Origin: Streptococcus suis
Lineage (GTDB): Bacteria; Bacillota; Bacilli; Lactobacillales; Streptococcaceae
Direction of reading: 5' to 3'
DNA: 64,000 nt
Assembly: GCA_022354845.1 (NCBI GenBank)
Contig: CP031970.1
Coordinates: forward strand, 868,001-932,000
Positions 1-64,000 of the stretch are shown piece after piece. A program made the translations under genes and the position numbers. Position 1 is the stretch's first letter; each line of letters opens with the position of its first letter. Under the pieces are notes generated by a model. That model was not told the DNA's origin. It ran no database searches and saw only the letters and a program-made list of their open reading frames with translations.

Positions 1-28
1 AATATATTTTCGAAAGTGAGATTTTACT

Positions 29-1396
29 ATGTCTAAAATCGTTGTTGTTGGTGCTAACCACGCTGGTACTGCCGCAATCAAAACTATGTTAACAAATTAT
101 GGTCAAGAAAATGAAATCGTTGTATTTGACCAAAACTCAAACATTTCATTCTTGGGTTGTGGAATGGCTCTATGGATTGGTGAGCAAATTGCTGGTTCAG
201 AAGGACTTTTCTACTCAAACAAAGAAGAGTTGGAGAGTTTGGGAGCTACAGTTTATTTGGAGTCACCTGTTACAAACATTGACTATGATGCTAAAACAGT
301 TACTGCGCTTGTAAATGGTCAAGAACATGTTGAATCATTTGACAAACTTCTTTTTGCAACTGGTTCACAACCTATCTTGCCACCAATCAAAGGCGCTGAA
401 ATTAAAGAAGGTTCTCTTGAATTTGAAGCAACTCTTGAAAACTTGCAATTTGTTAAATTGTACCAAAACTCAGCTGATGTTATCGAAAAATTGAAAAACA
501 AAGATATCAATCGTGTAGCAGTTGTAGGTGCTGGTTATATTGGTGTTGAGCTTGCGGAAGCATTCCAACGTAAAGGTAAAGAAGTAGTCCTTATCGATGT
601 AGTTGATACATGTTTAGCTGGTTACTATGACCGCGACTTGTCAGACCTTATGGCTAAAAACTTGGAAGACAATGGTATCAAACTTGCTTTCGGTGAAACT
701 GTTAAAGAAGTTGCTGGTGATGGCAAAGTTGAAAAAATTATCACAGACAAGAACGAATACGATGTTGACATGGTTATCTTGGCAGTTGGTTTCCGTCCAA
801 ACACTGCATTTGCAGGTGAAGGAATTGAGCGCTTCCGCAATGGTGCTTTCCTTGTAAACAAACGCCAAGAAACTTCAATCCCAGGCGTTTATGCTATTGG
901 TGACTGTGCAACAATTTACGACAACGCTACTGGCGACACAAGCTATATCGCATTGGCTTCAAACGCGGTACGTACTGGTATCGTTGCAGCTCACAACATC
1001 TGTGGCACTGACCTTGAAGGTATCGGTGTACAAGGTTCTAACGGTATCTCTATCTACGGATTAAACCTTGTATCAACAGGTTTGACACTTGAAAAAGCTA
1101 CTCGTCTTGGCTTTAACGCAGCAGTTACTGAAGTTACTGATAACCAAAAACCAGAATTCATAGAACATGGTAATTTCCCTGTAACTCTCAAGATTGTTTA
1201 CGATAAAGATTCACGTCGTGTTCTTGGTGCACAAATGGCTGCTCGTGAAGATATTTCATTGGGTATCCACCTCTTCTCATTGGCAATCCAAGAAGGTGTA
1301 ACAATCGAAAAATTGGCCTTGACAGACTTGTTCTTCTTGCCACACTTCAACAAACCTTATAACTACATCACAGTAGCTGCCTTGGGTGCTGAATAA
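29..1396 (+). CDS. nox: NADH oxidase (water-forming), FAD-dependent
   Basis: This 455-residue cytoplasmic flavoprotein is expected to oxidise NADH with O2, reducing it fully to water, which regenerates NAD+ and removes oxygen in streptococci. An N-terminal FAD-binding GxGxxG-like stretch ([12 protein letters not shown], residues 5-16) is followed by the redox-active cysteine in [10 protein letters not shown] near residue 43. A second Rossmann motif for NADH ([15 protein letters not shown]) lies around residue 165, and the second FAD motif GVYAIGDCA near residue 288. Length fits the family. An SD-like GAAAGTGAG lies 9 bases upstream of the ATG; the promoter is outside the window. A strong terminator follows, so it is probably monocistronic. 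CoA-disulfide reductase is a related family, but streptococcal context favours Nox. Confidence 0.93.
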
Positions 1397-1418
1397 TCAA
1401 TTTAAGCTGATAAATATG

Positions 1419-1446
1419 GCTCAGAGATATTCTCTGGGCTTTTTTG
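1419..1446 (+). terminator. Rho-independent terminator of nox
   Basis: GCTCAGAGA (1419-1427) pairs with TCTCTGGGC (1431-1439) across a 3-nt loop with one G-U pair, followed by six T residues. It lies 23 bases after the nox stop codon. Confidence 0.9.
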
Positions 1447-1488
1447 GGCGGTGGTTCTCACGTTATCGACTGCCTATCTAGAGTTTTT

Positions 1489-1498
1489 TTGGTATAAT
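1489..1498 (+). promoter_or_regulatory. Extended -10 promoter of pcrA with long leader
   Basis: An extended -10 element TTTGGTATAAT ends at 1498, with no good -35 hexamer at the usual distance. Transcription from it would give a leader of about 190 nt before pcrA. That leader contains ACTTGT/ACAAGT arms near 1660-1675 and ATCGTTT/AAACGAT segments near 1570 and 1633 that could pair. I recognise no known RNA family in it. Confidence 0.55.
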
Positions 1499-1693
1499 GG
1501 AGGGTATGATTAAAACGAACCTGTATTCACAGTGTAGTACTTCCATCTTAGGCTAGTTTTTCAGCTATTCATCGTTTCTTTTTCCAAAAATACAGTCGGT
1601 ATTTCCTCAAAAAAATAACTTGATTAGCTATAAACGATCTCCTATTTGAAAGTAAATTACTTGTAAATACAAGTTCTAAGAAAGTATGAGAAA

Positions 1694-3973
1694 ATGAACC
1701 CATTATTAAACGGAATGAATGACAGACAGGCAGAAGCGGTGCAGACGACAGAAGGACCGCTATTAATTATGGCAGGGGCTGGTTCGGGTAAGACGCGAGT
1801 TCTGACTCACCGTATCGCTTATTTGATTGAAGAAAAAATGGTCAATCCTTGGAATATCTTAGCTATTACCTTTACGAATAAAGCGGCGCGTGAGATGAAA
1901 GAGCGGGCCTATGCTCTCAATCCTGCTACTCAAGATTGTTTGATAGCTACCTTCCACTCCATGTGCGTACGGATTTTGCGTCGTGATGCTGACCATATTG
2001 GTTATAATCGCAATTTTACGATTGTCGATCCAGGTGAGCAACGCACCCTTATGAAACGGATTTTGAAAAATCTTAATTTAGATCCGAAAAAGTGGAGTGA
2101 ACGTTCTATCCTGGGAACCATTTCTAATGCCAAAAACGATTTGATTGATGACAAGGCATTTGAAGCCCAGGCAGGCGATCTATATACGCAGATTGTTGCT
2201 AAATGCTACACGGCTTATCAAAAGGAGCTAAGACAGTCAGAGGCCGTTGACTTTGATGATTTGATCATGTTGACGCTCCGCCTTTTTGACCAAAATCCAG
2301 AGGTCCTGACCTATTACCAGCAGAAATTCCAGTACATCCATGTCGACGAGTATCAGGATACCAACCATGCCCAGTACCAATTGGTTAAGCTCCTGGCATC
2401 TCGTTTCAAGAATATCTGCGTGGTCGGAGATGCGGACCAGTCTATCTATGGTTGGCGTGGTGCGGATATGCAAAATATCCTGGACTTTGAAAAGGATTAT
2501 CCAGAGAGCAAGGTCGTACTTTTGGAGGAAAACTATCGTTCGACCAAGAACGTCTTGCAGGCAGCAAATGAAGTGATAGAAAACAATCGCAATCGCCGTC
2601 CGAAAAAACTCTGGACACAGAATGCCCAAGGGGATTTGATTATCTATTATCGTGCTCGGGATGAAAATGACGAGGCAATATTTGTAGCGAGTCAGATCGA
2701 CCAGTTGCGCCGAGAAGGCAAGGGCTATAAGGATTTTGCAGTTCTCTACCGGACAAATGCTCAATCCCGTACCATTGAAGAAGCTCTGCTCAAGTCCAAT
2801 ATCCCTTACACAATGGTTGGCGGTACTAAGTTCTACAGCCGTAAGGAAATTCGGGATGTCATTTCCTACTTGAACCTCATTGCCAACCCATCAGATAATA
2901 TCTCTTATGAACGCATTGTCAATGAGCCAAAGCGTGGTGTTGGCCCCGGTACGGTTGAAAAGATACGTGATTTTGCGACCAGTCTTGGCATGTCCTTGCT
3001 GGAAGCATCACAAGATATTATTCTGTCACCAATCAAAGGCAAGGCTGCACAGGCGGTCTTTGACCTAGCCAATCTTCTTTATAAGCTACGTAATCAACTG
3101 GACAGCTTAACAGTTACTCAAGTGGTAGAAACTGTCTTACAGGAGACAGGCTACATTGATGCCCTTGCAGCACAAAATACGTTGGAAGCCAATGCTCGCA
3201 TTGAAAACATCCAGGAATTCCTTTCTGTTACCAAAAAATTTGACGAAAAGGATGCTGAGGAAGAAGAGACAGGTCTGGATCGGTTGACGCGCTTCCTGCT
3301 TGATTTGGCACTGATTGCTGACACAGATGATGGCGATAGCGAATCTTCAGAAGTGACCCTCATGACTCTTCATGCGGCTAAGGGTCTGGAATTTCCTGTT
3401 GTCTTCCTGATTGGTATGGAGGAAAATGTCTTCCCGCTCAGCCGTGCAGCAGAAGAAGAGGACGAATTGGAAGAAGAACGTCGTTTGGCTTACGTAGGCA
3501 TTACCCGTGCTGAGCAGACTCTCTACCTGACAAATGCTAATTCACGCCTTCTTTTTGGTCGCAGTAATTACAACCAACCTAGCCGCTTTATACGTGAAAT
3601 TTCCAGTGACCTCCTTGACTACCAAGGGCTTGCTCGTCCAGCTAATACTAGCTTTAAGGCTTCTTATGTCAATGGCAAATCGACACAGTTTGGACAAGGC
3701 ATGAGCTTGCAACAAGCCCTACAAAGTCGAAAAGCAGCCGTACAACCATCCGCCAAGCTCGGAGGCAGTATGCCCTTCGCATCAAGCAACCAATCGTCAA
3801 GCTCAGGCACCAACTGGTCAGTTGGAGACATCGCAGTCCATAAGAAATGGGGCCGCGGAACAGTCCTTGAAGTATCAGGTTCAGGCAGCAATCAAGAACT
3901 CAAAATCAATTTCCCCGACATGGGACTCAAAAAAGTTTTGGCAAGTTTAGCGCCGATAAGTAAAGAAGATTAA
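1694..3973 (+). CDS. pcrA: ATP-dependent 3'-5' DNA helicase PcrA (UvrD/Rep superfamily)
   Basis: A 759-residue SF1A helicase that unwinds DNA in nucleotide excision repair, replication restart and rolling-circle replication. Walker A is AGAGSGKTRVL near residue 28, the Q-motif-like NDRQAEAV is at the N terminus, and Walker B/motif II is VDEYQDTNHAQ near residue 218. VVGDADQSIYGWRGA (motif III) and VTLMTLHAAKGLEFPVVF (motif V region) follow, then the GITRAEQTLY motif VI. The C-terminal tail ends in the small Tudor-like fold typical of PcrA (IAVHKKWGRGTVLEV) that binds RNA polymerase. It stands alone between nox and the thiamine riboswitch. Family and length are unambiguous. Confidence 0.95.
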   Translation: MNPLLNGMNDRQAEAVQTTEGPLLIMAGAGSGKTRVLTHRIAYLIEEKMVNPWNILAITFTNKAAREMKERAYALNPATQDCLIATFHSMCVRILRRDADHIGYNRNFTIVDPGEQRTLMKRILKNLNLDPKKWSERSILGTISNAKNDLIDDKAFEAQAGDLYTQIVAKCYTAYQKELRQSEAVDFDDLIMLTLRLFDQNPEVLTYYQQKFQYIHVDEYQDTNHAQYQLVKLLASRFKNICVVGDADQSIYGWRGADMQNILDFEKDYPESKVVLLEENYRSTKNVLQAANEVIENNRNRRPKKLWTQNAQGDLIIYYRARDENDEAIFVASQIDQLRREGKGYKDFAVLYRTNAQSRTIEEALLKSNIPYTMVGGTKFYSRKEIRDVISYLNLIANPSDNISYERIVNEPKRGVGPGTVEKIRDFATSLGMSLLEASQDIILSPIKGKAAQAVFDLANLLYKLRNQLDSLTVTQVVETVLQETGYIDALAAQNTLEANARIENIQEFLSVTKKFDEKDAEEEETGLDRLTRFLLDLALIADTDDGDSESSEVTLMTLHAAKGLEFPVVFLIGMEENVFPLSRAAEEEDELEEERRLAYVGITRAEQTLYLTNANSRLLFGRSNYNQPSRFIREISSDLLDYQGLARPANTSFKASYVNGKSTQFGQGMSLQQALQSRKAAVQPSAKLGGSMPFASSNQSSSSGTNWSVGDIAVHKKWGRGTVLEVSGSGSNQELKINFPDMGLKKVLASLAPISKED

Positions 3974-3990
3974 ATTTAGTAAAAAAACAA

Positions 3991-4019
3991 TTGCACTAAG
4001 CTCGAAAATATGATAAAAT
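3991..4019 (+). promoter_or_regulatory. Promoter of the thiamine operon
   Basis: TTGCAC (3991-3996), a 17-bp spacer and TAAAAT (4014-4019) preceded by a TG dinucleotide form a good sigma-A promoter. Transcription would start about 14 bases before the riboswitch P1 stem. Confidence 0.6.
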
Positions 4020-4040
4020 ATTTTTGTAAAATTGAATAGA

Positions 4041-4113
4041 ACATTTGGGGTGCCAAGAGGCTGAGATTATACCCATCGAACCTGATGCAGTTAGGACTGT
4101 CGAAGGGAAATGT
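4041..4113 (+). ncRNA. TPP riboswitch (THI element)
   Basis: The segment carries the conserved THI-box blocks in order: GGGGTGCC (4047-4054), GGCTGAGA (4059-4066), ACCC (4071-4074), GAACCTGATGCAGTTAG (4078-4094) and CGAAGGGAAATG (4101-4112). The ends ACATTT (4041-4046) and AAATGT (4108-4113) are perfectly complementary and form P1. It precedes thiamine-salvage genes and is followed by a terminator, the arrangement expected for TPP-induced transcription termination. Confidence 0.95.
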
Positions 4114-4198
4114 GTATCAACAAATTTTGTTGACAAGTATTATATTCGTATTCTAGTATAGGATACTGTATTTACTGGACATCAATCATCGTAGGTGT

Positions 4199-4234
4199 AA
4201 CTCCATTTGATAAACCATCAGATGGAGTTTTTTC
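4199..4234 (+). terminator. Riboswitch-controlled intrinsic terminator
   Basis: AACTCCATTTGAT (4199-4211) pairs with ATCAGATGGAGTT (4217-4229) through one G-U pair, followed by a T run. It lies about 85 bases after the TPP aptamer, so it is the likely expression platform. The region between also holds smaller inverted repeats, such as TCAACAA/TTGTTGA near 4117-4133, that could be part of the switch. Confidence 0.8.
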
Positions 4235-4240
4235 TATAAT

Positions 4241-4384
4241 CGAATGAAGAGTTCTCAGAAAGAAGGAACTGAGTGCAGGTAGCTACAACAGCCTAGCGGC
4301 TGTTCTAGCTTGGAAATAAGATATGCGCAACCAGTTACTTTCATAGAGTTCGGCAAGCCGAAAGTGATGATAAATCTAATACAA
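4241..4384 (-). repeat. Dispersed inverted-repeat element, copy A
   Basis: About 144 bp that align, in opposite orientation, with 9450-9593. Shared blocks include GGAACTGAG, the hairpin AACAGCC-TAGC-GGCTGTT, CTTGGAAATAAGA, AGTACTTTC-like and GGCAAG-CCGAAAGTGA segments. The ends are less well preserved than in the other copy. It lies between the riboswitch terminator and the first thiamine gene, so it sits inside the operon leader. No coding capacity is apparent. Confidence 0.75.
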
Positions 4385-4460
4385 TTAAGAATATTTTCAC
4401 AAATAGTCTCAGCTGATTCATTTTACATTTCCTAACGAGAAAAAGTGAAAGGAGACATTG

Positions 4461-5108
4461 ATGAACAAAATGGTCATTTGGTTTGACCTTGATGGAGTTA
4501 TTTTTGATTCCTATGAGGTCTGGGATCTGGTGGTTCAAGGGATTTTGAAACATCACGGAGTTGCGTATACCCAGCAGATAAGGGAAGAACTTTGGCGGAT
4601 TTCAATGGAAGATGTCAACGCGTATTTATTGCAACTTGTGGAGAATTCCTTAGATGAGAATGAATTTGAAAGGCAAAAAATGAATCAACTGCAATCACTA
4701 TATAGAGATATTTCCTTGGTGGAAGGTGTGCATGAGCTCCTATCTACATTGAAGGCAAAAGGTGCAGTCATGTACGCAGTCACTTCAAACTATCTGGAGC
4801 TGGCTGAACTAGGATTGTCATCCCATCATCTGTCTAACTATTTTGTGAAACTATATAGCAGTTTGGATTTGTTTGGGAGCGATAAAAATAGGGAATTTTA
4901 CCAATTCATCCTACATCAGGAACGGATAGATCCAGCCAATATCGTAATGGTCGAGGATAATAAGAACAATCTTTGTATTGGACATGAGTTAGGAATAGCG
5001 GGAGTTTATATAGAACATCCAAATTCCCCTTTTTCTGTTGAGAACACTGGTATAGTTAGCATCAAGCAATTAAGTGAATTGATACCAATTTTGGAGGATA
5101 AAAAATGA
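4461..5108 (+). CDS. HAD-superfamily phosphatase in the thiamine operon
   Basis: A 215-residue HAD hydrolase. Motif I is WFDLDGVIFDS at the N terminus, giving the Asp nucleophile and the second acidic residue; motif II is YAVTSN; motif IV is MVEDNKNN. It has a helical cap between motifs I and II, typical of beta-phosphoglucomutase or phosphoglycolate-type enzymes. I chose ATG 4461 because GGAG at 4451-4454 is 6 bases upstream; a TTG at 4458 is also in frame but too close. Its stop overlaps the thiD start (ATGA), so they are translationally coupled. The substrate is not shown by the sequence. Its place in a TPP-controlled operon suggests a thiamine-related phosphate, for example thiamine monophosphate, but that is inference. 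Confidence 0.8.
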   Translation: MNKMVIWFDLDGVIFDSYEVWDLVVQGILKHHGVAYTQQIREELWRISMEDVNAYLLQLVENSLDENEFERQKMNQLQSLYRDISLVEGVHELLSTLKAKGAVMYAVTSNYLELAELGLSSHHLSNYFVKLYSSLDLFGSDKNREFYQFILHQERIDPANIVMVEDNKNNLCIGHELGIAGVYIEHPNSPFSVENTGIVSIKQLSELIPILEDKK

Positions 5109-5902
5109 CATCTTTACATGTAGCATTATCAATAGCAGGAACAGATCCGACAGGCGGAGCAGGTATTATGGCTGATTTGAAGAGCTTTCAGGCTAGATCA
5201 GTTTATGGTATGGCAGTCGTGACGAGTGTCGTTGCTCAAAATACCAAAGGGGTGCAACTAATTCGTCATCTTGATCAGGAAATTTTAGAAGAACAATTGA
5301 AAAGTGTTTCTCAGGACATTGTTCCAGATGCAATAAAAACGGGAATGTTAGCACAAGTCGAGACCATAGAGCTCGTCGCAAGCTATCTTGCTGAACAGAA
5401 GTGTCCATATGTCTTGGATCCTGTTATGGTCGCAACGAGTGGAGACCGTTTGATTGAAGAGGATGCAATCCAAGCGCTGAAAACAAAATTACTGCCCCTT
5501 GCTACCATCATTACACCGAATCTACCAGAAGCAGAAGTTTTAGTCGGTAGAACACTGAAAAGTGAAAATGACATCATGAATGCGGGCCGTTGGATCCGGA
5601 AAGAGCTTGGGGTAAAAAATGTGGTCATAAAGGGTGGTCATCTGGCAAATGTGGCATCTGACTACTTATTTTTAGAAGATGGTGAGGTCAGGATCATCAG
5701 TGCAGCACGCATTGCTACGAACCATACACATGGTACAGGTTGTACCTATGCGGCAGTCATAACTGCAGAGTTGGCAAAAGGTCGGACAGTAGCACAAGCA
5801 GTCGAAACCGCCAAACGATTTATTACTGAAGCAATTCAGACTGCTCCAGAACTGGGTCATGGAAATGGTCCTGTCAATCATACCACCTACAGAGGAGAGT
5901 AG
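5105..5902 (+). CDS. thiD: Hydroxymethylpyrimidine (phosphate) kinase ThiD
   Basis: A 265-residue ribokinase-fold kinase that phosphorylates 4-amino-5-hydroxymethyl-2-methylpyrimidine and its phosphate to the diphosphate used by ThiE. Diagnostic segments are [20 protein letters not shown] at the N terminus, [12 protein letters not shown] in the middle, [10 protein letters not shown], and the anion hole/catalytic motif [12 protein letters not shown] near the C terminus. The Cys of GTGC acts near the catalytic Asp. The start overlaps the preceding HAD gene. With thiM and thiE it makes a complete pyrimidine and thiazole salvage set; no de novo genes such as thiC are present here. Pyridoxal kinase activity is a possible side role in this family. 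Confidence 0.94.
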
Positions 5903-5906
5903 CAAG

Positions 5907-6692
5907 ATGTATTTGGAAAAATTACGTAGTCAAAATCCCTTGACCATTTGTATTACGAATGATGTAGTCAAAAATTTTACAGCCAATGGCTTGCTTGCTC
6001 TCGGTGCCTCCCCTGCGATGAGCGAGTATCCAGAAGATTTGGAGGATCTACTTCCCTATGCAAAAGGCTTATTGATTAATACAGGGACCTTGACCGATGA
6101 AACTTGGGAACTATACAAATCTGCTTTGGATATTGCTGAGAAATATGGTGTACCTACTGTCTTAGATCCTGTCGCGGCAGGTGCTGGTGCCTATCGCAAG
6201 AAAGTTGCCTTGGATCTGTTACATCATCATACTATTTCACTCGTTCGTGGGAATGCAGGAGAAATTGCAGCCTTGATTGGTGAAAGTATTGAAACGAAAG
6301 GGGTAGATTCTGCTCAGATTGACAACGTTGGTGAACTAGCTCTCAGAGCCAACCAACAATTAGGAATTCCTGTTGTGATTACAGGAAAAAAAGATGCTAT
6401 CGCTGTGAATCATCAGGTTCGGATTTTGGAAAACGGTAGTGAGTTAATGACCCTAGTGACAGGGACAGGATGCCTACTGGGAGCAGTTTTGGCTGCCTCT
6501 ATTCACCTAGCTGATGAGGATTCATTATTGGATTGTTTGGAAGAGGTCCTATCGGCTTATTCGATCGCTGGAGAAATGGCAGAGCAGAAAACCTTACTAC
6601 CCGGAACCTTCCAGATTGAGTTTTTAAATAGCCTCTATGCAATCCAATCAGAAGAGGTTGAGGAAAATAAAAAGGTCATTCATTATGAATAG
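5907..6692 (+). CDS. thiM: Hydroxyethylthiazole kinase ThiM
   Basis: A 261-residue kinase that phosphorylates 4-methyl-5-(2-hydroxyethyl)thiazole to supply ThiE. Characteristic motifs are [45 protein letters not shown] and the glycine-rich [14 protein letters not shown] near residue 200. An upstream in-frame ATG at 5859 exists, but 5907 is preferred: it has AGGAGAG at 5893-5899, lies 4 bases after the thiD stop and starts at the conserved MYLEKLR region. Its end overlaps thiE by 8 bases. Confidence 0.94.
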
Positions 6693-7329
6693 AAAAATCC
6701 TTCAAGTTTACTTTATTTGTGGCACGACAGATTGTCCAAAAGGCAAATTTTTGGATGTACTGGAAAAGGCATTGCAGGCAGGAATCACTTGTTTTCAATT
6801 TCGTGAAAAAGGTGAGCAAGGTTTAAAAGGGTCTGATAAACTACTGTTGGCAAAACAAGTTCAACACCTGTGTCATCGCTATCAGGTTCCATTAATCATT
6901 AATGATGATGTTGAGTTAGCATGTGCAATTGATGCTGATGGAATACACCTTGGTCAGGAAGATTTGTCAGTAGTAGAAGCGAGACAGCTCTTCCCAGGGA
7001 AAATAATTGGACTATCAGTTGGAACAGAAGAAGAATACCTCAATTCGCCTATTGAACTAGTAGATTATATCGGAAGTGGACCTGTTTTTCCCACTTTATC
7101 TAAAGATGATGCTAGTCCAGCAATTGGAATGGATGGATTAAAGCAACTAAGGAGACTCAATTCCGATATTCCTATGGTTGCGATAGGAGGGTTATCTGCA
7201 AAAGATTGCAAGGATATTCTCCAAGCAGGTGCAGATGGAATAGCTCTTATCTCAGCCATTTCCCATGCTGAAGACCCCTACAAAGCAACAAAGATATTGA
7301 TGGATGGGATGCAAGCAATGTCTGTCTAA
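6685..7329 (+). CDS. thiE: Thiamine phosphate synthase ThiE
   Basis: A 214-residue TIM-barrel enzyme that joins HMP diphosphate and thiazole phosphate to form thiamine monophosphate. Conserved features are [17 protein letters not shown], the metal/substrate loop [31 protein letters not shown] and [13 protein letters not shown] 6685 is chosen over an upstream start at 6637, because the family begins just before the first beta strand (LQVYFICGT) and the gene then overlaps thiM by only 8 bases. It closes the operon; a terminator follows at 7371. Confidence 0.94.
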
Positions 7330-7370
7330 ATTATTGTAGAAGAAATTATATATTATAGCACATTGGGATT

Positions 7371-7397
7371 AAAAAGAGGGTTCGAATCCTCTTTTTG
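7371..7397 (+). terminator. Terminator of the thi operon
   Basis: AAAAAGAGG (7371-7379) pairs with CCTCTTTTT (7388-7396), with T residues after the stem. It could work in both directions. Confidence 0.8.
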
Positions 7398-7940
7398 TGT
7401 TAGTTGCGAACATGGACGAGTGATTTACTGTGTATAGTTACTATATTTATTAGGTATAGTTGGACCAGTTGAATAGCAGATATGAAAATATTCAAAAGTT
7501 AGGGAAAGATTGCATACACAACACAATTTATGACTCAAAAAAGCTCCCTAAATATTGATTTGACAGCGTTTAGAGAGCTTTTTTTATTTTTTAACTGATA
7601 AACTCGAAAAAAGTAATTTGTATCTGTATAGAATTTTTGAGTTGAAGTGATATCATTAATTTTGAATCTATGCTTTGTATCGCAATTGACAGATAGATAT
7701 TGTGACAATTTCAAGGTATAATATTGCTTTAAATAAATTAAAAAGTTAATCACTAATTTCACTTTACATCTGGACTATTTGTTATAAGATAAGAACATCA
7801 TATTCTATACGAAAATATTATCATAAAAACACTGTAATTAATATTTTTGTTCATTTTCAAAGTTTTCAGTGTTTCCTTATTTCCTAAAATTGGTACTATT
7901 CTGTGATATAATATGCTCAATAAGTAAAAGGAGTTCACAA
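7398..7940. other. AT-rich gene-free interval with one terminator-like hairpin
   Basis: No convincing gene lies in this 540-base stretch. A hairpin with arms AAAAAAGCTC-C-CTAAA (7537-7552) and TTTAG-A-GAGCTTTTTTT (7569-7585) looks like a bidirectional terminator. A TATAAT at 7716 and another at 7905 (TGATATAAT, extended) are candidate -10 boxes; the latter fits the downstream HAD gene. The one open frame on the minus strand (7535-7762) has no ribosome binding site and low-complexity AT-rich composition, so I do not call it. Confidence 0.5.
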
Positions 7941-8624
7941 TTGCACTACAAACATTTATTATTCGATCTTGACCATACTCTTCTTGATTTTAGTCGGGGT
8001 GAGGAGGTGGCTCTGACACAGTTTTTAGCTTCGATGGAGGTTGAGGATATTCAATCTTTTAAAGAAGTCTATCGTCCGCTCAACCAGGGCATGTGGAAGG
8101 ATTTAGAAAAAGGTCTGATCACAAAGAAAGAGTTAATCAATACTCGTTTTTCACGGACCTTTGCTCACTTTGGTCGTCAGGTTGATGGGACGGAGATGGC
8201 TTTGCGATACCAAGAGTTTATAGGACGGCAGGGACAAATTTTTGCAGGAGCAGATAAGCTATTGCAAGAGCTGACCAAGCGTGGGTATCAGATTTATGCG
8301 GCGACCAACGGTGTGACCTATATTCAGGAAAAACGCTTGCTGCACTCACCGATTCAACCTTATTTCAAAGAAGTATTTATTTCAGAACAGATGGGGACGC
8401 AAAAACCTTCGGCGGATTTTTATGAAAAAATAGCAGAGCAGATTGCAGGTTTTCAATTTGAACAAGCATTGATGGTTGGAGATAGCCTTACTGCAGATAT
8501 CCAAGGCGGGAATAATGCTGGTATGGATACTGTTTGGTATAATCCTTCTAACCTGATAAACTACAGCAAGGCTATTCCGACCTATACAATTCACAGTTAT
8601 CAAGAATTACTAGAAATGTTATAA
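7941..8624 (+). CDS. HAD-superfamily nucleotidase, YjjG type
   Basis: A 227-residue HAD hydrolase of the YjjG (TIGR02254-like) group, which dephosphorylates pyrimidine nucleotides, often non-canonical ones. Motif I is LLFDLDHTLLDF, motif II YAATNGVTYIQEKRL, the lysine motif is GTQKPSADFY and motif IV is LMVGDSLTADIQGG. Translation starts at the TTG at 7941: AAAGGAG (7927-7933) is at the proper distance, and the frame extension upstream to 7869 lacks one and is AT-rich. It is probably transcribed with the broken CPBP gene downstream. The substrate assignment is from family similarity only. Confidence 0.82.
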   Translation: MHYKHLLFDLDHTLLDFSRGEEVALTQFLASMEVEDIQSFKEVYRPLNQGMWKDLEKGLITKKELINTRFSRTFAHFGRQVDGTEMALRYQEFIGRQGQIFAGADKLLQELTKRGYQIYAATNGVTYIQEKRLLHSPIQPYFKEVFISEQMGTQKPSADFYEKIAEQIAGFQFEQALMVGDSLTADIQGGNNAGMDTVWYNPSNLINYSKAIPTYTIHSYQELLEML

Positions 8625-8676
8625 AATCGACTATACCCATCTAAATGGTTGAGAAAAATGTATCAGAGGAGAAAGT

Positions 8677-9439
8677 GTGAAGGGAATATTGAAAGCTATT
8701 CGACCCCAAAAATCACTGAAAGAATTAAACTGGCTAGATGTGTTTGTCCTGACCGCAATTTTATTTGGAAATGCTATTTATACCTCGACCATGCAATGGA
8801 TTGCATCTTTATCTGCGACAGAAGTAGTGGAAAATGGAGTGCAATCCTTTACCGCAGCAGACAGTTGGTGGGCATTGGTCAATCAAGGAAAACTGTTTTT
8901 GTTTGCCTTGGTTTATTTGCTGATTCGGAATGTTGATTTCAAACAACTAAAGGTAAAACTAGAATGAACAGTTTTACTCTGGGGACCACGGATTTTTATC
9001 GGTGCTGGTTAGATTAGTGACTTGGCATTTTCAGACTTTTCTTACCTTCCAGGGATTACTGGAGGGTATAACCATCTAGTATATCTCCCTTATTATAATT
9101 TGGATATCATGACGGTGATAAAATCGCTTCTTAGCGGTTGATTATAGTACAGTTGTTTATGCTTTGTTTAACGGCTTTTACGAAGAATTCTTTTTCCTAG
9201 GTTTATTGTTAAGTACAGATAGAAAGAAACGCTCGCTCGTATTGCTTTTTTCAACCATCGTCCGAACCTCATTCCTTACCTATCAAGGATTGGTTTCAGC
9301 CTTAGTAATAGGTGTGCCGTTTGGTTTGTTTTACTATTATATGTATAGAAATAAAAATGATAATCTCCTACCTTACTTTCTAGGACATGCTCTGGCAGAT
9401 ATGGTTGGTACCAGCTTCTTGTCCCTATTTATTGGGTAG
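8677..9439 (+). pseudogene. Broken CPBP-family intramembrane protease gene
   Basis: Two fragments in different frames belong to one membrane protein. The first starts at GTG 8677 (AGGAG at 8667-8671) and runs 96 residues with two hydrophobic segments to a TGA at 8965-8967. Further stops follow in the same frame (TAG near 9010, TGA near 9138). The second fragment, readable from about 9164 in another frame, has the CPBP glutamate motif GFYEEFFFLGLL, FSTIVRTSF, a hydrophobic helix and the histidine motif FLGHALADMVG. So at least one nonsense change and one frameshift separate the halves. CPBP proteins are Rce1-like proteases linked to bacteriocin immunity or protein processing in Gram-positive bacteria. 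An intact allele in other strains would confirm decay. Confidence 0.75.
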
Positions 9440-9449
9440 TATAGTCATT

Positions 9450-9593
9450 TGAATTAGCTTTGATACTTCGTCACTTTCGTCTTGCCGTACTTTACGAAAG
9501 TGACTTGTTTCTCAAGTCTTATTTCCAACCTAGAACAGCCTTTAGGCTGTTCTAGCAACCTGCGCCTCAGTTCCTTGTCTGAAAGCTAATTCA
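9450..9593 (+). repeat. Dispersed inverted-repeat element, copy B (MITE-like)
   Basis: A 144-bp non-coding element bounded by perfect 12-bp terminal inverted repeats TGAATTAGCTTT (9450-9461) and AAAGCTAATTCA (9582-9593). Inside it are CACTTTCGT/ACGAAAGTG arms (about 9471-9502) and AGAACAGCC/GGCTGTTCT arms (9532-9554). The reverse complement matches 4241-4384 over most of its length. No transposase is nearby, so this would be a non-autonomous element if mobile. Confidence 0.75.
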
Positions 9594-9623
9594 TTCGGCT
9601 ATAAATAGCATTCTTCTAATAAT

Positions 9624-9664
9624 GAAAATCCCATGGAATTCCTATTTGTTCCATGGGATTTTTT
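9624..9664 (-). terminator. Terminator of the MetE-like gene
   Basis: AAAATCCCATGGA (9625-9637) pairs with TCCATGGGATTTT (9649-9661). Read on the minus strand the stem is followed by T residues and lies just after the stop codon at 9666. Confidence 0.8.
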
Positions 9665-9665
9665 A

Positions 9666-10814
9666 TTATTCATTCCAGAATTTGCTTGCAATATCTTGAC
9701 CTTGTTTGATTTTAGCCCATTGTTGTGGAATGGCCAATTCATTACCAGAGTCACATGAAGCAAAACCGCATTGGTGAGAAAGGTAAAGACGTTCTTTAGG
9801 GATGATTTTACTTGCTTCTTCTAAGAGTTTATAGACACGCTCTTCATCATCTAAATCGGTTGTCTTACTTGACAGAAGTCCAAGAACAACTTCTGCGTTT
9901 TTATCGCGTAAGCTTTCTAAGGCTTTCAAATCACCAGCACGCTCATCATCCCATTCAAGGAAAAAGCGGTCGTAGTGCTGATCACGCAAGAATTTTTCTG
10001 CGATTGCCTCATAAGTCCCACCAGCGGCATGACGACTTTCGTAGTTACCACGGCAGTTGTGTGTCCAAACAGTAAGACCAAGTGAATGTGCATAGTCAAC
10101 GACTTCATTATTTATTTTGACAAAGGCATCTGCTAAATCAGCTAGTCCTGCATTGCCTTCAGCAAAGAAACTTGCAGGATTACTTTCATCAAAAAGTTCC
10201 CAAAGACAGTCGTCGAACTGAATAATGGTGCCACCAGCAGTTTTATAGTCATCAAGGAATTCTTTATAAGCTTGAATGAGACCATTTTTTAAATCATCGG
10301 CAGTTGCATATACTTGACCTTTGCCATACAATTCATTAAAAACAGCAAGTTCAGTGTAAGCATGAGCTGGGCCCCATACAGTCAATTTTGTTTGCGTATC
10401 TTCAGCTAGCTCACTCACTTTTTTAAAGATTTCAATAAAGTGGTGATTCTTACCAGATAATTCTTCAGTGATGCGGATACCTATGTCTTTTCTTGTCTCA
10501 AAGTGACTGCCATCATGGTCTTTAAAAGTATATCCATGATCAGCAATATACCGTTCAATACCTTTTAAGCCCCATACAAAGTCAAGGTGCCACATAGATT
10601 TAGAATATTCTCCGTCAGTTAGGATATCTATTCCTTTTTCTTTTTGTTCCTTTACGATTGATTCGATGGCTACTGTTTCAGTTTCTTGATATCCAGAGAA
10701 GTCATTATAAAAAGGATAATGGATATCATCTCTATGTTCGATTTGTGTTTTGTAGTCACGCAATTCTGCTGGACGTAGAAGGGAACCCACTAGTTGAAAT
10801 CTTGATGTTGTCAT
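9666..10814 (-). CDS. MetE-like (cobalamin-independent methionine synthase C-terminal) methyltransferase
   Basis: A 382-residue protein of the methionine synthase II / YxjG-YxjH type, corresponding to the catalytic C-terminal barrel of MetE without the N-terminal half. Likely zinc ligands are in WTHNCRGNY (His and Cys), a Glu in FFLEWDDERAGD and the Cys of LSHQCGFASCD. The N terminus has a substrate-barrel motif (VGSLLRPAELRD). It probably transfers a methyl group to a thiol such as homocysteine, either from methyltetrahydrofolate or another donor; the exact donor cannot be read from sequence. A MET-box-like operator upstream (10896-10918) supports a methionine role. It is monocistronic, divergent from the transporter at 11017. 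Confidence 0.85.
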   Translation of the reverse strand: MTTSRFQLVGSLLRPAELRDYKTQIEHRDDIHYPFYNDFSGYQETETVAIESIVKEQKEKGIDILTDGEYSKSMWHLDFVWGLKGIERYIADHGYTFKDHDGSHFETRKDIGIRITEELSGKNHHFIEIFKKVSELAEDTQTKLTVWGPAHAYTELAVFNELYGKGQVYATADDLKNGLIQAYKEFLDDYKTAGGTIIQFDDCLWELFDESNPASFFAEGNAGLADLADAFVKINNEVVDYAHSLGLTVWTHNCRGNYESRHAAGGTYEAIAEKFLRDQHYDRFFLEWDDERAGDLKALESLRDKNAEVVLGLLSSKTTDLDDEERVYKLLEEASKIIPKERLYLSHQCGFASCDSGNELAIPQQWAKIKQGQDIASKFWNE

Positions 10815-10895
10815 TTGTAAATCTCTCTTTCACTTATCACTGAACTAATTCTACCCCAGTTTGCTTTATTTGAAAAATAGTTATTTTGAGTCAAA

Positions 10896-10918
10896 AGATA
10901 TAGTTGTCCGCTATATCT
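10896..10918 (-). promoter_or_regulatory. MET-box-like palindrome (MetR/MtaR type operator)
   Basis: AGATATAG (10896-10903) and CTATATCT (10911-10918) are perfect inverted arms around a 7-base spacer. The core TATAGTTGTCCGCTATA (17 bp) has the length and both outer halves of the streptococcal MET-box, recalled as TATAGTTtnaAACTATA. On the minus strand it lies upstream of a weak TTTCAA / 17 bp / TAGAAT promoter for the MetE-like gene, as expected for a LysR-type activator. Confidence 0.65.
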
Positions 10919-10960
10919 CATTTTTAGATTTCTAAAATGCTTTTTCTGGGGGCAGAACTA

Positions 10961-10969
10961 TGGTATAAT
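10961..10969 (+). promoter_or_regulatory. Extended -10 promoter of the CynX-type transporter
   Basis: TGGTATAAT (10961-10969) is an extended -10 box 48 bases before the ATG at 11017. A clear -35 hexamer was not seen. Confidence 0.55.
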
Positions 10970-11016
10970 TTTCTTTGCAGAAATCCGAACGTTTGAAAAA
11001 AGTTTAGGGGAGAAGA

Positions 11017-12183
11017 ATGAAAAAACACTTTAGTTTTATTTTATTAGGGATTATGATGTTGGGTGTGGTGATGAGGGCACCCTTTACAGCCTTGCCAGCA
11101 GTCCTCACAGATATTGCCTCTGGGTTGGGTGTTGAAGTGAGTTCACTCGGCATTTTAACTTCGATTCCCTTGATCATGTTTGCACTATGCTCATCAATAG
11201 CGCCACGTATGGCAGCAAAATTTGGCTTGGAACGTCTAATGGCCATTGTACTTGTGATTATGGTTATTGGTTCTGGATTGAGGGTGTTCAACCTCCAAAC
11301 ACTTTTCATCGGTACGATGATGATCGGAGCTAGTATCGCATTTATTAATGTCTTGTTGCCAAGCTTAGTTGCTGCTAATTTCCCGCATAAGATTGGGCTT
11401 TATACAACCATCTACATTACTCTGATGGGGATTTCCGGAACAGTCGCGTCAATGGTTGCAGTACCAATTGTTTCAGCTACTTCTTGGAAATTTTTTATTT
11501 ATTTAATCACTGGAGTCATCCTCTTAGCTTTACTTATCTGGTTACCAAATGTGAAGAACAATCATATGTTTGTGACTGGCAACCAATCAGAGAAAACAAG
11601 TTCTCTATGGAAAAATAAGGCTGCCATTGCCTTTCTTATTTTTGGTGGGTTGCAATCCGTCTTGTTCTACACAGAAGTCACTTGGTTACCAACCATTTCG
11701 CAATCTATTGGATTTTCAAAAGCAGAAGCAGGATTGATGTCTGGAATTTATAACTTGGCTGCCATACCAATGTCTTCAATCATTACAACTCTACTTTCGC
11801 GTCAGACGAAAGAATCTCGCAGGAACATCATGCTCCTCATCTCTTTGATTACATTAGTTGGCTTGGCCCTTATGGTAATCACTCCAAAAAACTTTTTTGC
11901 TTGGACAATTATACATATCGTACTCAGTGTTTCCAATGCATCACTCTTCCCATATATGATGCTCAGCTTTACTATGAAAACCAGTAACAGTCAGGCAACG
12001 GCTCGCTTATCAGGTATGGTACAAACAGGTGGCTACTTAATCGCAGCATTTGGTCCAGGTCTCTTAGGATATAGTTTTCCAATTTTTGGTAGTTGGTTAC
12101 CCTTGATTCTGTCATTGGCTACTGTAACCTTGGTGATGATGTGGATGATTGTACTGGTTGAGAAAGAAGATATCATCATTTAG
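11017..12183 (+). CDS. MFS transporter, CynX/NimT family
   Basis: A 388-residue integral membrane protein with about 12 hydrophobic segments and the CynX/NimT signature region near the N terminus (MRAPFTALPAVLTDIASGLG, then SIAPRMAAKFGLER as the loop 2-3 motif). A charged central loop near residues 183-200 separates two six-helix halves. CynX/NimT relatives carry cyanate, nitroimidazole or other small anions; the substrate here is unknown. The ATG follows AGGGGAGA at 11004. It is monocistronic, divergent from the MetE-like gene, and does not share the MET-box unambiguously. Confidence 0.82.
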   Translation: MKKHFSFILLGIMMLGVVMRAPFTALPAVLTDIASGLGVEVSSLGILTSIPLIMFALCSSIAPRMAAKFGLERLMAIVLVIMVIGSGLRVFNLQTLFIGTMMIGASIAFINVLLPSLVAANFPHKIGLYTTIYITLMGISGTVASMVAVPIVSATSWKFFIYLITGVILLALLIWLPNVKNNHMFVTGNQSEKTSSLWKNKAAIAFLIFGGLQSVLFYTEVTWLPTISQSIGFSKAEAGLMSGIYNLAAIPMSSIITTLLSRQTKESRRNIMLLISLITLVGLALMVITPKNFFAWTIIHIVLSVSNASLFPYMMLSFTMKTSNSQATARLSGMVQTGGYLIAAFGPGLLGYSFPIFGSWLPLILSLATVTLVMMWMIVLVEKEDIII

Positions 12184-12231
12184 TCACATTTTCCCACAAT
12201 TCACTTGTTCATTTTGGGATATAATAAAAAC

Positions 12232-12262
12232 AAAAAAAAGCTGGATATTCACCAGCTTTTTA
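12232..12262. terminator. Bidirectional terminator between converging genes
   Basis: AAAAAAAAGCTGG (12232-12244) pairs with CCAGCTTTTT (12252-12261). It ends the minus-strand DUF3042 gene, overlapping its stop, and could also end the plus-strand transporter transcript. Confidence 0.8.
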
Positions 12263-12430
12263 GTGTGCTACACGTTTACGTGCAGCTTTTTTACGATTTT
12301 CCTCAATGAAAGTTTCTTTCTTTTCTTCTGGTTCAATGATTGTTTTATGAACGGTGAAGACTGCGCCTGCTGCAAGAGCGACTGTAGAAAGAATACCTGT
12401 CAAGAAACCTTTGCCAAAACCTTTAGCCAT
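12260..12430 (-). CDS. Small DUF3042-family protein
   Basis: A 56-residue protein beginning MAKGFGKGFLTG, with one hydrophobic segment (ILSTVALAAGAVFTV), then a charged tail ending KKAARKRVAH. This matches the short DUF3042 family of Lactobacillales; function unknown. ATG 12430 is chosen because AAAGGAG lies just upstream on the minus strand. A longer frame to 12490 would run into the miaA promoter. The single helix suggests membrane association. It is divergent from miaA, and their -10 regions overlap around 12454-12461. Confidence 0.75.
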   Translation of the reverse strand: MAKGFGKGFLTGILSTVALAAGAVFTVHKTIIEPEEKKETFIEENRKKAARKRVAH

Positions 12431-12498
12431 AGTGAATTCTCCTTTACTTATGTTATAATAGATTTTAGCGAAAAAACAAAATATTTTCAAGGAAAAAG

Positions 12499-13383
12499 AT
12501 GAAAACTAAAGTTATTGTGGTCATTGGACCGACAGCGGTAGGAAAAACTGCCCTTGGCATAGACTTGGCCCAGCGCTACAATGGAGAAATTATCAGCGGT
12601 GATAGCCAGCAAGTCTATCGTAAACTAGATATCGGCACGGCAAAAGCTAGCCCTGAAGAGCAGGCTGTGGCGGTTCATCACTTGATTGATGTCCGAGATG
12701 TGAACGAGGGCTATTCGGCTTATGAATTTGTAGCAGAAGCTAGATTCCTAATTGCAGACATTACTAGTCGTGGCAAGTTGCCTATTATCGTTGGTGGGAC
12801 AGGTCTTTACATCCAAAGTCTGCTTGAAGGCTACCATCTGGGCGGGCAGGTTGACCAGGAACAAGTTCTTGCTTATCGGGCGGAACTCGACTGCTTGTCT
12901 GACGAGGTTTTGGAAACAATGGCAGAGCAGGCAGGTTTGATGTTCGAGGGAAACAGCCGTCGGCGATTGATTCGTGGGTTAGAATTAAAAAAATTTGGCA
13001 AAAACTTAGAAAATACAGAGTCAGAATATGAGCCTCTTTACATCTGCCTGACGGATGACAGGCAGGTTCTTTACGACCGCATCAATCAGCGAGTGGATAA
13101 GATGATGGTGGCGGGCTTACTAGATGAAGTTAGCTGGCTCTACCAAGAACATCCAGAAGCCCAAGCTGCTATGGGAATTGGCTACAAGGAGTTTTTCCCA
13201 TACTTAGCAGGTCAAATCAGCCTAGAAGAAGCAGTTGATAAGGTCAAGCAAAATAGTCGCCGCTTTGCCAAACGCCAATTGACCTGGTTCAGAAATCGGA
13301 TGCAGGTTCCCTTTTATTCAGTAGGCGAACCAGATTACAAGTTGCAGATTTTCACCGCCGTGGAGGAATTTTTAAATGATTGA
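12499..13383 (+). CDS. miaA: tRNA dimethylallyltransferase MiaA
   Basis: A 294-residue enzyme that adds an isopentenyl group to A37 of tRNAs reading UNN codons. Walker A is [17 protein letters not shown] at the N terminus, followed by [18 protein letters not shown], which carries the catalytic Asp and substrate residues, then HHLIDVRD and [12 protein letters not shown]. The C-terminal [16 protein letters not shown] and [14 protein letters not shown] motifs are typical. A -10 box TATAAT at 12454-12459 precedes it. It overlaps hflX by 8 bases and heads the miaA-hflX-X-rnz-SDR set. Confidence 0.95.
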
Positions 13384-14626
13384 AACGCAGAAAGAACAAG
13401 AACGTGCCCTCCTGGTTGGAGTGGAATTACAGCAGACAGAAAATTTTGACATGTCCATGGAGGAGTTGGCAAGTCTTGCTAAGACGGCTGGTGCTCTGGT
13501 CAAGGGAGTCTACACTCAAAAACGTGAAAAATACGACAGCAAGACCTTTGTTGGCTCAGGGAAATTGGATGAAATTGCCCAGATGGTTGAAGCTGACGAG
13601 ATTGATACCGTCATTGTCAATAACCGGCTGACGCCCCGTCAGAATGTTAATTTGGAAGAGATTTTAGGTGTCAAGGTCATCGACCGGATGCAGTTGATTT
13701 TGGATATTTTTGCCATGCGGGCACGGAGTCACGAAGGGAAATTACAGGTCCACCTAGCCCAGCTCAAGTATATGTTGCCACGCTTGGTTGGACAAGGTAT
13801 CATGCTCAGCCGTCAGGCAGGTGGTATCGGCTCTCGTGGACCAGGTGAAAGCCAGTTGGAGCTTAACCGTCGAAGCATTCGTAACCAGATTCATGACATT
13901 GAGCGGCAACTCAAAACGGTGGAGAAAAACCGATCGACTGTCCGCGAACGCCGTCTGCAATCAGGTGTTTTCAAGATTGGCTTGATTGGCTATACCAATG
14001 CTGGTAAGTCCACTATCATGAATGCTATGACGGATAAGCGACAGTATGAGGCAGATGAACTTTTTGCCACACTTGATGCCACGACCAAGCAGATTAACTT
14101 GGCAGACAAGTTCAACGTGACCTTGACCGATACGGTTGGTTTCATTCAGAACCTGCCGACTGAGTTGATTTCTGCCTTCAAATCAACCTTGGAGGAGTCC
14201 ATGAACGTGGATCTCTTGCTCCATGTCATCGACGCTTCTGACCCCAATCACAGTGAGCAGGAGCAGGTGGTCTTGGATATTTTGAAAGACCTGGATATGC
14301 TGGACATTCCTCGCCTGGCTCTATATAACAAGCTGGACAAGACCGATGACAGCTTTACCCCTAGTCAGTTTCCGCATGTCATGCTGTCCGCTAAGGATGA
14401 AAATGCCAAAGGCCATATTCAGATGATGGTCTTGGCTAAGATTAAGACTATGTTTGAACGATTTGAGGTCAGAGTGCCACTTGCTGAATCTTATAAATTG
14501 CATGATTTAGCAACTCTTGCCCTGATAGAAAATCGGACCTACGAAGAGGATGTGGAAGTGGTATCAGGCTATATTGCTTCCGCTAATAAATGGAAGTTGG
14601 AAGAATTTTATGACGGATTATCTTGA
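13376..14626 (+). CDS. hflX: GTPase HflX (ribosome-associated)
   Basis: A 416-residue GTPase that binds 50S subunits and can split stalled or heat-damaged ribosomes. The N-terminal HflX domain includes [22 protein letters not shown] and [14 protein letters not shown] [19 protein letters not shown], then the [15 protein letters not shown] linker. The G domain carries G1 GYTNAGKST (near residue 205), G3 [11 protein letters not shown]4 NKLD and a G5-like SAKD. An SD (GGAGG at 13362-13366) sits inside the end of miaA. Translation is coupled with miaA. Confidence 0.95.
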
Positions 14627-15245
14627 TTTGGCAATCAAATACGGTGGCTTTACCAGTCTGGACAAGGTCTATCTGGCGAAGAAATTAGCTGATTTGACTG
14701 ACCAACAAAAACTAGACTTTATCACACCACCGCCTTCGGTTATCAACGCTTATTTTGCGGAAATCTACCAGAAACAAGGAGCAGAAGAGGCGACGGGCTA
14801 CTATCTGACACTTTCTCAGCAGCTCTGCCTTGTTCCAAAAGATCCCAGCTTTGAAGAAGACAAGCCCTTTGTCCGCCTGAATTTATCAGGTAAGTCTTTC
14901 GGATTTGCCTATGTGTCGGCAGACGGTCTGGCTCAAGTTTTTTCGGAAGGAGAAGAGGAGATCACTGAAGATCTGCTCTTTGAGATAGCTCAAGTTTTTC
15001 CCCACTATGTCGTTTTTGTAGAAGACGGCAAGATTTTCATGGAGACCAATGCCTTTGATGAACGTCAGTTGAAAGATGAGGAAACAGATTTTCTGCTAAC
15101 TGAGGTGGCTAGCTCGGCTGACTTTATCAAAATTTCGGGTCTCAATCAGGAGGAAGTAGTAGAAGTAGCGGATGGTTATTCGGGTCAGCGCTATTTTGCC
15201 TGGTCGGGTCGCTCAGCTATAATATATCGATTAGAAAGTAAATAA
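14610..15245 (+). CDS. Conserved streptococcal protein of the miaA-rnz operon, function unknown
   Basis: A 211-residue soluble protein starting [19 protein letters not shown]. It contains a [31 protein letters not shown] stretch, split by me as an N-terminal helical part of about 60 residues, followed by an acidic alpha/beta-looking C-terminal part (LYEDG-like [11 protein letters not shown]). No catalytic motif or membrane segment is visible. The start is ATG 14610 with GGAAG upstream, giving a 17-base overlap with hflX; an upstream in-frame ATG at 14550 would overlap hflX far more. Homologues in this place have been labelled cystathionine beta-lyase in streptococcal annotations as I recall, but no PLP-enzyme motif is present, so I do not use that name. 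Confidence 0.75.
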
Positions 15246-16174
15246 TGCAAATTCAATTCTTAGGTACAGGGGCTGGTCAGCCCTCCAAGGCCCGTAATGT
15301 GTCCAGTTTGGCCTTAAAACTTTCGGACGAAATCAATCAAATTTGGCTTTTTGATTGTGGCGAAGGAACTCAAAATCAGATTTTGGAAACTACTATTCGT
15401 CCTCGAAAAGTTGCTAAAATTTTCATAACACATTTACATGGTGATCACATTTTTGGTTTGCCAGGTTTTTTATCCAGCCGTTCGTTTCAATCGAGTGAGG
15501 AACAAACAGATATTGATATTTACGGTCCTATGGGTATTCGATCTTTTGTTTTGGCTAGTCTGAAAGCATCTGGTTCACACTTACCTTATCGCATTCATTT
15601 TCATGAGTTTGATGTTGATACAGTCGGTCAGGTTCTAGAAACAGACAAATTCTCGGTATTCGCCGAAAAGCTGGACCATACCATTCCTTGCGTCGGCTAC
15701 CGTGTCATCCAAAAGGATTTGGAAGGGACCTTGGATGCGGATGCTCTGAGCGCGGCGGGTGTTCCATTTGGCCCCCTCTTTGGAAAAATAAAAAATGGTC
15801 AGAATGTGACACTTGAAGATGGAACTGAAATTATCGCTAGTGACTATATTTCCCCTCCAAGGCCTGGTAAGGTAGTGACGATTTTAGGGGATACGCGTAA
15901 GTGTCATGCCAGTGTGCGTCTAGCTATAAATGCTGATGTGCTGGTGCATGAGTCAACCTATGGTAAGGGTGATGAGCAGATTGCTCGTAAGCATGGGCAT
16001 TCAACCAATATGGAAGCGGCTCAAGTAGCTAAGGATGCTGGTGTCAAGCGACTCTTACTCAATCATATCAGTCCGCGCTTTTTGTCCAAGGATATCAGCC
16101 AATTGCGCAATGATGCGAGAACTATATTCGGACAGGTCCATATCGTTAAAGATTTAGAGGAAATAGAACTATGA
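15245..16174 (+). CDS. rnz: Ribonuclease Z (tRNA 3' processing)
   Basis: A 309-residue metallo-beta-lactamase-fold endonuclease that trims tRNA 3' ends. [17 protein letters not shown] at the start, [12 protein letters not shown], the metal motif [16 protein letters not shown] and later [18 protein letters not shown] and [20 protein letters not shown], with LLNHISPRF, carry the zinc ligands and the exosite region of the long bacterial RNase Z class. Its ATG overlaps the previous stop (TAATG), and its stop overlaps the SDR start (ATGA). Confidence 0.95.
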
Positions 16175-16926
16175 GAACCATTTTAATAACTGGGGCATCT
16201 GGTGGTCTAGTACAGGAAATGATTCCTTTGCTGAAAGATGACTTCTTGATTTTGTTGGGGCGGGATGTAGAGAAGATAGAGAAGCTCTATGCCTATCATG
16301 AAAAAAAGGCAGTTTTTAATGTGGATATTCGAGACGAAGCCGCATTAATTGCATTTTTTGAAGGATTAGATAGCCAGTTTGGTCAAATCGATATTTTAGT
16401 CAATAATGCAGGCTATGCAATTTATGATGACTTTGAAAATTTTTCAAGTCAGCAGGTTCAAGCTATGTTTGACATCAATACTTTTGCTCTGATGACCATG
16501 TGCCGTTTAGTGGGTAAACGGATGAAGGCTAGACGGAGCGGGCAAATCATTAATATTGTTTCGATGTCAGGTCTAATCGCTTCAAGCAAGTCTTCAGTTT
16601 ATTCTGCAACTAAGTTTGCGGCTATGGGTTTTTCAAATACCATTCGCTTGGAGTTGGCCCAGTATGGTGTGACAGTAACAACTGTTAACCCAGGACCTAT
16701 TGCGACTGGCTTTTTCGACCAAGCAGATCCTGATGGAAGCTATCAAGAAAGTGTCAAAGCCTTTCTCTTGCATCCCGACTATGTAGCTAAGAGAATTGTG
16801 GCTGCCATGGGGACGAAGAAGCGTGATATCAATTTACCGTGGTCACTAGCTGCAGCTCATAAACTCTATACCCTTTTCCCAAGAATATCAGATTACTTGG
16901 CCAGTACAGTATTTAATTTAAAATAA
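16171..16926 (+). CDS. Short-chain dehydrogenase/reductase
   Basis: A 251-residue SDR with the cofactor motif [10 protein letters not shown] near the N terminus (the usual TGxxxGxG is slightly altered), the NNAG motif in [10 protein letters not shown], the catalytic Ser in [16 protein letters not shown] and the YSATKFAA Tyr-Lys pair. The PG motif [10 protein letters not shown] follows. It ends in a hydrophobic tail that may touch the membrane. It is the last gene of the miaA set before a terminator. DltE-like oxidoreductases are similar in size, but the substrate is unknown. Confidence 0.85.
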
Positions 16927-16932
16927 ACATAG

Positions 16933-16964
16933 AAAAAACGCTGAATTCTTGTTCGGCGTTTTAA
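16933..16964. terminator. Terminator of the miaA-to-SDR operon
   Basis: AAAACGCTGAA (16935-16945) pairs with TTCGGCGTTTT (16952-16962) with one G-U pair. A-rich and T-rich flanks make it potentially bidirectional. The rest of the interval up to 17205 holds only the cls promoter. Confidence 0.85.
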
Positions 16965-17152
16965 CCATATCTCAAATAGTGAAGTCATATTCTTTACATA
17001 TTATACCTGGTAATGAGCACAAGATGAAAAGATTTCTTCGTTATGAGCAAAATCTATATAAAGTATCTGTTTTTTATTATCAAAACCTAGATACAATAGG
17101 TAGATGTAAATGAAGAAACATAGATTGTGTAGGAAAAAATCATTATTTTAGT

Positions 17153-17180
17153 GGGACATTTAACTAAAATTTGATATAAT
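17153..17180 (+). promoter_or_regulatory. Promoter of cls
   Basis: A GGGACA hexamer (17153-17158), 16-bp spacer and TATAAT (17175-17180), preceded by TTGA, lie 25 bases ahead of the cls ATG. The SD is AAGGGGG at 17194-17200. Confidence 0.55.
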
Positions 17181-17205
17181 AGTTGAAATTTGCAAGGGGG
17201 ATGAC

Positions 17206-18753
17206 ATGGAAAAGATTTGGAAGATTATTTATAGTCGAACATTTATTGTTCTTAGTTTGATTGCCTTAACAATTTTTGTTATTTTGTGGACAGTTAGTTC
17301 AGCGGCAACTTATTTCCCAGCGTTTTTGACGGTTATGCAACTTTTTTCTCTAGTTGTAGCAGTTTCGATTATTAATCGGCGGATGAATGCTAGTTTTAAG
17401 TTAACCTGGATTGTATTTGTAGTTGGAATCCCAGTATTTGGAGCTCTGTTTTACTTTATTTTACAGTCAAACATTGAAACCAGACGGTTTCGCAGGACTT
17501 TTCAGCGTCAAGCTGAAATATTGAGATTGTATGGGAAGACTTCTGAAAAAGTAATGAGAGGTTTGGCTAAGGAAGACCGTGAGCAACTTAAGTTAGCTCA
17601 TTATATGAGTGAATATGTGGGCTATCCTTTACACACCAACACAGACGCAGTCTATTTTCCATCTGGAGAAGCGAAATTTGAGGCGTTATTAGAAGAATTA
17701 AAAAAAGCTGAGAAATATATTTTTATGGAATACTTCATTGTCGATTTTGGCTATATGTGGGATTCTATTTTAGATATCTTAAAAGAAAAAGCTGCTCAGG
17801 GTGTAGAGGTTCGGTTTATGTATGATGGAATGAACTCGCTAAGCACTCTACCTTATAATTATTATAAAACCCTACGGCAGTTTGGTATCCAGACAAAGGT
17901 CTTCTGTCAAATAATCCCTGCTCTGTCAACTATTCATAATAATCGTGATCACAGAAAGATTGCAGTAATCGATGGAAAAGTTGCTTTTACAGGTGGTGTC
18001 AATATTGCTGATGAATATATCAATAAAAAGGAACGACTTGGCTACTGGAAAGATGCAGCGATTATGATACGAGGTGAGGCCGTATCAAACTTTACCTTGA
18101 TGTTTTTGCAAATGTGGAATCATGATGAGAAAAAGTCAAATGATGATTTGAAATACTTGAAGGAAGCGCATGATGCTGAGACAGAGACTACAGATACAGA
18201 AGGCTATTTCTTAGCTTACGGTGAAAGTCCATTTGATGGAGATGAGGTTGCGAAACGGGTTTACTTGGATATGATCCAGTCAGCAACTGACTACATCTAT
18301 ATTATGACTCCCTATTTGGTTCTGGATGATGAAATGATCGATAATATCACTTATGCAGCGAAACGTGGGGTCACAGTTCGTATCCTTCTTCCTCATATTT
18401 ACGATAAGCAGACGGCTTATCTGGCAGCACGAACAGATTTTAGAACCTATTTACAATCCGGTATTGAAATCTATGAATTTACTCCTGGGTTTGTTCATTC
18501 GAAAGTGGTTTTAGTCGACGATAAAAAGGCAACAGTTGGCACAGTAAACATGGATTTTCGATCTTTTTATCTCAATTTTGAATGTGGGCTTTATGTATAT
18601 AACCATCGCCAAGTTTTAGAAGATATTCACAAAGATTTCATGCATTCTTTTGAACAATCTGAACGGATTACTTTACTTGGTTTTGAAAATAATTACCCGT
18701 GGTATAAGCGTTTGGCAGGAGCGTTGTTAAATATCTTGTCACCTTTACTATAA
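17206..18753 (+). CDS. cls: Cardiolipin synthase (phospholipase D family)
   Basis: A 515-residue membrane enzyme that condenses two phosphatidylglycerol molecules into cardiolipin and glycerol. Two to three N-terminal hydrophobic segments (residues about 8-30, 35-52 and 65-85) anchor it. Two HKD motifs form the active site: HNNRDHRKIAVIDG with TGGVN around residue 245, and FVHSKVVLVDD with GTVNMDFRSF near residue 430. The length matches the bacterial ClsA type. It is flanked by its own promoter and a terminator. Confidence 0.93.
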   Translation: MEKIWKIIYSRTFIVLSLIALTIFVILWTVSSAATYFPAFLTVMQLFSLVVAVSIINRRMNASFKLTWIVFVVGIPVFGALFYFILQSNIETRRFRRTFQRQAEILRLYGKTSEKVMRGLAKEDREQLKLAHYMSEYVGYPLHTNTDAVYFPSGEAKFEALLEELKKAEKYIFMEYFIVDFGYMWDSILDILKEKAAQGVEVRFMYDGMNSLSTLPYNYYKTLRQFGIQTKVFCQIIPALSTIHNNRDHRKIAVIDGKVAFTGGVNIADEYINKKERLGYWKDAAIMIRGEAVSNFTLMFLQMWNHDEKKSNDDLKYLKEAHDAETETTDTEGYFLAYGESPFDGDEVAKRVYLDMIQSATDYIYIMTPYLVLDDEMIDNITYAAKRGVTVRILLPHIYDKQTAYLAARTDFRTYLQSGIEIYEFTPGFVHSKVVLVDDKKATVGTVNMDFRSFYLNFECGLYVYNHRQVLEDIHKDFMHSFEQSERITLLGFENNYPWYKRLAGALLNILSPLL

Positions 18754-18770
18754 TAATTGTTTCAAAGAAA

Positions 18771-18820
18771 GAAGCAGGGCGACTCAAATCAATCGTTGAA
18801 TTCCTCTGCTCCTTTTTTTC
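18771..18820 (+). terminator. Terminator after cls
   Basis: AGCAGGG (about 18773-18779) pairs with CCTCTGCT (18803-18810), with inner ACTCAA/TTGAAT pairing. A C and seven T residues follow. Confidence 0.6.
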
Positions 18821-18828
18821 TTGGGAAA

Positions 18829-18837
18829 TGGTATAAT
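18829..18837 (+). promoter_or_regulatory. Extended -10 promoter upstream of recJ
   Basis: TGGTATAAT (18829-18837) is an extended -10. It would give recJ a leader of about 260 nt that includes the repeat element at 18901-19080. Confidence 0.5.
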
Positions 18838-18900
18838 AGTAAGATAGTTTATACTCGAAAAAATCAATGTTATCAGTGTGGACATTGTTGCAATTATTTG

Positions 18901-19080
18901 ATATTCTTCGAAAATCAAAATTGTCCCTTGTCAAGAGCTTTTTAGCCTGTTACCTTGAAATGTGAATGTGACAGAGTTCTATCTTCGGCTTTATGACGCG
19001 AACTCAGTTTTTTATTTTTCTAGTTTTCAACTTTCGCCAAGATTGTTAAAGCTAGGTTACTTTTGGTTTTCATTGAGTAT
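18901..19080. repeat. RUP-like short inverted-repeat element in the recJ leader
   Basis: ATATTCTTCGAAAATCAAAA (18901-18920) and the reverse complement of TTTTGGTTTTCATTGAGTAT (19061-19080) agree at 15 of 20 positions, bounding 180 bp. The ends resemble the ATACTCTTCGAAAATC and ATACTCAATGAAAATC ends of the pneumococcal RUP repeat as I recall it. A partial third copy, ATACTCGAAAAAATCAA, is at about 18851. Small open frames across this region have no good ribosome binding site and are not called. Confidence 0.55.
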
Positions 19081-19102
19081 GAGTATTAAAGGAGTTAATA
19101 AC

Positions 19103-21316
19103 GTGATCAAACCCAATTATGACTGGCAATTATTGACCGGTTTTTCTGATGAACACTTTATCAAATTAGCTAAAAAAGAAGGGCTGGATCCAGTAGCGGC
19201 CAAATTGTTGTATGAGCGGGGCATTCATTCGCAAGAAGAACTGCATTCCTTTATCCAACCAAGTTTAGAAGATCTCCACGACCCATACCTGCTTCACGAT
19301 ATGGACAAGGCGGTAGAGCGGATTCGCCGAGCAATCGAAGACTACGAACAGATTTTGATTTATGGAGATTATGATGCTGATGGCATGACCTCGGCATCGA
19401 TTCTGAAAGAAACTCTGGAGGAAATGGGGGCAGAAGTCCAAGTTTATCTTCCCAATCGTTTCACAGATGGCTATGGGCCGAATCAGTCAGTTTACAAGTA
19501 TTTTATCGAGCAGCATGGGATTTCTCTTATTGTGACGGTGGACAATGGCGTAGCGGGTCATGAAGCGATTGCCTATGCCCAGGAGATGGGTGTCGATGTT
19601 GTTGTGACAGACCACCATTCCATGCAGGAAACCCTTCCCAATGCCTATGCGATTGTACATCCAGAGCATCCAGAGGGAAATTATCCTTTCAAACATTTGG
19701 CGGGCTGCGGTGTAGCCTTCAAATTGGCCTGCGCTCTTCTTGAAACTGTTGATGCAGACTTGCTAGATTTGGTCGCAATTGGTACCATCGCTGATATGGT
19801 TAGCATGACCGATGAGAATCGTGTCATGGTCAAATATGGTCTCTCGCTTCTCAAACAGACCGAACGTGCAGGTCTTCAAGAATTGATGAAAACAGCTGGC
19901 ATTGATATGGATAGCCTTGATGAAGAAACAGTTGGTTTCCAACTTGCTCCGAGGTTGAATGCCCTTGGTCGACTCGATGATCCAAATCCAGCCATCGAAT
20001 TACTGACTGGTTTTGATGACGAAGAGGCCCATCAAATTGCTCTCATGATTGACAGTAAAAATGTAGAACGCAAAGAAGTCGTCCAAGCAATTTATGATGA
20101 AGCAAAAACCATGTTGCGAAGAGATAGACCTCTTCAAGTTCTGGCTAAAGAAGGTTGGAATCCAGGTGTTTTAGGGATTGTGGCAGGACGCCTACTAGAA
20201 GAATTGCACCAGCCTGTCGTCGTTTTGTCGATTGAAGATGGTAAGGCAAAAGGTTCGGCTCGTTCGGTTGAAGCGGTTGATATTTTCAAGGCCCTTAAAG
20301 ATCATCAGGATCTTTTTATCGCCTTTGGTGGTCATGCTGGTGCAGCAGGTATGACCTTGGCAGTTGACAAACTTGAAGAGCTTGCTCGAACCTTGGCTGA
20401 CTACATTATCGAAAATAAATTGGATGTATCTAGCAAGTCTTCGCTGGTTTTGGATGAAGAATTGGATTTAGAGGAATTAACCTTAGATACTCTAAAATCC
20501 TTTGAAAAACTGGCACCCTATGGTATGGACAATAAAAAGCCTGTCTTCTATCTCAAGAATTTTCAGGTGGAATCAGTAAGAACTATGGGACAAAACAATG
20601 CTCACCTGAAAGTACGGATTACAAAAGGGGCTGCTGGATTTGATGTGGTTGCGTTTGGTAAGGGCAATTTAGCCTTGGAATTCTCACAGGCCAAGGGGTT
20701 AGAATTAGCTGTTACCTTGTCTGTCAATCAATGGAATGGCAATACTAGTCTTCAGCTCATGTTGGTTGATGCTCGAGTCAATGGTGTTCAACTTTATAAT
20801 ATTCGTGGAAAGCAACATCCTATTCCTGCAGATGTTCCTATTTTGGACATTAATCATCCTGTGACTAGTGAATCTGCTATTGTCCTTGCGACTTTGCCAG
20901 AAGATATCAGCAGTCTGCGCAGCTATTTCCAAGAAAAAGAATTTGAGGCCATTTATTTTAAAAACGAAATTGCGAAACCATACTATTTAGAGGGGTATGG
21001 TAGTCGAGACCAATTCGCTAAATTGTACAAGACCATTTACCAATTCGATGAGTTTGATGTCCGCTACAAACTGAAAGATTTGGCTGGTTACTTAAAAATT
21101 AAGGACAGTCTCTTGGTCAAAATGATTCAGATTTTCCAAGAATTAGAATTTGTTACCATTACGGATGGAGTCATGCGGGTCAACAAAGAGGCGCAGAAAC
21201 GGGAAATTTCAGAAAGTCAGATTTATCAAGAATTGAAACAAACTGTAATGCAACAAGAGTTGATGGCGCTTGGTACCGTTCAGGAAATTTATGAGTGGCT
21301 ATGTGGACAGAATTAA
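19103..21316 (+). CDS. recJ: Single-stranded-DNA-specific exonuclease RecJ
   Basis: A 737-residue 5'-3' exonuclease of the DHH family acting in recombination and mismatch/base-excision repair. The DHH motif set is present: LIYGDYDADGMTSASIL (metal-binding DxD), TVDNGVAGHEA, VVVTDHHSMQETLP, the HPE region and LVAIGTIADMVSM. The DHHA1-type GGHAGAAGM follows near residue 415, then an OB-like domain and a C-terminal extension typical of Firmicute RecJ. The GTG at 19103 is chosen because AAAGGAG (19088-19094) is 8 bases upstream and the protein then begins at the conserved IKPNYDW. The extra 47 codons upstream lie in the repeat element. Confidence 0.94.
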   Translation: MIKPNYDWQLLTGFSDEHFIKLAKKEGLDPVAAKLLYERGIHSQEELHSFIQPSLEDLHDPYLLHDMDKAVERIRRAIEDYEQILIYGDYDADGMTSASILKETLEEMGAEVQVYLPNRFTDGYGPNQSVYKYFIEQHGISLIVTVDNGVAGHEAIAYAQEMGVDVVVTDHHSMQETLPNAYAIVHPEHPEGNYPFKHLAGCGVAFKLACALLETVDADLLDLVAIGTIADMVSMTDENRVMVKYGLSLLKQTERAGLQELMKTAGIDMDSLDEETVGFQLAPRLNALGRLDDPNPAIELLTGFDDEEAHQIALMIDSKNVERKEVVQAIYDEAKTMLRRDRPLQVLAKEGWNPGVLGIVAGRLLEELHQPVVVLSIEDGKAKGSARSVEAVDIFKALKDHQDLFIAFGGHAGAAGMTLAVDKLEELARTLADYIIENKLDVSSKSSLVLDEELDLEELTLDTLKSFEKLAPYGMDNKKPVFYLKNFQVESVRTMGQNNAHLKVRITKGAAGFDVVAFGKGNLALEFSQAKGLELAVTLSVNQWNGNTSLQLMLVDARVNGVQLYNIRGKQHPIPADVPILDINHPVTSESAIVLATLPEDISSLRSYFQEKEFEAIYFKNEIAKPYYLEGYGSRDQFAKLYKTIYQFDEFDVRYKLKDLAGYLKIKDSLLVKMIQIFQELEFVTITDGVMRVNKEAQKREISESQIYQELKQTVMQQELMALGTVQEIYEWLCGQN

Positions 21317-22422
21317 TCACTATTTGGATACTGTTGATCTTCAGTCTGATAGGGATACTGACTTTTGTTGCATGGAATAATAGGCGAAATCGCTTGTTAC
21401 ATCATATAAAGCAATCGGAGCAAGTCCACGCTGGCTTGATGGAATTGAGCGGTAGAGGGTGGTCGGAAAAGGCTTTGGCAACTGTCTTTTTAAAGCCCAT
21501 CCTTCAGTTACCCCAAGCAGAAATTCCTGAATATGTTCAACAGTTCGTAACAGAATCGGCTCTCTTTGCTTCCAAAAGCTACTATAGATTGCTGAGGGCT
21601 GAAAGTCACTCGTTGGATCGAGAGAGGGCAGTAAAGATTATAGCCCAAAGTGTGAGGGTGGTAGACTTTCCTGAGGAATTACACCAGAGCCATTTGTCAT
21701 ATTTGGTGGAAAAGATGGATTGTGATTGTCCTCCCCACCATCCCTTTTGGCAATACTTTGCTAGACTGGTAGACCGAGCTTTTCCAGGTCAACAGCTTTC
21801 GCGCACTGATTTATTAAACAAGCAAGTTCATCAATTGCGCTATCTAATTTCCTATCAGCAGGCTAGTTGGGTTCGAAAGCATTTTGGACAGGGAAATACA
21901 GATTGGCAGGCTATGGTGGCTTATTTGAATCATTTACCTCGCTGGTCGTATCGTCTCAATGAGTCTGCTCGTTTGCATAATAAACGGGGCTTTGGCAACC
22001 ATAAGGTGGAACCATTACCAGTCAATATAAAGGTACTCATTGGTTTTCACAGTGAGTTTATCCTCAGTCAGCAGGGGCATTTCGCCTTGATTTCGGATAA
22101 GACTCCTCATCGAAATGGCGTAGTAAATGGGGCTTCATTTAACTATGCCAGTGCTAATAATAAGCGTCATACTCAGCTCGATATTGCACCAGTTGGTCCT
22201 CACGATCCACAGTTTCGGAAGAAAGTCCTGCGCGCAAAGACAGCCAGCTATTTATCTCCCACCCGTATTCGACATTATCAGCGAGGAAAGATACCTGTCG
22301 GCTGGGAAACATCTTATTTTAATCCAGATGGCGATTTTTCATTTGCTGGAAATAGCAGAGCGAGATTGGTGTCTCAGTTGAGTAGACAACTAAGGGCAGA
22401 TATTCATAAGTTGGATTCCTAG
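21295..22422 (+). CDS. DUF3114-like membrane-anchored protein, function unknown
   Basis: A protein of about 375 residues with one N-terminal transmembrane segment (residues about 5-28) and a long His/Arg/Trp-rich soluble part. Recognisable blocks are LRYLISYQQASWVRKHFG, YLNHLPRWSYRLNESAR and a C-terminal NGASFNYASANNKRHTQLD with GPHDPQFRKKV. These suggest the DUF3114 family, mainly streptococcal, of unknown function. Translation starts at GTG 21295 or ATG 21301, inside the recJ end (about 22 bases overlap), so it is coupled to recJ. It shows no catalytic motif I can name; the conserved His, Arg and Asp residues could form an enzymatic site. Confidence 0.65.
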   Translation: MAMWTELITIWILLIFSLIGILTFVAWNNRRNRLLHHIKQSEQVHAGLMELSGRGWSEKALATVFLKPILQLPQAEIPEYVQQFVTESALFASKSYYRLLRAESHSLDRERAVKIIAQSVRVVDFPEELHQSHLSYLVEKMDCDCPPHHPFWQYFARLVDRAFPGQQLSRTDLLNKQVHQLRYLISYQQASWVRKHFGQGNTDWQAMVAYLNHLPRWSYRLNESARLHNKRGFGNHKVEPLPVNIKVLIGFHSEFILSQQGHFALISDKTPHRNGVVNGASFNYASANNKRHTQLDIAPVGPHDPQFRKKVLRAKTASYLSPTRIRHYQRGKIPVGWETSYFNPDGDFSFAGNSRARLVSQLSRQLRADIHKLDS

Positions 22423-22561
22423 TCTGCACTTTTAACTGATTAAAAGCCACTGACTCTGAATACAGTTTCTTAGAAAAAATAAGTCTAGCTCAAAGAAAGA
22501 TTCGCAATGAGTAAAGCAAGGGTCTTTGTCAGGGCTGAAAATATACCAAATGACAATTTCA

Positions 22562-22570
22562 TGGTATAAT
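22562..22570 (+). promoter_or_regulatory. Extended -10 promoter of apt
   Basis: TGGTATAAT (22562-22570) lies 36 bases before the apt ATG, with the SD AAAGAGAG at 22593-22600. Confidence 0.55.
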
Positions 22571-22606
22571 GAAGAGTAAAAATTATTTTTTTAAAGAGAG
22601 AAAGAA

Positions 22607-23119
22607 ATGAACTTAAAAGATTACATCGCAACCATTCCTGATTATCCAAAAGAGGGGATTGAATTTCGTGATATTAGCCCATTGATGGCGGATGGAAATG
22701 CTTACAGCTATGCTGTACGTGAAATCGTTCAATACGCAACGGATAAACAAATTGATATGATAGTTGGTCCAGAGGCGCGTGGCTTTATCGTTGGTTGTCC
22801 AGTTGCCTTTGAATTGGGAATTGGTTTTGCACCGGTTCGTAAACCAGGTAAGTTACCACGCGAAGTTATCTCAGCTGATTATGAAAAAGAGTATGGTGTA
22901 GATACATTGACCATGCATGCTGACGCCATCAAACCAGGTCAACGCGTGTTGATCGTAGATGATTTGTTGGCCACTGGTGGTACTGTTAAAGCAACGATTG
23001 AAATGATTGAAAGACTTGGTGGGATTGTTGCTGGTTGTGCCTTCTTGATTGAACTTGATGATCTTAAAGGTCGTGAAGCCATCGGAAATTACGACTACAA
23101 GGTCTTGATGCACTACTAA
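22607..23119 (+). CDS. apt: Adenine phosphoribosyltransferase
   Basis: A 170-residue purine salvage enzyme converting adenine and PRPP to AMP. Typical features are [17 protein letters not shown] at the N terminus, [13 protein letters not shown], the RKPGKLPRE flexible loop and the PRPP-binding [16 protein letters not shown] near residue 120. Size is standard. It has its own promoter and stands between the recJ set and metA. Confidence 0.96.
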
Positions 23120-23156
23120 GTCATTAACATAGTTTGATTGAATATTTTTAAGACCT

Positions 23157-23173
23157 TATAGTTAAAACTTATA
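23157..23173 (+). promoter_or_regulatory. MET-box-like operator upstream of metA
   Basis: TATAGTTAAAACTTATA (17 bp) sits in the near-palindrome TTATAGTT-AA-AACTTATAA, one base off perfect symmetry. Its left half TATAGTT is identical to the left half of the operator upstream of the MetE-like gene. It ends 22 bases upstream of the metA -35 box, a normal activator position. Confidence 0.6.
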
Positions 23174-23195
23174 ACTAAGCCTAGTTTTATTCTAA

Positions 23196-23224
23196 TTGAA
23201 ATGCTGTTCTTCCTGTTCTATAAT
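23196..23224 (+). promoter_or_regulatory. Promoter of metA
   Basis: TTGAAA (23196-23201), 17-bp spacer, TATAAT (23219-23224) form a strong sigma-A promoter 29 bases before the ATG. Confidence 0.75.
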
Positions 23225-23253
23225 AGAGATAAGATCGTTCAGGAGGTTAGAGT

Positions 23254-24195
23254 ATGCCAATTAAAATTGAAAAATCATTACCGGCAGTAGATATTTTAAA
23301 GAAAGAGAATATTTTTGTAATGGATAGCGATCGTGCTAGCCATCAGGATATCCGTCCCATAAAGATATTGATTCTAAATCTCATGCCTCAGAAAATTGTG
23401 ACGGAGACTCAGTTGCTCCGTCTTTTGGCTAATACGCCATTGCAATTGGAAGTGGAATTCCTCTACATGGCGAGTCATGAGTCAAAAAATACACATTCAG
23501 ACCATTTAGAACAATTTTACAAAACGTTTGAGCAGGTCAAGGATTCCTATTTTGATGGCTTGATTGTAACTGGAGCACCAGTAGAAAATCTGCCATTCGA
23601 AGCAGTTGATTATTGGTCTGAACTTGTATCTGTATTAGAATGGTCGAATAATCATGTTTTTTCAACCTTGCATATCTGTTGGGGAGCGCAGGCTGGACTC
23701 TATGCTCGATACGGAGTACAAAAACATAATATGAATCGCAAGCTTTCAGGTATTTATAGACAGGATGTTGTCAAAAATACAAATCCATTGATGCGTGGAT
23801 TTGACGATGATTTTCAATCGCCGCATTCGCGATACACAGAGGTGAAAGCTGCTGATATTTCTCATTTGAATGACCTTGAAATTCTTTCATGTGGTGAGGA
23901 AGTCGGCTTATCGATTTTGGCAAGTAAGAACTTGCGTGAAGTCTATAGTTTTGGTCATCTGGAATACGATCGCGATACCCTTGCAAAAGAATACCAGCGA
24001 GACTGTTTAGCTGGAAAAAATCCACATATCCCTGAGAATTATTTCAGAAATGATGACCCATCAACCAGACCTGCTCTTTCATGGAATTTGCCTGCTGCTC
24101 AATTTTTTACTAATTGGATAAACTACGCGGTCTATCAAGAAACACCGTATGACTGGAAACTATTTGAAGATTCTGCCCTTTCAGCGAGTCTATAA
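23254..24195 (+). CDS. metA: Homoserine O-acyltransferase MetA
   Basis: A 313-residue enzyme activating homoserine for methionine synthesis. The N-terminal [36 protein letters not shown] and TETQLLRLL motifs are diagnostic. The catalytic Cys is in [17 protein letters not shown] (near residue 142), and later His and Glu are in [12 protein letters not shown]. Firmicute MetA enzymes usually use acetyl-CoA despite the succinyltransferase family name; residue-level specificity is not provable here. CAGGAGG at 23240 sets the start. A MET-box upstream suggests regulation by methionine or homocysteine state. Confidence 0.93.
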
Positions 24196-24204
24196 AGAGG
24201 ATAT

Positions 24205-24879
24205 ATGAATTATTCACAGCAATTTCGACAAGGGAATGTAGTCATTCCTGCAGCTCTTTTGTTTCACTACAAAGAATTATTTTCATCAGCAGATGATTTT
24301 CTCATCTGGCAGTTTTTCTTTTATCAAAATACCTCACATTTGGAATCTTTAGCCCCTAGTGAAGTTGCTCAGGCCACAGGAAAAACAGTGGCACAAGTCA
24401 ATCAAGCAATTGAAAACCTGCAAGAATCTGGGCTATTAGAATTTAAAACGATCAGTATCGCAGGAGAAATCGAAATGATTTTTGATGCACTACCTGCACT
24501 TGAGAAATTAGATGTACTATTAGAACCAAAACAACCTGTTGAAATGGTTCGGACTGAAAATGATTTGAAAACTTTGGTTGGAGATTTTGAAAGGGAGTTG
24601 GGTCGTTTCCTATCCCCATTTGAAATTGAAGATTTACAAAAAACGGTTGAAGATGATAAAACTTCTGTTGACTTGGTTCGAGCTGCTTTGAAAGAAGCTG
24701 TTTTTAACAACAAAACCAATTGGAAATATATCCAGGCTATTTTGCGAAACTGGCGACGTGAAGGAATAACAACAGTGGCACAGGTAGAAGCTAAAAATAT
24801 AGAAAGAGACATCCAGAATCCTAAGAATGTAACTGTCTCCAGTGATTTTCTTGATGCAATGAACCTCTGGAAAGAGTAA
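24205..24879 (+). CDS. dnaD: DnaD-family replication initiation protein
   Basis: A 224-residue protein with an N-terminal winged-helix part (FLIWQFFFYQNTSHLESLAPSEVAQATG, here quoted in its 20-residue core FFYQNTSHLESLAPSEVAQA) and the C-terminal DnaD/DnaB2 domain. The latter is FERELGRFLSPFEIEDL, then LVRAALKEAVFNNKTNW and YIQAILRNWRREGI, the YxxxILxxW signature. In low-GC Gram-positives it remodels DNA and helps load the replicative helicase at oriC or restart forks. An AAAGAGGA SD is 4 bases upstream. It lies 9 bases after metA and 1 base before trmK. Confidence 0.9.
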   Translation: MNYSQQFRQGNVVIPAALLFHYKELFSSADDFLIWQFFFYQNTSHLESLAPSEVAQATGKTVAQVNQAIENLQESGLLEFKTISIAGEIEMIFDALPALEKLDVLLEPKQPVEMVRTENDLKTLVGDFERELGRFLSPFEIEDLQKTVEDDKTSVDLVRAALKEAVFNNKTNWKYIQAILRNWRREGITTVAQVEAKNIERDIQNPKNVTVSSDFLDAMNLWKE

Positions 24880-24880
24880 T

Positions 24881-25576
24881 ATGGAAACAAAATTATCAAA
24901 AAGACTAGAAACAGTCGCAGATTTTGTGCCACAAGGGGCACGATTAGTTGATGTAGGGAGTGACCATGCTTATCTCCCTCTTTTTTTGGTAGAGCAGAAG
25001 CGCATTGATTTTGCCATTGCTGGTGAGGTCGTCCAAGGTCCCTACCAGTCAGCACTCCAGAATGTTGAGTTGGCAGGTCGGTCTGATATGATTCAGGTTC
25101 GACTGGCCAATGGGCTTGCTGCCGTAGAAGAACAAGATCAGATTTCAGCGGTGACAATAGCTGGTATGGGAGGGCGTTTAATTGCCGATATTTTAGAAGC
25201 TGGAAAAGAAAAGTTGGGTTCGGTTGAGCGGCTCATTTTACAACCGAACAATCGAGAAGATGATGTTCGGAATTGGTTGGTTCAGAATCAATTTAAGCTC
25301 ATTGCTGAGGAGATTGTAGAAGAGAACGATAAGATTTATGAGATTCTGGTAGCACAAAAAGGTTCAATGGACTTGACAGCTACTCAATTGCGCTTTGGTC
25401 CTTTCTTATCAATTAAACATTCCCCTGTTTTTCAGAAAAAGTGGCTTAAGGAGTTGGATAAGCTGAGTATGGCTTTGGAACAAGTACCTCATGAACGCCA
25501 GGGTGATCGCTCCGCTATTTCCCAAAAAATGGATCAAATAAAGGAGGTTCTTCATGTTAGCAAAGAACGTCATTGA
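24881..25576 (+). CDS. trmK: tRNA (adenine-22-N1)-methyltransferase TrmK
   Basis: A 231-residue SAM-dependent methyltransferase that makes m1A22 in Gram-positive tRNAs. Motif I is [18 protein letters not shown], followed by [30 protein letters not shown] and [14 protein letters not shown], the last with the NxxE/D-like catalytic region. The C-terminal coiled-coil region (residues about 165-230) is typical. It is followed by an overlapping NIF3 gene, the usual trmK-NIF3 pair. Confidence 0.92.
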
Positions 25577-26348
25577 GCGTTACCAATCCTTTTGTCCGCC
25601 ATTTTTTGCCATGGAGGGTGACGTAACTGGTTTGCAGATTGGAACATTGAACAAGGAAATCCAGCGAGTAATGGTCACCTTGGATATCCGTGAGACGACT
25701 GTGGCAGAGGCTATTGATAAACAGATAGACCTGATTATCGTCAAGCATGCTCCAATTTTTCGTCCAATAAAGGATTTAGTGGCTGACAATCCACAGACGA
25801 AGATGTATCTGGACTTGATTAAACATGATATTGCGGTCTATGTTAGCCACACTGATATTGATGTAGTGAATGGTGGGCTTAACGATTGGTTTTGCGAGTT
25901 GTTAGGTATCCATGATACAACTTATTTACTGGAGACATCAGTGGGTCAAGGACTTGGTCGTGTTGGAACTATAGTAGAGCAGACACTAGAAGAATTGGCC
26001 TTGAAAGTTAAATCTGTCTTTGGTCTTGATGCTGTACGTCTAGTGACTTATGGCCATCAGGCACAACAATATGTCAGTCGAGTTGCAATCTGTGGTGGGA
26101 GCGGAGGCTCTTATTATCAGACAGCTCTTGATAAGGGTGCTGAGGTCTATATCACCGGTGATATCTATTACCACACAGGTCAAGACATGTTAACAAAAGG
26201 GTTGCTGGCTATTGATCCAGGGCATCATATCGAAGCATTATTTATCAAGCGAGTTGCTGATTTATTGGAAACTTGGAAAAAGGAAGAAGGTTGGGAAGTG
26301 GAGATTTTTGCATCGACAGTTTCGACCAATCCATTCAGACATTTATAA
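25554..26348 (+). CDS. NIF3-like dinuclear-metal protein
   Basis: A 264-residue NIF3/DUF34 protein. Metal-binding residues are in [12 protein letters not shown] (His), [17 protein letters not shown] (His and Asp) and near the C terminus [14 protein letters not shown] (His and Glu). The proteins form hexameric toroids with two metals per subunit; GTP cyclohydrolase type 2 activity has been claimed, but the cellular role is uncertain. Its start overlaps trmK by 23 bases with AAAGGAGG at 25540 as SD. Confidence 0.88.
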
Positions 26349-26388
26349 TCAGTGTCTTGACTTTAGCTTACATCAAAAATAAACAGTC

Positions 26389-26416
26389 AAGCTACGTTTT
26401 TGCGTGGCTTTTTTTG
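26389..26416 (+). terminator. Terminator of the dnaD-trmK-NIF3 set
   Basis: AAGCTACG (26389-26396) pairs with CGTGGCTT (26403-26410) with one G-U pair, followed by T residues. Confidence 0.8.
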
Positions 26417-26440
26417 AAAAAAAGCTTGTTTTTTTTTGAT

Positions 26441-26458
26441 AATTAGGGTATCCTAATT
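26441..26458 (+). promoter_or_regulatory. Candidate metalloregulator operator in the ZIP promoter
   Basis: AATTAGG (26441-26447) and CCTAATT (26452-26458) are perfect inverted arms around GTAT. A TTGATA hexamer ends at 26441 and TGTAAT lies at 26461-26466, so the palindrome fills the -35/-10 spacer. A further half-site TTAGGTTAA follows at about 26470. The TTAGG half-site resembles DtxR/MntR-type operators; the regulator is not identified. Confidence 0.45.
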
Positions 26459-26496
26459 ATTGTAATATGTTAGGTTAATTTAGAATGGAAGTCGTT

Positions 26497-27321
26497 ATGA
26501 ATTGGTTTACACACCAGCCTGTGGTTTTACAGGCTCTCTTGGCAGGTCTATTTACTTGGTTTTGCACGATTGTCGGTTCTGCAGTTGTCTTTTTCTTTAG
26601 AACGGTCAGTCGGCGTTTGTTGGATATCATGCTAGGCTTTGCAGCAGGTGTTATGATTGCTGCGTCATTTTGGTCTTTGCTTGCTCCCTCAATTAGTTAT
26701 GCAGAGCAGTCTTATGGCAATCTTGCATGGATTCCTGCGGCAGTTGGATTTGCAGCAGGTGGAATCTTTTTACGTTTGGTTGACGCAGGTGTTCCACATT
26801 TGCATTTAGGTAATGACAAAGAGGAAGCTGAGGGTGGAGATGAGCGTGAGCGAAAAAAATTATCAAAGACTGCCCTCTTATTTTTGGCCATTACCATTCA
26901 TAATATCCCAGAAGGCTTAGCTGTTGGTGTCACCTTTGGTGCCCTTGCTACTAATAATAGCTCAGCAGCATTAATTGGAGCTTTGGGATTGGCTCTTGGT
27001 ATTGGTATACAAAATATTCCGGAGGGAGCAGCTTTGGCTATTCCGATTCGTACAGACGGTGCATCGCGTTGGAAGGCCTTTTATTGGGGTTCAATGTCTG
27101 CTATTGTTGAACCAATCGCAGCTATACTTGGCGCCTTTGCAGTTACCTTTATGACCCCTATTTTACCTTACGCCCTTTCCTTTGCAGCTGGTGCAATGAT
27201 CTTCGTTGTCGTAGAGGAGCTTATTCCAGAATCACAGACAAATGGCAATACGGATATTGCAACATTGGGACTCATGGCTGGTTTTATTATCATGATGATT
27301 CTAGATGTTGCTTTGGGGTAA
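26497..27321 (+). CDS. ZIP-family divalent metal transporter
   Basis: A 274-residue membrane protein of the GufA/ZupT-like ZIP group with about eight hydrophobic segments. The two signature helices are FLAITIHNIPEGLAVGVTFG and LGIGIQNIPEGAALAIP, with the HNIPEG and QNIPEG metal-site motifs. A charged His-containing loop (HLHLGNDKEEAEGGDERERKK, in the middle) is typical of the cytoplasmic metal-sensing loop. ATG 26497 has GGAAG 5 bases upstream and is preferred over ATG 26485. It likely imports zinc, iron or manganese; the specificity is open. Confidence 0.88.
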   Translation: MNWFTHQPVVLQALLAGLFTWFCTIVGSAVVFFFRTVSRRLLDIMLGFAAGVMIAASFWSLLAPSISYAEQSYGNLAWIPAAVGFAAGGIFLRLVDAGVPHLHLGNDKEEAEGGDERERKKLSKTALLFLAITIHNIPEGLAVGVTFGALATNNSSAALIGALGLALGIGIQNIPEGAALAIPIRTDGASRWKAFYWGSMSAIVEPIAAILGAFAVTFMTPILPYALSFAAGAMIFVVVEELIPESQTNGNTDIATLGLMAGFIIMMILDVALG

Positions 27322-27341
27322 AATACAACAAATGATGAATG

Positions 27342-27364
27342 AGTCTGCTTGCCAGACTTTTTTC
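27342..27364 (+). terminator. Terminator of the ZIP gene
   Basis: AGTCTG (27342-27347), 5-nt loop, CAGACT (27353-27358) and a T run separate the transporter from the rml operon. Confidence 0.75.
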
Positions 27365-27366
27365 TT

Positions 27367-27396
27367 ATGACATCATAGTGAAAAATATGGTATAAT
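27367..27396 (+). promoter_or_regulatory. Promoter of the rml operon
   Basis: ATGACA (27367-27372), an 18-bp spacer and an extended -10 TGGTATAAT ending at 27396 lie 34 bases before rmlA. Confidence 0.7.
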
Positions 27397-27429
27397 GAAC
27401 TGATATTAATTGATGGAAGGTACTCTTAT

Positions 27430-28299
27430 ATGAAAGGTATTATTCTGGCAGGTGGGTCTGGGACTCGTCTCTACCCATTGACACGCGCAGCTTCTAAGCA
27501 GCTGATGCCAATTTATGACAAACCAATGATTTATTACCCACTGTCAACACTCATGTTGGCTGGGATTAAAGAAATCTTAATTATTTCTACTCCTCAGGAT
27601 CTACCTCGATTTAAGGATATGTTGGGTGATGGTTCTGAATTTGGAATTTCTCTTTCTTATGCAGAGCAACCAAGCCCAGATGGATTGGCCCAAGCCTTCA
27701 TTATCGGTGAAGAATTCATCGGTGATGACCATGTAGCTCTTATCTTGGGGGATAACATTTACCATGGAAATGGATTGACCAAGATGTTGCAACGTGCAGC
27801 AAGCAAAGATAAAGGAGCAACTGTCTTCGGTTACCAAGTAAAAGACCCAGAACGCTTTGGTGTTGTTGAGTTTGACGCAGATATGAATGCGATCTCTATC
27901 GAAGAAAAACCAGAGAATCCAAAATCAAATTTTGCTGTTACAGGTTTGTATTTCTATGACAATGATGTCGTTGAGATTGCGAAAAATATTAAACCATCTC
28001 CTCGAGGTGAGTTGGAAATCACTGATGTTAATAAGGCTTACCTAGATCGTGGTGATTTGTCAGTAGAGCTCATGGGACGTGGATTTGCATGGCTGGACAC
28101 TGGTACACATGAAAGTCTCTTAGAAGCTGCACAGTACATCGAAACAGTTCAACGTTTGCAAAACGTTCAAGTGGCAAACTTGGAAGAAATTGCCTACCGC
28201 ATGGGCTACATCACAAAAGAACAAGTGTACGAATTGGCACAGCCACTCAAGAAAAATGAATACGGACAATACTTGCTCCGTTTGATTGGAGAAGCTTAA
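27430..28299 (+). CDS. rmlA: Glucose-1-phosphate thymidylyltransferase RmlA
   Basis: A 289-residue nucleotidyltransferase that makes dTDP-glucose, the first step to dTDP-L-rhamnose. The signature is [20 protein letters not shown] at the N terminus with the [17 protein letters not shown] segment, then [26 protein letters not shown] and [10 protein letters not shown]. It heads the rmlA-rmlC-X-rmlB-rmlD set and overlaps rmlC by one base. Confidence 0.96.
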
Positions 28300-28892
28300 T
28301 GACAGAAAACTTTTTCGGAAAAACACTCGCAGCCCGTCCAGTTGAAGGCATTCCAGGGATGTTAGAATTTGACATTCCAGTTCATGGCGACAACCGTGGC
28401 TGGTTCAAGGAGAACTTCCAAAAGGAAAAAATGTTGCCACTCGGCTTCCCAGAAAGCTTTTTTGCAGAAGGAAAATTACAAAATAACGTTTCCTTCTCTC
28501 GCAAAAACGTTCTTCGTGGTCTTCACGCAGAGCCTTGGGATAAATACATCTCTGTGGCGGACGGTGGTAAGGTCTTGGGAACATGGGTCGATCTTCGAGA
28601 GGGTGAGACTTTTGGGAATGCCTATCAAACTATTATAGACGCTTCTAAAGGGATCTTTGTTCCACGTGGCGTAGCCAATGGTTTCCAAGTCTTATCAGAC
28701 TTTGTATCATACAGTTACTTAGTTAATGACTATTGGGCTTTGGAACTTAAGCCTAAATATGCCTTTGTCAACTACGCTGACCCTAGTCTCGACATTAAAT
28801 GGGAAAACCTAGAAGAAGCAGAAGTCTCAGAAGCAGATAAAAACCACCCACTCCTCAAGGACGTTAAGCCTTTGAGAAAAGAGGACCTCTAA
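28299..28892 (+). CDS. rmlC: dTDP-4-dehydrorhamnose 3,5-epimerase RmlC
   Basis: A 197-residue cupin-fold epimerase that converts dTDP-4-keto-6-deoxyglucose to the L-rhamno form. Visible motifs are HGDNRGWFKENFQ, NVSFSRKNVLRGLHAEPWDKY with the catalytic His, and VPRGVANGFQVLSD. The streptococcal RmlC type is slightly divergent from the enterobacterial enzyme. Its ATG overlaps the rmlA stop, and its stop overlaps the next start. Confidence 0.94.
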   Translation: MTENFFGKTLAARPVEGIPGMLEFDIPVHGDNRGWFKENFQKEKMLPLGFPESFFAEGKLQNNVSFSRKNVLRGLHAEPWDKYISVADGGKVLGTWVDLREGETFGNAYQTIIDASKGIFVPRGVANGFQVLSDFVSYSYLVNDYWALELKPKYAFVNYADPSLDIKWENLEEAEVSEADKNHPLLKDVKPLRKEDL

Positions 28893-29377
28893 TGTTTCAA
28901 ACCTTTTTGGAAATAGCAGAGCAGTTAAACAAGCTAGGAATTACCCCCTTGTTAATGGGCTCAGTTGGTTTGGAAAGGCGCACAGGGAAGGACTGGCAGG
29001 CAGGAGATTTAGATATTCATGTTCCAAGTGATCCACGTGGCTGGGAAGCCACAGATGACGAACGGATCTATCGTGCTGATGAGCTGATTGTTATGATGAA
29101 CCAAGTAGGTTATGTCCTAGTTGACCGTCACGAACATGAATTTCATAAAGATGGCTTATCTGTTGAGTTCGGAGGCCTACATTCACTGCCTGAATTTGCT
29201 GGTGTAGAGCTAGAAGATTTGGAAGAGATAGAAACAGCAGGTGTTCGCTATTACCTACCGACACTTGAACAATACCTGAAAATCTACCAAGCCTCTTCAA
29301 AAGATTCCTACCGAGCAGAAAATAACAATCAAAAAGACTTTGCCAAGATTGCTTACTTGGAAGAAGTATTGAAGTAG
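28892..29377 (+). CDS. Nucleotidyltransferase-fold protein within the rml operon
   Basis: A 161-residue protein starting MFQTFLEIAEQLNKLGITPL. The GSVGLERR stretch followed by GDLDIHVPSD gives a GS(x)nDxD pattern like the minimal nucleotidyltransferase (MNT/AbiEii-like) fold; a further acid lies in LSVEFGGLHSLPEF. Homologues in this position have been labelled phosphoribosylanthranilate isomerase, as I recall, but no TrpF motif is present. It is translationally coupled to rmlC. Whether it acts in rhamnose synthesis or is a co-transcribed passenger is unknown. Confidence 0.7.
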   Translation: MFQTFLEIAEQLNKLGITPLLMGSVGLERRTGKDWQAGDLDIHVPSDPRGWEATDDERIYRADELIVMMNQVGYVLVDRHEHEFHKDGLSVEFGGLHSLPEFAGVELEDLEEIETAGVRYYLPTLEQYLKIYQASSKDSYRAENNNQKDFAKIAYLEEVLK

Positions 29378-30624
<1,247 letters not shown>

Positions 30625-30631
30625 GAAATGG

Positions 30632-30657
30632 AAGGCTGGGCTTTTGTCCAAGCCTTT
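30632..30657 (+). terminator. Terminator-like hairpin between rmlB and rmlD
   Basis: AAGGCT (30632-30637) and AGCCTT (30651-30656), with inner GG/CC pairs, precede a short T-rich stretch. It may attenuate transcription or stabilise the upstream mRNA; read-through into rmlD is expected. Confidence 0.4.
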
Positions 30658-30676
30658 CTTAAAATAAGGAGTAGAC

Positions 30677-31528
30677 ATGATATTAATTACAGGTGCGAAT
30701 GGTCAGTTGGGTACAGAATTGCGTTACTTATTAGATGAACGTGGTGTTGAGTATGTGGCTGCCGACGTAGCAGAAATGGACATCACGGATGCGGAAAAGG
30801 TTGATGCATTTTTTGCGGAAGTAAAGCCAAGTGTTGTTTACCACTGTGCAGCCTACACAGCTGTTGATATGGCTGAAGATGAAGGCAAGGAGCTTAACTA
30901 CAAAATTAATGTAACAGGCTCTGAAAATGTTGCCAAGGCAGCAGCTAAATACGGTGCAACCCTTGTCTATATCTCAACAGACTATGTCTTCAACGGTGAG
31001 TTGCCAGTCGGTCAAGAATGGCAAGTAGATGACCAACCAGATCCGCAATCTGAATACGGTCGTACCAAGCGTTTGGGTGAGGAAGCGGTTGAGAAATTTG
31101 CAGACAAGTTCTACACAGTGCGTACGGCTTGGGTCTTTGGTAACTATGGCAAAAACTTTGTCTTTACCATGCAAAATCTTGCTCAAACTCGAGACACATT
31201 AACAGTAGTCAATGACCAACATGGCCGTCCAACCTGGACACGTACTCTTGCCGAATTTATGGTTTATTTGGTGGATACAAAGCAAGCATTTGGCTACTAC
31301 CATTTGTCAAACGATGCGACTGATGACACAACTTGGTTTGACTTTGCAACAGAGATCCTCAAGGATACCAACACCAAGGTATTGCCAGTGGACTCTAGCC
31401 AGTTCCCAGCCAAGGCTAAGCGTCCTTTCAACTCAACCATGAGCTTGGATAAGGCAAAGGCAACAGGATTTGTCATCCCGACATGGCAAGAAGCCTTGGA
31501 AGAGTTTTATAAGCAAGGGAAGAAATAG
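30677..31528 (+). CDS. rmlD: dTDP-4-dehydrorhamnose reductase RmlD
   Basis: A 283-residue SDR that makes dTDP-L-rhamnose in the last step, corresponding to GacA in the group A streptococcal locus. The N terminus LITGANGQLGTELRYLL, VYHCAAYTAVDMAEDE, STDYVFNGE, and SEYGRTKRLGEEAV with the YxxxK pair are characteristic. An AAGGAG SD precedes the ATG. A long structured region follows. Confidence 0.95.
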   Translation: MILITGANGQLGTELRYLLDERGVEYVAADVAEMDITDAEKVDAFFAEVKPSVVYHCAAYTAVDMAEDEGKELNYKINVTGSENVAKAAAKYGATLVYISTDYVFNGELPVGQEWQVDDQPDPQSEYGRTKRLGEEAVEKFADKFYTVRTAWVFGNYGKNFVFTMQNLAQTRDTLTVVNDQHGRPTWTRTLAEFMVYLVDTKQAFGYYHLSNDATDDTTWFDFATEILKDTNTKVLPVDSSQFPAKAKRPFNSTMSLDKAKATGFVIPTWQEALEEFYKQGKK

Positions 31529-31530
31529 GA

Positions 31531-31935
31531 TAGAGGCTGGGCATAAAGCCCAGGGTCGCTTCTCAGAGTTCGTGTCAACATCTCAGCGCAGTGGTTGATT
31601 GGCTTTAACAGTCCAGTGGACTGTTAAAGGTTGGAGATAGGATTTGTGAAACAAATCTCTGAGGTTCGTGTTTTACACTCCAAATCTAACCACTACGGCT
31701 GATGGGAACGAGTTCGCTTCATTTCTAACCTCCAACAGTCACTACTCTGACTGTTGGAGCTGTGCGGGGGTGGGAGTTTAAAAGGTCTGGGAGACCTTTT
31801 AAAGTGGGAGATATAAGCTGACGGCAGTCAGCTCACATAAATTGAAGTCTGGGGATAGACTGTTTCAGCTCAACAACTCGAAACGAAAAATTGTTGACGA
31901 ACTCTTTTTATTTTAGTCGAGTTCTTTCCCACTCC
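31531..31935 (+). repeat. Hairpin-rich composite repeat downstream of rmlD
   Basis: A 400-base gene-free block is packed with perfect hairpins: CTGGGC/GCCCAG (31537-31553), CTTTAACAGTCC/GGACTGTTAAAG (31603-31629), GATTTGT/ACAAATC (31641-31657), CTCCAACAGTCA/TGACTGTTGGAG (31730-31759), TTTAAAAGGTCT/AGACCTTTTAAA (31777-31803) and AGCTGAC/GTCAGCT (31816-31833). CAGCGCAGTGGTT near 31584 is also nearly complementary to AACCACTACGGCTG near 31688. A segment GTCTGGGGATAGACTGTTTC (about 31847-31866) recurs, inverted, inside the ISL3 transposase at 36553-36577. No coding potential was seen. Confidence 0.6.
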
Positions 31936-31940
31936 CAACG

Positions 31941-31973
31941 AGACGATTTTTCAAAAAGTCGTCTTCTTTTTTA
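31941..31973 (+). terminator. Terminator at the end of the rml region
   Basis: AGACGATTTTT (31941-31951) pairs with AAAAGTCGTCT (31954-31964), followed by CTTCTTTTTT-like T-rich sequence. Confidence 0.7.
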
Positions 31974-32013
31974 TAGTTGGGATAAATTGTCACAAAAATG
32001 AAAAATTGCAATA

Positions 32014-32043
32014 TTGTTTAAATGCTCCAGATTGTGCTATAAT
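32014..32043 (+). promoter_or_regulatory. Promoter of the autolysin gene
   Basis: TTGTTT (32014-32019), an 18-bp spacer and the extended -10 TGCTATAAT ending at 32043 precede the GTG start by about 100 bases. Confidence 0.6.
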
Positions 32044-32145
32044 TTATTTTACAGATTTAGTATTTTTATGGTTTTCCTAATGATCCAGTTATCGTTTGGT
32101 TGTGTTTTGAATATAGATTTGAATATGAGATTTGAGGAGGAGAAA

Positions 32146-35100
32146 GTGAAAAAAAGGACATTATTTTTCTTATCCGTATGCGCTGTCGCTTTAAAGGGAT
32201 ATGTTGTTCATGCAGATGCTGAAAATGTAACGCCTCAGAATGCTATTGTGGGAGTTGTAGCCAATACTAGCGGACAGCTATCGGTCGAGCAAGAAAATAG
32301 TTACTCGACTACTTTGGAGAATGTAACAGAGGAAACCGAATCAGGTTCAGAACAGCTTAACTCGACTAGCTCTACAGTAGTAAGTTCGTCATCTTCCATT
32401 GATTTACAGGTGGAGGAAGAGGTAAGGAGTAATTCAGAGGAAGCTGATAGTTCTAATCATGCTAGCACATTCAATCTTTCTGACCTATCCGACGGCACTG
32501 GGACATCCGGTGTTTCTGAACTATCCACTGACACTAGCACGTCCAGTTTTACGGCGTCTTCTACTAAAGCTAGTATTCCAAATCCGTCCACTAGAGCAAG
32601 TACTAAATCTGTAATTTCCAGTGTAACTGAAACAAGTTCATCAACTTCATCGACACAGGTTGGAACCAGTTTACGTTCGATGCCAAGGACAACTAGTCTT
32701 TCAGGTAATGTTTCGGTTTCGAATGTCAATGCCCAATCAGGTAGCTTTGATGTCCATGTTACTAATGTATCAGCTCCTCGAGGTTTAAGCAAAGTCTTGG
32801 TTCCTACTTGGACGGAAAGCAATGGACAAGATGACATCATTTACCATACTGCAGATCGTCAATCAGATGGAAGTTACAAAGTAACGGTTCCTAATAGCAA
32901 GCATAAGTATGGCACAGGTAAGTACAATATTCACTTGTATTATCGTGGCACCGATGGCAGTATGACCTATGTTGCTCAAACGACCACTACCTTACCAGAA
33001 TTAAAGACAAGTGGTAATGTTTCGGTTTCGAATGTCAATGCCCAATCAGGTAGCTTTGATGTCCATGTTACTAATGTATCAGCTCCTCGAGGTTTGAGCA
33101 AAGTCTTGGTTCCTACTTGGACGGAAAGCGATGGACAAGATGACATCATTTACCATACTGCAGATCGTCAATCAGATGGAAGTTACAAAGTAACGGTTCC
33201 TAATAGCAAGCATAAGTATGGCACAGGTAAGTACAATATTCACTTGTATTATCGTGGCACCGATGGCAGTATGACCTATGTTGCTCAAACGACCACTACC
33301 TTACCAGAATCAAAGACAAGTGGTAATGTTTCGGTTTCGAATGTCAATGCCCAATCAGGTAGCTTTGATGTCCATGTTACTAATGTATCAGCTCCTCGAG
33401 GTTTGAGCAAAGTCTTGGTTCCTACTTGGACGGAAAGCGATGGACAAGATGACATCATTTACCATACTGCAGATCGTCAATCAGATGGAAGTTACAAAGT
33501 AACGGTTCCTAATAGCAAGCATAAGTATGGCACAGGTAAGTACAATATTCACTTGTATTATCGTGGCACCGATGGCAGTATGACCTATGTTGCTCAAACG
33601 ACCACTACCTTACCAGAATTAAAGACAAGTGGTAATGTTTCGGTTTCGAATGTCAATGCCCAATCAGGTAGCTTTGATGTCCATGTTACTAATGTATCAG
33701 CTCCTCGAGGTTTGAGCAAAGTCTTGGTTCCTACTTGGACGGAAAGCGATGGACAAGATGACATCATTTACCATACTGCAGATCGTCAATCAGATGGAAG
33801 TTACAAAGTAACGGTTCCTAATAGCAAGCATAAGTATGGCACAGGTAAGTACAATATTCACTTGTATTATCGTGGCACTGATGGCAGTATGACCTATGTT
33901 GCTCAAACGACCACTACCTTACCAGAATTAAAGACAAGTGGTAATGTTTCGGTTTCGAATGTCAATGCCCAATCAGGTAGCTTTGATGTCCATGTTACTA
34001 ATGTATCAGCTCCTCGAGGTTTGAGCAAAGTCTTGATTCCTACTTGGACGGAAAGCGATGGACAAGATGACATCATTTACCATACTGCAGATCGTCAATC
34101 AGATGGAAGTTACAAAGTAACGGTTCCTAATAGCAAGCATAAGTATGGCACAGGTAAGTACAATATTCACTTGTATTATCGTGGCACCGATGGCAGTATG
34201 ACCTATGTTGCTCAAACGACCACTAATCTACCACAATCATCAGCTAAGGGGACAATTTCAGCTGAATTAGTTGATGCAACAAAGGGAACATTTTCTGTAT
34301 CTGTTTCTAATATTGTTGGTGCGGAGCCTATCAAAGATGTAGAGGTAGCAGTTTGGTCAGAAAAGAATAATCAAGATGATTTGAAATCTTATAGCGCAAA
34401 TCGTAAAAGTGATGGAACATACCATGTAGAGGTAGCCAAAGGACTACATAGAAACGATACAGGTACGTACCACATAGAAGTGTATTATCGATATGCAAAT
34501 ACTAGAGATTTAATCGGCTCTACGACAGTAGATGTTCCATCAACACGTTCCTATACAGTTTATATTGACCCAGGTCATGGGGGGGTAGATTCCGGAGCCT
34601 CTTATGGTGGAGTTTATGAAAAGAATTTGGCCTTATCTGTTGCAAATAAATTGAAAGCAAATTTAATTCAGTTGGGATATCAGGTTCTAATGACCAGAAC
34701 AGCTGATTATAATGTTGATTTCAAAACAGAGCGCTCAAAAATGGCCAACCAAAGTAATGCAGACTTATTTATCAGTATTCACTTTAATGCGACAGGTTTA
34801 GCTTCTTCGAATGCCACTGGTATTGAAACTTATTGGTATCAATATGATCCAGAATATCAACCCAAAATTAATGCCGCGATGCATAACGATCCAACTAGAT
34901 TAGCTGAAAGTGAAATCTTAGCTAATCAAGTTCAAACAAGTCTCATAAGCGGAACTGGTGCAGTCAATAGAGGTGTACGACGTGATACTTTTGCTGTATT
35001 GCGCGAAACTGCAATTCCAGCTATTCTTGTCGAACTTGGATTTATGGACAATCCATCTGATTTGCAGAAGATAAATCAGGATTCTTATCAAACGAAATTG

Positions 35101-35679
35101 GCTAAAGCTCTAGCACAGGGTATTGATAACTGGTATGGTGCTGTTGGAAGTAAACCCACATCAGGAACTTCTACACAGAAAAAGTCTACTGAACAAAGTC
35201 AGTTGACAACTAGTGAACAATCATTTTTCAAGAATATATTGCCTGCAATTCAGCAAGTTTCTCAAAAAAAAGGTATAGTAACGAGTGTAATGTTAGCCCA
35301 ATCCATTCTAGAAAGCGGTTGGGGTACCTCTCAGCTGGCAAAAAATGCTTATAATATATTCGGCATCAAGGCAGATTCTAGTTGGAAGGGGAATACATAT
35401 ACTGTTCAAACAAAAGAAGTCGTGAATGGAAAAACAATAACTGTTGAAAAACAATTCCGAGCTTACAAGTCTCTTTTAGAAAGTATTTCTGATTATGGTA
35501 GTTTCTTTACTTCAACGGCTTGGAGAATAAAGAACTACGCAAGTTTCTTGCAAGCAACAAATTATGAAACAGCATTAACTAGCTTGTTAGCATCAGGTTA
35601 TGCAACAGATCCAGCATATGCTGAAAAATTAAAGTCATTAATTCAGCGATATGGATTGGATCAATATGATTTAAATTAG
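32146..35679 (+). CDS. Secreted bifunctional autolysin: Bsp repeats, amidase and glucosaminidase
   Basis: A secreted protein of 1177 residues. The GTG at 32146 follows a strong AGGAGGAG and begins a signal peptide (VKKRTLFFLSVCAVALKGY, cleaved probably after HADA); the frame upstream lacks an SD. A Ser/Thr-rich linker (residues about 30-185) precedes five nearly identical 103-residue GBS-Bsp-like repeats and one diverged sixth copy. A zinc N-acetylmuramoyl-L-alanine amidase (Amidase_3) follows at about 800-995, with YIDPGHGGVDSGA, the Glu after GVYEKNLAL, LFISIHFNA and ILVELGFMDN. A C-terminal glucosaminidase (FlgJ/LytD type, about 1020-1170) has MLAQSILESGWGTSQLAKNA with its catalytic Glu. 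It lacks LPXTG, so the repeats probably bind the wall. It cuts peptidoglycan in daughter-cell separation. It may be the S. suis autolysin described as Atlss, from memory. Confidence 0.92.
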   Translation: MKKRTLFFLSVCAVALKGYVVHADAENVTPQNAIVGVVANTSGQLSVEQENSYSTTLENVTEETESGSEQLNSTSSTVVSSSSSIDLQVEEEVRSNSEEADSSNHASTFNLSDLSDGTGTSGVSELSTDTSTSSFTASSTKASIPNPSTRASTKSVISSVTETSSSTSSTQVGTSLRSMPRTTSLSGNVSVSNVNAQSGSFDVHVTNVSAPRGLSKVLVPTWTESNGQDDIIYHTADRQSDGSYKVTVPNSKHKYGTGKYNIHLYYRGTDGSMTYVAQTTTTLPELKTSGNVSVSNVNAQSGSFDVHVTNVSAPRGLSKVLVPTWTESDGQDDIIYHTADRQSDGSYKVTVPNSKHKYGTGKYNIHLYYRGTDGSMTYVAQTTTTLPESKTSGNVSVSNVNAQSGSFDVHVTNVSAPRGLSKVLVPTWTESDGQDDIIYHTADRQSDGSYKVTVPNSKHKYGTGKYNIHLYYRGTDGSMTYVAQTTTTLPELKTSGNVSVSNVNAQSGSFDVHVTNVSAPRGLSKVLVPTWTESDGQDDIIYHTADRQSDGSYKVTVPNSKHKYGTGKYNIHLYYRGTDGSMTYVAQTTTTLPELKTSGNVSVSNVNAQSGSFDVHVTNVSAPRGLSKVLIPTWTESDGQDDIIYHTADRQSDGSYKVTVPNSKHKYGTGKYNIHLYYRGTDGSMTYVAQTTTNLPQSSAKGTISAELVDATKGTFSVSVSNIVGAEPIKDVEVAVWSEKNNQDDLKSYSANRKSDGTYHVEVAKGLHRNDTGTYHIEVYYRYANTRDLIGSTTVDVPSTRSYTVYIDPGHGGVDSGASYGGVYEKNLALSVANKLKANLIQLGYQVLMTRTADYNVDFKTERSKMANQSNADLFISIHFNATGLASSNATGIETYWYQYDPEYQPKINAAMHNDPTRLAESEILANQVQTSLISGTGAVNRGVRRDTFAVLRETAIPAILVELGFMDNPSDLQKINQDSYQTKLAKALAQGIDNWYGAVGSKPTSGTSTQKKSTEQSQLTTSEQSFFKNILPAIQQVSQKKGIVTSVMLAQSILESGWGTSQLAKNAYNIFGIKADSSWKGNTYTVQTKEVVNGKTITVEKQFRAYKSLLESISDYGSFFTSTAWRIKNYASFLQATNYETALTSLLASGYATDPAYAEKLKSLIQRYGLDQYDLN
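32704..34248 (+). repeat. Five tandem 309-bp repeats in the autolysin gene
   Basis: Units start at 32704, 33013, 33322, 33631 and 33940, each exactly 309 bp (103 codons). Copies differ by only a few bases, for example AGC-AAT versus AGC-GAT, TTA versus TTG, GTT versus ATT and a TTA/TCA change in the linker. A diverged sixth unit (34249-about 34550) is only distantly similar. Near-identity points to recent amplification or gene conversion. Confidence 0.95.
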
Positions 35680-35734
35680 TGTGCATAAAAAAGCGACATA
35701 ATTTGGCTCCGTAATTTCTGTAGTGGGTAAATCC

Positions 35735-35791
35735 GGCTCTATAATTTCTGTAGTGGGTAAATCCACTGTAGAGATTATGGAGCCTTTTTTT
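35735..35791 (+). terminator. Terminator-like hairpin at the left IS end
   Basis: GGCTCTATAATTTCTGTAGT (35735-35754) pairs over all 20 positions (three as G-U) with 35765-35784, followed by seven T residues. It could terminate autolysin transcription and shield the transposase from read-through. Confidence 0.75.
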
Positions 35792-35859
35792 AGTGTAGAA
35801 AAAAAGTCCCATATGACCTATAACGAAAAGCGACGAAACTCACATTAGAAAGGGTTCAT

Positions 35860-37186
35860 ATGGAACAACTAAATCTCATCACAAATTTTCTCAGAATTAA
35901 AGACAAAAATATCACTATCACTGATGAATATGATATGGGGACTCACTTAGAACTCCACGGTCACTTGGACTACACAGCCCCTAAATGCCCAAAATGCAAG
36001 GGGCAAATGGCTAAGTACGACTACCAGAAAACTTCTAAAATCCCCTACCTAGAAACTGCTGGCTACCCTTTACTTATCCGTCTTCGAAAGCGTCGTTTCA
36101 AGTGTAAAGATTGCGGAAAAATGGCGGTCGCTGAAACTCCTCTTGTCAAGAAGAACCACCAAATCTCTGTCGCTGTTAACCAGAAAATCGCACAATTACT
36201 CATCGAAAATCAAGCAATGAAACATATTGCACACAGGCTATCAATCTCAACATCATCAGTTATGAGAAAGCTCAATGAGTTCAAGTTTGAAACGGATTGG
36301 AATACCTTACCTGAGGTGATGAGCTGGGACGAGTATGCCTTCAAAAAGGGGAAGATGAGCTTTATTGCACAAGATTTCAATTCCCTAAATGTCATAACCA
36401 TTCTCGACGGAAGAACTCAAGCAACTATCCGAAACCACTTTCTACGCTATCCTAGAAAGGTTAGAAATCGGGTCAAAGTGATTACCATGGATATGTTTAG
36501 TCCCTATTATCAACTTGCTAACCCCTTCGCTCTTCTATTTCTGAGCTCAGGCTGAAACAGTCTATTCCCAGACTGTTTCACTCCCCAATGCAAAAATTGT
36601 ACTCGACCGCTTTCATATCGTGCAACACCTTAGTCGTGCTATGAACCGTGTCCGTATTCAAATTATGAATCAGTTCAACAGAAAATCGCAGGAATACCGA
36701 GCCTTGAAACGTTACTGGAAATTGATACAACAAGATAGCCGTAAACTCAGCGATAAACGATTTTATCGACCTATGTTTCGAATGCACTTGACTAACAAGG
36801 AAACACTCGAAAAAATCCTGTCTTTCTCCGAGGAACTACGACAACACTATGAACTCTATAAGCTTCTCTTATTTCATTTTCAAGAGAAGAACTCAGACCA
36901 TTTCTTTGACCTCATCGAACAGGAAATAGCCATCGTTAATCCTATTTTCCAGATGGTATTGAAGACATTTCTAAAGGATAAAGACAAGGTTGTAAACGCC
37001 ATGGAATTGCCTTATTCCAACGCCAAACTGGAAGCTACCAATAATCTCATCAAAGTCATTAAGAGAAATGTCTTTGGTTTCAGGAACTTTGAAAACTTTA
37101 AAAAACGGATTTTGATTGCATTGAACAGTGAAAAGGGCTGGGGAGAGCCCTTTTCAGCTTATCTCCTAAAAACAAGAAAGAGATAA
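35860..37186 (+). pseudogene. ISL3-family transposase, interrupted
   Basis: Two parts of one ISL3 transposase. The first (35860-36555, ATG after AGAAAGG) carries the N-terminal zinc finger CPKCKGQM...CKDCGKM and the start of the DDE catalytic domain (SWDEYAFKKGKM, VITMDMFSPYYQLA), then goes out of frame. The second, from about 36581 in another frame, resumes with NAKIVLDRFHIVQHLSRAMN and reaches the C-terminal LPYSNAKLEATNNLIKVIKR and GFRNFENFKKR. About 60 bp (36521-36580) have replaced a few codons after SPYYQLA. The protein cannot be made as one chain without large frameshifting. Confidence 0.85.
36521..36580 (+). repeat. Short inverted-repeat fragment inserted in the transposase
   Basis: The insert ends with TGAAACAGTCT (36553-36563) and AGACTGTTTCA (36570-36580), perfect 11-bp arms around ATTCCC. 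Its reverse complement, GTCTGGGAATAGACTGTTTC, matches 31847-31866 at 19 of 20 bases, so the same repeat family occurs at both places. Confidence 0.7.
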
Positions 37187-37190
37187 AGAA

Positions 37191-37215
37191 AGAGAGGACG
37201 AAGTTCGTCCTCTCT
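37191..37215. terminator. Perfect hairpin after the transposase
   Basis: AGAGAGGACGA (37191-37201) and TCGTCCTCTCT (37205-37215) form an 11-bp stem with a 3-nt loop. No T run follows, so it may stop transcription weakly or protect an end. Confidence 0.5.
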
Positions 37216-37265
37216 AGGTGTCAGATTTTCATCAACCCATTACAGTTTATAAAGAATAGGTTTTA

Positions 37266-39818
37266 TCATTCAAATAAGTCCTCTAAAGGTCTTTTATCAA
37301 CGGCACTGTTGTATTCGAGCTGTAAATATGTTTGGTAGAGCGATAGGTTTGATAAGTCCTCAATTTGTTGGCCACTACCATCTAAATTACCCCAGCTAGT
37401 AATGATAGGTAGCTCGAGTTGCATATCACTCACAAACTGCTGATAAGGTGATCGAGGAAGTGCATACTCGGATTCGGAAAGTATATTCATTAAATATGGA
37501 ACGAGATAGTTTGGGCTTATCGTTATAGCTTCCCGTTCATTGATATCAAAATTCGCCCAAATCACAAATGGAGTAGAATATTTGGAGGCGGGATTACTTT
37601 CATCCACAAACTGTGAATAAAATTCTTGACTTAAACTTGGTTGGTGATCACCGTACATAACGATGACTGTTGGTTCTTTATAAGAACTGAAATAAGTAAT
37701 TAAATCTGCAAAAGCTTCATCTGTTTTCTTTAGACTTGTCAGGAATTCTGTTTCAGCTAAGTATTCGGATGTTGAACCATTAATGCTAACTTCGCGAGGA
37801 TAGGTTTCTTCTGAATTTAGATACCCACCATGACCTTGCATGGTAACTACAAAGCTAAATAACGGAGTATCTCCTTTTTGCTCATAGAGTTCTTTTATTC
37901 CGTTGAATAGAAATTGATCAGATGGCCAACTTCTATCGGATGTAAAATCTGCTAAAGTATTAATAGCAGGATTAGAGTCAGAAAAATAACTTTGATCAAA
38001 ACCTAATAAAGGATAAACAATCTTTCGATTATAATTTATTCCAGTTTGTGGATGAAGTGCCACAGTGTCATAATTTTTATCTTTTAAATAAGAAGCAAAA
38101 CTTGGGCGTTCTTGCGTGATTATCTGCTGGTAAGGAAATAGATTTGATGATAATAAACTTATTGCATTACTTGTTAAAACTTCATATTCTGTATTTGCTG
38201 TACCACCACCGTAAACCGAGACGTTAAGCGTTCCATGTACAGCATTATCTAATAAAGCATGTTGATTTAATAATGGATCCGGTGAGATACTTAAGTTTTG
38301 TAAAGTTGAAAAATCACTCTGAGATTCATTTTGTATAAAAATAATATTTGGTTTGGTTGTGCTTGTATATGTATCTGAGGAGTATGTCTCAAGTAGTTGC
38401 TCAAGGTTTGATGTCGAGTATCCCTCTGGTTTTGATATTTTGCTATCTTCGTAGAACGATACAAGCGAGAGTGGGAGTCCATATTGACCGTAGGTAACTT
38501 GCATTTTCCAGTAGTCTAAAGTAATTTCAGCATTGTGAACTAAAGATTGAATTGATGTAGGTAATACAAGTGTTATCGCTAAATATCCGATTGTTATGCG
38601 GATAAATCGTTTAAACCATTTAAAATCAAATATTGTTTTATTTATTGCCTTGGGAAAAAAATTGGGAAGTGTTAATTTTGGAAGAATTGAAAAGTAAGTA
38701 TTTAAAAATAATGTAAAAAATATGCTTTGTAACATCCGATTATTGAGAGTTATTGTGATACTAGAAGCAACATTTAAAGCATCTTTAATTTGGAAAATAT
38801 TATAGAACAGAAGTGGTGTTCCTCTGCTAGTAATCAAAATTTGATTACTTATTCCAATTATTGCAGAAATAGAAAGTATAAAAATACTTGCAAACCTGAA
38901 ATTAGTCATAAGAAAAACTATAAAGAATAGTATACTAATAATAAGTAAATTATAACGAATATTTTCAATTGATAATGTAGAAAATTGTGAATAACTATTT
39001 TCTATAATAAACAGGGAGAATATTGGAATAGATGCAAAATTAAAAAGAATGAATAGATTTTTACATGCTACAAATAGCTTATTATTCAATTGGCGATATC
39101 CGATAAAACTCGCATACAATATTAGCGTAAAAGTGGTCAATAATAGGTTTATCTCTGCTTTGTTAAAACTTGAATTAAAAAGTGCTAACTCATCTCGATA
39201 CAATAATGGAAAAAATTTTGAAGTTAAAAAATTTTGAATTCCGATAAGACATAAAATAAGAATTATGTCTCTGAATCTAATCCTCCAAGTGGCATTTCCC
39301 AGAGTATAAAATATTAGGCCCATAAATAAAATTATAATATGAATGTACCAAAAATGATTTTCTGAGCTTAGTTTAGTTGAGTGAGCCGTCTCAAGAAAAA
39401 ATAGATTTTTCGAGTCTTTTCCAATAGAAGTATCAAGTGTTTTTATAAGTTTATCGTCAATGTATATATGGATTATTTTAGGTTCATCACTAACTCTATA
39501 CTCAAAGGATATGGATTGAATAGGTGTTGGCAGATTGAACTCCATCACATTATCTTCAATTTCTGAAATATAAAAAGTATTTACAACATTTTGAGATACA
39601 GTATACCAATCATTCCTAACAACAAATTCACCCAGATTGTATTTTCCGTTAATTTGTATTCCATCGATATATTGTTGAGTTTCTTCTGCAATTATACGAA
39701 CATTTCCATTGTTATTCGCAACTCCTAGCTCGTTTTTAATCAAATCAATATATTTAATAAACGAGCAGCCTAGGAGTATAACAATAATCCAATGAAAAAA
39801 AAGCTTGATTAATTTCAT
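37266..39818 (-). CDS. Membrane-bound LTA-synthase-like phosphoglycerol transferase (GacH-like)
   Basis: About 850 residues. The N-terminal 450 residues hold an initial signal-anchor, an extracellular segment of about 100 residues and about ten transmembrane helices. The C-terminal part is an alkaline-phosphatase-fold (sulfatase/LtaS) domain. Its active-site Thr is in YGGGTANTEYEVLTSN, and metal ligands are in NIIFIQNESQSDF (Glu), VTMQGHGGY (His) and VIVMYGDHQPS (Asp-His). Size and layout match GacH/SccH, which adds glycerol phosphate from phosphatidylglycerol to rhamnan side-chain sugars. ATG 39818 is preferred to TTG 39830, though neither has a good SD. It reads opposite to the rhamnan genes, converging on the IS. 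LtaS itself is shorter. Confidence 0.82.
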   Translation of the reverse strand: MKLIKLFFHWIIVILLGCSFIKYIDLIKNELGVANNNGNVRIIAEETQQYIDGIQINGKYNLGEFVVRNDWYTVSQNVVNTFYISEIEDNVMEFNLPTPIQSISFEYRVSDEPKIIHIYIDDKLIKTLDTSIGKDSKNLFFLETAHSTKLSSENHFWYIHIIILFMGLIFYTLGNATWRIRFRDIILILCLIGIQNFLTSKFFPLLYRDELALFNSSFNKAEINLLLTTFTLILYASFIGYRQLNNKLFVACKNLFILFNFASIPIFSLFIIENSYSQFSTLSIENIRYNLLIISILFFIVFLMTNFRFASIFILSISAIIGISNQILITSRGTPLLFYNIFQIKDALNVASSITITLNNRMLQSIFFTLFLNTYFSILPKLTLPNFFPKAINKTIFDFKWFKRFIRITIGYLAITLVLPTSIQSLVHNAEITLDYWKMQVTYGQYGLPLSLVSFYEDSKISKPEGYSTSNLEQLLETYSSDTYTSTTKPNIIFIQNESQSDFSTLQNLSISPDPLLNQHALLDNAVHGTLNVSVYGGGTANTEYEVLTSNAISLLSSNLFPYQQIITQERPSFASYLKDKNYDTVALHPQTGINYNRKIVYPLLGFDQSYFSDSNPAINTLADFTSDRSWPSDQFLFNGIKELYEQKGDTPLFSFVVTMQGHGGYLNSEETYPREVSINGSTSEYLAETEFLTSLKKTDEAFADLITYFSSYKEPTVIVMYGDHQPSLSQEFYSQFVDESNPASKYSTPFVIWANFDINEREAITISPNYLVPYLMNILSESEYALPRSPYQQFVSDMQLELPIITSWGNLDGSGQQIEDLSNLSLYQTYLQLEYNSAVDKRPLEDLFE

Positions 39819-39867
39819 ATTTACTAACAATTCTAAGTTTTATATTTTTATGTGAAAGCCAGTACAC

Positions 39868-39896
39868 ATTATAACAAATTTTTCTAATTTACTCAA
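39868..39896 (-). promoter_or_regulatory. Promoter of the GacH-like gene
   Basis: On the minus strand TTGAGT (39896-39891), a 17-bp spacer and TATAAT (39873-39868) precede the gene by about 50 bases. The interval to 40048 also holds the opposing rgpA promoter. Confidence 0.65.
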
Positions 39897-40008
39897 AATT
39901 TGTTTTTTAAATTTAAAAGTTGAATATGGAAAAAATAAGCATGTGTGTGAAGCCTAAATGATACTGAAACCAAAACTACTGATAGAATTAGGAAATTATT
40001 TCAAAAAA

Positions 40009-40017
40009 TGGTATAAT
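40009..40017 (+). promoter_or_regulatory. Extended -10 promoter of the rhamnan locus
   Basis: TGGTATAAT (40009-40017) lies 32 bases before the rgpA-like ATG; TGGAGAGGA at 40036 provides the SD. Confidence 0.55.
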
Positions 40018-40048
40018 GAAAAGAACTGCTATTTGATGGAGAGGATTC

Positions 40049-41197
40049 ATGAAACACGTTTTTATTATCGGTAGTCGTGGACTGCCTGCAAAATATGGTG
40101 GCTTTGAGACCTTTGTCCAACAATTGGTGAGCCATCAGGAATCTGAGGAGATTCAGTACCATGTAGCGTGCTTGTCTGATACAAGTCATCATCAGCATTC
40201 CACCTACCTGGGTGCAGATTGCTTTACCATTAATCCACCAAAACTTGGACCTGCTCGTGTGATTGCTTATGATATGATGGCGATTACTTATGCCCTTAAA
40301 ATCATAAAGGAACAGCAGATAGAGCGACCAATTTTCTATATCTTGGGAAATACCATAGGTGGCTTCATAGTGCCTTTTGCAAAAATGATTCACTCTGTTG
40401 GAGGTACCTTGTTTGTCAATCCAGATGGTTTGGAGTGGAAACGTGCAAAATGGGCTAAACCAGTTCAACGTTATCTAAAATTTTCTGAGAAAATGATGGT
40501 TCGTAATGCGGATTTGATTGTCGCTGACAATGAAGGTATCGAAGATTACCTTCAGTCTGAATACTCAGCTACAAATACAACTTTTATAGCATATGGTACA
40601 GATTTAATACCGACAACTCTGACGAACGAATCAGAGAAGGTTCGTCACTATTTTGAAAAATGGAAAATAAAAGAGAAAGAATATTACCTGATAGTTGGTC
40701 GCTTTGTCCCAGAAAATAATTATGTAACAGCTATCAAGGAATTTATGGCCAGCAAGACAAAACGTGACTTGGTCATTGTAGCCAATCATGAAGGCTCTGC
40801 TTATTTCCAAAAGCTCAAAGAGGAGACGGATTTTGCATCTGATCCACGTATCAAATTTGTTGGAACAGTGTACGATCAAGAACTACTAAAGTATCTTCGA
40901 CAGGAGTGTCGTGCCTATATCCATGGACATGAAGTTGGTGGAACAAATCCTGGTCTACTCGAGGCCTTGGCACAAACCAATGAAAATTTGGTTTTAGGTG
41001 TTGATTTTAATAAAAAAGTTGCCCTGAAAGGTGCTCATTATTGGAGCAAAGATGGAGGAAATTTGGCTCATTTGATTGATCAAATAGATGGACAAGCAGA
41101 ATTCATCGAGCTTGGAAAAACTGCAAAAGAACACATGCAAGAAGCCTATACATGGGAAAAAATCGCACGTGAGTACGAGGAATTATTTTTACTATGA
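40049..41197 (+). CDS. rgpA: Rhamnan-initiating glycosyltransferase, RgpA/GacB-like
   Basis: A 382-residue GT4-type enzyme with the DUF1972 N-terminal domain (HVFIIGSRGLPAKYGGFETF), the ILGNTIGGFIVPFAK segment, NPDGLEWKRAKWAK and a C-terminal donor domain with HEVGGTNPGLLEALAQTNENL. In streptococci this family (RgpA, GacB, Cps2T) adds the first L-rhamnose to GlcNAc-PP-undecaprenol. It begins the locus and overlaps the next gene (ATGA). Confidence 0.88.
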   Translation: MKHVFIIGSRGLPAKYGGFETFVQQLVSHQESEEIQYHVACLSDTSHHQHSTYLGADCFTINPPKLGPARVIAYDMMAITYALKIIKEQQIERPIFYILGNTIGGFIVPFAKMIHSVGGTLFVNPDGLEWKRAKWAKPVQRYLKFSEKMMVRNADLIVADNEGIEDYLQSEYSATNTTFIAYGTDLIPTTLTNESEKVRHYFEKWKIKEKEYYLIVGRFVPENNYVTAIKEFMASKTKRDLVIVANHEGSAYFQKLKEETDFASDPRIKFVGTVYDQELLKYLRQECRAYIHGHEVGGTNPGLLEALAQTNENLVLGVDFNKKVALKGAHYWSKDGGNLAHLIDQIDGQAEFIELGKTAKEHMQEAYTWEKIAREYEELFLL

Positions 41198-42123
41198 AAG
41201 TCAATATTTTGATGTCGACCTATAATGGTCAACAGTTCTTGGCTGAGCAAATTCGTTCTATTCAAGAACAGTCATACACAGACTGGACTCTCTTCATCCG
41301 TGATGATGGTTCCAGTGACAATACAAAAGAAATCCTTAAGGATTTTGAGCATCAAGATAGTCGAATTCATCTTATTGATAGTGATAAGAGTGACAATCTT
41401 GGAGTTATAAAAAGTTTTCACAAACTCGTGAACCATGATAGGGCTGACTATTATTTTTTTAGTGATCAGGATGATGTTTGGTTGCCAAATAAATTGGAAC
41501 TTAGTCTAAAGGAAGCTCAAAACTATCTAGCTGACCTTCCCTTAATGGTTTATATGGATTTAAAAGTGGTTAATCAAGATTTAGAGATTATGACTGAAAG
41601 CATGGTTAAATCTCAATCTCACCATGCCAATACAGAATTGGTGCAAGAGTTGACCGAAAACACGGTTACAGGTGGGGTCGCCATGATCAATCATGCTCTC
41701 GCTGAAATGTGGCAAGAGACGGATGATATACTCATGCACGATTGGTACTTAGCCTTACTTGCTTCAGCCTTTGGGAATTTGGTGTTTATTGATCAACCAG
41801 CGGAACTGTACCGCCAGCATTCTGATAATGTTTTAGGGGCTCGTACTCTCTCAAAACGCTTTAAAAAATGGATTCGTCCTCATATTTTATTTGCGGTTTA
41901 TTGGGACTTGATTAAAAATAGTCAAAAACAAGCCCGTCATTTACTACAAATGCCTCTATCTCAGTCAAATAGAGAGTTAATTGAAGCATTTGTAACCATT
42001 ATGGACAAACCAATGCTTGAACGATTCAGGATTTTGAGAAAATATGGATTGAAAAAAAACAAAGCCTTCCATACATTAGTATTCACAACACTGATTGTGA
42101 CAAAATTTGCATATAAGGAATAG
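41194..42123 (+). CDS. rgpB: Rhamnosyltransferase RgpB/GacC-like (GT2)
   Basis: A 309-residue GT-A glycosyltransferase. The N terminus VNILMSTYNGQQFLAEQIRS, RDDGSSDNTKEIL, the DxD-like FFSDQDDVWLPNKLE and the HDWYLALLASAFG catalytic region are characteristic of family 2 rhamnosyltransferases. RgpB/GacC adds the second and third rhamnose residues of the rhamnan backbone. It lies in the canonical order before the ABC permease. Confidence 0.88.
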   Translation: MKVNILMSTYNGQQFLAEQIRSIQEQSYTDWTLFIRDDGSSDNTKEILKDFEHQDSRIHLIDSDKSDNLGVIKSFHKLVNHDRADYYFFSDQDDVWLPNKLELSLKEAQNYLADLPLMVYMDLKVVNQDLEIMTESMVKSQSHHANTELVQELTENTVTGGVAMINHALAEMWQETDDILMHDWYLALLASAFGNLVFIDQPAELYRQHSDNVLGARTLSKRFKKWIRPHILFAVYWDLIKNSQKQARHLLQMPLSQSNRELIEAFVTIMDKPMLERFRILRKYGLKKNKAFHTLVFTTLIVTKFAYKE

Positions 42124-42125
42124 TT

Positions 42126-42932
42126 ATGAATTTATTTAATAAAGAAAACCAAATTCTCTTAAGAGAGATGGTTAAAACTGATTTTAAATTACGTTACCAA
42201 GGGTCTATCATTGGACACCTGTGGTCAATTTTAAAACCATTTATGATGTTTACAATAATGTATTTGGTTTTTGTGCAGTTTCTAAAATTTGATGATGGAA
42301 CCCCCCATTATGCTGTCAGTTTATTACTTGGAATGGTGACTTGGAACTTTTTTACAGAAGCTACAAATATGGGGATGCTTTCCATTGCAGCGCGCGGTGA
42401 CTTATTGCGTAAAATTAGCTTTCCTAAAGAAATTATCGTTATTTCATCAATTATTGGTGCGGCAATCAACTATGGAATAAATATTGCAGTAGTTATGCTT
42501 TTCGCCATTATCAATGGTGTACAGCTTGATTTTGGTGTGTTGATGTTATTGCCAGCATTTGTAGAGTTAATTACTTTTGCAACTGGACTGGCATTCATTT
42601 TGTCTAGCTTTTTTGTAAAATATCGTGATATGGGACCGATTTGGGAACTAGTCTTGCAAGCAGGGATGTACTCGACACCAATTATTTACTCCATCACCTA
42701 TATCATACAAAGAGGGCATACTGGGGTAGCCAAAATTATGATGATGAATCCTATTGCTCAAGTTGTACAAGATCTTCGACATCATATTGTCTTTGATGGG
42801 GCAACAATTTCATGGGATATTTATGACAATAAATGGATGGTAGCTGTTCCATATCTCATATCTATTGTAGTATTTATTATTGGATTTACAATCTTTAAAA
42901 AGAATTCTAAGAAATTTGCGGAGATTCTATAA
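42126..42932 (+). CDS. rgpC: Polysaccharide ABC exporter permease RgpC-like
   Basis: A 268-residue ABC-2 permease with six hydrophobic segments. The N-terminal LLREMVKTDFKLRYQGSIIG and LWSILKPFMMFTIMY motifs are typical of Wzm/TagG/RgpC proteins that export undecaprenyl-linked polysaccharides. It is GacD-like in the group A naming. It starts 3 bases after rgpB and overlaps the ATPase start (TAATG). Confidence 0.9.
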   Translation: MNLFNKENQILLREMVKTDFKLRYQGSIIGHLWSILKPFMMFTIMYLVFVQFLKFDDGTPHYAVSLLLGMVTWNFFTEATNMGMLSIAARGDLLRKISFPKEIIVISSIIGAAINYGINIAVVMLFAIINGVQLDFGVLMLLPAFVELITFATGLAFILSSFFVKYRDMGPIWELVLQAGMYSTPIIYSITYIIQRGHTGVAKIMMMNPIAQVVQDLRHHIVFDGATISWDIYDNKWMVAVPYLISIVVFIIGFTIFKKNSKKFAEIL

Positions 42933-44155
42933 TGTCAAACAAAGAAATTGCATTGAAAGTTGAGTCAGTAAGCAAGACTTTTAAACTACCAACCGAATCA
43001 ACTCAAAGTTTGAGAACAACATTGGTAAACTATTTTAGAGGAATCAAAGGCTATAAAGAGCAGCAGGTGCTGAAAGATATATCTTTTGAAGTAGAAAAAG
43101 GGGATTTTTTTGGAATTGTTGGTAGAAATGGTTCAGGGAAATCTACACTGTTGAAGATTATTTCACAAATCTATGTTCCTGAAAAAGGAAAAGTAAGCGT
43201 AAATGGTACACTTGTTCCCTTTATAGAACTAGGAGTTGGTTTCAATCCGGAGCTAACAGGGAGAGAGAATATTTATTTGAACGGAGCCCTTCTTGGTTTT
43301 ACTCGGTCTGAAATTGACACCATGTATGATGACATCGTAGAGTTTGCTGAACTTGAAGAATTCATGGATCAGAAATTAAAGAATTATTCGAGCGGTATGC
43401 AGGTACGTTTGGCTTTTTCAATTGCTATAAAGGCAGAAGGTGACATCTTGGTACTTGATGAAGTCTTGGCTGTAGGGGATGAAGCTTTTCAGAGAAAATG
43501 TTTTGAGTATTTTGCCAGTCTAAAAAAACAAAAGAAAACAGTTATTTTGGTCACTCATGATATGGCATCTGTGCAACGTTTTTGTACAAAGGCCATGATG
43601 ATTGATTCGGGAGAAATTTCTATCATTGGCGATCCCAATATGGTAGCTGGAAAATATACCTTACGTAATGTAGAGCACCGAACTGATAGTAAGAAAGTTG
43701 AAGGAGAAACTGTAGAAAAAGGTGAAAAGCGGAAGAATAGTATTGATGTTTTATCAATTCGAACCAAAAATTCGAGCAAAGCAACCGATACTTTTTATCT
43801 TACGGATGATATTTTGGTCGAGGTGAAATATAAAGTAAATAAGCCTTTAACCTTTACTATAGGAACTTCTTTTAGAGATTATGGTGATAATCTGGTTGCA
43901 GGAATAGGAAGTATAGCAGATATGGCTCTTCTGAATAAAGAAGAAGGTGAATATCTAGCTGAGTGCAGAATTCCAGCATCACAATTTATCAAGGGTGAAT
44001 ATTCTGTAAATGTTTCATTTTGGAGTGATACACGTGAACTTCTTGGATATGAAGATATCACAATGGAAGGAAATCCGCCTAAGATAAATATTGTAGAAGC
44101 AAATGTTGCTCGCAGTGGTCAATTTAATGCTCAAGGCACTTGGAGTGAAATTTAG
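42932..44155 (+). CDS. rgpD: Polysaccharide ABC exporter ATPase RgpD-like (Wzt type)
   Basis: A 407-residue ABC ATPase. Walker A is GIVGRNGSGKSTLL near residue 70, signature YSSGMQVRLAFSIAIKAEG, Walker B ILVLDEVLAVGDEAF and the H-loop VTHDMAS. The C-terminal 150 residues form a beta-rich Wzt-like domain (DTFYLTDDILVEVKY onward), which in Wzt proteins recognises the polysaccharide terminus. It pairs with the RgpC-like permease and would export the rhamnan. Confidence 0.92.
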   Translation: MSNKEIALKVESVSKTFKLPTESTQSLRTTLVNYFRGIKGYKEQQVLKDISFEVEKGDFFGIVGRNGSGKSTLLKIISQIYVPEKGKVSVNGTLVPFIELGVGFNPELTGRENIYLNGALLGFTRSEIDTMYDDIVEFAELEEFMDQKLKNYSSGMQVRLAFSIAIKAEGDILVLDEVLAVGDEAFQRKCFEYFASLKKQKKTVILVTHDMASVQRFCTKAMMIDSGEISIIGDPNMVAGKYTLRNVEHRTDSKKVEGETVEKGEKRKNSIDVLSIRTKNSSKATDTFYLTDDILVEVKYKVNKPLTFTIGTSFRDYGDNLVAGIGSIADMALLNKEEGEYLAECRIPASQFIKGEYSVNVSFWSDTRELLGYEDITMEGNPPKINIVEANVARSGQFNAQGTWSEI

Positions 44156-44163
44156 GAGATAGT

Positions 44164-45393
44164 ATGGAATATAAGTTCGCACTATTAAATTATTCAACAG
44201 AGAATATTGGTGATGAAGTTCAAAGCATCGCCGCTAGACGTTTCCTACCACGCATTGATGAGTATGTTGATAGGGATAAGTTGGCGGAGTGGGAACCAAA
44301 TCAACCAACAAAGTTAATTATGAATGGTTGGTATAATAGAGATCCGAAGGGATGGCCACCTAAGAATAGTGACCTTTTTAAACCTCTTCTGACTTCTATA
44401 CATGTTAGTGTGAAGGATGATGCGGTTAGAGAGGCATTTGAAACGACTGAAAGTTTAGATTTTCTTAAAAAAAATGGTCCTGTTGGGGCGCGTGATGAAC
44501 AAACGCTAGAGTTTTTCAAGCAACAGGGATTAGAAACCTATTTTTCCGGATGTGTCACTTTAACTTTGCAACGTGATCCGGACATTAAGAAACAAGACTT
44601 CATTTTAGCTGTAGATGTTCCTAAAGATGTCGTTAAAAAAATGCGAGAATCAACTAAACGTGAAGTCATCGAATTATCGGTATACCATTACCCATTTCTA
44701 GAAAATGAGGAACGTTTTAAAGTGGCGGAGTACATACTAGCTCTTTACCAATCAGCCCATGCAGTTGTAACGACAAGGTTGCATTGCTTTATGCCATCAT
44801 TAGCATTTGAAACACCTGTTCTTCTAATCAAGGATTCAGAAAAATATGAACCTGCACGTTATGGTGGTTTAGATACTTTGCCACATAGTTTGACTGATAA
44901 AGAATATATTGAACATCCTGAGAAGTATCCACTTGATAACCCTTTTCCAAATCCTACAGAATTTCAAACTATTCGTGAGGAAATGATAGAACGGATTCAG
45001 GGGTTTACAGGTTATTCAAATAATGCAACTTTTCGAACATTACCATTGAGTGAGTTTCCACTAAGTATTTCGGCTATTCGTATTTTCGCATTTACTTGGT
45101 CCTCCACCTTTAAGAAAGCTTTATTAGAAGGTGATGTTGCTTGGGATGAGGAAAGAATAGCAGATTTTGAACGGATAGTAGCTGAGCAGGCAGAAGAAAT
45201 TTCAATTTTGAATACTACGAAACAGGAGTTGCATCAGGATATTAAATCTTTGAATAATGTGATTGTTAGCAAAGCCACTGAAATTGACTATCTTACAAAT
45301 GAAATTAAAAAAATAGAAAACTCACTTTCATGGAAATTAACTAAGCCTCTTAGAGAAATGAAGAGTGTATTGAAAAAAAATATAAAAAGATAG
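44164..45393 (+). CDS. Polysaccharide pyruvyltransferase-family protein with coiled-coil tail
   Basis: A 409-residue protein. Residues about 1-300 resemble the polysaccharide pyruvyl transferase fold (PF04230-like): FALLNYSTENIGDEVQSIA, GPVGARDEQTLEFFKQQG, FSGCVTLTL and AHAVVTTRLHCFMPSLAFETPV, with the conserved R-LH motif. A C-terminal coiled coil (about 335-390) ends in IENSLSWKLTKPLREMKS, a tail seen in streptococcal glycan enzymes. Pyruvyl transferases move a PEP-derived pyruvate ketal onto a sugar. Whether this protein is catalytic or structural is not shown. It lies 8 bases after rgpD in the same operon. Confidence 0.72.
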   Translation: MEYKFALLNYSTENIGDEVQSIAARRFLPRIDEYVDRDKLAEWEPNQPTKLIMNGWYNRDPKGWPPKNSDLFKPLLTSIHVSVKDDAVREAFETTESLDFLKKNGPVGARDEQTLEFFKQQGLETYFSGCVTLTLQRDPDIKKQDFILAVDVPKDVVKKMRESTKREVIELSVYHYPFLENEERFKVAEYILALYQSAHAVVTTRLHCFMPSLAFETPVLLIKDSEKYEPARYGGLDTLPHSLTDKEYIEHPEKYPLDNPFPNPTEFQTIREEMIERIQGFTGYSNNATFRTLPLSEFPLSISAIRIFAFTWSSTFKKALLEGDVAWDEERIADFERIVAEQAEEISILNTTKQELHQDIKSLNNVIVSKATEIDYLTNEIKKIENSLSWKLTKPLREMKSVLKKNIKR

Positions 45394-45401
45394 GTGAAAA
45401 T

Positions 45402-46649
45402 ATGAACATTTTCGGAAAAGTCTTTAGGACATATAAGAATGAAGGCTTGCGCGCTGTTAGTCGAAAAGTTTATCAACAGTTGACCTCAACTGGACAGAAC
45501 ATCCAAGTTGGAGTAAGCGTACCTTCAAAAATTGATATGAATACTCTGCCTCAAATGCCACAATTTGTCGATCTAGCTACTGCAGACTATATCAATTATC
45601 CATATATAAAACCAGAAAAATTAGATAAAGAATTTCTAAATATTGCTTGGGTATCTCCTCCAGTTGGACCAGGCGGAGGTGGGCATACGACTATTTCACG
45701 TTTTGTAAAATATTTACAAAGTCAAGGACATCATATAACATTTTATATCTATCATAACAATACAATTCCTCAATCAGCCAAAGAAGCACAAGATATTTTT
45801 TCGCGTTCTTATGGTATTGATGTTGATGTTGAAGAGTTAGAGGATTTTAAAAATCAAGACCTTGTGTTTGCAACAAGTTGGGAAACTGCTTATGCAGTCT
45901 TCAATCTTCAAGGGGAACGCCTTCATAAGTTTTACTTTGTTCAAGATTTTGAACCAGTTTTCTTTGGTGTAGGGTCGCGATATATGTTGGCTGAAGCAAC
46001 CTATAAATTTGGTTTTTATGGTATTACCGCTGGAAAATGGCTTGTAAATAAAGTTGGACAATATGGGATGCAATCTGACTACTTTGATTTTGGTGCGGAT
46101 ATTGATATTTATAAGCCAAAATCCCCTATCGTTAAAAAGAAGAAAATTGCCTTTTATGCTCGTGCCCATACGGAGCGTAGGGGATTTGAAATCGGAGTAA
46201 TGGCTTTAAAGATTTTTAAAGAACGTCATCCGGAATACGAAATCGAATTCTTTGGTCAAGATATGTCTAATTATGATATTCCTTTTGAATTCCTTGACCG
46301 CGGTATTTTAAATAAGGCGCAATTAGCAGAGGTTTATCACGAAAGTGTAGCTTGTCTTGTTCTCTCTTTAACAAATGTTTCATTATTACCATTGGAACTT
46401 TTGGTGGCTGGTTGTGTACCAGTCATGAATGATGGGGATAATAATCGTATGGTACTTGGTGAAATTGATGATATTCTCTATACAGAAGCCTATCCTGTGG
46501 CCCTAGCGGAAAAACTTTGCCAGGCTGTTGAGCGTTCCGATGTCAATGAACATGCTAAAGAAATGAGCGATAAATATACGGGTCTATCTTGGGAAGAGAG
46601 TTATAAAAAAGTTGAAATGATTATTCGTCGAGAGGTTTTGAATGGCTGA
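45402..46649 (+). CDS. Glycosyltransferase, WsaF-like rhamnosyltransferase (GT4)
   Basis: A 415-residue GT-B enzyme. The motif AWVSPPVGPGGGGHTTISRF, YFVQDFEPVFFGVGSRY, AHTERRGFEIGVMALKIF and SLTNVSLLPLELLVAGCVPVM, with the ExxAxG-like donor-site segment, match the WsaF group of rhamnosyltransferases. It probably adds rhamnose to the backbone or side chain. The N-terminal 80 residues are extra. It overlaps the following GT2 gene by 8 bases. Confidence 0.78.
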   Translation: MNIFGKVFRTYKNEGLRAVSRKVYQQLTSTGQNIQVGVSVPSKIDMNTLPQMPQFVDLATADYINYPYIKPEKLDKEFLNIAWVSPPVGPGGGGHTTISRFVKYLQSQGHHITFYIYHNNTIPQSAKEAQDIFSRSYGIDVDVEELEDFKNQDLVFATSWETAYAVFNLQGERLHKFYFVQDFEPVFFGVGSRYMLAEATYKFGFYGITAGKWLVNKVGQYGMQSDYFDFGADIDIYKPKSPIVKKKKIAFYARAHTERRGFEIGVMALKIFKERHPEYEIEFFGQDMSNYDIPFEFLDRGILNKAQLAEVYHESVACLVLSLTNVSLLPLELLVAGCVPVMNDGDNNRMVLGEIDDILYTEAYPVALAEKLCQAVERSDVNEHAKEMSDKYTGLSWEESYKKVEMIIRREVLNG

Positions 46650-47619
46650 TAAATTGAAAGCGACGGTATTTATTCCAGTTTATAACGGAGAACGGGACCA
46701 TTTAGAAGAAACATTATCTGCTTTATACCGTCAAGTCACAGATTTTAAGTGGGATGTTCTAATAACAGATTCAGGTTCTTCTGATAATTCGGTTGCAATT
46801 ATCAATCATTTTTCTGAAAAATACGGTAATCTCCGTCTTCTTCATTTATCAAAGGAAGAATTTTCGCATGGGAAAACTCGCCAAATGGCTGCTGAGATTA
46901 GTCAAGGTGAAATAATGGTCTATCTTACTCAAGACGCAGTTCCTCATAATGAGCAGTGGTTAGCGGAAATGGTAAGACCCTTTGCGATGCACTCGGATAT
47001 CGTGGCCGTATTAGGAAATCAAAAACCACGTCATTACTGTTTTCCTGCCATGAAGTACGATATTCTAGAGGTATTTAATGAACAGGGCGTATCTGATTCA
47101 TTGACTTTCTGGCAGAGATTAGACGAGAGCCGAAGAGGAAAATATACGAAAGAATCTTTTTATAGTGATGTGTGTTCTGCTGCACCACGTCGATTTCTAA
47201 CTGAAAAAATTGGTTATCGCCCTGTAGCTTATTCAGAAGATTATGAATACGGGAAGGATATATTAGACGCAGGCTATATCAAGGTTTATAATGCAAATGC
47301 AATTGTTGAGCATTCGAACGATGTGCGACTATCGGAGTATAGACAACGTATATTCGATGAAACATATAATGTTCGTTTGAATAGTGGCTTAACAAATAAG
47401 GTTTCTATTTTCTCGGTTGTTACAAATGTATTCAAAGCAAGTTTGAAAGATAGTGTAAAAATTATTTCTGATAAAGATTATAATTGGAAAAGAAGAATAT
47501 ATTGGCTTTTGGTTAATCCACTCTTTCATATTGAAAAATGGCGAGGTATTCGTCTAGCGAATCGTGTTGATTTAAACCAGGATATTTCGCAATATTCTTT
47601 AGAAAAGAAGAAAGGGTAG
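46642..47619 (+). CDS. Family 2 glycosyltransferase, probable rhamnosyltransferase
   Basis: A 325-residue GT-A enzyme. It begins KATVFIPVYNGERDHLEETL; DSGSSDNSVAIINHF binds nucleotide and LTQDAVPHNEQWL holds a DxD-equivalent. The SHGKTRQMAAE and YSEDYEYGKDILDAGY segments are typical of RfbF/RgpF-neighbourhood rhamnosyltransferases using dTDP-rhamnose. It is coupled to the preceding gene, so both likely build the same repeat. Confidence 0.78.
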   Translation: MADKLKATVFIPVYNGERDHLEETLSALYRQVTDFKWDVLITDSGSSDNSVAIINHFSEKYGNLRLLHLSKEEFSHGKTRQMAAEISQGEIMVYLTQDAVPHNEQWLAEMVRPFAMHSDIVAVLGNQKPRHYCFPAMKYDILEVFNEQGVSDSLTFWQRLDESRRGKYTKESFYSDVCSAAPRRFLTEKIGYRPVAYSEDYEYGKDILDAGYIKVYNANAIVEHSNDVRLSEYRQRIFDETYNVRLNSGLTNKVSIFSVVTNVFKASLKDSVKIISDKDYNWKRRIYWLLVNPLFHIEKWRGIRLANRVDLNQDISQYSLEKKKG

Positions 47620-47626
47620 AAGTGGT

Positions 47627-49114
47627 ATGCAAATACAAAAAATAGTGATGGAGAAATTACGTAATATCTTCATTGGAATTTTCTTAGTCTTTTTCGCACA
47701 ACTTACTTTGCCAATTCTATTTGAGTGGAAAATCAATTTGAATTTTTGGTACATTGTAATTGCTATTGTTCTCTATTTTTTATTAGTAGATTTCAAAAAT
47801 CCTGAAAAAATAGCTCGAAATGCTTTTCTTCTCATTTTGTCTTTTGGAATAGTTATTGCTTTGATTCGACCAGTTCAATATGCTTTGGATGAAGAATCCC
47901 ATTTAGAAAATACAATTGGGATTTCTGACAGTTTTCTATTTGAATACAGTGATGAAACAATTTCTGATTATGATTCTGTCTTTTTACATGACGGTATTCG
48001 TAATCAAGCAAACTTTAGGGGAGATGATTACTGGTATAATGTAGAACATCAACCGAGCAAAATTGCAGGTGTTCCGAAATCTTTTGATAATCCTTCTTTT
48101 TTACCAGGGGCAATAGGCTGGAATATTGGTCGTTTGGTTTCAAATAAGGTTTATATCTCGTACTACATAGGGAGAATAGTCCATGTATTAACCTATGCGC
48201 TATTAGTGTTCCTTTCTATTAAGATTAGTAAAGTATATCAAAAAATGCTTTATTTAATGGGGACACTACCATCTGCTCTTTATGTGGTTTCTGGCTACCA
48301 CTATGATTATTTATATTATGGTGCTTCACTTATTTTGGTTGCTTTGCTTACGAATGTTTTGGCTCGAGAAGAAAAAATTACCTCCAAGTTTGTTGTCAAA
48401 TTTCAAAGTTTAGTGCTTTTATTCGTTTTTTCTAAGTTTCCTTTTGTTCTGTTAGGAACCTTATTAACCTTCTTACCAAAAGAATACTTTGCCTCTAAGA
48501 AAGCAAGGATACAAGGAGTAGTATCGTTCTTTCCAGTCATTCTATTTGCTGTAATTTATTCAGGGATCTTAAACATATTTAATTTTTCTGGTTCTGTGAC
48601 GGGAGAGAGTCCTGGATTAGGTTACTTTTTGAAGCATCCGTTACCAATTATTAGAACTATGCTTAGCGCACCAGAGGCAATTTTAGAGAACTTTATTCGA
48701 CGTCCTCTTCAATATATTAGTCATGATTCGGGGCTACTAATTACAGCTATAACACTAATTGTGTTATCGTTACTATTTGTACTTATTCTTTGTACACGCA
48801 TTACAGTACCTAAGATATGGGGAACATATACAGTGTTGCTTATGTTAGGGATTACCTTTTTGATGGTATATGCAATTACAGGAGATCCTCGTGTATATAA
48901 TCCTGGCAATATTTCTGTCGGTGGAGTGCAAGGAAGATACTATTATTTTATGATCTGTCTAATCCCATTGTTTTTGGGAAATTGGTTGAACTCTTTTATA
49001 CCGATTATCCAACCAAGTGAGGAAGTGGATCGTAAATTGACGGTTGCTATTCAATATCTTTTGTCATTTTTAGTAATCTTTACAGTAAGTGTTGGGTTCT
49101 ATACTCAAATTTAA
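47627..49114 (+). CDS. DUF2142-family membrane protein, candidate GT-C glycosyltransferase
   Basis: A 495-residue polytopic protein with about 11-12 hydrophobic segments. An extracellular loop after the third helix begins PVQYALDEESHLENTIGIS; the acidic DEESH is like the Asp/Glu catalytic loop of GT-C enzymes in DUF2142 proteins. A large external region (residues about 95-150) follows. It would use an undecaprenyl-phosphate sugar outside the membrane. In the group A locus GacL has that role for GlcNAc, so this is its positional analogue; family identity with GacL is not established. Confidence 0.7.
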   Translation: MQIQKIVMEKLRNIFIGIFLVFFAQLTLPILFEWKINLNFWYIVIAIVLYFLLVDFKNPEKIARNAFLLILSFGIVIALIRPVQYALDEESHLENTIGISDSFLFEYSDETISDYDSVFLHDGIRNQANFRGDDYWYNVEHQPSKIAGVPKSFDNPSFLPGAIGWNIGRLVSNKVYISYYIGRIVHVLTYALLVFLSIKISKVYQKMLYLMGTLPSALYVVSGYHYDYLYYGASLILVALLTNVLAREEKITSKFVVKFQSLVLLFVFSKFPFVLLGTLLTFLPKEYFASKKARIQGVVSFFPVILFAVIYSGILNIFNFSGSVTGESPGLGYFLKHPLPIIRTMLSAPEAILENFIRRPLQYISHDSGLLITAITLIVLSLLFVLILCTRITVPKIWGTYTVLLMLGITFLMVYAITGDPRVYNPGNISVGGVQGRYYYFMICLIPLFLGNWLNSFIPIIQPSEEVDRKLTVAIQYLLSFLVIFTVSVGFYTQI

Positions 49115-49134
49115 CAAGGCGAGAAGGAGATAAC

Positions 49135-50415
49135 TTGAGAGGAGAAACTAAACCAATAGTAGATATTAAGTATCAATATTTTTGGAATATGCTTGGGACA
49201 ATTAGTTCGACAGCTGTTTCTATAGTTCTACTTTTAATCGTATCAAGATTAACATCTCCGAGTATTGCAGATTCTTTTAGTATTGCTTTTACGCTGGGAC
49301 AACAATTTTTAGTGATAGGCTTATTTGGAGTTAGAAACTTTCAAGCAACAGATGTTAATGAGAGCTATTCATTTAGTGCGTACTTTATTTCTAGAGTAAT
49401 GAGCATATTACTAATGTTAGTTAGTTTAATGCTTTATTTGAATGCGACAGGCTTTACTAATGAAAAATATTGGATAATCGTTTTCATGGTTCTTTATCGA
49501 GCGTGTGATGCCATTTCAGATGTTTATCAAGGAGAATTTCAACAAAAACAGCGTTCGGATCTAGCAGGGAAAGTTTTATTCTACCGTAGCTTGTCTACTA
49601 TTGTTGTGTTTATTCTAGTTTTGTTAGTTACTGGTAATCTTTTAGTAGCTACAATTTCACTTTTTCTTACCAACTTAATATTGTCCTATTTCTTAGATAT
49701 TAGGTATTATCAATTAAACTTCTCCAGAAGTAGCTTCAAAATTAACTCTAGTTGGCAAGGCAGTTTGAATATCCTAAAATTATGTTTGTCTCTATTTATT
49801 AGTAGTTTTATCATCAATTACATTTTTAATTTACCAAAAATTATTATTGATAGTTTTATAACTGTAGGACAACTTGGAGAAGGTTTGCAACGAGATTTCA
49901 ATATATTATTTATGCCAACATTTGTCCTTAATCTTTTACTAATGCTTTTAAGACCAATGTTAACAGAAATATCAATCTTTTTGCATAACGGTCAAATTAG
50001 TGCATATAACAGACAGGTTAAAAAGATTTTTGGTGCGTTAATAGGTTTACATCTATTAGTTTTAGTTGGAGGCTATTTACTAGGAATTCCAATACTAAGT
50101 TTTATTTTTGGAGTAAACTTGTCACCATATCTATTATCATTTATTATTTTACTTGTTGGTGCTGGATTTAATGTTTATTCGGTGATGATTGATAATGTAC
50201 TAACAATTCATCGCAAGCAATATTATCTACTATTCTCGACTATACTGGCGTTCATATTTTCTAGTGCAATAACTAAAGTGCTTATTAGTAAGTTTGCTAT
50301 TTTAGGTGCATCTATTAGTTTTACTTTGACAATGTTGGTTTATTTCATGTCAAGTTTGCTGGTTTATCATATTGTTAATAGGAAGATAGTGAAAATGGAA
50401 ATAAACATAAAGTAG
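49135..50415 (+). CDS. Flippase, Wzx/MATE-like polysaccharide translocase
   Basis: A 426-residue membrane protein with 12 or so hydrophobic helices, typical of MVF/Wzx oligosaccharide flippases. The start is the TTG at 49135, since AAGGAGA (49124-49130) lies 4 bases ahead and no ATG fits. The ABC exporter should carry the rhamnan itself, so this protein more likely flips a lipid-linked side-chain sugar, as proposed for GacK. The AT-rich composition resembles its neighbours from 48 to 51 kb. Confidence 0.75.
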   Translation: MRGETKPIVDIKYQYFWNMLGTISSTAVSIVLLLIVSRLTSPSIADSFSIAFTLGQQFLVIGLFGVRNFQATDVNESYSFSAYFISRVMSILLMLVSLMLYLNATGFTNEKYWIIVFMVLYRACDAISDVYQGEFQQKQRSDLAGKVLFYRSLSTIVVFILVLLVTGNLLVATISLFLTNLILSYFLDIRYYQLNFSRSSFKINSSWQGSLNILKLCLSLFISSFIINYIFNLPKIIIDSFITVGQLGEGLQRDFNILFMPTFVLNLLLMLLRPMLTEISIFLHNGQISAYNRQVKKIFGALIGLHLLVLVGGYLLGIPILSFIFGVNLSPYLLSFIILLVGAGFNVYSVMIDNVLTIHRKQYYLLFSTILAFIFSSAITKVLISKFAILGASISFTLTMLVYFMSSLLVYHIVNRKIVKMEINIK

Positions 50416-50474
50416 AACGTGGATACTGAGTTTTATTGAAACTTAAATTTATATTGTAGTATGGAGAGAAATTT

Positions 50475-51254
50475 ATGGAAAATAATCACACTTTTGTGAT
50501 TTGTGCTTATGGTGATAGTCCATATTTAGAAGAATGTATTCTTTCATTGAGAAATCAAACAGTAAAATCAACTATTATTCTTTATACCTCGACACCTAGT
50601 GAGCACATTGAACACTTGTGTCAGGAATATTCAATTCCTTATCATGTGAAGCAAGGTGGTGGGATTGGTATTGATTGGAATAATGCTCTATCATTTGCCA
50701 ATACTCGCTTTGTTACGATTGCACATCAAGACGACTTGTATAAAGAAAATTATGCTGAGAAAATTTTGTCTGAGTTCCGTCGGGATTTAAAGCATACAAT
50801 TGTGTATTCTGACTATGTTGAGTATCGTGATGGTCGAGAAATAGAAGCGAATACAAATTTAAAGATTAAAACTTTAATGTTGAATGTGCTGTCCTTGTTT
50901 CCAAATTGGATGTTTTGGAGAAATAGAATTCTAGCTTTTGGCAATGCTATTTGTTGCCCAGCCGTGACCTATGATATGGATAAACTAAATGGTTTTCAGT
51001 TCGAAACTAAAATGAGAACAAATTTAGATTGGTATGCGTGGTACGATATTAGTTCGCATTATCGCGGAAGTTTTGGTTATGTTTCTGATAAACTGATGTG
51101 CCACCGTATTCATCAGGATTCTGAAACATCAAACACAATTAGAGATAATGTCAGGACAAAAGAAGATTTGGAAATGTATAGACTATTTTGGCCGGAATTC
51201 ATGGTTAAAATTCTGATTTATTTCTATGAAAAAAGTCAAGAGTCTAATGGATAG
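50475..51254 (+). CDS. Family 2 glycosyltransferase
   Basis: A 259-residue GT2-type enzyme: HTFVICAYGDSPYLEECILSL at the start, a central HQDDLYKENYAEKIL with the DxD-like acids and a GWxxWYD-like DWYAWYDISSHYRG. It is one of at least four transferases in the locus, and its acceptor and donor are not determined. A GGAGAG SD precedes the ATG; a 59-base gap separates it from the flippase. Confidence 0.75.
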   Translation: MENNHTFVICAYGDSPYLEECILSLRNQTVKSTIILYTSTPSEHIEHLCQEYSIPYHVKQGGGIGIDWNNALSFANTRFVTIAHQDDLYKENYAEKILSEFRRDLKHTIVYSDYVEYRDGREIEANTNLKIKTLMLNVLSLFPNWMFWRNRILAFGNAICCPAVTYDMDKLNGFQFETKMRTNLDWYAWYDISSHYRGSFGYVSDKLMCHRIHQDSETSNTIRDNVRTKEDLEMYRLFWPEFMVKILIYFYEKSQESNG

Positions 51255-51262
51255 GGGAGAAT

Positions 51263-51961
51263 ATGTTTAATAAGAAATCAGATACACTGATTATTATTCC
51301 AGCTTACAATGAAGAAGGTTCAATAGAAGCGGTTGTGCGAAATCTAGAAAAGAACTTTCAGGAATTTGATTACGTTGTTGTGAACGATGGTTCTAAAGAT
51401 ACGACTTCTGAAATTTGCCACCGAAATCGATATAATATTATTGATTTGCCAGTGAATCTAGGTTTAACAGGTGCCGTTCAGACTGGTTTTAAATATGCCT
51501 ACAAGATGGGGTATAGACAGGCAGTTCAGTTTGATGGCGATGGTCAACACCTTCCAGAATATGTTGGGGACTTAGTAGCCGAAATTCAAAAAGGTCAAGA
51601 TTGTGTCATTGGTTCGCGGTTCGTATCTGAACCTAAAAATAATTCTTTACGTATGTTAGGTAATCGTCTAATCAGTTGGTCAATAAAATTAACAACAGGT
51701 CAAACGATTACCGATCCAACATCTGGAATGCGAATGTTTAATCAAGAGTTGATTAAGGACTTTGCATTAAATGTTAACTATACTCCGGAACCTGATACCA
51801 TTTCTTTTCTGATTCGCCAAGGCTATAAGATAAAAGAAGTCCAAGTAAAAATGCTTGAAAGACAAGCGGGTCAATCCTATTTAACTTTATCTCGTTCAAT
51901 TAAGTATATGATTCATATGTTCACATCAATTTTGTTGATACAAAATTTTAGGAGGAAATGA
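51263..51961 (+). CDS. Lipid-phosphate sugar transferase, GacI/DPM-like (GT2)
   Basis: A 232-residue GT2 enzyme of the dolichyl-phosphate mannose synthase type. It has DTLIIIPAYNEEGSIEAVVR, VVVNDGSKDTTSEIC, AVQFDGDGQHLPEYV (DxD) and SRFVSEPKNNSLRMLGNRLI, TDPTSGMRMF. GacI makes GlcNAc-phosphate-undecaprenol with a small partner GacJ. The overlapping downstream DUF2304 gene fits that pairing. The sugar used here is unknown. Confidence 0.8.
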   Translation: MFNKKSDTLIIIPAYNEEGSIEAVVRNLEKNFQEFDYVVVNDGSKDTTSEICHRNRYNIIDLPVNLGLTGAVQTGFKYAYKMGYRQAVQFDGDGQHLPEYVGDLVAEIQKGQDCVIGSRFVSEPKNNSLRMLGNRLISWSIKLTTGQTITDPTSGMRMFNQELIKDFALNVNYTPEPDTISFLIRQGYKIKEVQVKMLERQAGQSYLTLSRSIKYMIHMFTSILLIQNFRRK

Positions 51962-52290
51962 TGGCTCTTCAATTTCAATTATTACTTATTGTGACAGCCG
52001 TTTTGACTTCGGCAGTTATTCTATTGAATATTCGAAAATCCAATATTCAAATAGAAGATAGTATCTTTTGGTTCTTTTTTTCAGGTATTCTAGTTATTTT
52101 TGCACTTGTACCCCAAGCCATTGGCCAATTATCGGATTGGATTGGGGTCGAATCTCCTGCTAATTTCGTGTTTTTAGCTATTATTTTTTTACTAATAGTT
52201 AATCAGTACCGTATTGCATTAAAGCAAGCCAAATTAGAACTCAAACTGAAAGATCTTATTCAATATATAGCTATTGAAACTAAGAAGTAA
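51961..52290 (+). CDS. DUF2304 membrane protein, GacJ-like partner
   Basis: A 109-residue protein with three hydrophobic segments (residues about 4-22, 35-55 and 70-88) ending in a cationic tail with LKDLIQYIAIE. It is DUF2304-like. ATG 51961 is 5 bases after GGAGG (51951-51955) and overlaps the preceding stop; the ATG at 51958 is too close. In group A Streptococcus GacJ binds and stimulates GacI; this arrangement is the same. It ends the locus, before a terminator. Confidence 0.75.
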   Translation: MALQFQLLLIVTAVLTSAVILLNIRKSNIQIEDSIFWFFFSGILVIFALVPQAIGQLSDWIGVESPANFVFLAIIFLLIVNQYRIALKQAKLELKLKDLIQYIAIETKK

Positions 52291-52398
52291 GGCGGTTATT
52301 AGTTAAAGTACGACTTTTGTTTTGTTTCAAAATCATTTCAATTGTTTTACACTTTGACAAAGTTTGTCATGTAAATGTAATAAAAAATTTCAAAAGAT

Positions 52399-52428
52399 AG
52401 AGGTTTTCATAGGAAAATCTCTTTTTTT
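52399..52428 (+). terminator. Terminator of the polysaccharide locus
   Basis: AGAGGTTTTC (52399-52408) pairs with GAAAATCTCT (52413-52422) with one G-U pair, followed by six T residues. Confidence 0.75.
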
Positions 52429-52436
52429 GGGCTTTA

Positions 52437-52469
52437 TTTTAGCAAACCTTAAGCAAAGGGACTTATAAT
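52437..52469 (+). promoter_or_regulatory. CiaR-type promoter upstream of the cia operon
   Basis: TTTTAG-CAAAC-CTTAAG (52437-52453) matches the CiaR direct repeat NTTAAG-N5-WTTAAG at 9 of the 11 specified positions. It ends exactly 10 bases before TATAAT (52464-52469), the distance known for CiaR-activated promoters. This suggests autoregulation of the operon. No typical -35 is visible. Confidence 0.7.
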
Positions 52470-52546
52470 GATCGTATGGAAAGAGAATCACAGTAAATGC
52501 GAAAGTGTGAGGAAAATTACCAAAAAATTAAAATGTGAGGAATTGT

Positions 52547-52915
52547 ATGTCACTCTTATGTAAACTAAAAGAACAGCCACTAATTTTACTAGCGACCGTG
52601 GGGATTACTGCAGCAAGCCTTGGCTTTGCTGGAGGAATGGGGGTAGGCAAATTATCCAATTCTACTTCTACCCAAAGTCAATCAACTACTGTACAAAATC
52701 AATCTCCTGAAGGTTTTGATAAATCACAAATGCCCAGGCAAGGTGGCGGTCGAGGTGGTCAAGGTATGACTCCACCGGATGCAACGATTGGGGCATCACA
52801 ATCGGATTCAACTACAAGTGAAAATTCTAGCTCATCGGATGAAGTGAATGAGTTGAAGAAACGGAATGAAGAAATAAAAGCACAAATAGAAAACGAGGAA
52901 AGCTCAAGCGAGTAG
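52547..52915 (+). CDS. Small membrane/secreted protein at the ciaX position
   Basis: A 122-residue protein: an N-terminal hydrophobic segment (residues about 10-32, ILLATVGITAASLGFAGGMG) then a Ser/Gln-rich part, a glycine-arginine patch MPRQGGGRGGQGM and an acidic Ser-rich tail with NELKKRNEEIKAQIEN. ATG 52547 has GAGG 6 bases upstream and is preferred to GTG 52535. In S. mutans ciaX, a small secreted modulator, lies just before ciaRH; the position and size agree, but I cannot show homology. It is under the candidate CiaR promoter. Confidence 0.6.
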   Translation: MSLLCKLKEQPLILLATVGITAASLGFAGGMGVGKLSNSTSTQSQSTTVQNQSPEGFDKSQMPRQGGGRGGQGMTPPDATIGASQSDSTTSENSSSSDEVNELKKRNEEIKAQIENEESSSE

Positions 52916-52947
52916 AATAATAAATTATTTTGGTTTTTAAAATTCCG

Positions 52948-52956
52948 TGTTATAAT
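52948..52956 (+). promoter_or_regulatory. Second -10 element before ciaR
   Basis: TGTTATAAT (52948-52956) is an extended -10 box in the 96-base gap before ciaR. It could express ciaRH independently of the upstream gene. Confidence 0.45.
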
Positions 52957-53011
52957 GATGTTGATAATTTCCATGTAATAAATGGTCTTAGATAGAGTAA
53001 AGGAGTAGTAT

Positions 53012-53683
53012 ATGATTAAGATACTGTTGGTAGAAGACGATTTAAGCCTTTCTAATTCAGTCTTTGATTTTTTAGATGATTTTGCAGACGTTATGCAAGT
53101 TTTTGATGGTGAAGAAGGTATTTACGAAGCGGAAACAGGGGTTTATGATTTAATTCTTTTAGATTTAATGTTACCTGAGAAAGATGGTTTTCAAGTATTA
53201 AAAGAATTGCGTGAAAAAGGGATCTCAACTCCTGTTCTGATTACGACAGCCAAGGAAGGCCTAGAGGATAAAGGACATGGGTTTGAATTGGGTGCAGATG
53301 ACTATCTCACAAAACCATTCTATTTAGAAGAACTCAAAATGCGTATTCAAGCCTTGTTAAAACGAGCAGGGAAGTTCAATGAAAATACTCTAACATACGG
53401 AGATGTTACTGTCGACTTATCTACAAATACTACGACAGTCAATGGTCAAGAAGTAGAATTGTTAGGGAAAGAGTTCGATTTGTTGGTATATTTCTTACAG
53501 AATCAGAATGTGATTTTACCTAAAACACAGATTTTTGATCGTATTTGGGGATTTGATAGTGATACAACCATTTCAGTTGTTGAAGTTTACGTATCGAAAG
53601 TAAGGAAAAAATTGAAAGGAACCGCATTTGGAGAAAATCTTCAAACTCTTCGTAGTGTCGGTTACATTTTGAAAAATGTCTAA
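53012..53683 (+). CDS. ciaR: Response regulator CiaR
   Basis: A 223-residue OmpR/PhoB-type regulator. The receiver has acidic residues in VEDDLSLSN, the phospho-acceptor Asp51 in [13 protein letters not shown] and the Lys in [12 protein letters not shown]. The C-terminal winged helix ends [18 protein letters not shown] and [11 protein letters not shown]. The sequence is extremely close to pneumococcal CiaR in memory. It governs envelope stress, competence, beta-lactam tolerance and small RNAs. It overlaps ciaH by 8 bases. Confidence 0.96.
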
Positions 53684-55049
53684 GCGATTTAAAAAAATCA
53701 TTTCAACAGATAAATTTTCCTTTTTTATCAGATATTTTGCTGTTTTTACACTCATTTTCGGATTAATGACCGCCATTATCTTCCAGTTAATGCGCTCAAC
53801 TATGTATCAGACTTCTGATTCAACACTGGCTCGTATCAAAGATGCCCCTGCTTTGGTGGTTGGTTTTGCCATTGCACGGACCTATGAACCAAATTCAGAA
53901 TTCATTATTCAAGATGGAAATATTGCTGATGAAAGTGATTCTGCAGAATCTAATTCAGATACACCAAACTCTCCTAAAAATCAGAAAGACGATCAGTTGA
54001 AACTTGGTTACAATACACATGTATTACTCTATTCAAATGATGGTGTAGTCGTTAATCCAGATAACTTTACAGGACTTTCTGATTTATCCTTAGACAAGAA
54101 AAATTTAGGCGAAATAAAGGAAGCAACGGTTGATTCTACATTCGGGGGTTCAGAAGATTATCGTTATGTTACTATTGAATTGGCGCCAGATGACCTTGGC
54201 TATTATTCTTCCTATGATATTAAATACGCGACAATTTTCGTGAATGTGAGTCAGATAAAATCATCTATTGAGACGTATGAAACTGCTGTAGCTATTGTCA
54301 TGGTATCTGCTTGGCTTATTTCCATCTTGGCTAGTATTTATCTGTCAAATTTGAGTATGCGACCTATCTTAATTAGCTATCAAAAACAAAAGGATTTCGT
54401 TGAGAATGCTAGTCATGAATTGAGAACGCCTTTAGCTGTGTTACAGAATCGTTTGGAAGGTCTTTTTAGACATCCAAATGCAACCATTTTGGAAAGTAGT
54501 GAGAGTATAGGATCAAGCCTAGAGGAAGTTCGTAATATGCGTATGTTAACTACGAATTTACTGAATTTAGCTCGTCGAGATGATGGTTTCAAATTAGATA
54601 TCGCTGAAGTCCCACCTAGCTATTTTGATGAAATCTTTGAGAATTACATGATGATTGCAGATGAAAATGGTAAAACAGTCAGGGTTAATAATTTGATTGA
54701 TCAACCAATTCGGACGGATAAGGTGTTGGTAAAACAGCTTCTAACCATCCTATTTGATAATGCAATGAAGTATACCGAAGAAGATGGCGCTATCCAAGTG
54801 ACAGCCAATATCAAAGATAAGTTAGTTTACTTTACGGTAGCAGACAATGGATTGGGTATCAGTGATAGCGATAAAAAGAAAATTTTTGATCGATTTTATC
54901 GTGTAGACAAGGCCCGTACTCGGAGCAAGGGTGGGTTTGGTCTCGGTTTATCCTTAGCCTTACAAATTTCCAATAGTTTGAAAGGCACAATCACTGTGCG
55001 GGATAATCAGCCTAAAGGAACTATTTTTGAGGTAAGATTACCGAGATAA
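53676..55049 (+). CDS. ciaH: Sensor histidine kinase CiaH
   Basis: A 457-residue membrane kinase. Two transmembrane segments (residues about 17-38 and 203-222) flank an extracellular sensor of about 165 residues with an acidic Ser-rich stretch ([19 protein letters not shown]). HisKA has [17 protein letters not shown] with His247; the ATPase domain has N box [12 protein letters not shown]1 [11 protein letters not shown] box and G2 [13 protein letters not shown]. It phosphorylates CiaR. Overlap with ciaR indicates coupled synthesis. Confidence 0.95.
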
Positions 55050-55058
55050 AATAAGAAA

Positions 55059-55088
55059 AATGATAGGAATGTGGCCTATCATTTTTTT
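55059..55088 (+). terminator. Terminator of the cia operon
   Basis: AATGATAGG (55059-55067), 7-nt loop and CCTATCATT (55075-55083), then T residues. Confidence 0.85.
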
Positions 55089-55135
55089 GTCGGTTCAAAA
55101 GTATGATATACTAGGATGGAGGAGAGGAGTAGGTC

Positions 55136-56353
55136 GTGAAAAAGAAGAGTTTCTTAATTATATTGATCATTTTGGCTTGTACCCAGTTGACAGGCTGTTC
55201 ATACTTTCCTCAAACAGAGGATTTTAGCAAGGTAATCAGCGGAGAAGCATCACAAGAAGCTAAAGTCTTTGAAAATGAATTGCAACAGATGAGGGAGGAA
55301 GTTGCTGATTACTTTTATTATCAACAATTAGACACTGATGAGGAACGCCGTGTCTACCTCCAATTAGCTAATGGTTTGCGTACCTTTAAACAGCAGATTA
55401 CAATTGACAGAGTAGACGATGAGACCTATACGCGTGCATTTTTCTCTGTAGCAAATGATTTCCCTGAGTATTACTGGATGACTGACGCAATGAGGGATGG
55501 CATTGATTATCAGGACCTTTCTGAGCCTGACTATCCGCTACAGGTTGAAGAAGAAAGTGAAAAAATAGCAACTTTGGCACAATCCATCGTTAGTCAAGCT
55601 CCAAAGGATCAGGTATACGATACTGTGAAATTCTTCTATGAATACATTATTCAGCATACGGATTATAATCTTGCAGCTTTGAGTGATAGTCAGATTAGTT
55701 GGGACAATCAATCCATAAAATCAGTTTTGCTAGATAATAGCTCGGTATGTGCAGGTTATAGCCGAACCTTTCAATATTTATGTAAATTGGCTGGGATAGA
55801 ATCTGTCTATGTATCTGGTAATGTGACTGGAACAAATGGTGAAACCATTGAACACGCTTGGAATTTAGTGAAGATTGATCAGCAATACTATGGTGTAGAT
55901 TCAACCTGGGGTGATCCAGTCTTTGAAGAAGCTATGGGGAGTCAAGCGCAATCTACTATTAGCTATGACTATCTATGTGTTCCAGATTCCATCTTGTATA
56001 GAAATAGAGTTGCTGATGCGGACTTACTGAGTTATTGGGGAACAGAATATCCATATACGGAGAGACCACTTACCTATCCTTCTTGTACTGACAATGCCTT
56101 AAATTATTACGTTCAGCAAGGCACTTATTTTGAGAATTTTGATGAGGAATTAGTCGTTCAAACTGTTTCTAATCTTTATCAGGCAGGTCAGCGCCGGATT
56201 GCGTGTCAATTTTCTAATCAAGCAGCCTTGAATCAAATGGTGGAATATGCAGCTTCGGGTACCAATCGACTATTTGAAGTACTGGGCTGGATTGAAACTT
56301 ACCAATATCTGTACAATGAACAGACCTTAACATTTGAATTGGTAGTAGACTAG
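55136..56353 (+). CDS. Transglutaminase-like lipoprotein
   Basis: A 405-residue protein with a lipoprotein signal peptide; the lipobox QLTGC places the lipidated Cys at 21. Residues about 160-265 form a transglutaminase-core domain whose predicted triad is Cys205 (SSVCAGYSR), His240 (ETIEHAWNLV) and Asp255 (YYGVDSTWGD). The upstream and downstream portions are not assigned. Such domains in bacterial surface proteins act as peptidases or cross-linkers. GTG 55136 is used, with GAGGAGAGGAG upstream; its -10 TATACT-like box lies near 55108. It follows ciaH behind a terminator, so it has its own promoter. Confidence 0.82.
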   Translation: MKKKSFLIILIILACTQLTGCSYFPQTEDFSKVISGEASQEAKVFENELQQMREEVADYFYYQQLDTDEERRVYLQLANGLRTFKQQITIDRVDDETYTRAFFSVANDFPEYYWMTDAMRDGIDYQDLSEPDYPLQVEEESEKIATLAQSIVSQAPKDQVYDTVKFFYEYIIQHTDYNLAALSDSQISWDNQSIKSVLLDNSSVCAGYSRTFQYLCKLAGIESVYVSGNVTGTNGETIEHAWNLVKIDQQYYGVDSTWGDPVFEEAMGSQAQSTISYDYLCVPDSILYRNRVADADLLSYWGTEYPYTERPLTYPSCTDNALNYYVQQGTYFENFDEELVVQTVSNLYQAGQRRIACQFSNQAALNQMVEYAASGTNRLFEVLGWIETYQYLYNEQTLTFELVVD

Positions 56354-56386
56354 AAAAAAAGAAGTCCTTGATAGACTTCTTTTTTA
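56354..56386. terminator. Bidirectional terminator between converging genes
   Basis: AAAAAAAGAAGTC (56354-56366) pairs with GACTTCTTTTTT (56374-56385). It serves the lipoprotein gene on the plus strand and rpsT on the minus strand. Confidence 0.85.
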
Positions 56387-56620
56387 TTATGCAAGTTTTG
56401 ATGCAAGACGTGCTTTGTCGCGGCTTGCTTTGTTTTTGTGAATCAAACCTTTAGTTTCTGCTTTATCGATTGCTGAGCTAGCAAAGCGGAAAAGCTCTTC
56501 AGATGGGTTAGCTTCAAATGTTTTAATTGCAGTACGCATAGCTGATTTTTGTGCTGAGTTTTTTTCGTTTTGTTTAACGTTCAATTCAGCGCGTTTGATA
56601 GCTGACTTAATGTTTGCCAA
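56387..56620 (-). CDS. rpsT: 30S ribosomal protein S20
   Basis: A 77-residue protein with the S20 pattern [31 protein letters not shown] and [15 protein letters not shown] take the TTG at 56620 as start, giving (M)[15 protein letters not shown] on the minus strand lies 8 bases upstream. The five extra residues from an upstream ATG at 56635 would destroy this SD spacing. A weak start codon is a known control feature of rpsT in E. coli; here it is a parallel. Confidence 0.95.
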
Positions 56621-56657
56621 TGGTTTCACCTCCACCCTTTCTTGTACTAACTATACC

Positions 56658-56686
56658 ATTATATATGAAAAGACTGCATTTGACAA
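56658..56686 (-). promoter_or_regulatory. Promoter of rpsT
   Basis: On the minus strand TTGTCA (56686-56681), 17-bp spacer and TATAAT (56663-56658) form a near-consensus promoter, giving a leader of about 30 nt. Confidence 0.8.
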
Positions 56687-56693
56687 GTGAAAT

Positions 56694-57614
56694 TTATTTT
56701 TTTAAGTAAATTTCATCGATTTCGTGATTCAATCCTTTGTGTAGGATAATATCTGCTCGGTTTCGTGTCGGTTCAATATACTTTTCTAGGTTGGCCAAGT
56801 TAATATTTTTCCAGATACTTTGAGCCATTTCAATGACTTCTGCAAATGGTAAATGTGTGAAGCGATGGTAATAGTTTGTGGGATCTTTTTCAGCTAGTTT
56901 CAGCAATTTTTGGAATCGTTCAAAGTACCAGGTTTCAATATTATCCACGTCAGCATCTACATAAATCGAAACATCAAAATAGTCGCTCACATACAATCGT
57001 TGGTTTTGAGGATTTTGGAATACGTTGATGCCTTCCACGATGAGGAAATCAGGTGCCTCGATGGTTTGATAAGAATCTGGAACGATATCGTAAATTTCGT
57101 GTGAATAAGTTGGAATGCTAAAAGATTCACCATTTTTTATAGTATCCACAAAATTCAGTAACAGCTCCATATTGTATGATTCAGGAAACCCTTTTTTGTC
57201 AAGAAGACCTTTTTCTTGAAGCTCTGCATTTGGATAAAGAAATCCATCTGTCGTAACCAACTCAACTTTTGCATGCCTAAATGTTTGGGAAAGTAATATT
57301 TGTAGAAGTCGACTGGTTGTAGATTTTCCGACAGCAACACTACCAGACACACCTATGATAAAGGGTTGTTCTTTGATTTTCTTTTGTAAAAACAAACTTT
57401 TTGAAAAGGTTAAATCCGTGCGAGCTTTACGATAAATGCGAATGAGATTGATCAATGGTAAATAGACGTCCGAAACTTCTTGGAGTTTTATATTATCATT
57501 GAAACTCTTTATGGAGTTTAGTTCTTCTTGTGTGAGTGGAGCTGTCGTATGGCGGTGAAGTTGTTGCCAGGTTTCTCTGCTAATGCGTTCAAAATTTATA
57601 AATTCATTTTTCAT
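56694..57614 (-). CDS. coaA: Type I pantothenate kinase
   Basis: A 306-residue kinase for the first step of CoA synthesis. Walker A is [19 protein letters not shown] near residue 92, followed by [18 protein letters not shown] and the YDIVPDSYQ and [13 protein letters not shown] segments. ATG 57614 is chosen because the family starts MxNEFxxFxRIxRxxW and the longer frame to 57653 has no support. There is no SD at this start and the promoter abuts it. It is divergent from the deo operon. Confidence 0.94.
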
Positions 57615-57620
57615 GGGCCT

Positions 57621-57649
57621 ATTGTAGCACGAATTAGATTTTAAGTAAA
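57621..57649 (-). promoter_or_regulatory. Promoter of coaA, predicting a leaderless mRNA
   Basis: On the minus strand TTTACT (57649-57644), 17-bp spacer and TACAAT (57626-57621). The -10 ends only 6 bases before the ATG, so a normal start site would fall on or next to the A of the start codon. No Shine-Dalgarno is present. Confidence 0.6.
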
Positions 57650-57654
57650 ACATC

Positions 57655-57683
57655 TTGTAAACGCTTTTTGGAAATGTTATAAT
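57655..57683 (+). promoter_or_regulatory. Promoter of the deo operon with overlapping cre-like site
   Basis: TTGTAA (57655-57660), a 17-bp spacer and TATAAT (57678-57683). The -10 ends 6 bases before the ATG, so the transcript is predicted leaderless. TTGTAAACGCTTTTT (57655-57669) overlaps the -35 and fits the cre pattern WTGNAANCGNWNNCW at all but one specified position (T instead of C near the end). CcpA repression is therefore likely. Confidence 0.65.
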
Positions 57684-57689
57684 TAAGAC

Positions 57690-58280
57690 ATGTCAAATAT
57701 GTATTACGAGAAAAATCCAAGTACAGCACATGATATTCATGAACTTCGTGTTCTTTTACTGGACACCCCAATGACATTCCAAACAGACGCAGGGGTATTT
57801 AGTAAGAAAATGATAGATTATGGAAGTCAGGTGCTTTTAAAGTCTCTTCATTTAGAAGAAGGAAAGTCTTTGCTTGACGTAGGTTGTGGCTATGGTACGA
57901 TTGGCTTAACACTTGCAAAGGTCTATCATGTTGACACTACAATGATAGATATCAATAACAGAGCCTTGGCATTGGCTGAAAAAAATGCTACACTAAACAA
58001 TGTTGCTGTCGACATTTTCCAATCCGATATCTATGAAAATGTGACAAAACAATTTGATTATATTGTTTCAAACCCTCCAATTCGCGCTGGTAAGGCGGTT
58101 GTTCACCAAGTGATTTCAGGAGCTAAGAATCATCTATCCGAAAATGGCACGCTTACTATTGTAATTCAGAAAAAACAAGGTGCACCAAGTGCAAAAGCTA
58201 AGATGGAAGAGGTTTTTGGAAACTGTGAAATTATCAGGAAGGATAAAGGATATTATATCCTCGAAAGTGTGAACAAATGA
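57690..58280 (+). CDS. RsmC-like class I methyltransferase
   Basis: A 196-residue SAM-dependent methyltransferase. Motif I is [19 protein letters not shown], followed by [15 protein letters not shown] and the catalytic [11 protein letters not shown] (NPPY-type, Asn as in rRNA/guanine N2 methyltransferases). It resembles RsmC (16S m2G1207) but lacks its N-terminal duplicate domain. It has no SD, and promoter spacing suggests a leaderless mRNA starting at this ATG. It overlaps pdp by 4 bases (ATGA), so it is part of the deoxynucleoside operon though its function is not nucleoside catabolism. Confidence 0.85.
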
Positions 58281-59554
58281 GAGCAGTTGACTTAATTCAA
58301 AAAAAAAGAGATGGTTTAGAATTATCGTCAGATGAGATCAAATGGTTGATTGACGGTTACGTAGCTGGAACTGTTCCAGATTATCAGATGTCTGCTCTTG
58401 CGATGGCTATTTACTTTAAGGGCATGTCAACGCGTGAAATTTCAGATTTAACCATGTCTATGGTTGCAACGGGTGAACAGATTGATTTATCAGCCATTCC
58501 AGGTATAAAAGTGGATAAACATTCTACTGGTGGTGTTGGTGACAAGGTCACCCTGATTCTTGCCCCTCTGGTTGCAAGTTTTGGTGTTCCTGTAGCAAAA
58601 ATGAGCGGTCGTGGTTTAGGCCATACTGGTGGTACACTAGACAAGTTAGAATCGATTAATGGTTTTCAAATTGAAGTTAGTCAAGAAGATTTTATTAAAC
58701 AAGTTCAAGAAACTGGTGTTGCAGTAATTGGCCAATCTGACAATCTGGTGAAAGCGGACAAATTACTCTACGCCCTTCGAGATGTCACTGCCACAGTTGA
58801 TATTATTCCTTTAATTGCAAGTTCTGTCATGTCTAAAAAAATTGCAGCAGGTGCAGATGCGATTCTTCTAGATGTCACTGTTGGTGAGGGTGCTTTCATG
58901 AAGACTGTGGAGGATGCGCGTGTTCTTGCACAAACCATGGTTGATTTAGGGAATGCTGTTGGCCGTAAAACAGTCGCAGTTTTGACAGACATGTCACAAC
59001 CAGTAGGGACTTCAATTGGTAATCGATTAGAAATTTTAGAAGCCCTTGAAATATTGCAAGGGAGAGGTCGCGAGGATGTAACCAATTTCATTTGCGAATT
59101 AGCACATATCATGTTAGTTCTTGCGAATGTTGAAAAGAGTGTTGAAGAAGTTAAACAGCATATTGATAATGGCCTCGCATTGAAGAAGTTTGAGGAAATG
59201 GTGCTTGCACAGGGTGGTGATTTATCTGATCTATACCGACCTGTAGAAGTGTCACACCAAGTTCCTGTTTATGCAGAGAAAGACGGTTATATCGTGGCAC
59301 TACCAGCATTAGAGTTTGGCTTATTTGCCATGAAACTTGGTGCAGGTCGCGCTGTAAAATCGGATCAATTGGATTACGAAACGGGAATTATTTTCCATAA
59401 AAAAGTAGGTGAATCTGTTGCAGAAGGTGAACAGATTGCGACAATATATGCCAATGAAAATATTTCGGAAGATATGCTTACAAATTTTCAAAAAAATGTT
59501 AAAATAGATAAAACAAGTGTAAAGACGAAAGAAATTATTGAAATAATTTATTAA
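58277..59554 (+). CDS. pdp: Pyrimidine-nucleoside phosphorylase
   Basis: A 425-residue phosphorylase splitting thymidine, uridine or deoxyuridine to base and (deoxy)ribose-1-phosphate. Typical are the N-terminal DLIQKKRDGLELSSDEIKW, the KHSTGGVGDKVTLIL anion loop, KMSGRGLGHTGGTLDKLES and SVMSKKIAAGADAILLD, VGEGAFMKT. The Gram-positive type accepts several pyrimidines, unlike the thymidine-only DeoA. It feeds deoC. Confidence 0.93.
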   Translation: MRAVDLIQKKRDGLELSSDEIKWLIDGYVAGTVPDYQMSALAMAIYFKGMSTREISDLTMSMVATGEQIDLSAIPGIKVDKHSTGGVGDKVTLILAPLVASFGVPVAKMSGRGLGHTGGTLDKLESINGFQIEVSQEDFIKQVQETGVAVIGQSDNLVKADKLLYALRDVTATVDIIPLIASSVMSKKIAAGADAILLDVTVGEGAFMKTVEDARVLAQTMVDLGNAVGRKTVAVLTDMSQPVGTSIGNRLEILEALEILQGRGREDVTNFICELAHIMLVLANVEKSVEEVKQHIDNGLALKKFEEMVLAQGGDLSDLYRPVEVSHQVPVYAEKDGYIVALPALEFGLFAMKLGAGRAVKSDQLDYETGIIFHKKVGESVAEGEQIATIYANENISEDMLTNFQKNVKIDKTSVKTKEIIEIIY

Positions 59555-59569
59555 TGTACGGAGAAAACC

Positions 59570-60232
59570 ATGAAATTGAATAAATATATTGATCATACAA
59601 TCTTAAAACCAGAAACAACACAAGAACAGGTTGAAAAGATTCTATCTGAAGCAAAAGAATATGATTTTGCTAGTGTCTGTGTAAATCCAACATGGGTTTC
59701 ATTGGCAGCAGAAAGCCTGAAAGACAGTGATGTTAAAGTTTGTACAGTAATTGGCTTCCCTTTGGGAGCAAGTACTTCTGCAGTTAAAGCCTTTGAAACC
59801 AAAGATGCTATTGCAAATGGTGCTGATGAGATTGATATGGTGATCAATGTCGGTGCTTTAAAAGCTGGAAATGATGCCTTGGTTTTGGATGATATTAAAG
59901 CAGTTGTAGATGCTAGTGGTGATAAACTTGTTAAAGTAATCATCGAAGCTTGCTTATTAACAGATGATGAGAAAGTGAGAGCTTGTCAATTGTCAAAAGA
60001 AGCTGGAGCTGATTATGTGAAGACTTCTACCGGTTTTTCAACTGGTGGTGCTACAGTTGCTGACGTCGCATTGATGAGAAAAACTGTGGGTCCAGACATG
60101 GGCGTTAAAGCTTCTGGTGGTGCACGTTCTTATGAAGATGCTATTGCCTTCATCGAAGCTGGAGCATCTCGAATTGGTGCATCGTCAGGTGTAGCAATTA
60201 TGAACGGAGCACAGGCGGATGGAGACTACTAA
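59570..60232 (+). CDS. deoC: Deoxyribose-phosphate aldolase
   Basis: A 220-residue aldolase splitting 2-deoxyribose-5-phosphate to glyceraldehyde-3-phosphate and acetaldehyde. The catalytic lysines are in [10 protein letters not shown] and [16 protein letters not shown] (Schiff base Lys); [10 protein letters not shown] is at the N terminus and [13 protein letters not shown] near the end. Its end overlaps cdd by 14 bases. Confidence 0.95.
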
Positions 60233-60608
60233 TTTAATAGAACTAGTTGTAGACAATAGCAAATATGCCTATGTGCCCTATTCACATTTTCCAGTCAGTG
60301 CTATTCTTGTTACAAAGTCTGGGGAACTATATTCAGGTGTGAATATAGAAAATGCTAGTTTTGGGTTGACGAATTGTGCCGAGAGAACAGCGATTTTTAA
60401 AGCAATCTCCGAGGGAGTACGTGACTTCTCTGAAATTATTATTTATGGTGAAACAGAGAAGCCAATATCTCCTTGTGGAGCATGTCGCCAAGTTATGGCG
60501 GAATTTTTTGATAAGGATTTAAAAGTGACTCTTGTCGCTAAAGATAAATCGACAGTCGTGATGACAGTCGGGGAATTACTTCCATATTCCTTTACAGACT
60601 TATCTTAG
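60219..60608 (+). CDS. cdd: Cytidine deaminase
   Basis: A 129-residue zinc enzyme deaminating (deoxy)cytidine. [16 protein letters not shown] and [20 protein letters not shown] hold the HxE/CAE motif in its Cys form (NCAERTA with catalytic Glu), and [14 protein letters not shown] gives the PCxxC zinc ligands. ATG 60219 lies in the deoC end with GGAG 9 bases upstream. It supplies uridine for pdp. Confidence 0.95.
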
Positions 60609-60645
60609 TCTATATGGCAGTCTAATGACTGTAGCAATCTCATTC

Positions 60646-60675
60646 TGCAACACAATAGTTGCAAAACGTTTTTTT
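60646..60675 (+). terminator. Hairpin with T run before the BMP lipoprotein
   Basis: TGCAAC (60646-60651) and GTTGCA (60658-60663) flank a 6-nt loop, with a T run at 60669-60675 after a short spacer. A second hairpin CAGTC/GACTG is near 60618-60631. They may partly separate the catabolic genes from the transporter. Confidence 0.4.
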
Positions 60676-60689
60676 AGGAGGGTTCAGAA

Positions 60690-61751
60690 ATGAACAAGAA
60701 ATTTATTGGCCTTGGGCTAGCTTCAGTTGCAGCTCTTTCTTTAGCAGCTTGCGGAAGCCGTACTGCAAAGAATGATTCGTCATCATCTGATAGTGCTTCA
60801 AGCATTAAAGCAGCAATTGTTACCGATATCGGTGGTGTTGATGACCGTTCATTTAACCAATCTGCGTGGGAAGGTCTTCAAGAGTGGGGCGATGCAGCGG
60901 GTCTTTCTAAAGGTAATGGTTATGACTATTTCCAATCTGCTAATGAATCAGAATACATTACCAACCTTGATTCAGCAGTTTCAGGCGGTTACAACCTAGT
61001 ATTTGGTATTGGCTTTGCGTTGGAATCAGCGATTAAAGAAGTGGCTCCAAACAACCCAGATACACACTATGTTATCGTGGATAGTGTTGTTGCTGACGAA
61101 GATAACGTAGTTAGCGTTGGTTTCGCTGACCATGAAGCTTCTTACCTTGCTGGTGTTGCGGCTGCTAAATCAACTAAAACGAAACAAGTTGGTTTTGTCG
61201 GTGGTATGAAAAGTGAAGTTATCGACCGTTTTGAAGCTGGTTTCGTAGCTGGTGTTAAATCTGTCGATGAATCAATCAAAATTGATATTCAATACGCTGG
61301 TTCATTTGGTGATGCTGCTAAAGGTCAAACGATCGCTGCTGCTCAATACGCTGCAGGTGCAGATATTATCTTCCACGCTTCTGGTGGTACTGGTAATGGT
61401 GTGTTTGCCGCTGCTAAAGCTGAAAACGAAACTCGTAATGAAGCAGATAAAGTTTGGGTAATCGGTGTTGACCGTGACCAATCCGCAGAAGGTGCTTACA
61501 CTTCTAAAGATGGTAAAGAATCTAACTTTGTATTGGCATCTACTTTGAAACTAGTTGGTGCAGCAGTAAAAGATATTGCTACAAAAGCTGAAAATGGTGA
61601 ATTCCCTGGTGGTGAAATCGTTCGTTATACTCTTGCTGATAAAGGTGTAGAGTTGGCTGAAACTAACCTTTCAGATGATGCTGCGAAAGCTGTTGCTGAC
61701 GCAAAACAAGCTATTCTTGATGGTAAAATAGAAGTACCAGAAAAACCATAA
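60690..61751 (+). CDS. BMP-family nucleoside-binding lipoprotein
   Basis: A 353-residue substrate-binding lipoprotein. Its lipobox LAAC puts the lipidated Cys at 21, after which a Ser-rich spacer leads into the BMP/PnrA fold: AIVTDIGGVDDRSFNQSAWE, FGIGFALESAI, SVGFADHEASYLAG, VGFVGGMKSEVIDRFEAGF, and IGVDRDQSAEGAY. It resembles RnsB of S. mutans and TmpC/PnrA. It should deliver nucleosides to the ABC transporter next door; AGGAGGG is the SD. Confidence 0.9.
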   Translation: MNKKFIGLGLASVAALSLAACGSRTAKNDSSSSDSASSIKAAIVTDIGGVDDRSFNQSAWEGLQEWGDAAGLSKGNGYDYFQSANESEYITNLDSAVSGGYNLVFGIGFALESAIKEVAPNNPDTHYVIVDSVVADEDNVVSVGFADHEASYLAGVAAAKSTKTKQVGFVGGMKSEVIDRFEAGFVAGVKSVDESIKIDIQYAGSFGDAAKGQTIAAAQYAAGADIIFHASGGTGNGVFAAAKAENETRNEADKVWVIGVDRDQSAEGAYTSKDGKESNFVLASTLKLVGAAVKDIATKAENGEFPGGEIVRYTLADKGVELAETNLSDDAAKAVADAKQAILDGKIEVPEKP

Positions 61752-61772
61752 GTTTTATATTGATGAATTCCG

Positions 61773-61800
61773 AAAGGGCGTCCACTCGGTCGCCCTTTTA
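61773..61800 (+). terminator. Attenuator/terminator after the lipoprotein gene
   Basis: AAAGGGCG (61773-61780) pairs with CGCCCTTT (61791-61798) across a 10-nt loop, with a short T run. Partial termination would make the lipoprotein more abundant than the transporter, as is common. Confidence 0.7.
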
Positions 61801-61968
61801 GAAGCTGAGATTTTTCTCAGTAAAGCCTATCATAATTGGTAGGTTTTACTGGTAAAAATGGTACAGTTAGCTGGAATGAACCTGCTAGTAACCCTACTTT
61901 CTTAAATGGGAATTAGTGGTTGGCAGTCGGCTCAATCTGTTTAACTGTAATCAGAAAGGAACTAGATT
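61801..61968 (+). promoter_or_regulatory. Structured leader before the nucleoside ABC ATPase
   Basis: CTGAGA/TCTCAG (61805-61820), GTAAAGCCTATC/GGTAGGTTTTAC (61820-61849, two G-U pairs) and a long-range helix TACAGTTA/TAACTGTA (61862-61869, 61942-61949) enclosing about 72 bases. The first two share bases (TCTCAG could pair with either), as in switching RNAs. No known riboswitch is recognised. AAAGGA at 61955-61960 is the SD. Confidence 0.45.
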
Positions 61969-63504
61969 ATGACTAAGGATTATGTCATTGAGATGCGTAA
62001 TATCACCAAAATATTTGGTGAGTTTGTTGCCAACGACCATATTAATTTGAATGTCAGACGTGGAGAAATTCACGCCCTTTTGGGTGAAAATGGTGCGGGT
62101 AAATCGACACTTATGAATATGCTTGCAGGCTTATTGGAGCCTACAAGCGGTGAGATTGTCATTAATGGTAAGGAAGTGAAAATTGATTCCCCTTCCAAAG
62201 CTGCACACTTGGGTATCGGGATGGTTCATCAACACTTTATGTTAGTGGATGCCTTTACTGTTGCTGAAAATATTATTTTAGGTAGTGAAACTACTAAAGC
62301 CGGTGTTATTGACCTTAAGAAGGCTATTGCAGAAATTAAAGAACTCTCTGCTCGCTACGGTCTTGAAGTAGATCCGACTGCAAAAGTTGCGGATATTTCT
62401 GTAGGGGCACAACAACGTGTGGAAATTTTAAAAACACTGTATCGTGGTGCAGACTTACTAATCTTTGATGAACCAACTGCTGTACTTACTCCGGCAGAGA
62501 TTGCAGAGCTATTGAAGATTATGAAGACCTTAGTCTCAGAAGGCAAATCAATTATTTTGATTACGCATAAATTGGATGAAATTCGTGCTGTTGCAGATAG
62601 TGTAACGGTTATTCGACGTGGTAAATCGATTCAAACTGTGGCAGTTGAAGGAGCAACCAACCAAGATTTGGCTGAATGGATGGTTGGGCGTTCTGTTTCT
62701 TTCAAAACAGAGAAAATTGAATCCCATCCAAAAGAAGTTGTTCTTTCTATTAAAGATTTGGTAGTCAATGAAAACCGCGGTATCCCAGCAGTGAAAGGTC
62801 TATCTCTTGACGTACGTGCAGGGGAAATAGTGGGTATTGCAGGTATTGATGGCAATGGACAAAGTGAATTGATTCAAGCAATTACTGGACTTCGCAAAGT
62901 GAAATCTGGTTCTATCACGATTAAAGGTGAGGAAGTGGTTGGTAAATCACCACGTAAGATTACTGAGATGCAGGTGAGTCACGTTCCTGAAGATCGTCAC
63001 CGTGATGGTTTAGTGCTTCCGTTGACCGTTGCTGAAAATATTGCTCTACAAACTTACTATAAAGAACCAAATTCTAAAAATGGTATTTTGAATTACACAG
63101 CGATTAATGAAAAGGCCCGTCAATTGATGCATGAATTTGATGTGCGTGGTGCAAGTGAATTAGTTCCAGCAAAAGCTCTTTCAGGTGGTAACCAACAAAA
63201 AGCGATCATTGCAAGGGAAATCGATCGCAATCCTGATTTATTGATTGTCAGTCAACCAACACGTGGTTTGGATGTTGGTGCCATTGAATATATTCGTAAA
63301 CGTCTTATTGCTGAACGGGATAAGGGGAAAGCAGTATTGGTTGTCAGCTTCGAATTGGATGAAATTTTGGATGTATCAGACCGTATTGCTGTCATCCACG
63401 ATGGTGTCATTCATGGTATTCTTGATCCTGCTAAGACAAACAAACAAGAATTGGGTGTCTTGATGGCTGGTGGTCATATCGAGGAGGGAGAAGTACATGC
63501 TTAA
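61969..63504 (+). CDS. Nucleoside ABC transporter ATPase (two-domain)
   Basis: A 511-residue protein with two ABC modules, of the sugar/nucleoside type (RnsA/NupA-like). Module 1 has LLGENGAGKSTLMNMLAG, SVGAQQRVEILKTLYRG and LLIFDEPTAVLTP. Module 2 (from about 265) has the degenerate Walker A IAGIDGNGQSELIQAI, LSGGNQQKAIIAREIDRN and LIVSQPTRGLDVGA. Only module 1 retains a perfect P-loop, as usual in this family. It overlaps the permease by 8 bases. Confidence 0.92.
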   Translation: MTKDYVIEMRNITKIFGEFVANDHINLNVRRGEIHALLGENGAGKSTLMNMLAGLLEPTSGEIVINGKEVKIDSPSKAAHLGIGMVHQHFMLVDAFTVAENIILGSETTKAGVIDLKKAIAEIKELSARYGLEVDPTAKVADISVGAQQRVEILKTLYRGADLLIFDEPTAVLTPAEIAELLKIMKTLVSEGKSIILITHKLDEIRAVADSVTVIRRGKSIQTVAVEGATNQDLAEWMVGRSVSFKTEKIESHPKEVVLSIKDLVVNENRGIPAVKGLSLDVRAGEIVGIAGIDGNGQSELIQAITGLRKVKSGSITIKGEEVVGKSPRKITEMQVSHVPEDRHRDGLVLPLTVAENIALQTYYKEPNSKNGILNYTAINEKARQLMHEFDVRGASELVPAKALSGGNQQKAIIAREIDRNPDLLIVSQPTRGLDVGAIEYIRKRLIAERDKGKAVLVVSFELDEILDVSDRIAVIHDGVIHGILDPAKTNKQELGVLMAGGHIEEGEVHA

Positions 63505-64000
63505 GAAATATCAAACAATACTATTCCCATTGCTAGCGGCAATCAGTGGCTTAGTGCTTGGGGCGATCATCATGTTCATTTTTGGCTATGATCCAATTTG
63601 GGGATATGAGGAATTATTCTACTCTGCTTTTGGGAACATCAAATCAATCGGTGAGATTTTCCGGGCAATGGCTCCTTTAATCTTTACTGCGTTAGGATTC
63701 GCAGTCGCAAGTCGCGCAGGTTTCTTCAACGTTGGTTTGTCTGGTCAAGCCTATGTCGGCTGGGTTTTTGCAGGTTGGTTTGCATTGTTAAATCCTGATT
63801 TACCACGACCAGTTTTGATTTTGGGCACGGTTGTGATAGCGATGGTAGCAGGTGGTATTGCTGGCGCAATTCCTGGTATCCTTCGTGCCTATCTCGGAAC
63901 GAGTGAAGTTATTGTTACGATTATGATGAACTACATCATTCTCTATTCATGTAACTATATCATTCGTGATGTATTTTCAGAAAATTTGATGAAAAATACA
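63497..64000 (+). CDS. Nucleoside ABC transporter permease (partial, right edge)
   Basis: The first 168 codons of a permease are present; the frame stays open at the window end. The ATG at 63497 has GAGGAGGGAG upstream and lies in the ATPase tail. Four or five hydrophobic helices are visible, with the BPD_transp_2-type segments SRAGFFNVGLSGQAYVGW and YLGTSEVIVTIMMNYIILY. A second permease would be expected beyond the edge. Confidence 0.88.
   Translation, partial: MLKKYQTILFPLLAAISGLVLGAIIMFIFGYDPIWGYEELFYSAFGNIKSIGEIFRAMAPLIFTALGFAVASRAGFFNVGLSGQAYVGWVFAGWFALLNPDLPRPVLILGTVVIAMVAGGIAGAIPGILRAYLGTSEVIVTIMMNYIILYSCNYIIRDVFSENLMKNT

Follow-up and report, generated by a model that had tools for sequence, protein, structure and literature searches.

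The window analysed here is a stretch of 64,000 nucleotides from Streptococcus suis (contig CP031970.1, positions 868,001 to 932,000). Between its positions 37266 and 52290 lie one reverse and twelve forward genes, and all open reading frames of the first-pass annotation in this interval were recovered in place; a group of dTDP-rhamnose genes lies upstream. The features, numbered within the window, are the following:

27430..31528, plus strand: dTDP-rhamnose genes rmlA, rmlC-like, a 161-aa ORF, rmlB and rmlD (NCBIfam)
37266..39830, minus strand: candidate membrane phosphoglycerol transferase of GacH type, with a sulfatase fold (PF00884, E 2e-34), divergent from the apparent operon
40049..41197, plus strand: GacB/RgpA-type beta-1,4-rhamnosyltransferase, adding the first rhamnose onto lipid-linked GlcNAc (NCBIfam Cps2T, 590.7 bits, cut-off 500)
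41194..42123, plus strand: GT2 in the GacC/RgpB position, the second gene in canonical loci (PF00535, E 8e-22)
42126..42932, plus strand: ABC exporter permease, RgpC/GacD/Wzm (PF01061, ABC2, E 2.6e-12)
42932..44155, plus strand: ABC exporter ATPase, RgpD/GacE/Wzt, 407 aa (PF00005, E 6e-21)
43697..44152, plus strand: C-terminal domain of the ATPase, a putative cap-recognising carbohydrate-binding module (CBM; Wzt_C, E 3.2e-4)
44164..45393, plus strand: PF04230 pyruvyltransferase-type protein with a C-terminal coil-like tail, in the RgpE/GacF slot (PF04230, E 9.8e-14)
45031..45393, plus strand: coil-like region and C-terminal tail of that protein, residues about 290-409 (heptad heuristic; tail SLSWKLTKPLR at residues 387-397)
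45402..46649, plus strand: WsaF-like GT4, predicted backbone rhamnosyltransferase replacing RgpF (WsaF_C, E 7e-15; WsaF_N, E 1.7e-8)
46642..47619, plus strand: GT2, predicted backbone partner of the WsaF-like enzyme (PF00535, E 1.3e-19)
47627..49114, plus strand: DUF2142 membrane protein, a GacL-type side-chain transferase with a presumed extracytoplasmic role (PF09913, E 5.7e-36)
49135..50415, plus strand: flippase-like polytopic protein with a probable GacK function (phmmer, 301 bits to the GacK-position protein of comparison locus L157)
50475..51254, plus strand: GT2 of the side-chain set (PF00535, E 1.4e-11)
51263..51961, plus strand: GacI-type GT2, predicted maker of the lipid-linked side-chain sugar (PF00535, E 3.6e-25)
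51958..52290, plus strand: GacJ-type DUF2304 partner of GacI (PF10066, E 6.5e-26)

Neighbouring forward genes overlap or are separated by at most about 60 bases, and the twelve look like a single operon; a promoter and terminator scan of the locus gave output at chance level. GC content per 2-kb bin is 0.285-0.385 at 38-52 kb, against 0.369-0.453 before 38 kb. In the upstream group, rmlA, rmlB and rmlD score above their NCBIfam cut-offs, rmlC reaches 93 bits, under its cut-off of 155.75, and the 161-aa ORF had no family match. Its gene content identifies a locus of the S. suis/S. parasuis group for an ABC-exported wall polysaccharide of rhamnose type, which also carries side-chain genes like gacI/J/K/L; family matches and motifs bear out the first-pass assignment to a rhamnose wall polysaccharide with an ABC exporter. 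The comparison set for rhamnan-type gene content comprised 60 loci, with the gene after Wzt read in 57 of them.

The side-chain genes announced as a gacI/J/K/L-type set are supported by family and phmmer matches. The GT2 at 51263 matches the GacI-position proteins of L128, L158 and L170 at 363-381 bits in phmmer (its best NCBIfam match, PpgS, gives 99.6 bits, under the cut-off of 370), and the GT2 at 50475 has matches adjoining GacI in L128 and L158. The flippase-like protein shows 11 TM-like hydropathy peaks and had no match in a Pfam scan even at E 10. The DUF2142 protein had been presented as standing where an obvious GacL was missing, a novelty that we rejected, GacL itself being a DUF2142 protein: in L157, whose 11 gene lengths match gacB-L of Streptococcus pyogenes (PMC12282279), the 498-aa protein in the GacL position matches DUF2142 at E 2.5e-49 and is 27% identical to that of the window.

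For the reverse-strand gene, described earlier as encoding a gacH-like glycerol-phosphate transferase, the family and motifs stand, but not membership of the GacH group proper. Besides its PF00884 match, the protein matches GacH in the PDB (5wcx) at E 5e-23 and carries the nucleophile motif YGGGTAN (GGGTAN) and YGDH; in a tree of 26 rows, a divergent clade of 5 rows (96/91) is set apart from 16 GacH-clade rows (91/93), and the divergently coded window protein belongs to the sister clade of GacH, outside its orthologue group. Most full-length homologues among the matches listed have 849-851 aa, so its translation probably begins 12 bases further in than the ORF as annotated. The same divergent position is occupied in four of the 60 loci (L124, L125, L128 and L178). 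In three genomes (G014, G022 and G119), a second, unlinked protein of 818 aa falls within the GacH clade. This weakens the case that the divergent gene encodes the GacH so far missing for S. suis: its product is a sister-clade enzyme, and either protein could be the enzyme sought.

The streptococcal rhamnan scheme invoked in the first-pass annotation fits the GacB-type primer and the ABC exporter, but not the polymerase or the gene after the ATPase. A whole-genome search found no match to RgpF/GacG (PF05045), which 52 of the 60 comparison loci possess, and it is the PF04230 protein that occupies the GacF/RgpE slot. The WsaF-like GT4, with WsaF_C and WsaF_N matches both above cut-off, and the GT2 behind it are predicted from the gene content to stand in for the absent RgpF as backbone polymerase. 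This pair replaces RgpF in five of the 60 loci, no locus among the 60 carrying both WsaF and RgpF, and a GT2 follows WsaF in L153, L154, L158, L175 and L178 as well as in the Bifidobacterium loci L045 and L046. WsaF is an enzyme of the Geobacillus S-layer glycan locus; the window protein shares its WsaF_N and WsaF_C Pfam domains and lies in a streptococcal wall polysaccharide locus in place of RgpF. The WsaF-like transferase had been singled out as new here; it occurs also in the near-identical locus of G119 and, within the 60 loci, in four further Streptococcus genomes.

The PF04230 gene starts 8 bases past wzt, and its product matches the family at 52.4 bits (cut-off 25.3). Characterised pyruvyltransferases share the motifs NxGD, RxxxS/T and H (PMC10629545 section 9), and a check for their loss found all three groups in the 44164 protein, as N14xG16D17, R110xxxT114 and H207, the histidine being conserved in all 80 relatives. 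Neither WbbZ (6x1l) nor Pvg1p (5ax7) was reached by a profile search of PDB sequences, which returned only chance matches, at E 0.06 and worse. The coil heuristic, which has false positives, peaks at residue 354 and gives the heptad-rich tail a score of 1.68; these motifs and this coil-like tail agree with the first-pass claim of a PF04230-like pyruvyltransferase directly after the ATPase, its coiled coil being putative. Among the relatives, a same-strand wzt was found in the fetched locus for 26 of 41 coil-tailed forms against 2 of 39 coil-less ones (Fisher p 1.9e-8; p about 1e-4 at stricter coil-score thresholds), wzt being absent from the fetched stretch for the other 15 of the 41. Short coil-less PF04230 proteins sit in loci without wzt, for example L055 and L063 of S. 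suis YS161, and Bifidobacterium felsineum and B. cebidarum share the gene order of the window, wzm-wzt-pvyT-wsaF-gt2.

The gene after Wzt, assigned by Pfam on group representatives, belongs to a GT2 group in 28 of the 57 loci, to a GT4 group in 11, to a weakly Glyco_trans_4_5-like group in 4 and to PF04230 in 1; the remaining 13 have RgpF directly after Wzt and no slot protein. The tail motif S-x-S-W-x-x-T-x-P-L-R is present in 28/28, 11/11, 0/4 and 1/1 of the four slot groups, respectively, and was found in none of the 13 RgpF. Coils were assessed with a home-made heptad score on the last 130 residues; at a threshold of 1.3, 41 of the 44 non-RgpF slot proteins score positive, as do 1/60 GacB, 1/60 GacC-like proteins and 0/57 permeases among the controls, the score being unspecific for ATPases (19/57 at 1.3 or above, 33/57 at 1.2 or above) and reaching 1.3 in 7/13 RgpF. 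Read from sequence, the PF04230 protein is in the slot where most sampled streptococcal loci have an RgpE/GacF-type enzyme head on a coil-like tail. Outside Streptococcus the survey was mixed: 13 loci were read, a script picked a slot in 11, and coil-like tails were seen by eye in about six (L195, L196, L200, L202, L203 and L207), the rest being other proteins. According to PMC11231755, terminators are marked by a coiled coil linked to an enzyme that modifies the chain terminus, and RgpE is proposed as the rhamnan capper of Lactococcus in a 2022 paper (PMC9746298). A side-chain role for the RgpE slot can be argued because, according to PMC8327497, S. mutans lost its glucose side chain when rgpE was mutated.

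A CBM on the exporter accompanies coiled-coil terminators (PMC10629545). Here the best PDB sequence match of the ATPase is a 404-aa 'ABC transporter' chain (8dku); its C-terminal domain of about 150 aa had no match of its own in the PDB sequence search and matches Wzt_C weakly (21.1 bits, cut-off 30.4). Against other streptococci, G119 apart, the ATPase domain is 68-78% identical and the C-terminal domain 7-20%; for the canonical streptococcal proteins the ranges are 68-74% and 12-20%. In four further loci with a pyruvyltransferase, one from Bifidobacterium and three from Saccharibacteria, the C-terminal domain is only 8-11% identical to that of the window, so head and C-terminal domain do not simply travel together; a strict rule that the head follows the CBM was rejected, the Bifidobacterium and Saccharibacteria domains being unlike that of the window.

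Compared with S. pyogenes gacA-L (L157), the window shares GacB, GacC, the ABC exporter, the GacI/J/K/L-type set with its DUF2142 GacL, and a GacH-type enzyme; it differs in lacking GacG/RgpF, in having a PF04230 protein where gac has the GT2 GacF, in its other ATPase C-terminal domain and in the divergent, sister-clade GacH-type gene. With the S. suis srp cluster (PMC13015895) it has in common the species group, an srpB-like start, a GacI-type side-chain gene and rml genes apart upstream. That cluster is described with a 'rhamnan biosynthesis protein', commensal lineages differing in architecture (PMC13015895). L124 and L125, which are probably of the srp kind (PMC13015895), have the divergent GacH-type gene upstream like the window but, unlike it, contain RgpF-type proteins and have no PF04230 protein in the slot.

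Starting from gene content, motifs, slot, the divergent ATPase domain and synteny, we propose that the PF04230 protein is a WbdD-like ruler and terminator adding a pyruvate cap, in a system where the C-terminal domain of the exporter ATPase has been replaced and the WsaF-like GT4 and GT2 polymerise the backbone, a model that we place midway between doubtful and probable. From these features we infer the sugar identities, the pyruvylation, its terminal position, the length control and the role of the tail. The chain would be primed on lipid-linked GlcNAc by the GacB- and GacC-like enzymes and polymerised by the WsaF-like GT4 and the GT2 instead of RgpF. The coil-like stretch and the S-x-S-W-x-x-T-x-P-L-R tail would keep the PF04230 protein at the polymerase or exporter, and once the chain spans the coil, the head would use PEP to pyruvylate the non-reducing end, and growth would stop. 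The replaced ATPase domain would then recognise the capped chain, and after export the side-chain sugars from the GacI/GacJ/flippase set would be added by the GacL-type DUF2142 protein and phosphoglycerol by the GacH-type protein. As in the O-antigen polymerase-terminators WbdD and WbbB, a transferase head, a coil-like stretch and a C-terminal tail accompany a Wzm/Wzt exporter whose ATPase has a C-terminal domain; unlike them, the head is a PF04230 protein predicted to be PEP-dependent and the product would be a Gram-positive wall polymer. Counting against the model are the 15 coil-tailed relatives with no wzt in the fetched stretch, the false positives of the coil score, the 13 loci lacking a slot protein, the unlike ATPase C-terminal domains of the four other pyruvyltransferase loci, the S. 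mutans rgpE phenotype and the O1 system of Klebsiella, where terminal pyruvate does not control length.

Other wall and capsular polysaccharides are known to bear pyruvate along the chain. The PF04230 enzyme might likewise decorate the polymer along its length, on its repeat units or on a side-chain sugar, with the coil serving only to tether it to the assembly complex, an alternative that we consider unlikely, though the strongest of those weighed. CsaB and WcfO modify residues in, respectively, a secondary wall polymer and a capsule (PMC10629545 section 9), and the coil-less forms in loci without wzt point the same way; against this, wzt accompanies coil-tailed forms more often than coil-less ones, and the gene sits in the RgpE/GacF slot, outside the side-chain genes. 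A distinctly improbable reading is that the enzyme caps the chain with pyruvate and neither sets its length nor gates export, like WbbZ of Klebsiella pneumoniae O1, which shares the family motifs and an ABC-exported glycan and adds terminal pyruvate without length control, for which it is described as dispensable (PMC10629545 section 10). The weak Wzt_C match would suit such an enzyme; however, the O1 exporter has no CBM, and O1 is an exception among coiled-coil terminator systems (PMC10629545 section 10 and PMC11231755), whereas a coil-like tail and a sizeable ATPase C-terminal domain are present here. Least probable of all is another transferase of the same fold, such as a glycosyltransferase, in the RgpE position, which would agree with the glycosyltransferases or RgpF among the scanned representatives of the other slot groups, with the failure to match solved pyruvyltransferases in the PDB and with the early mistaking of WbmX for a GT-B glycosyltransferase (PMC10629545), but not with a full set of pyruvyltransferase motifs and a PF04230 score over cut-off.

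Taking the pyruvate-capping terminator as the preferred reading, we tentatively extend it, with rather more doubt than confidence, to streptococcal rhamnose polysaccharides at large, which may end in a swappable cap: the slot after the ATPase would combine an interchangeable head (GT2, GT4, GT4_5-like or pyruvyltransferase) with a coiled-coil ruler and a conserved tail, the cap-reading domain of the ATPase being replaced with the head within Streptococcus, and the present locus would be the pyruvate-capped version. Capping by RgpE and pyruvate terminators have each already been proposed for other systems.

How the chains of streptococcal rhamnose polysaccharides end and how their length is measured is an unsettled question: a 2017 Lactococcus paper called the chain-terminating enzyme unknown, and a 2019 S. 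pyogenes paper left the role of GacF open. Because the head in this slot is chemically distinct, such a natural variant opens the question to experiment: the methyl group of a pyruvate ketal is clearly visible by NMR and can be located at the end of the chain or elsewhere. The analysis also yields two GacH-type proteins as candidates for the glycerol-phosphate transferase left unplaced in a 2026 S. suis paper. The findings suggest that S. suis-group strains of the window type make a polymer unlike the pathogenic-lineage one studied as a vaccine target. If true, the pyruvate-capped version proposed here would be, to our knowledge, the first known candidate for that chemistry combined with a ruler in a Gram-positive wall polymer.

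The open reading frames of the first-pass annotation are all present, with families that agree in Pfam and NCBIfam; the locus is real but was misread in part. The window spans G000:C1:868001-932000 of a Streptococcus genome of 2.03 Mb in a single contig, and the closest named relatives of the window proteins belong to S. suis, S. parasuis and Streptococcus sp. The features considered here are the following:

32014-35679: wall hydrolase of 1221 residues, encoded between rml and the polysaccharide locus and carrying six stretches of GBS_Bsp-like repeats plus amidase_3 and glucosaminidase domains
35860-37186: ISL3-family transposase gene immediately upstream of the locus, broken into ORFs of 231 and 188 aa and probably the remnant of an insertion element
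37266-39830, minus strand: divergent GacH-type gene
40049-52290, plus strand: twelve forward genes
40049-41197, plus strand: Cps2T/GacB-type enzyme, above the curated NCBIfam cut-off
44164-45393, plus strand: PF04230 protein with a pyruvyltransferase-type head and a coil-like tail
53012-56353, after the locus: response regulator and histidine kinase, a pair which we take to resemble CiaRH, and a transglutaminase-like protein

The gene set of S. suis 10581 (L044; same contig as G119/L178) matches the window from the divergent GacH-type gene through DUF2142, with a pyruvyltransferase 95% identical to that of the window; the side-chain genes beyond DUF2142 differ.

After the GacB-type gene, the GT2, permease and ATPase genes correspond to canonical genes 2-4. 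RgpF (PF05045), the canonical polymerase, has no match anywhere in the whole genome; PF05045 is matched in 55 of 98 sampled Streptococcus genomes. We compared 60 GacB loci, namely those of 59 of the 69 matching genomes plus G119, the ten excluded genomes being the window's own, eight with only a 52-54%-identity paralogue and one with a cut hit. RgpF was found in 52/60 and a WsaF plus GT2 pair in only five (L153, L154, L158, L175 and L178), making the window's backbone type a minority; no locus combined the two solutions, and both were missing from the fetched stretch in three. The S. suis cluster described in PMC13015895 yields a Rha-Rha-GlcNAc backbone.

The PF04230 match of the 44164 protein is over the cut-off, and the motifs of characterised pyruvyltransferases (NxGD, RxxxS/T and H; PMC10629545) are found at N14/G16/D17, R110/T114 and H207. 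Of 313 relatives in named genomes, the best 80 were compared: 61 have NGDRTRH at the seven positions inspected, and every one retains H207. A search of PDB sequences with a profile built from 45 relatives did not recover the pyruvyltransferases of known structure. Matches occur in 8 of 147 Streptococcus genomes, full-length with the tail only in the window's own genome and G119; the remaining matches, at 39-49% identity, extend over the core or a portion of it.

The gene lies directly after the exporter ATPase, a slot occupied by RgpE/GacF in canonical loci and readable in 57 of the 60 loci. Clustering by phmmer gave head groups of GT2 (28), RgpF itself (13), GT4 (11), weakly Glyco_trans_4_5-like (4) and PF04230 (1, plus the window), with Pfam run on representatives only (4/28, 1/13, 2/11 and 2/4 for the first four groups). 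Every GT2-group (28/28) and GT4-group (11/11) protein carries an S-R/K-x-W tail, typically like SRRWTIPTKIINFFRRK, and the window protein ends in SLSWKLTKPLREMKSVLKK; the Glyco_trans_4_5-like proteins have a looser tail outside the pattern (0/4). In the RgpF-direct loci (13/57: L124, L125, L132, L137, L139, L143-L145, L155 and L179-L182), the tail is absent both at the slot (0/13) and throughout the fetched stretch. A rough heptad score over the last 130 residues reached at least 1.3 in 26/28 GT2, 10/11 GT4, 4/4 Glyco_trans_4_5-like, 1/1 PF04230 and 7/13 RgpF slot proteins, and, at the same threshold, in 1/60 GacB, 1/60 GacC-like, 0/57 permease and 19/57 ATPase controls. The score thus sets slot proteins apart from most neighbours, the coiled coil being putative. 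Slot proteins outside Streptococcus give a mixed picture.

A coil-like tail (heptad score of at least 1.2 on everything beyond the core) was called in 41 of the best 80 of 313 PF04230 relatives and not in 39. A wzt gene, defined as a same-strand homologue of at least 75 bits within the fetched stretch, accompanies 26/41 coil-tailed versus 2/39 coil-less relatives (Fisher p 1.9e-8, a guide only, given interrelated rows, some short contigs and an unspecific score). Cut-offs of 1.3 and 1.4 gave p of about 1e-4, and plain tail length (at least 60 residues) gave 25/41 versus 3/39. In ten of the 80, wzt is within 100 bases of the gene, and the near-identical loci of B. felsineum and B. cebidarum are ordered wzm-wzt-pvyT-wsaF-gt2. 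An S-x-S/T-W-K/R-x-T-x-P-x-R tail also ends pyruvyltransferases of Methanobrevibacter (L080, L102), Devosia (L084) and a Bacteroidota bin (L054), as well as two other proteins of L102. Near-copies of the window's SxSWKLTxPLR tail occur on the archaeal and alphaproteobacterial enzymes of L080, L097, L102 (Methanobrevibacter) and L084; L080, L084 and L097 hold a wzt homologue.

With G119 excepted, the window's ATPase domain is 68-78% identical to those of other streptococci and its C-terminal domain, weakly matched by the Wzt_C Pfam model, 7-20% identical. Class means for this domain among canonical loci are 36-62%, and the GT2, GT4 and RgpF-direct groups have one broad type in common. The four WsaF loci with a Glyco_trans_4_5-like head have another type, 65-83% identical within the group. 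Within Streptococcus, the domain type therefore shifts with the slot head, as would be expected of a module that reads the cap. Across phyla, slot head and C-terminal domain have no one-to-one match: against four other pyruvyltransferase loci (Bifidobacterium L045; Saccharibacteria L048, L053 and L056), the window domain is 8-11% identical and that of the Glyco_trans_4_5-head WsaF loci averages 28%.

As a yardstick, we took L157 (genome G044) as a gac locus, because its genes, of 384, 310, 267, 401, 335, 581, 824, 231, 113, 428 and 498 residues in order, match the gacB-gacL lengths printed in PMC12282279 within one residue. In L157, the 335-aa GacF is a GT2 and GacL is itself a DUF2142 protein (E 2.5e-49), 27% identical to the window's over 458 columns, so the earlier reading of a DUF2142 protein in place of GacL falls. 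The window's set (GacI-, GacJ- and flippase-like genes, DUF2142 and GT2) is closest to L158 and L128, both of which hold all five. A similar set is seen in Clostridia (L116, L120), where GacI (248-266 bits), GacJ, DUF2142-like and flippase homologues adjoin a coil-tailed pyruvyltransferase and wzm/wzt.

For the divergent protein at 37266, GacH is a PDB match (E 5e-23) and a GGGTAN motif is present; the genome's only other PF00884 gene has an LtaS-like GKTSD motif instead. A tree was built from 26 catalytic domains: whole-genome searches supplied 13 and the comparison loci 14, and one of these was left out as the cut motif was missing. In this tree, the window protein groups with divergent genes of G119, G014, G022 and G023, outside the GacH clade; the G014 and G022 proteins share 96-97% identity with a protein named from S. 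suis (P0146). An unlinked 818-aa GacH-clade protein occurs in S. suis-like genomes (G014:C1:2349382, G022:C1:1793875 and G119:C2:55793; L187, L186 and L185) and was not found among the two PF00884 genes of the window's genome. According to PMC13015895, the S. suis GroP transferase is unidentified and probably encoded elsewhere; the divergent and the unlinked genes are both candidates.

Coiled-coil-ruler terminators are established in Gram-negatives (PMC11231755). Chains of Klebsiella O1 have been demonstrated to end in pyruvate, which does not control their length; for Burkholderia vietnamiensis and Pseudomonas protegens, pyruvate terminators are named as candidates yet to be proven (PMC10629545). 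For rhamnan, terminal Glc or GlcNAc was proposed in 2017, the enzyme being then unknown (PMC5596347), and RgpE was later cited as the capper (PMC9746298, citing Theodorou 2019); the role of GacF was called unknown in 2019 (PMC6802508). Contrary to the capping proposal, S. mutans glucose side chains required rgpE (PMC8327497). Among the papers listed, none pointed in its title or opening abstract lines to a pyruvyltransferase in a streptococcal rhamnan locus, and the stem "pyruv" is absent from the main text of PMC13015895; the Mann et al. 2019 survey of chain-termination chemistry may hold an earlier mention. The new element is most likely a pyruvate cap, with the coil-tailed protein of the RgpE/GacF slot as its terminator, together with a WsaF/GT2-type backbone polymerase. 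We infer the capping itself, and the cap would have a predicted place on the chain and a putative part in length control. The backbone type is a minority one, and the product of the locus may differ from the alternating rhamnan known in group A streptococci.
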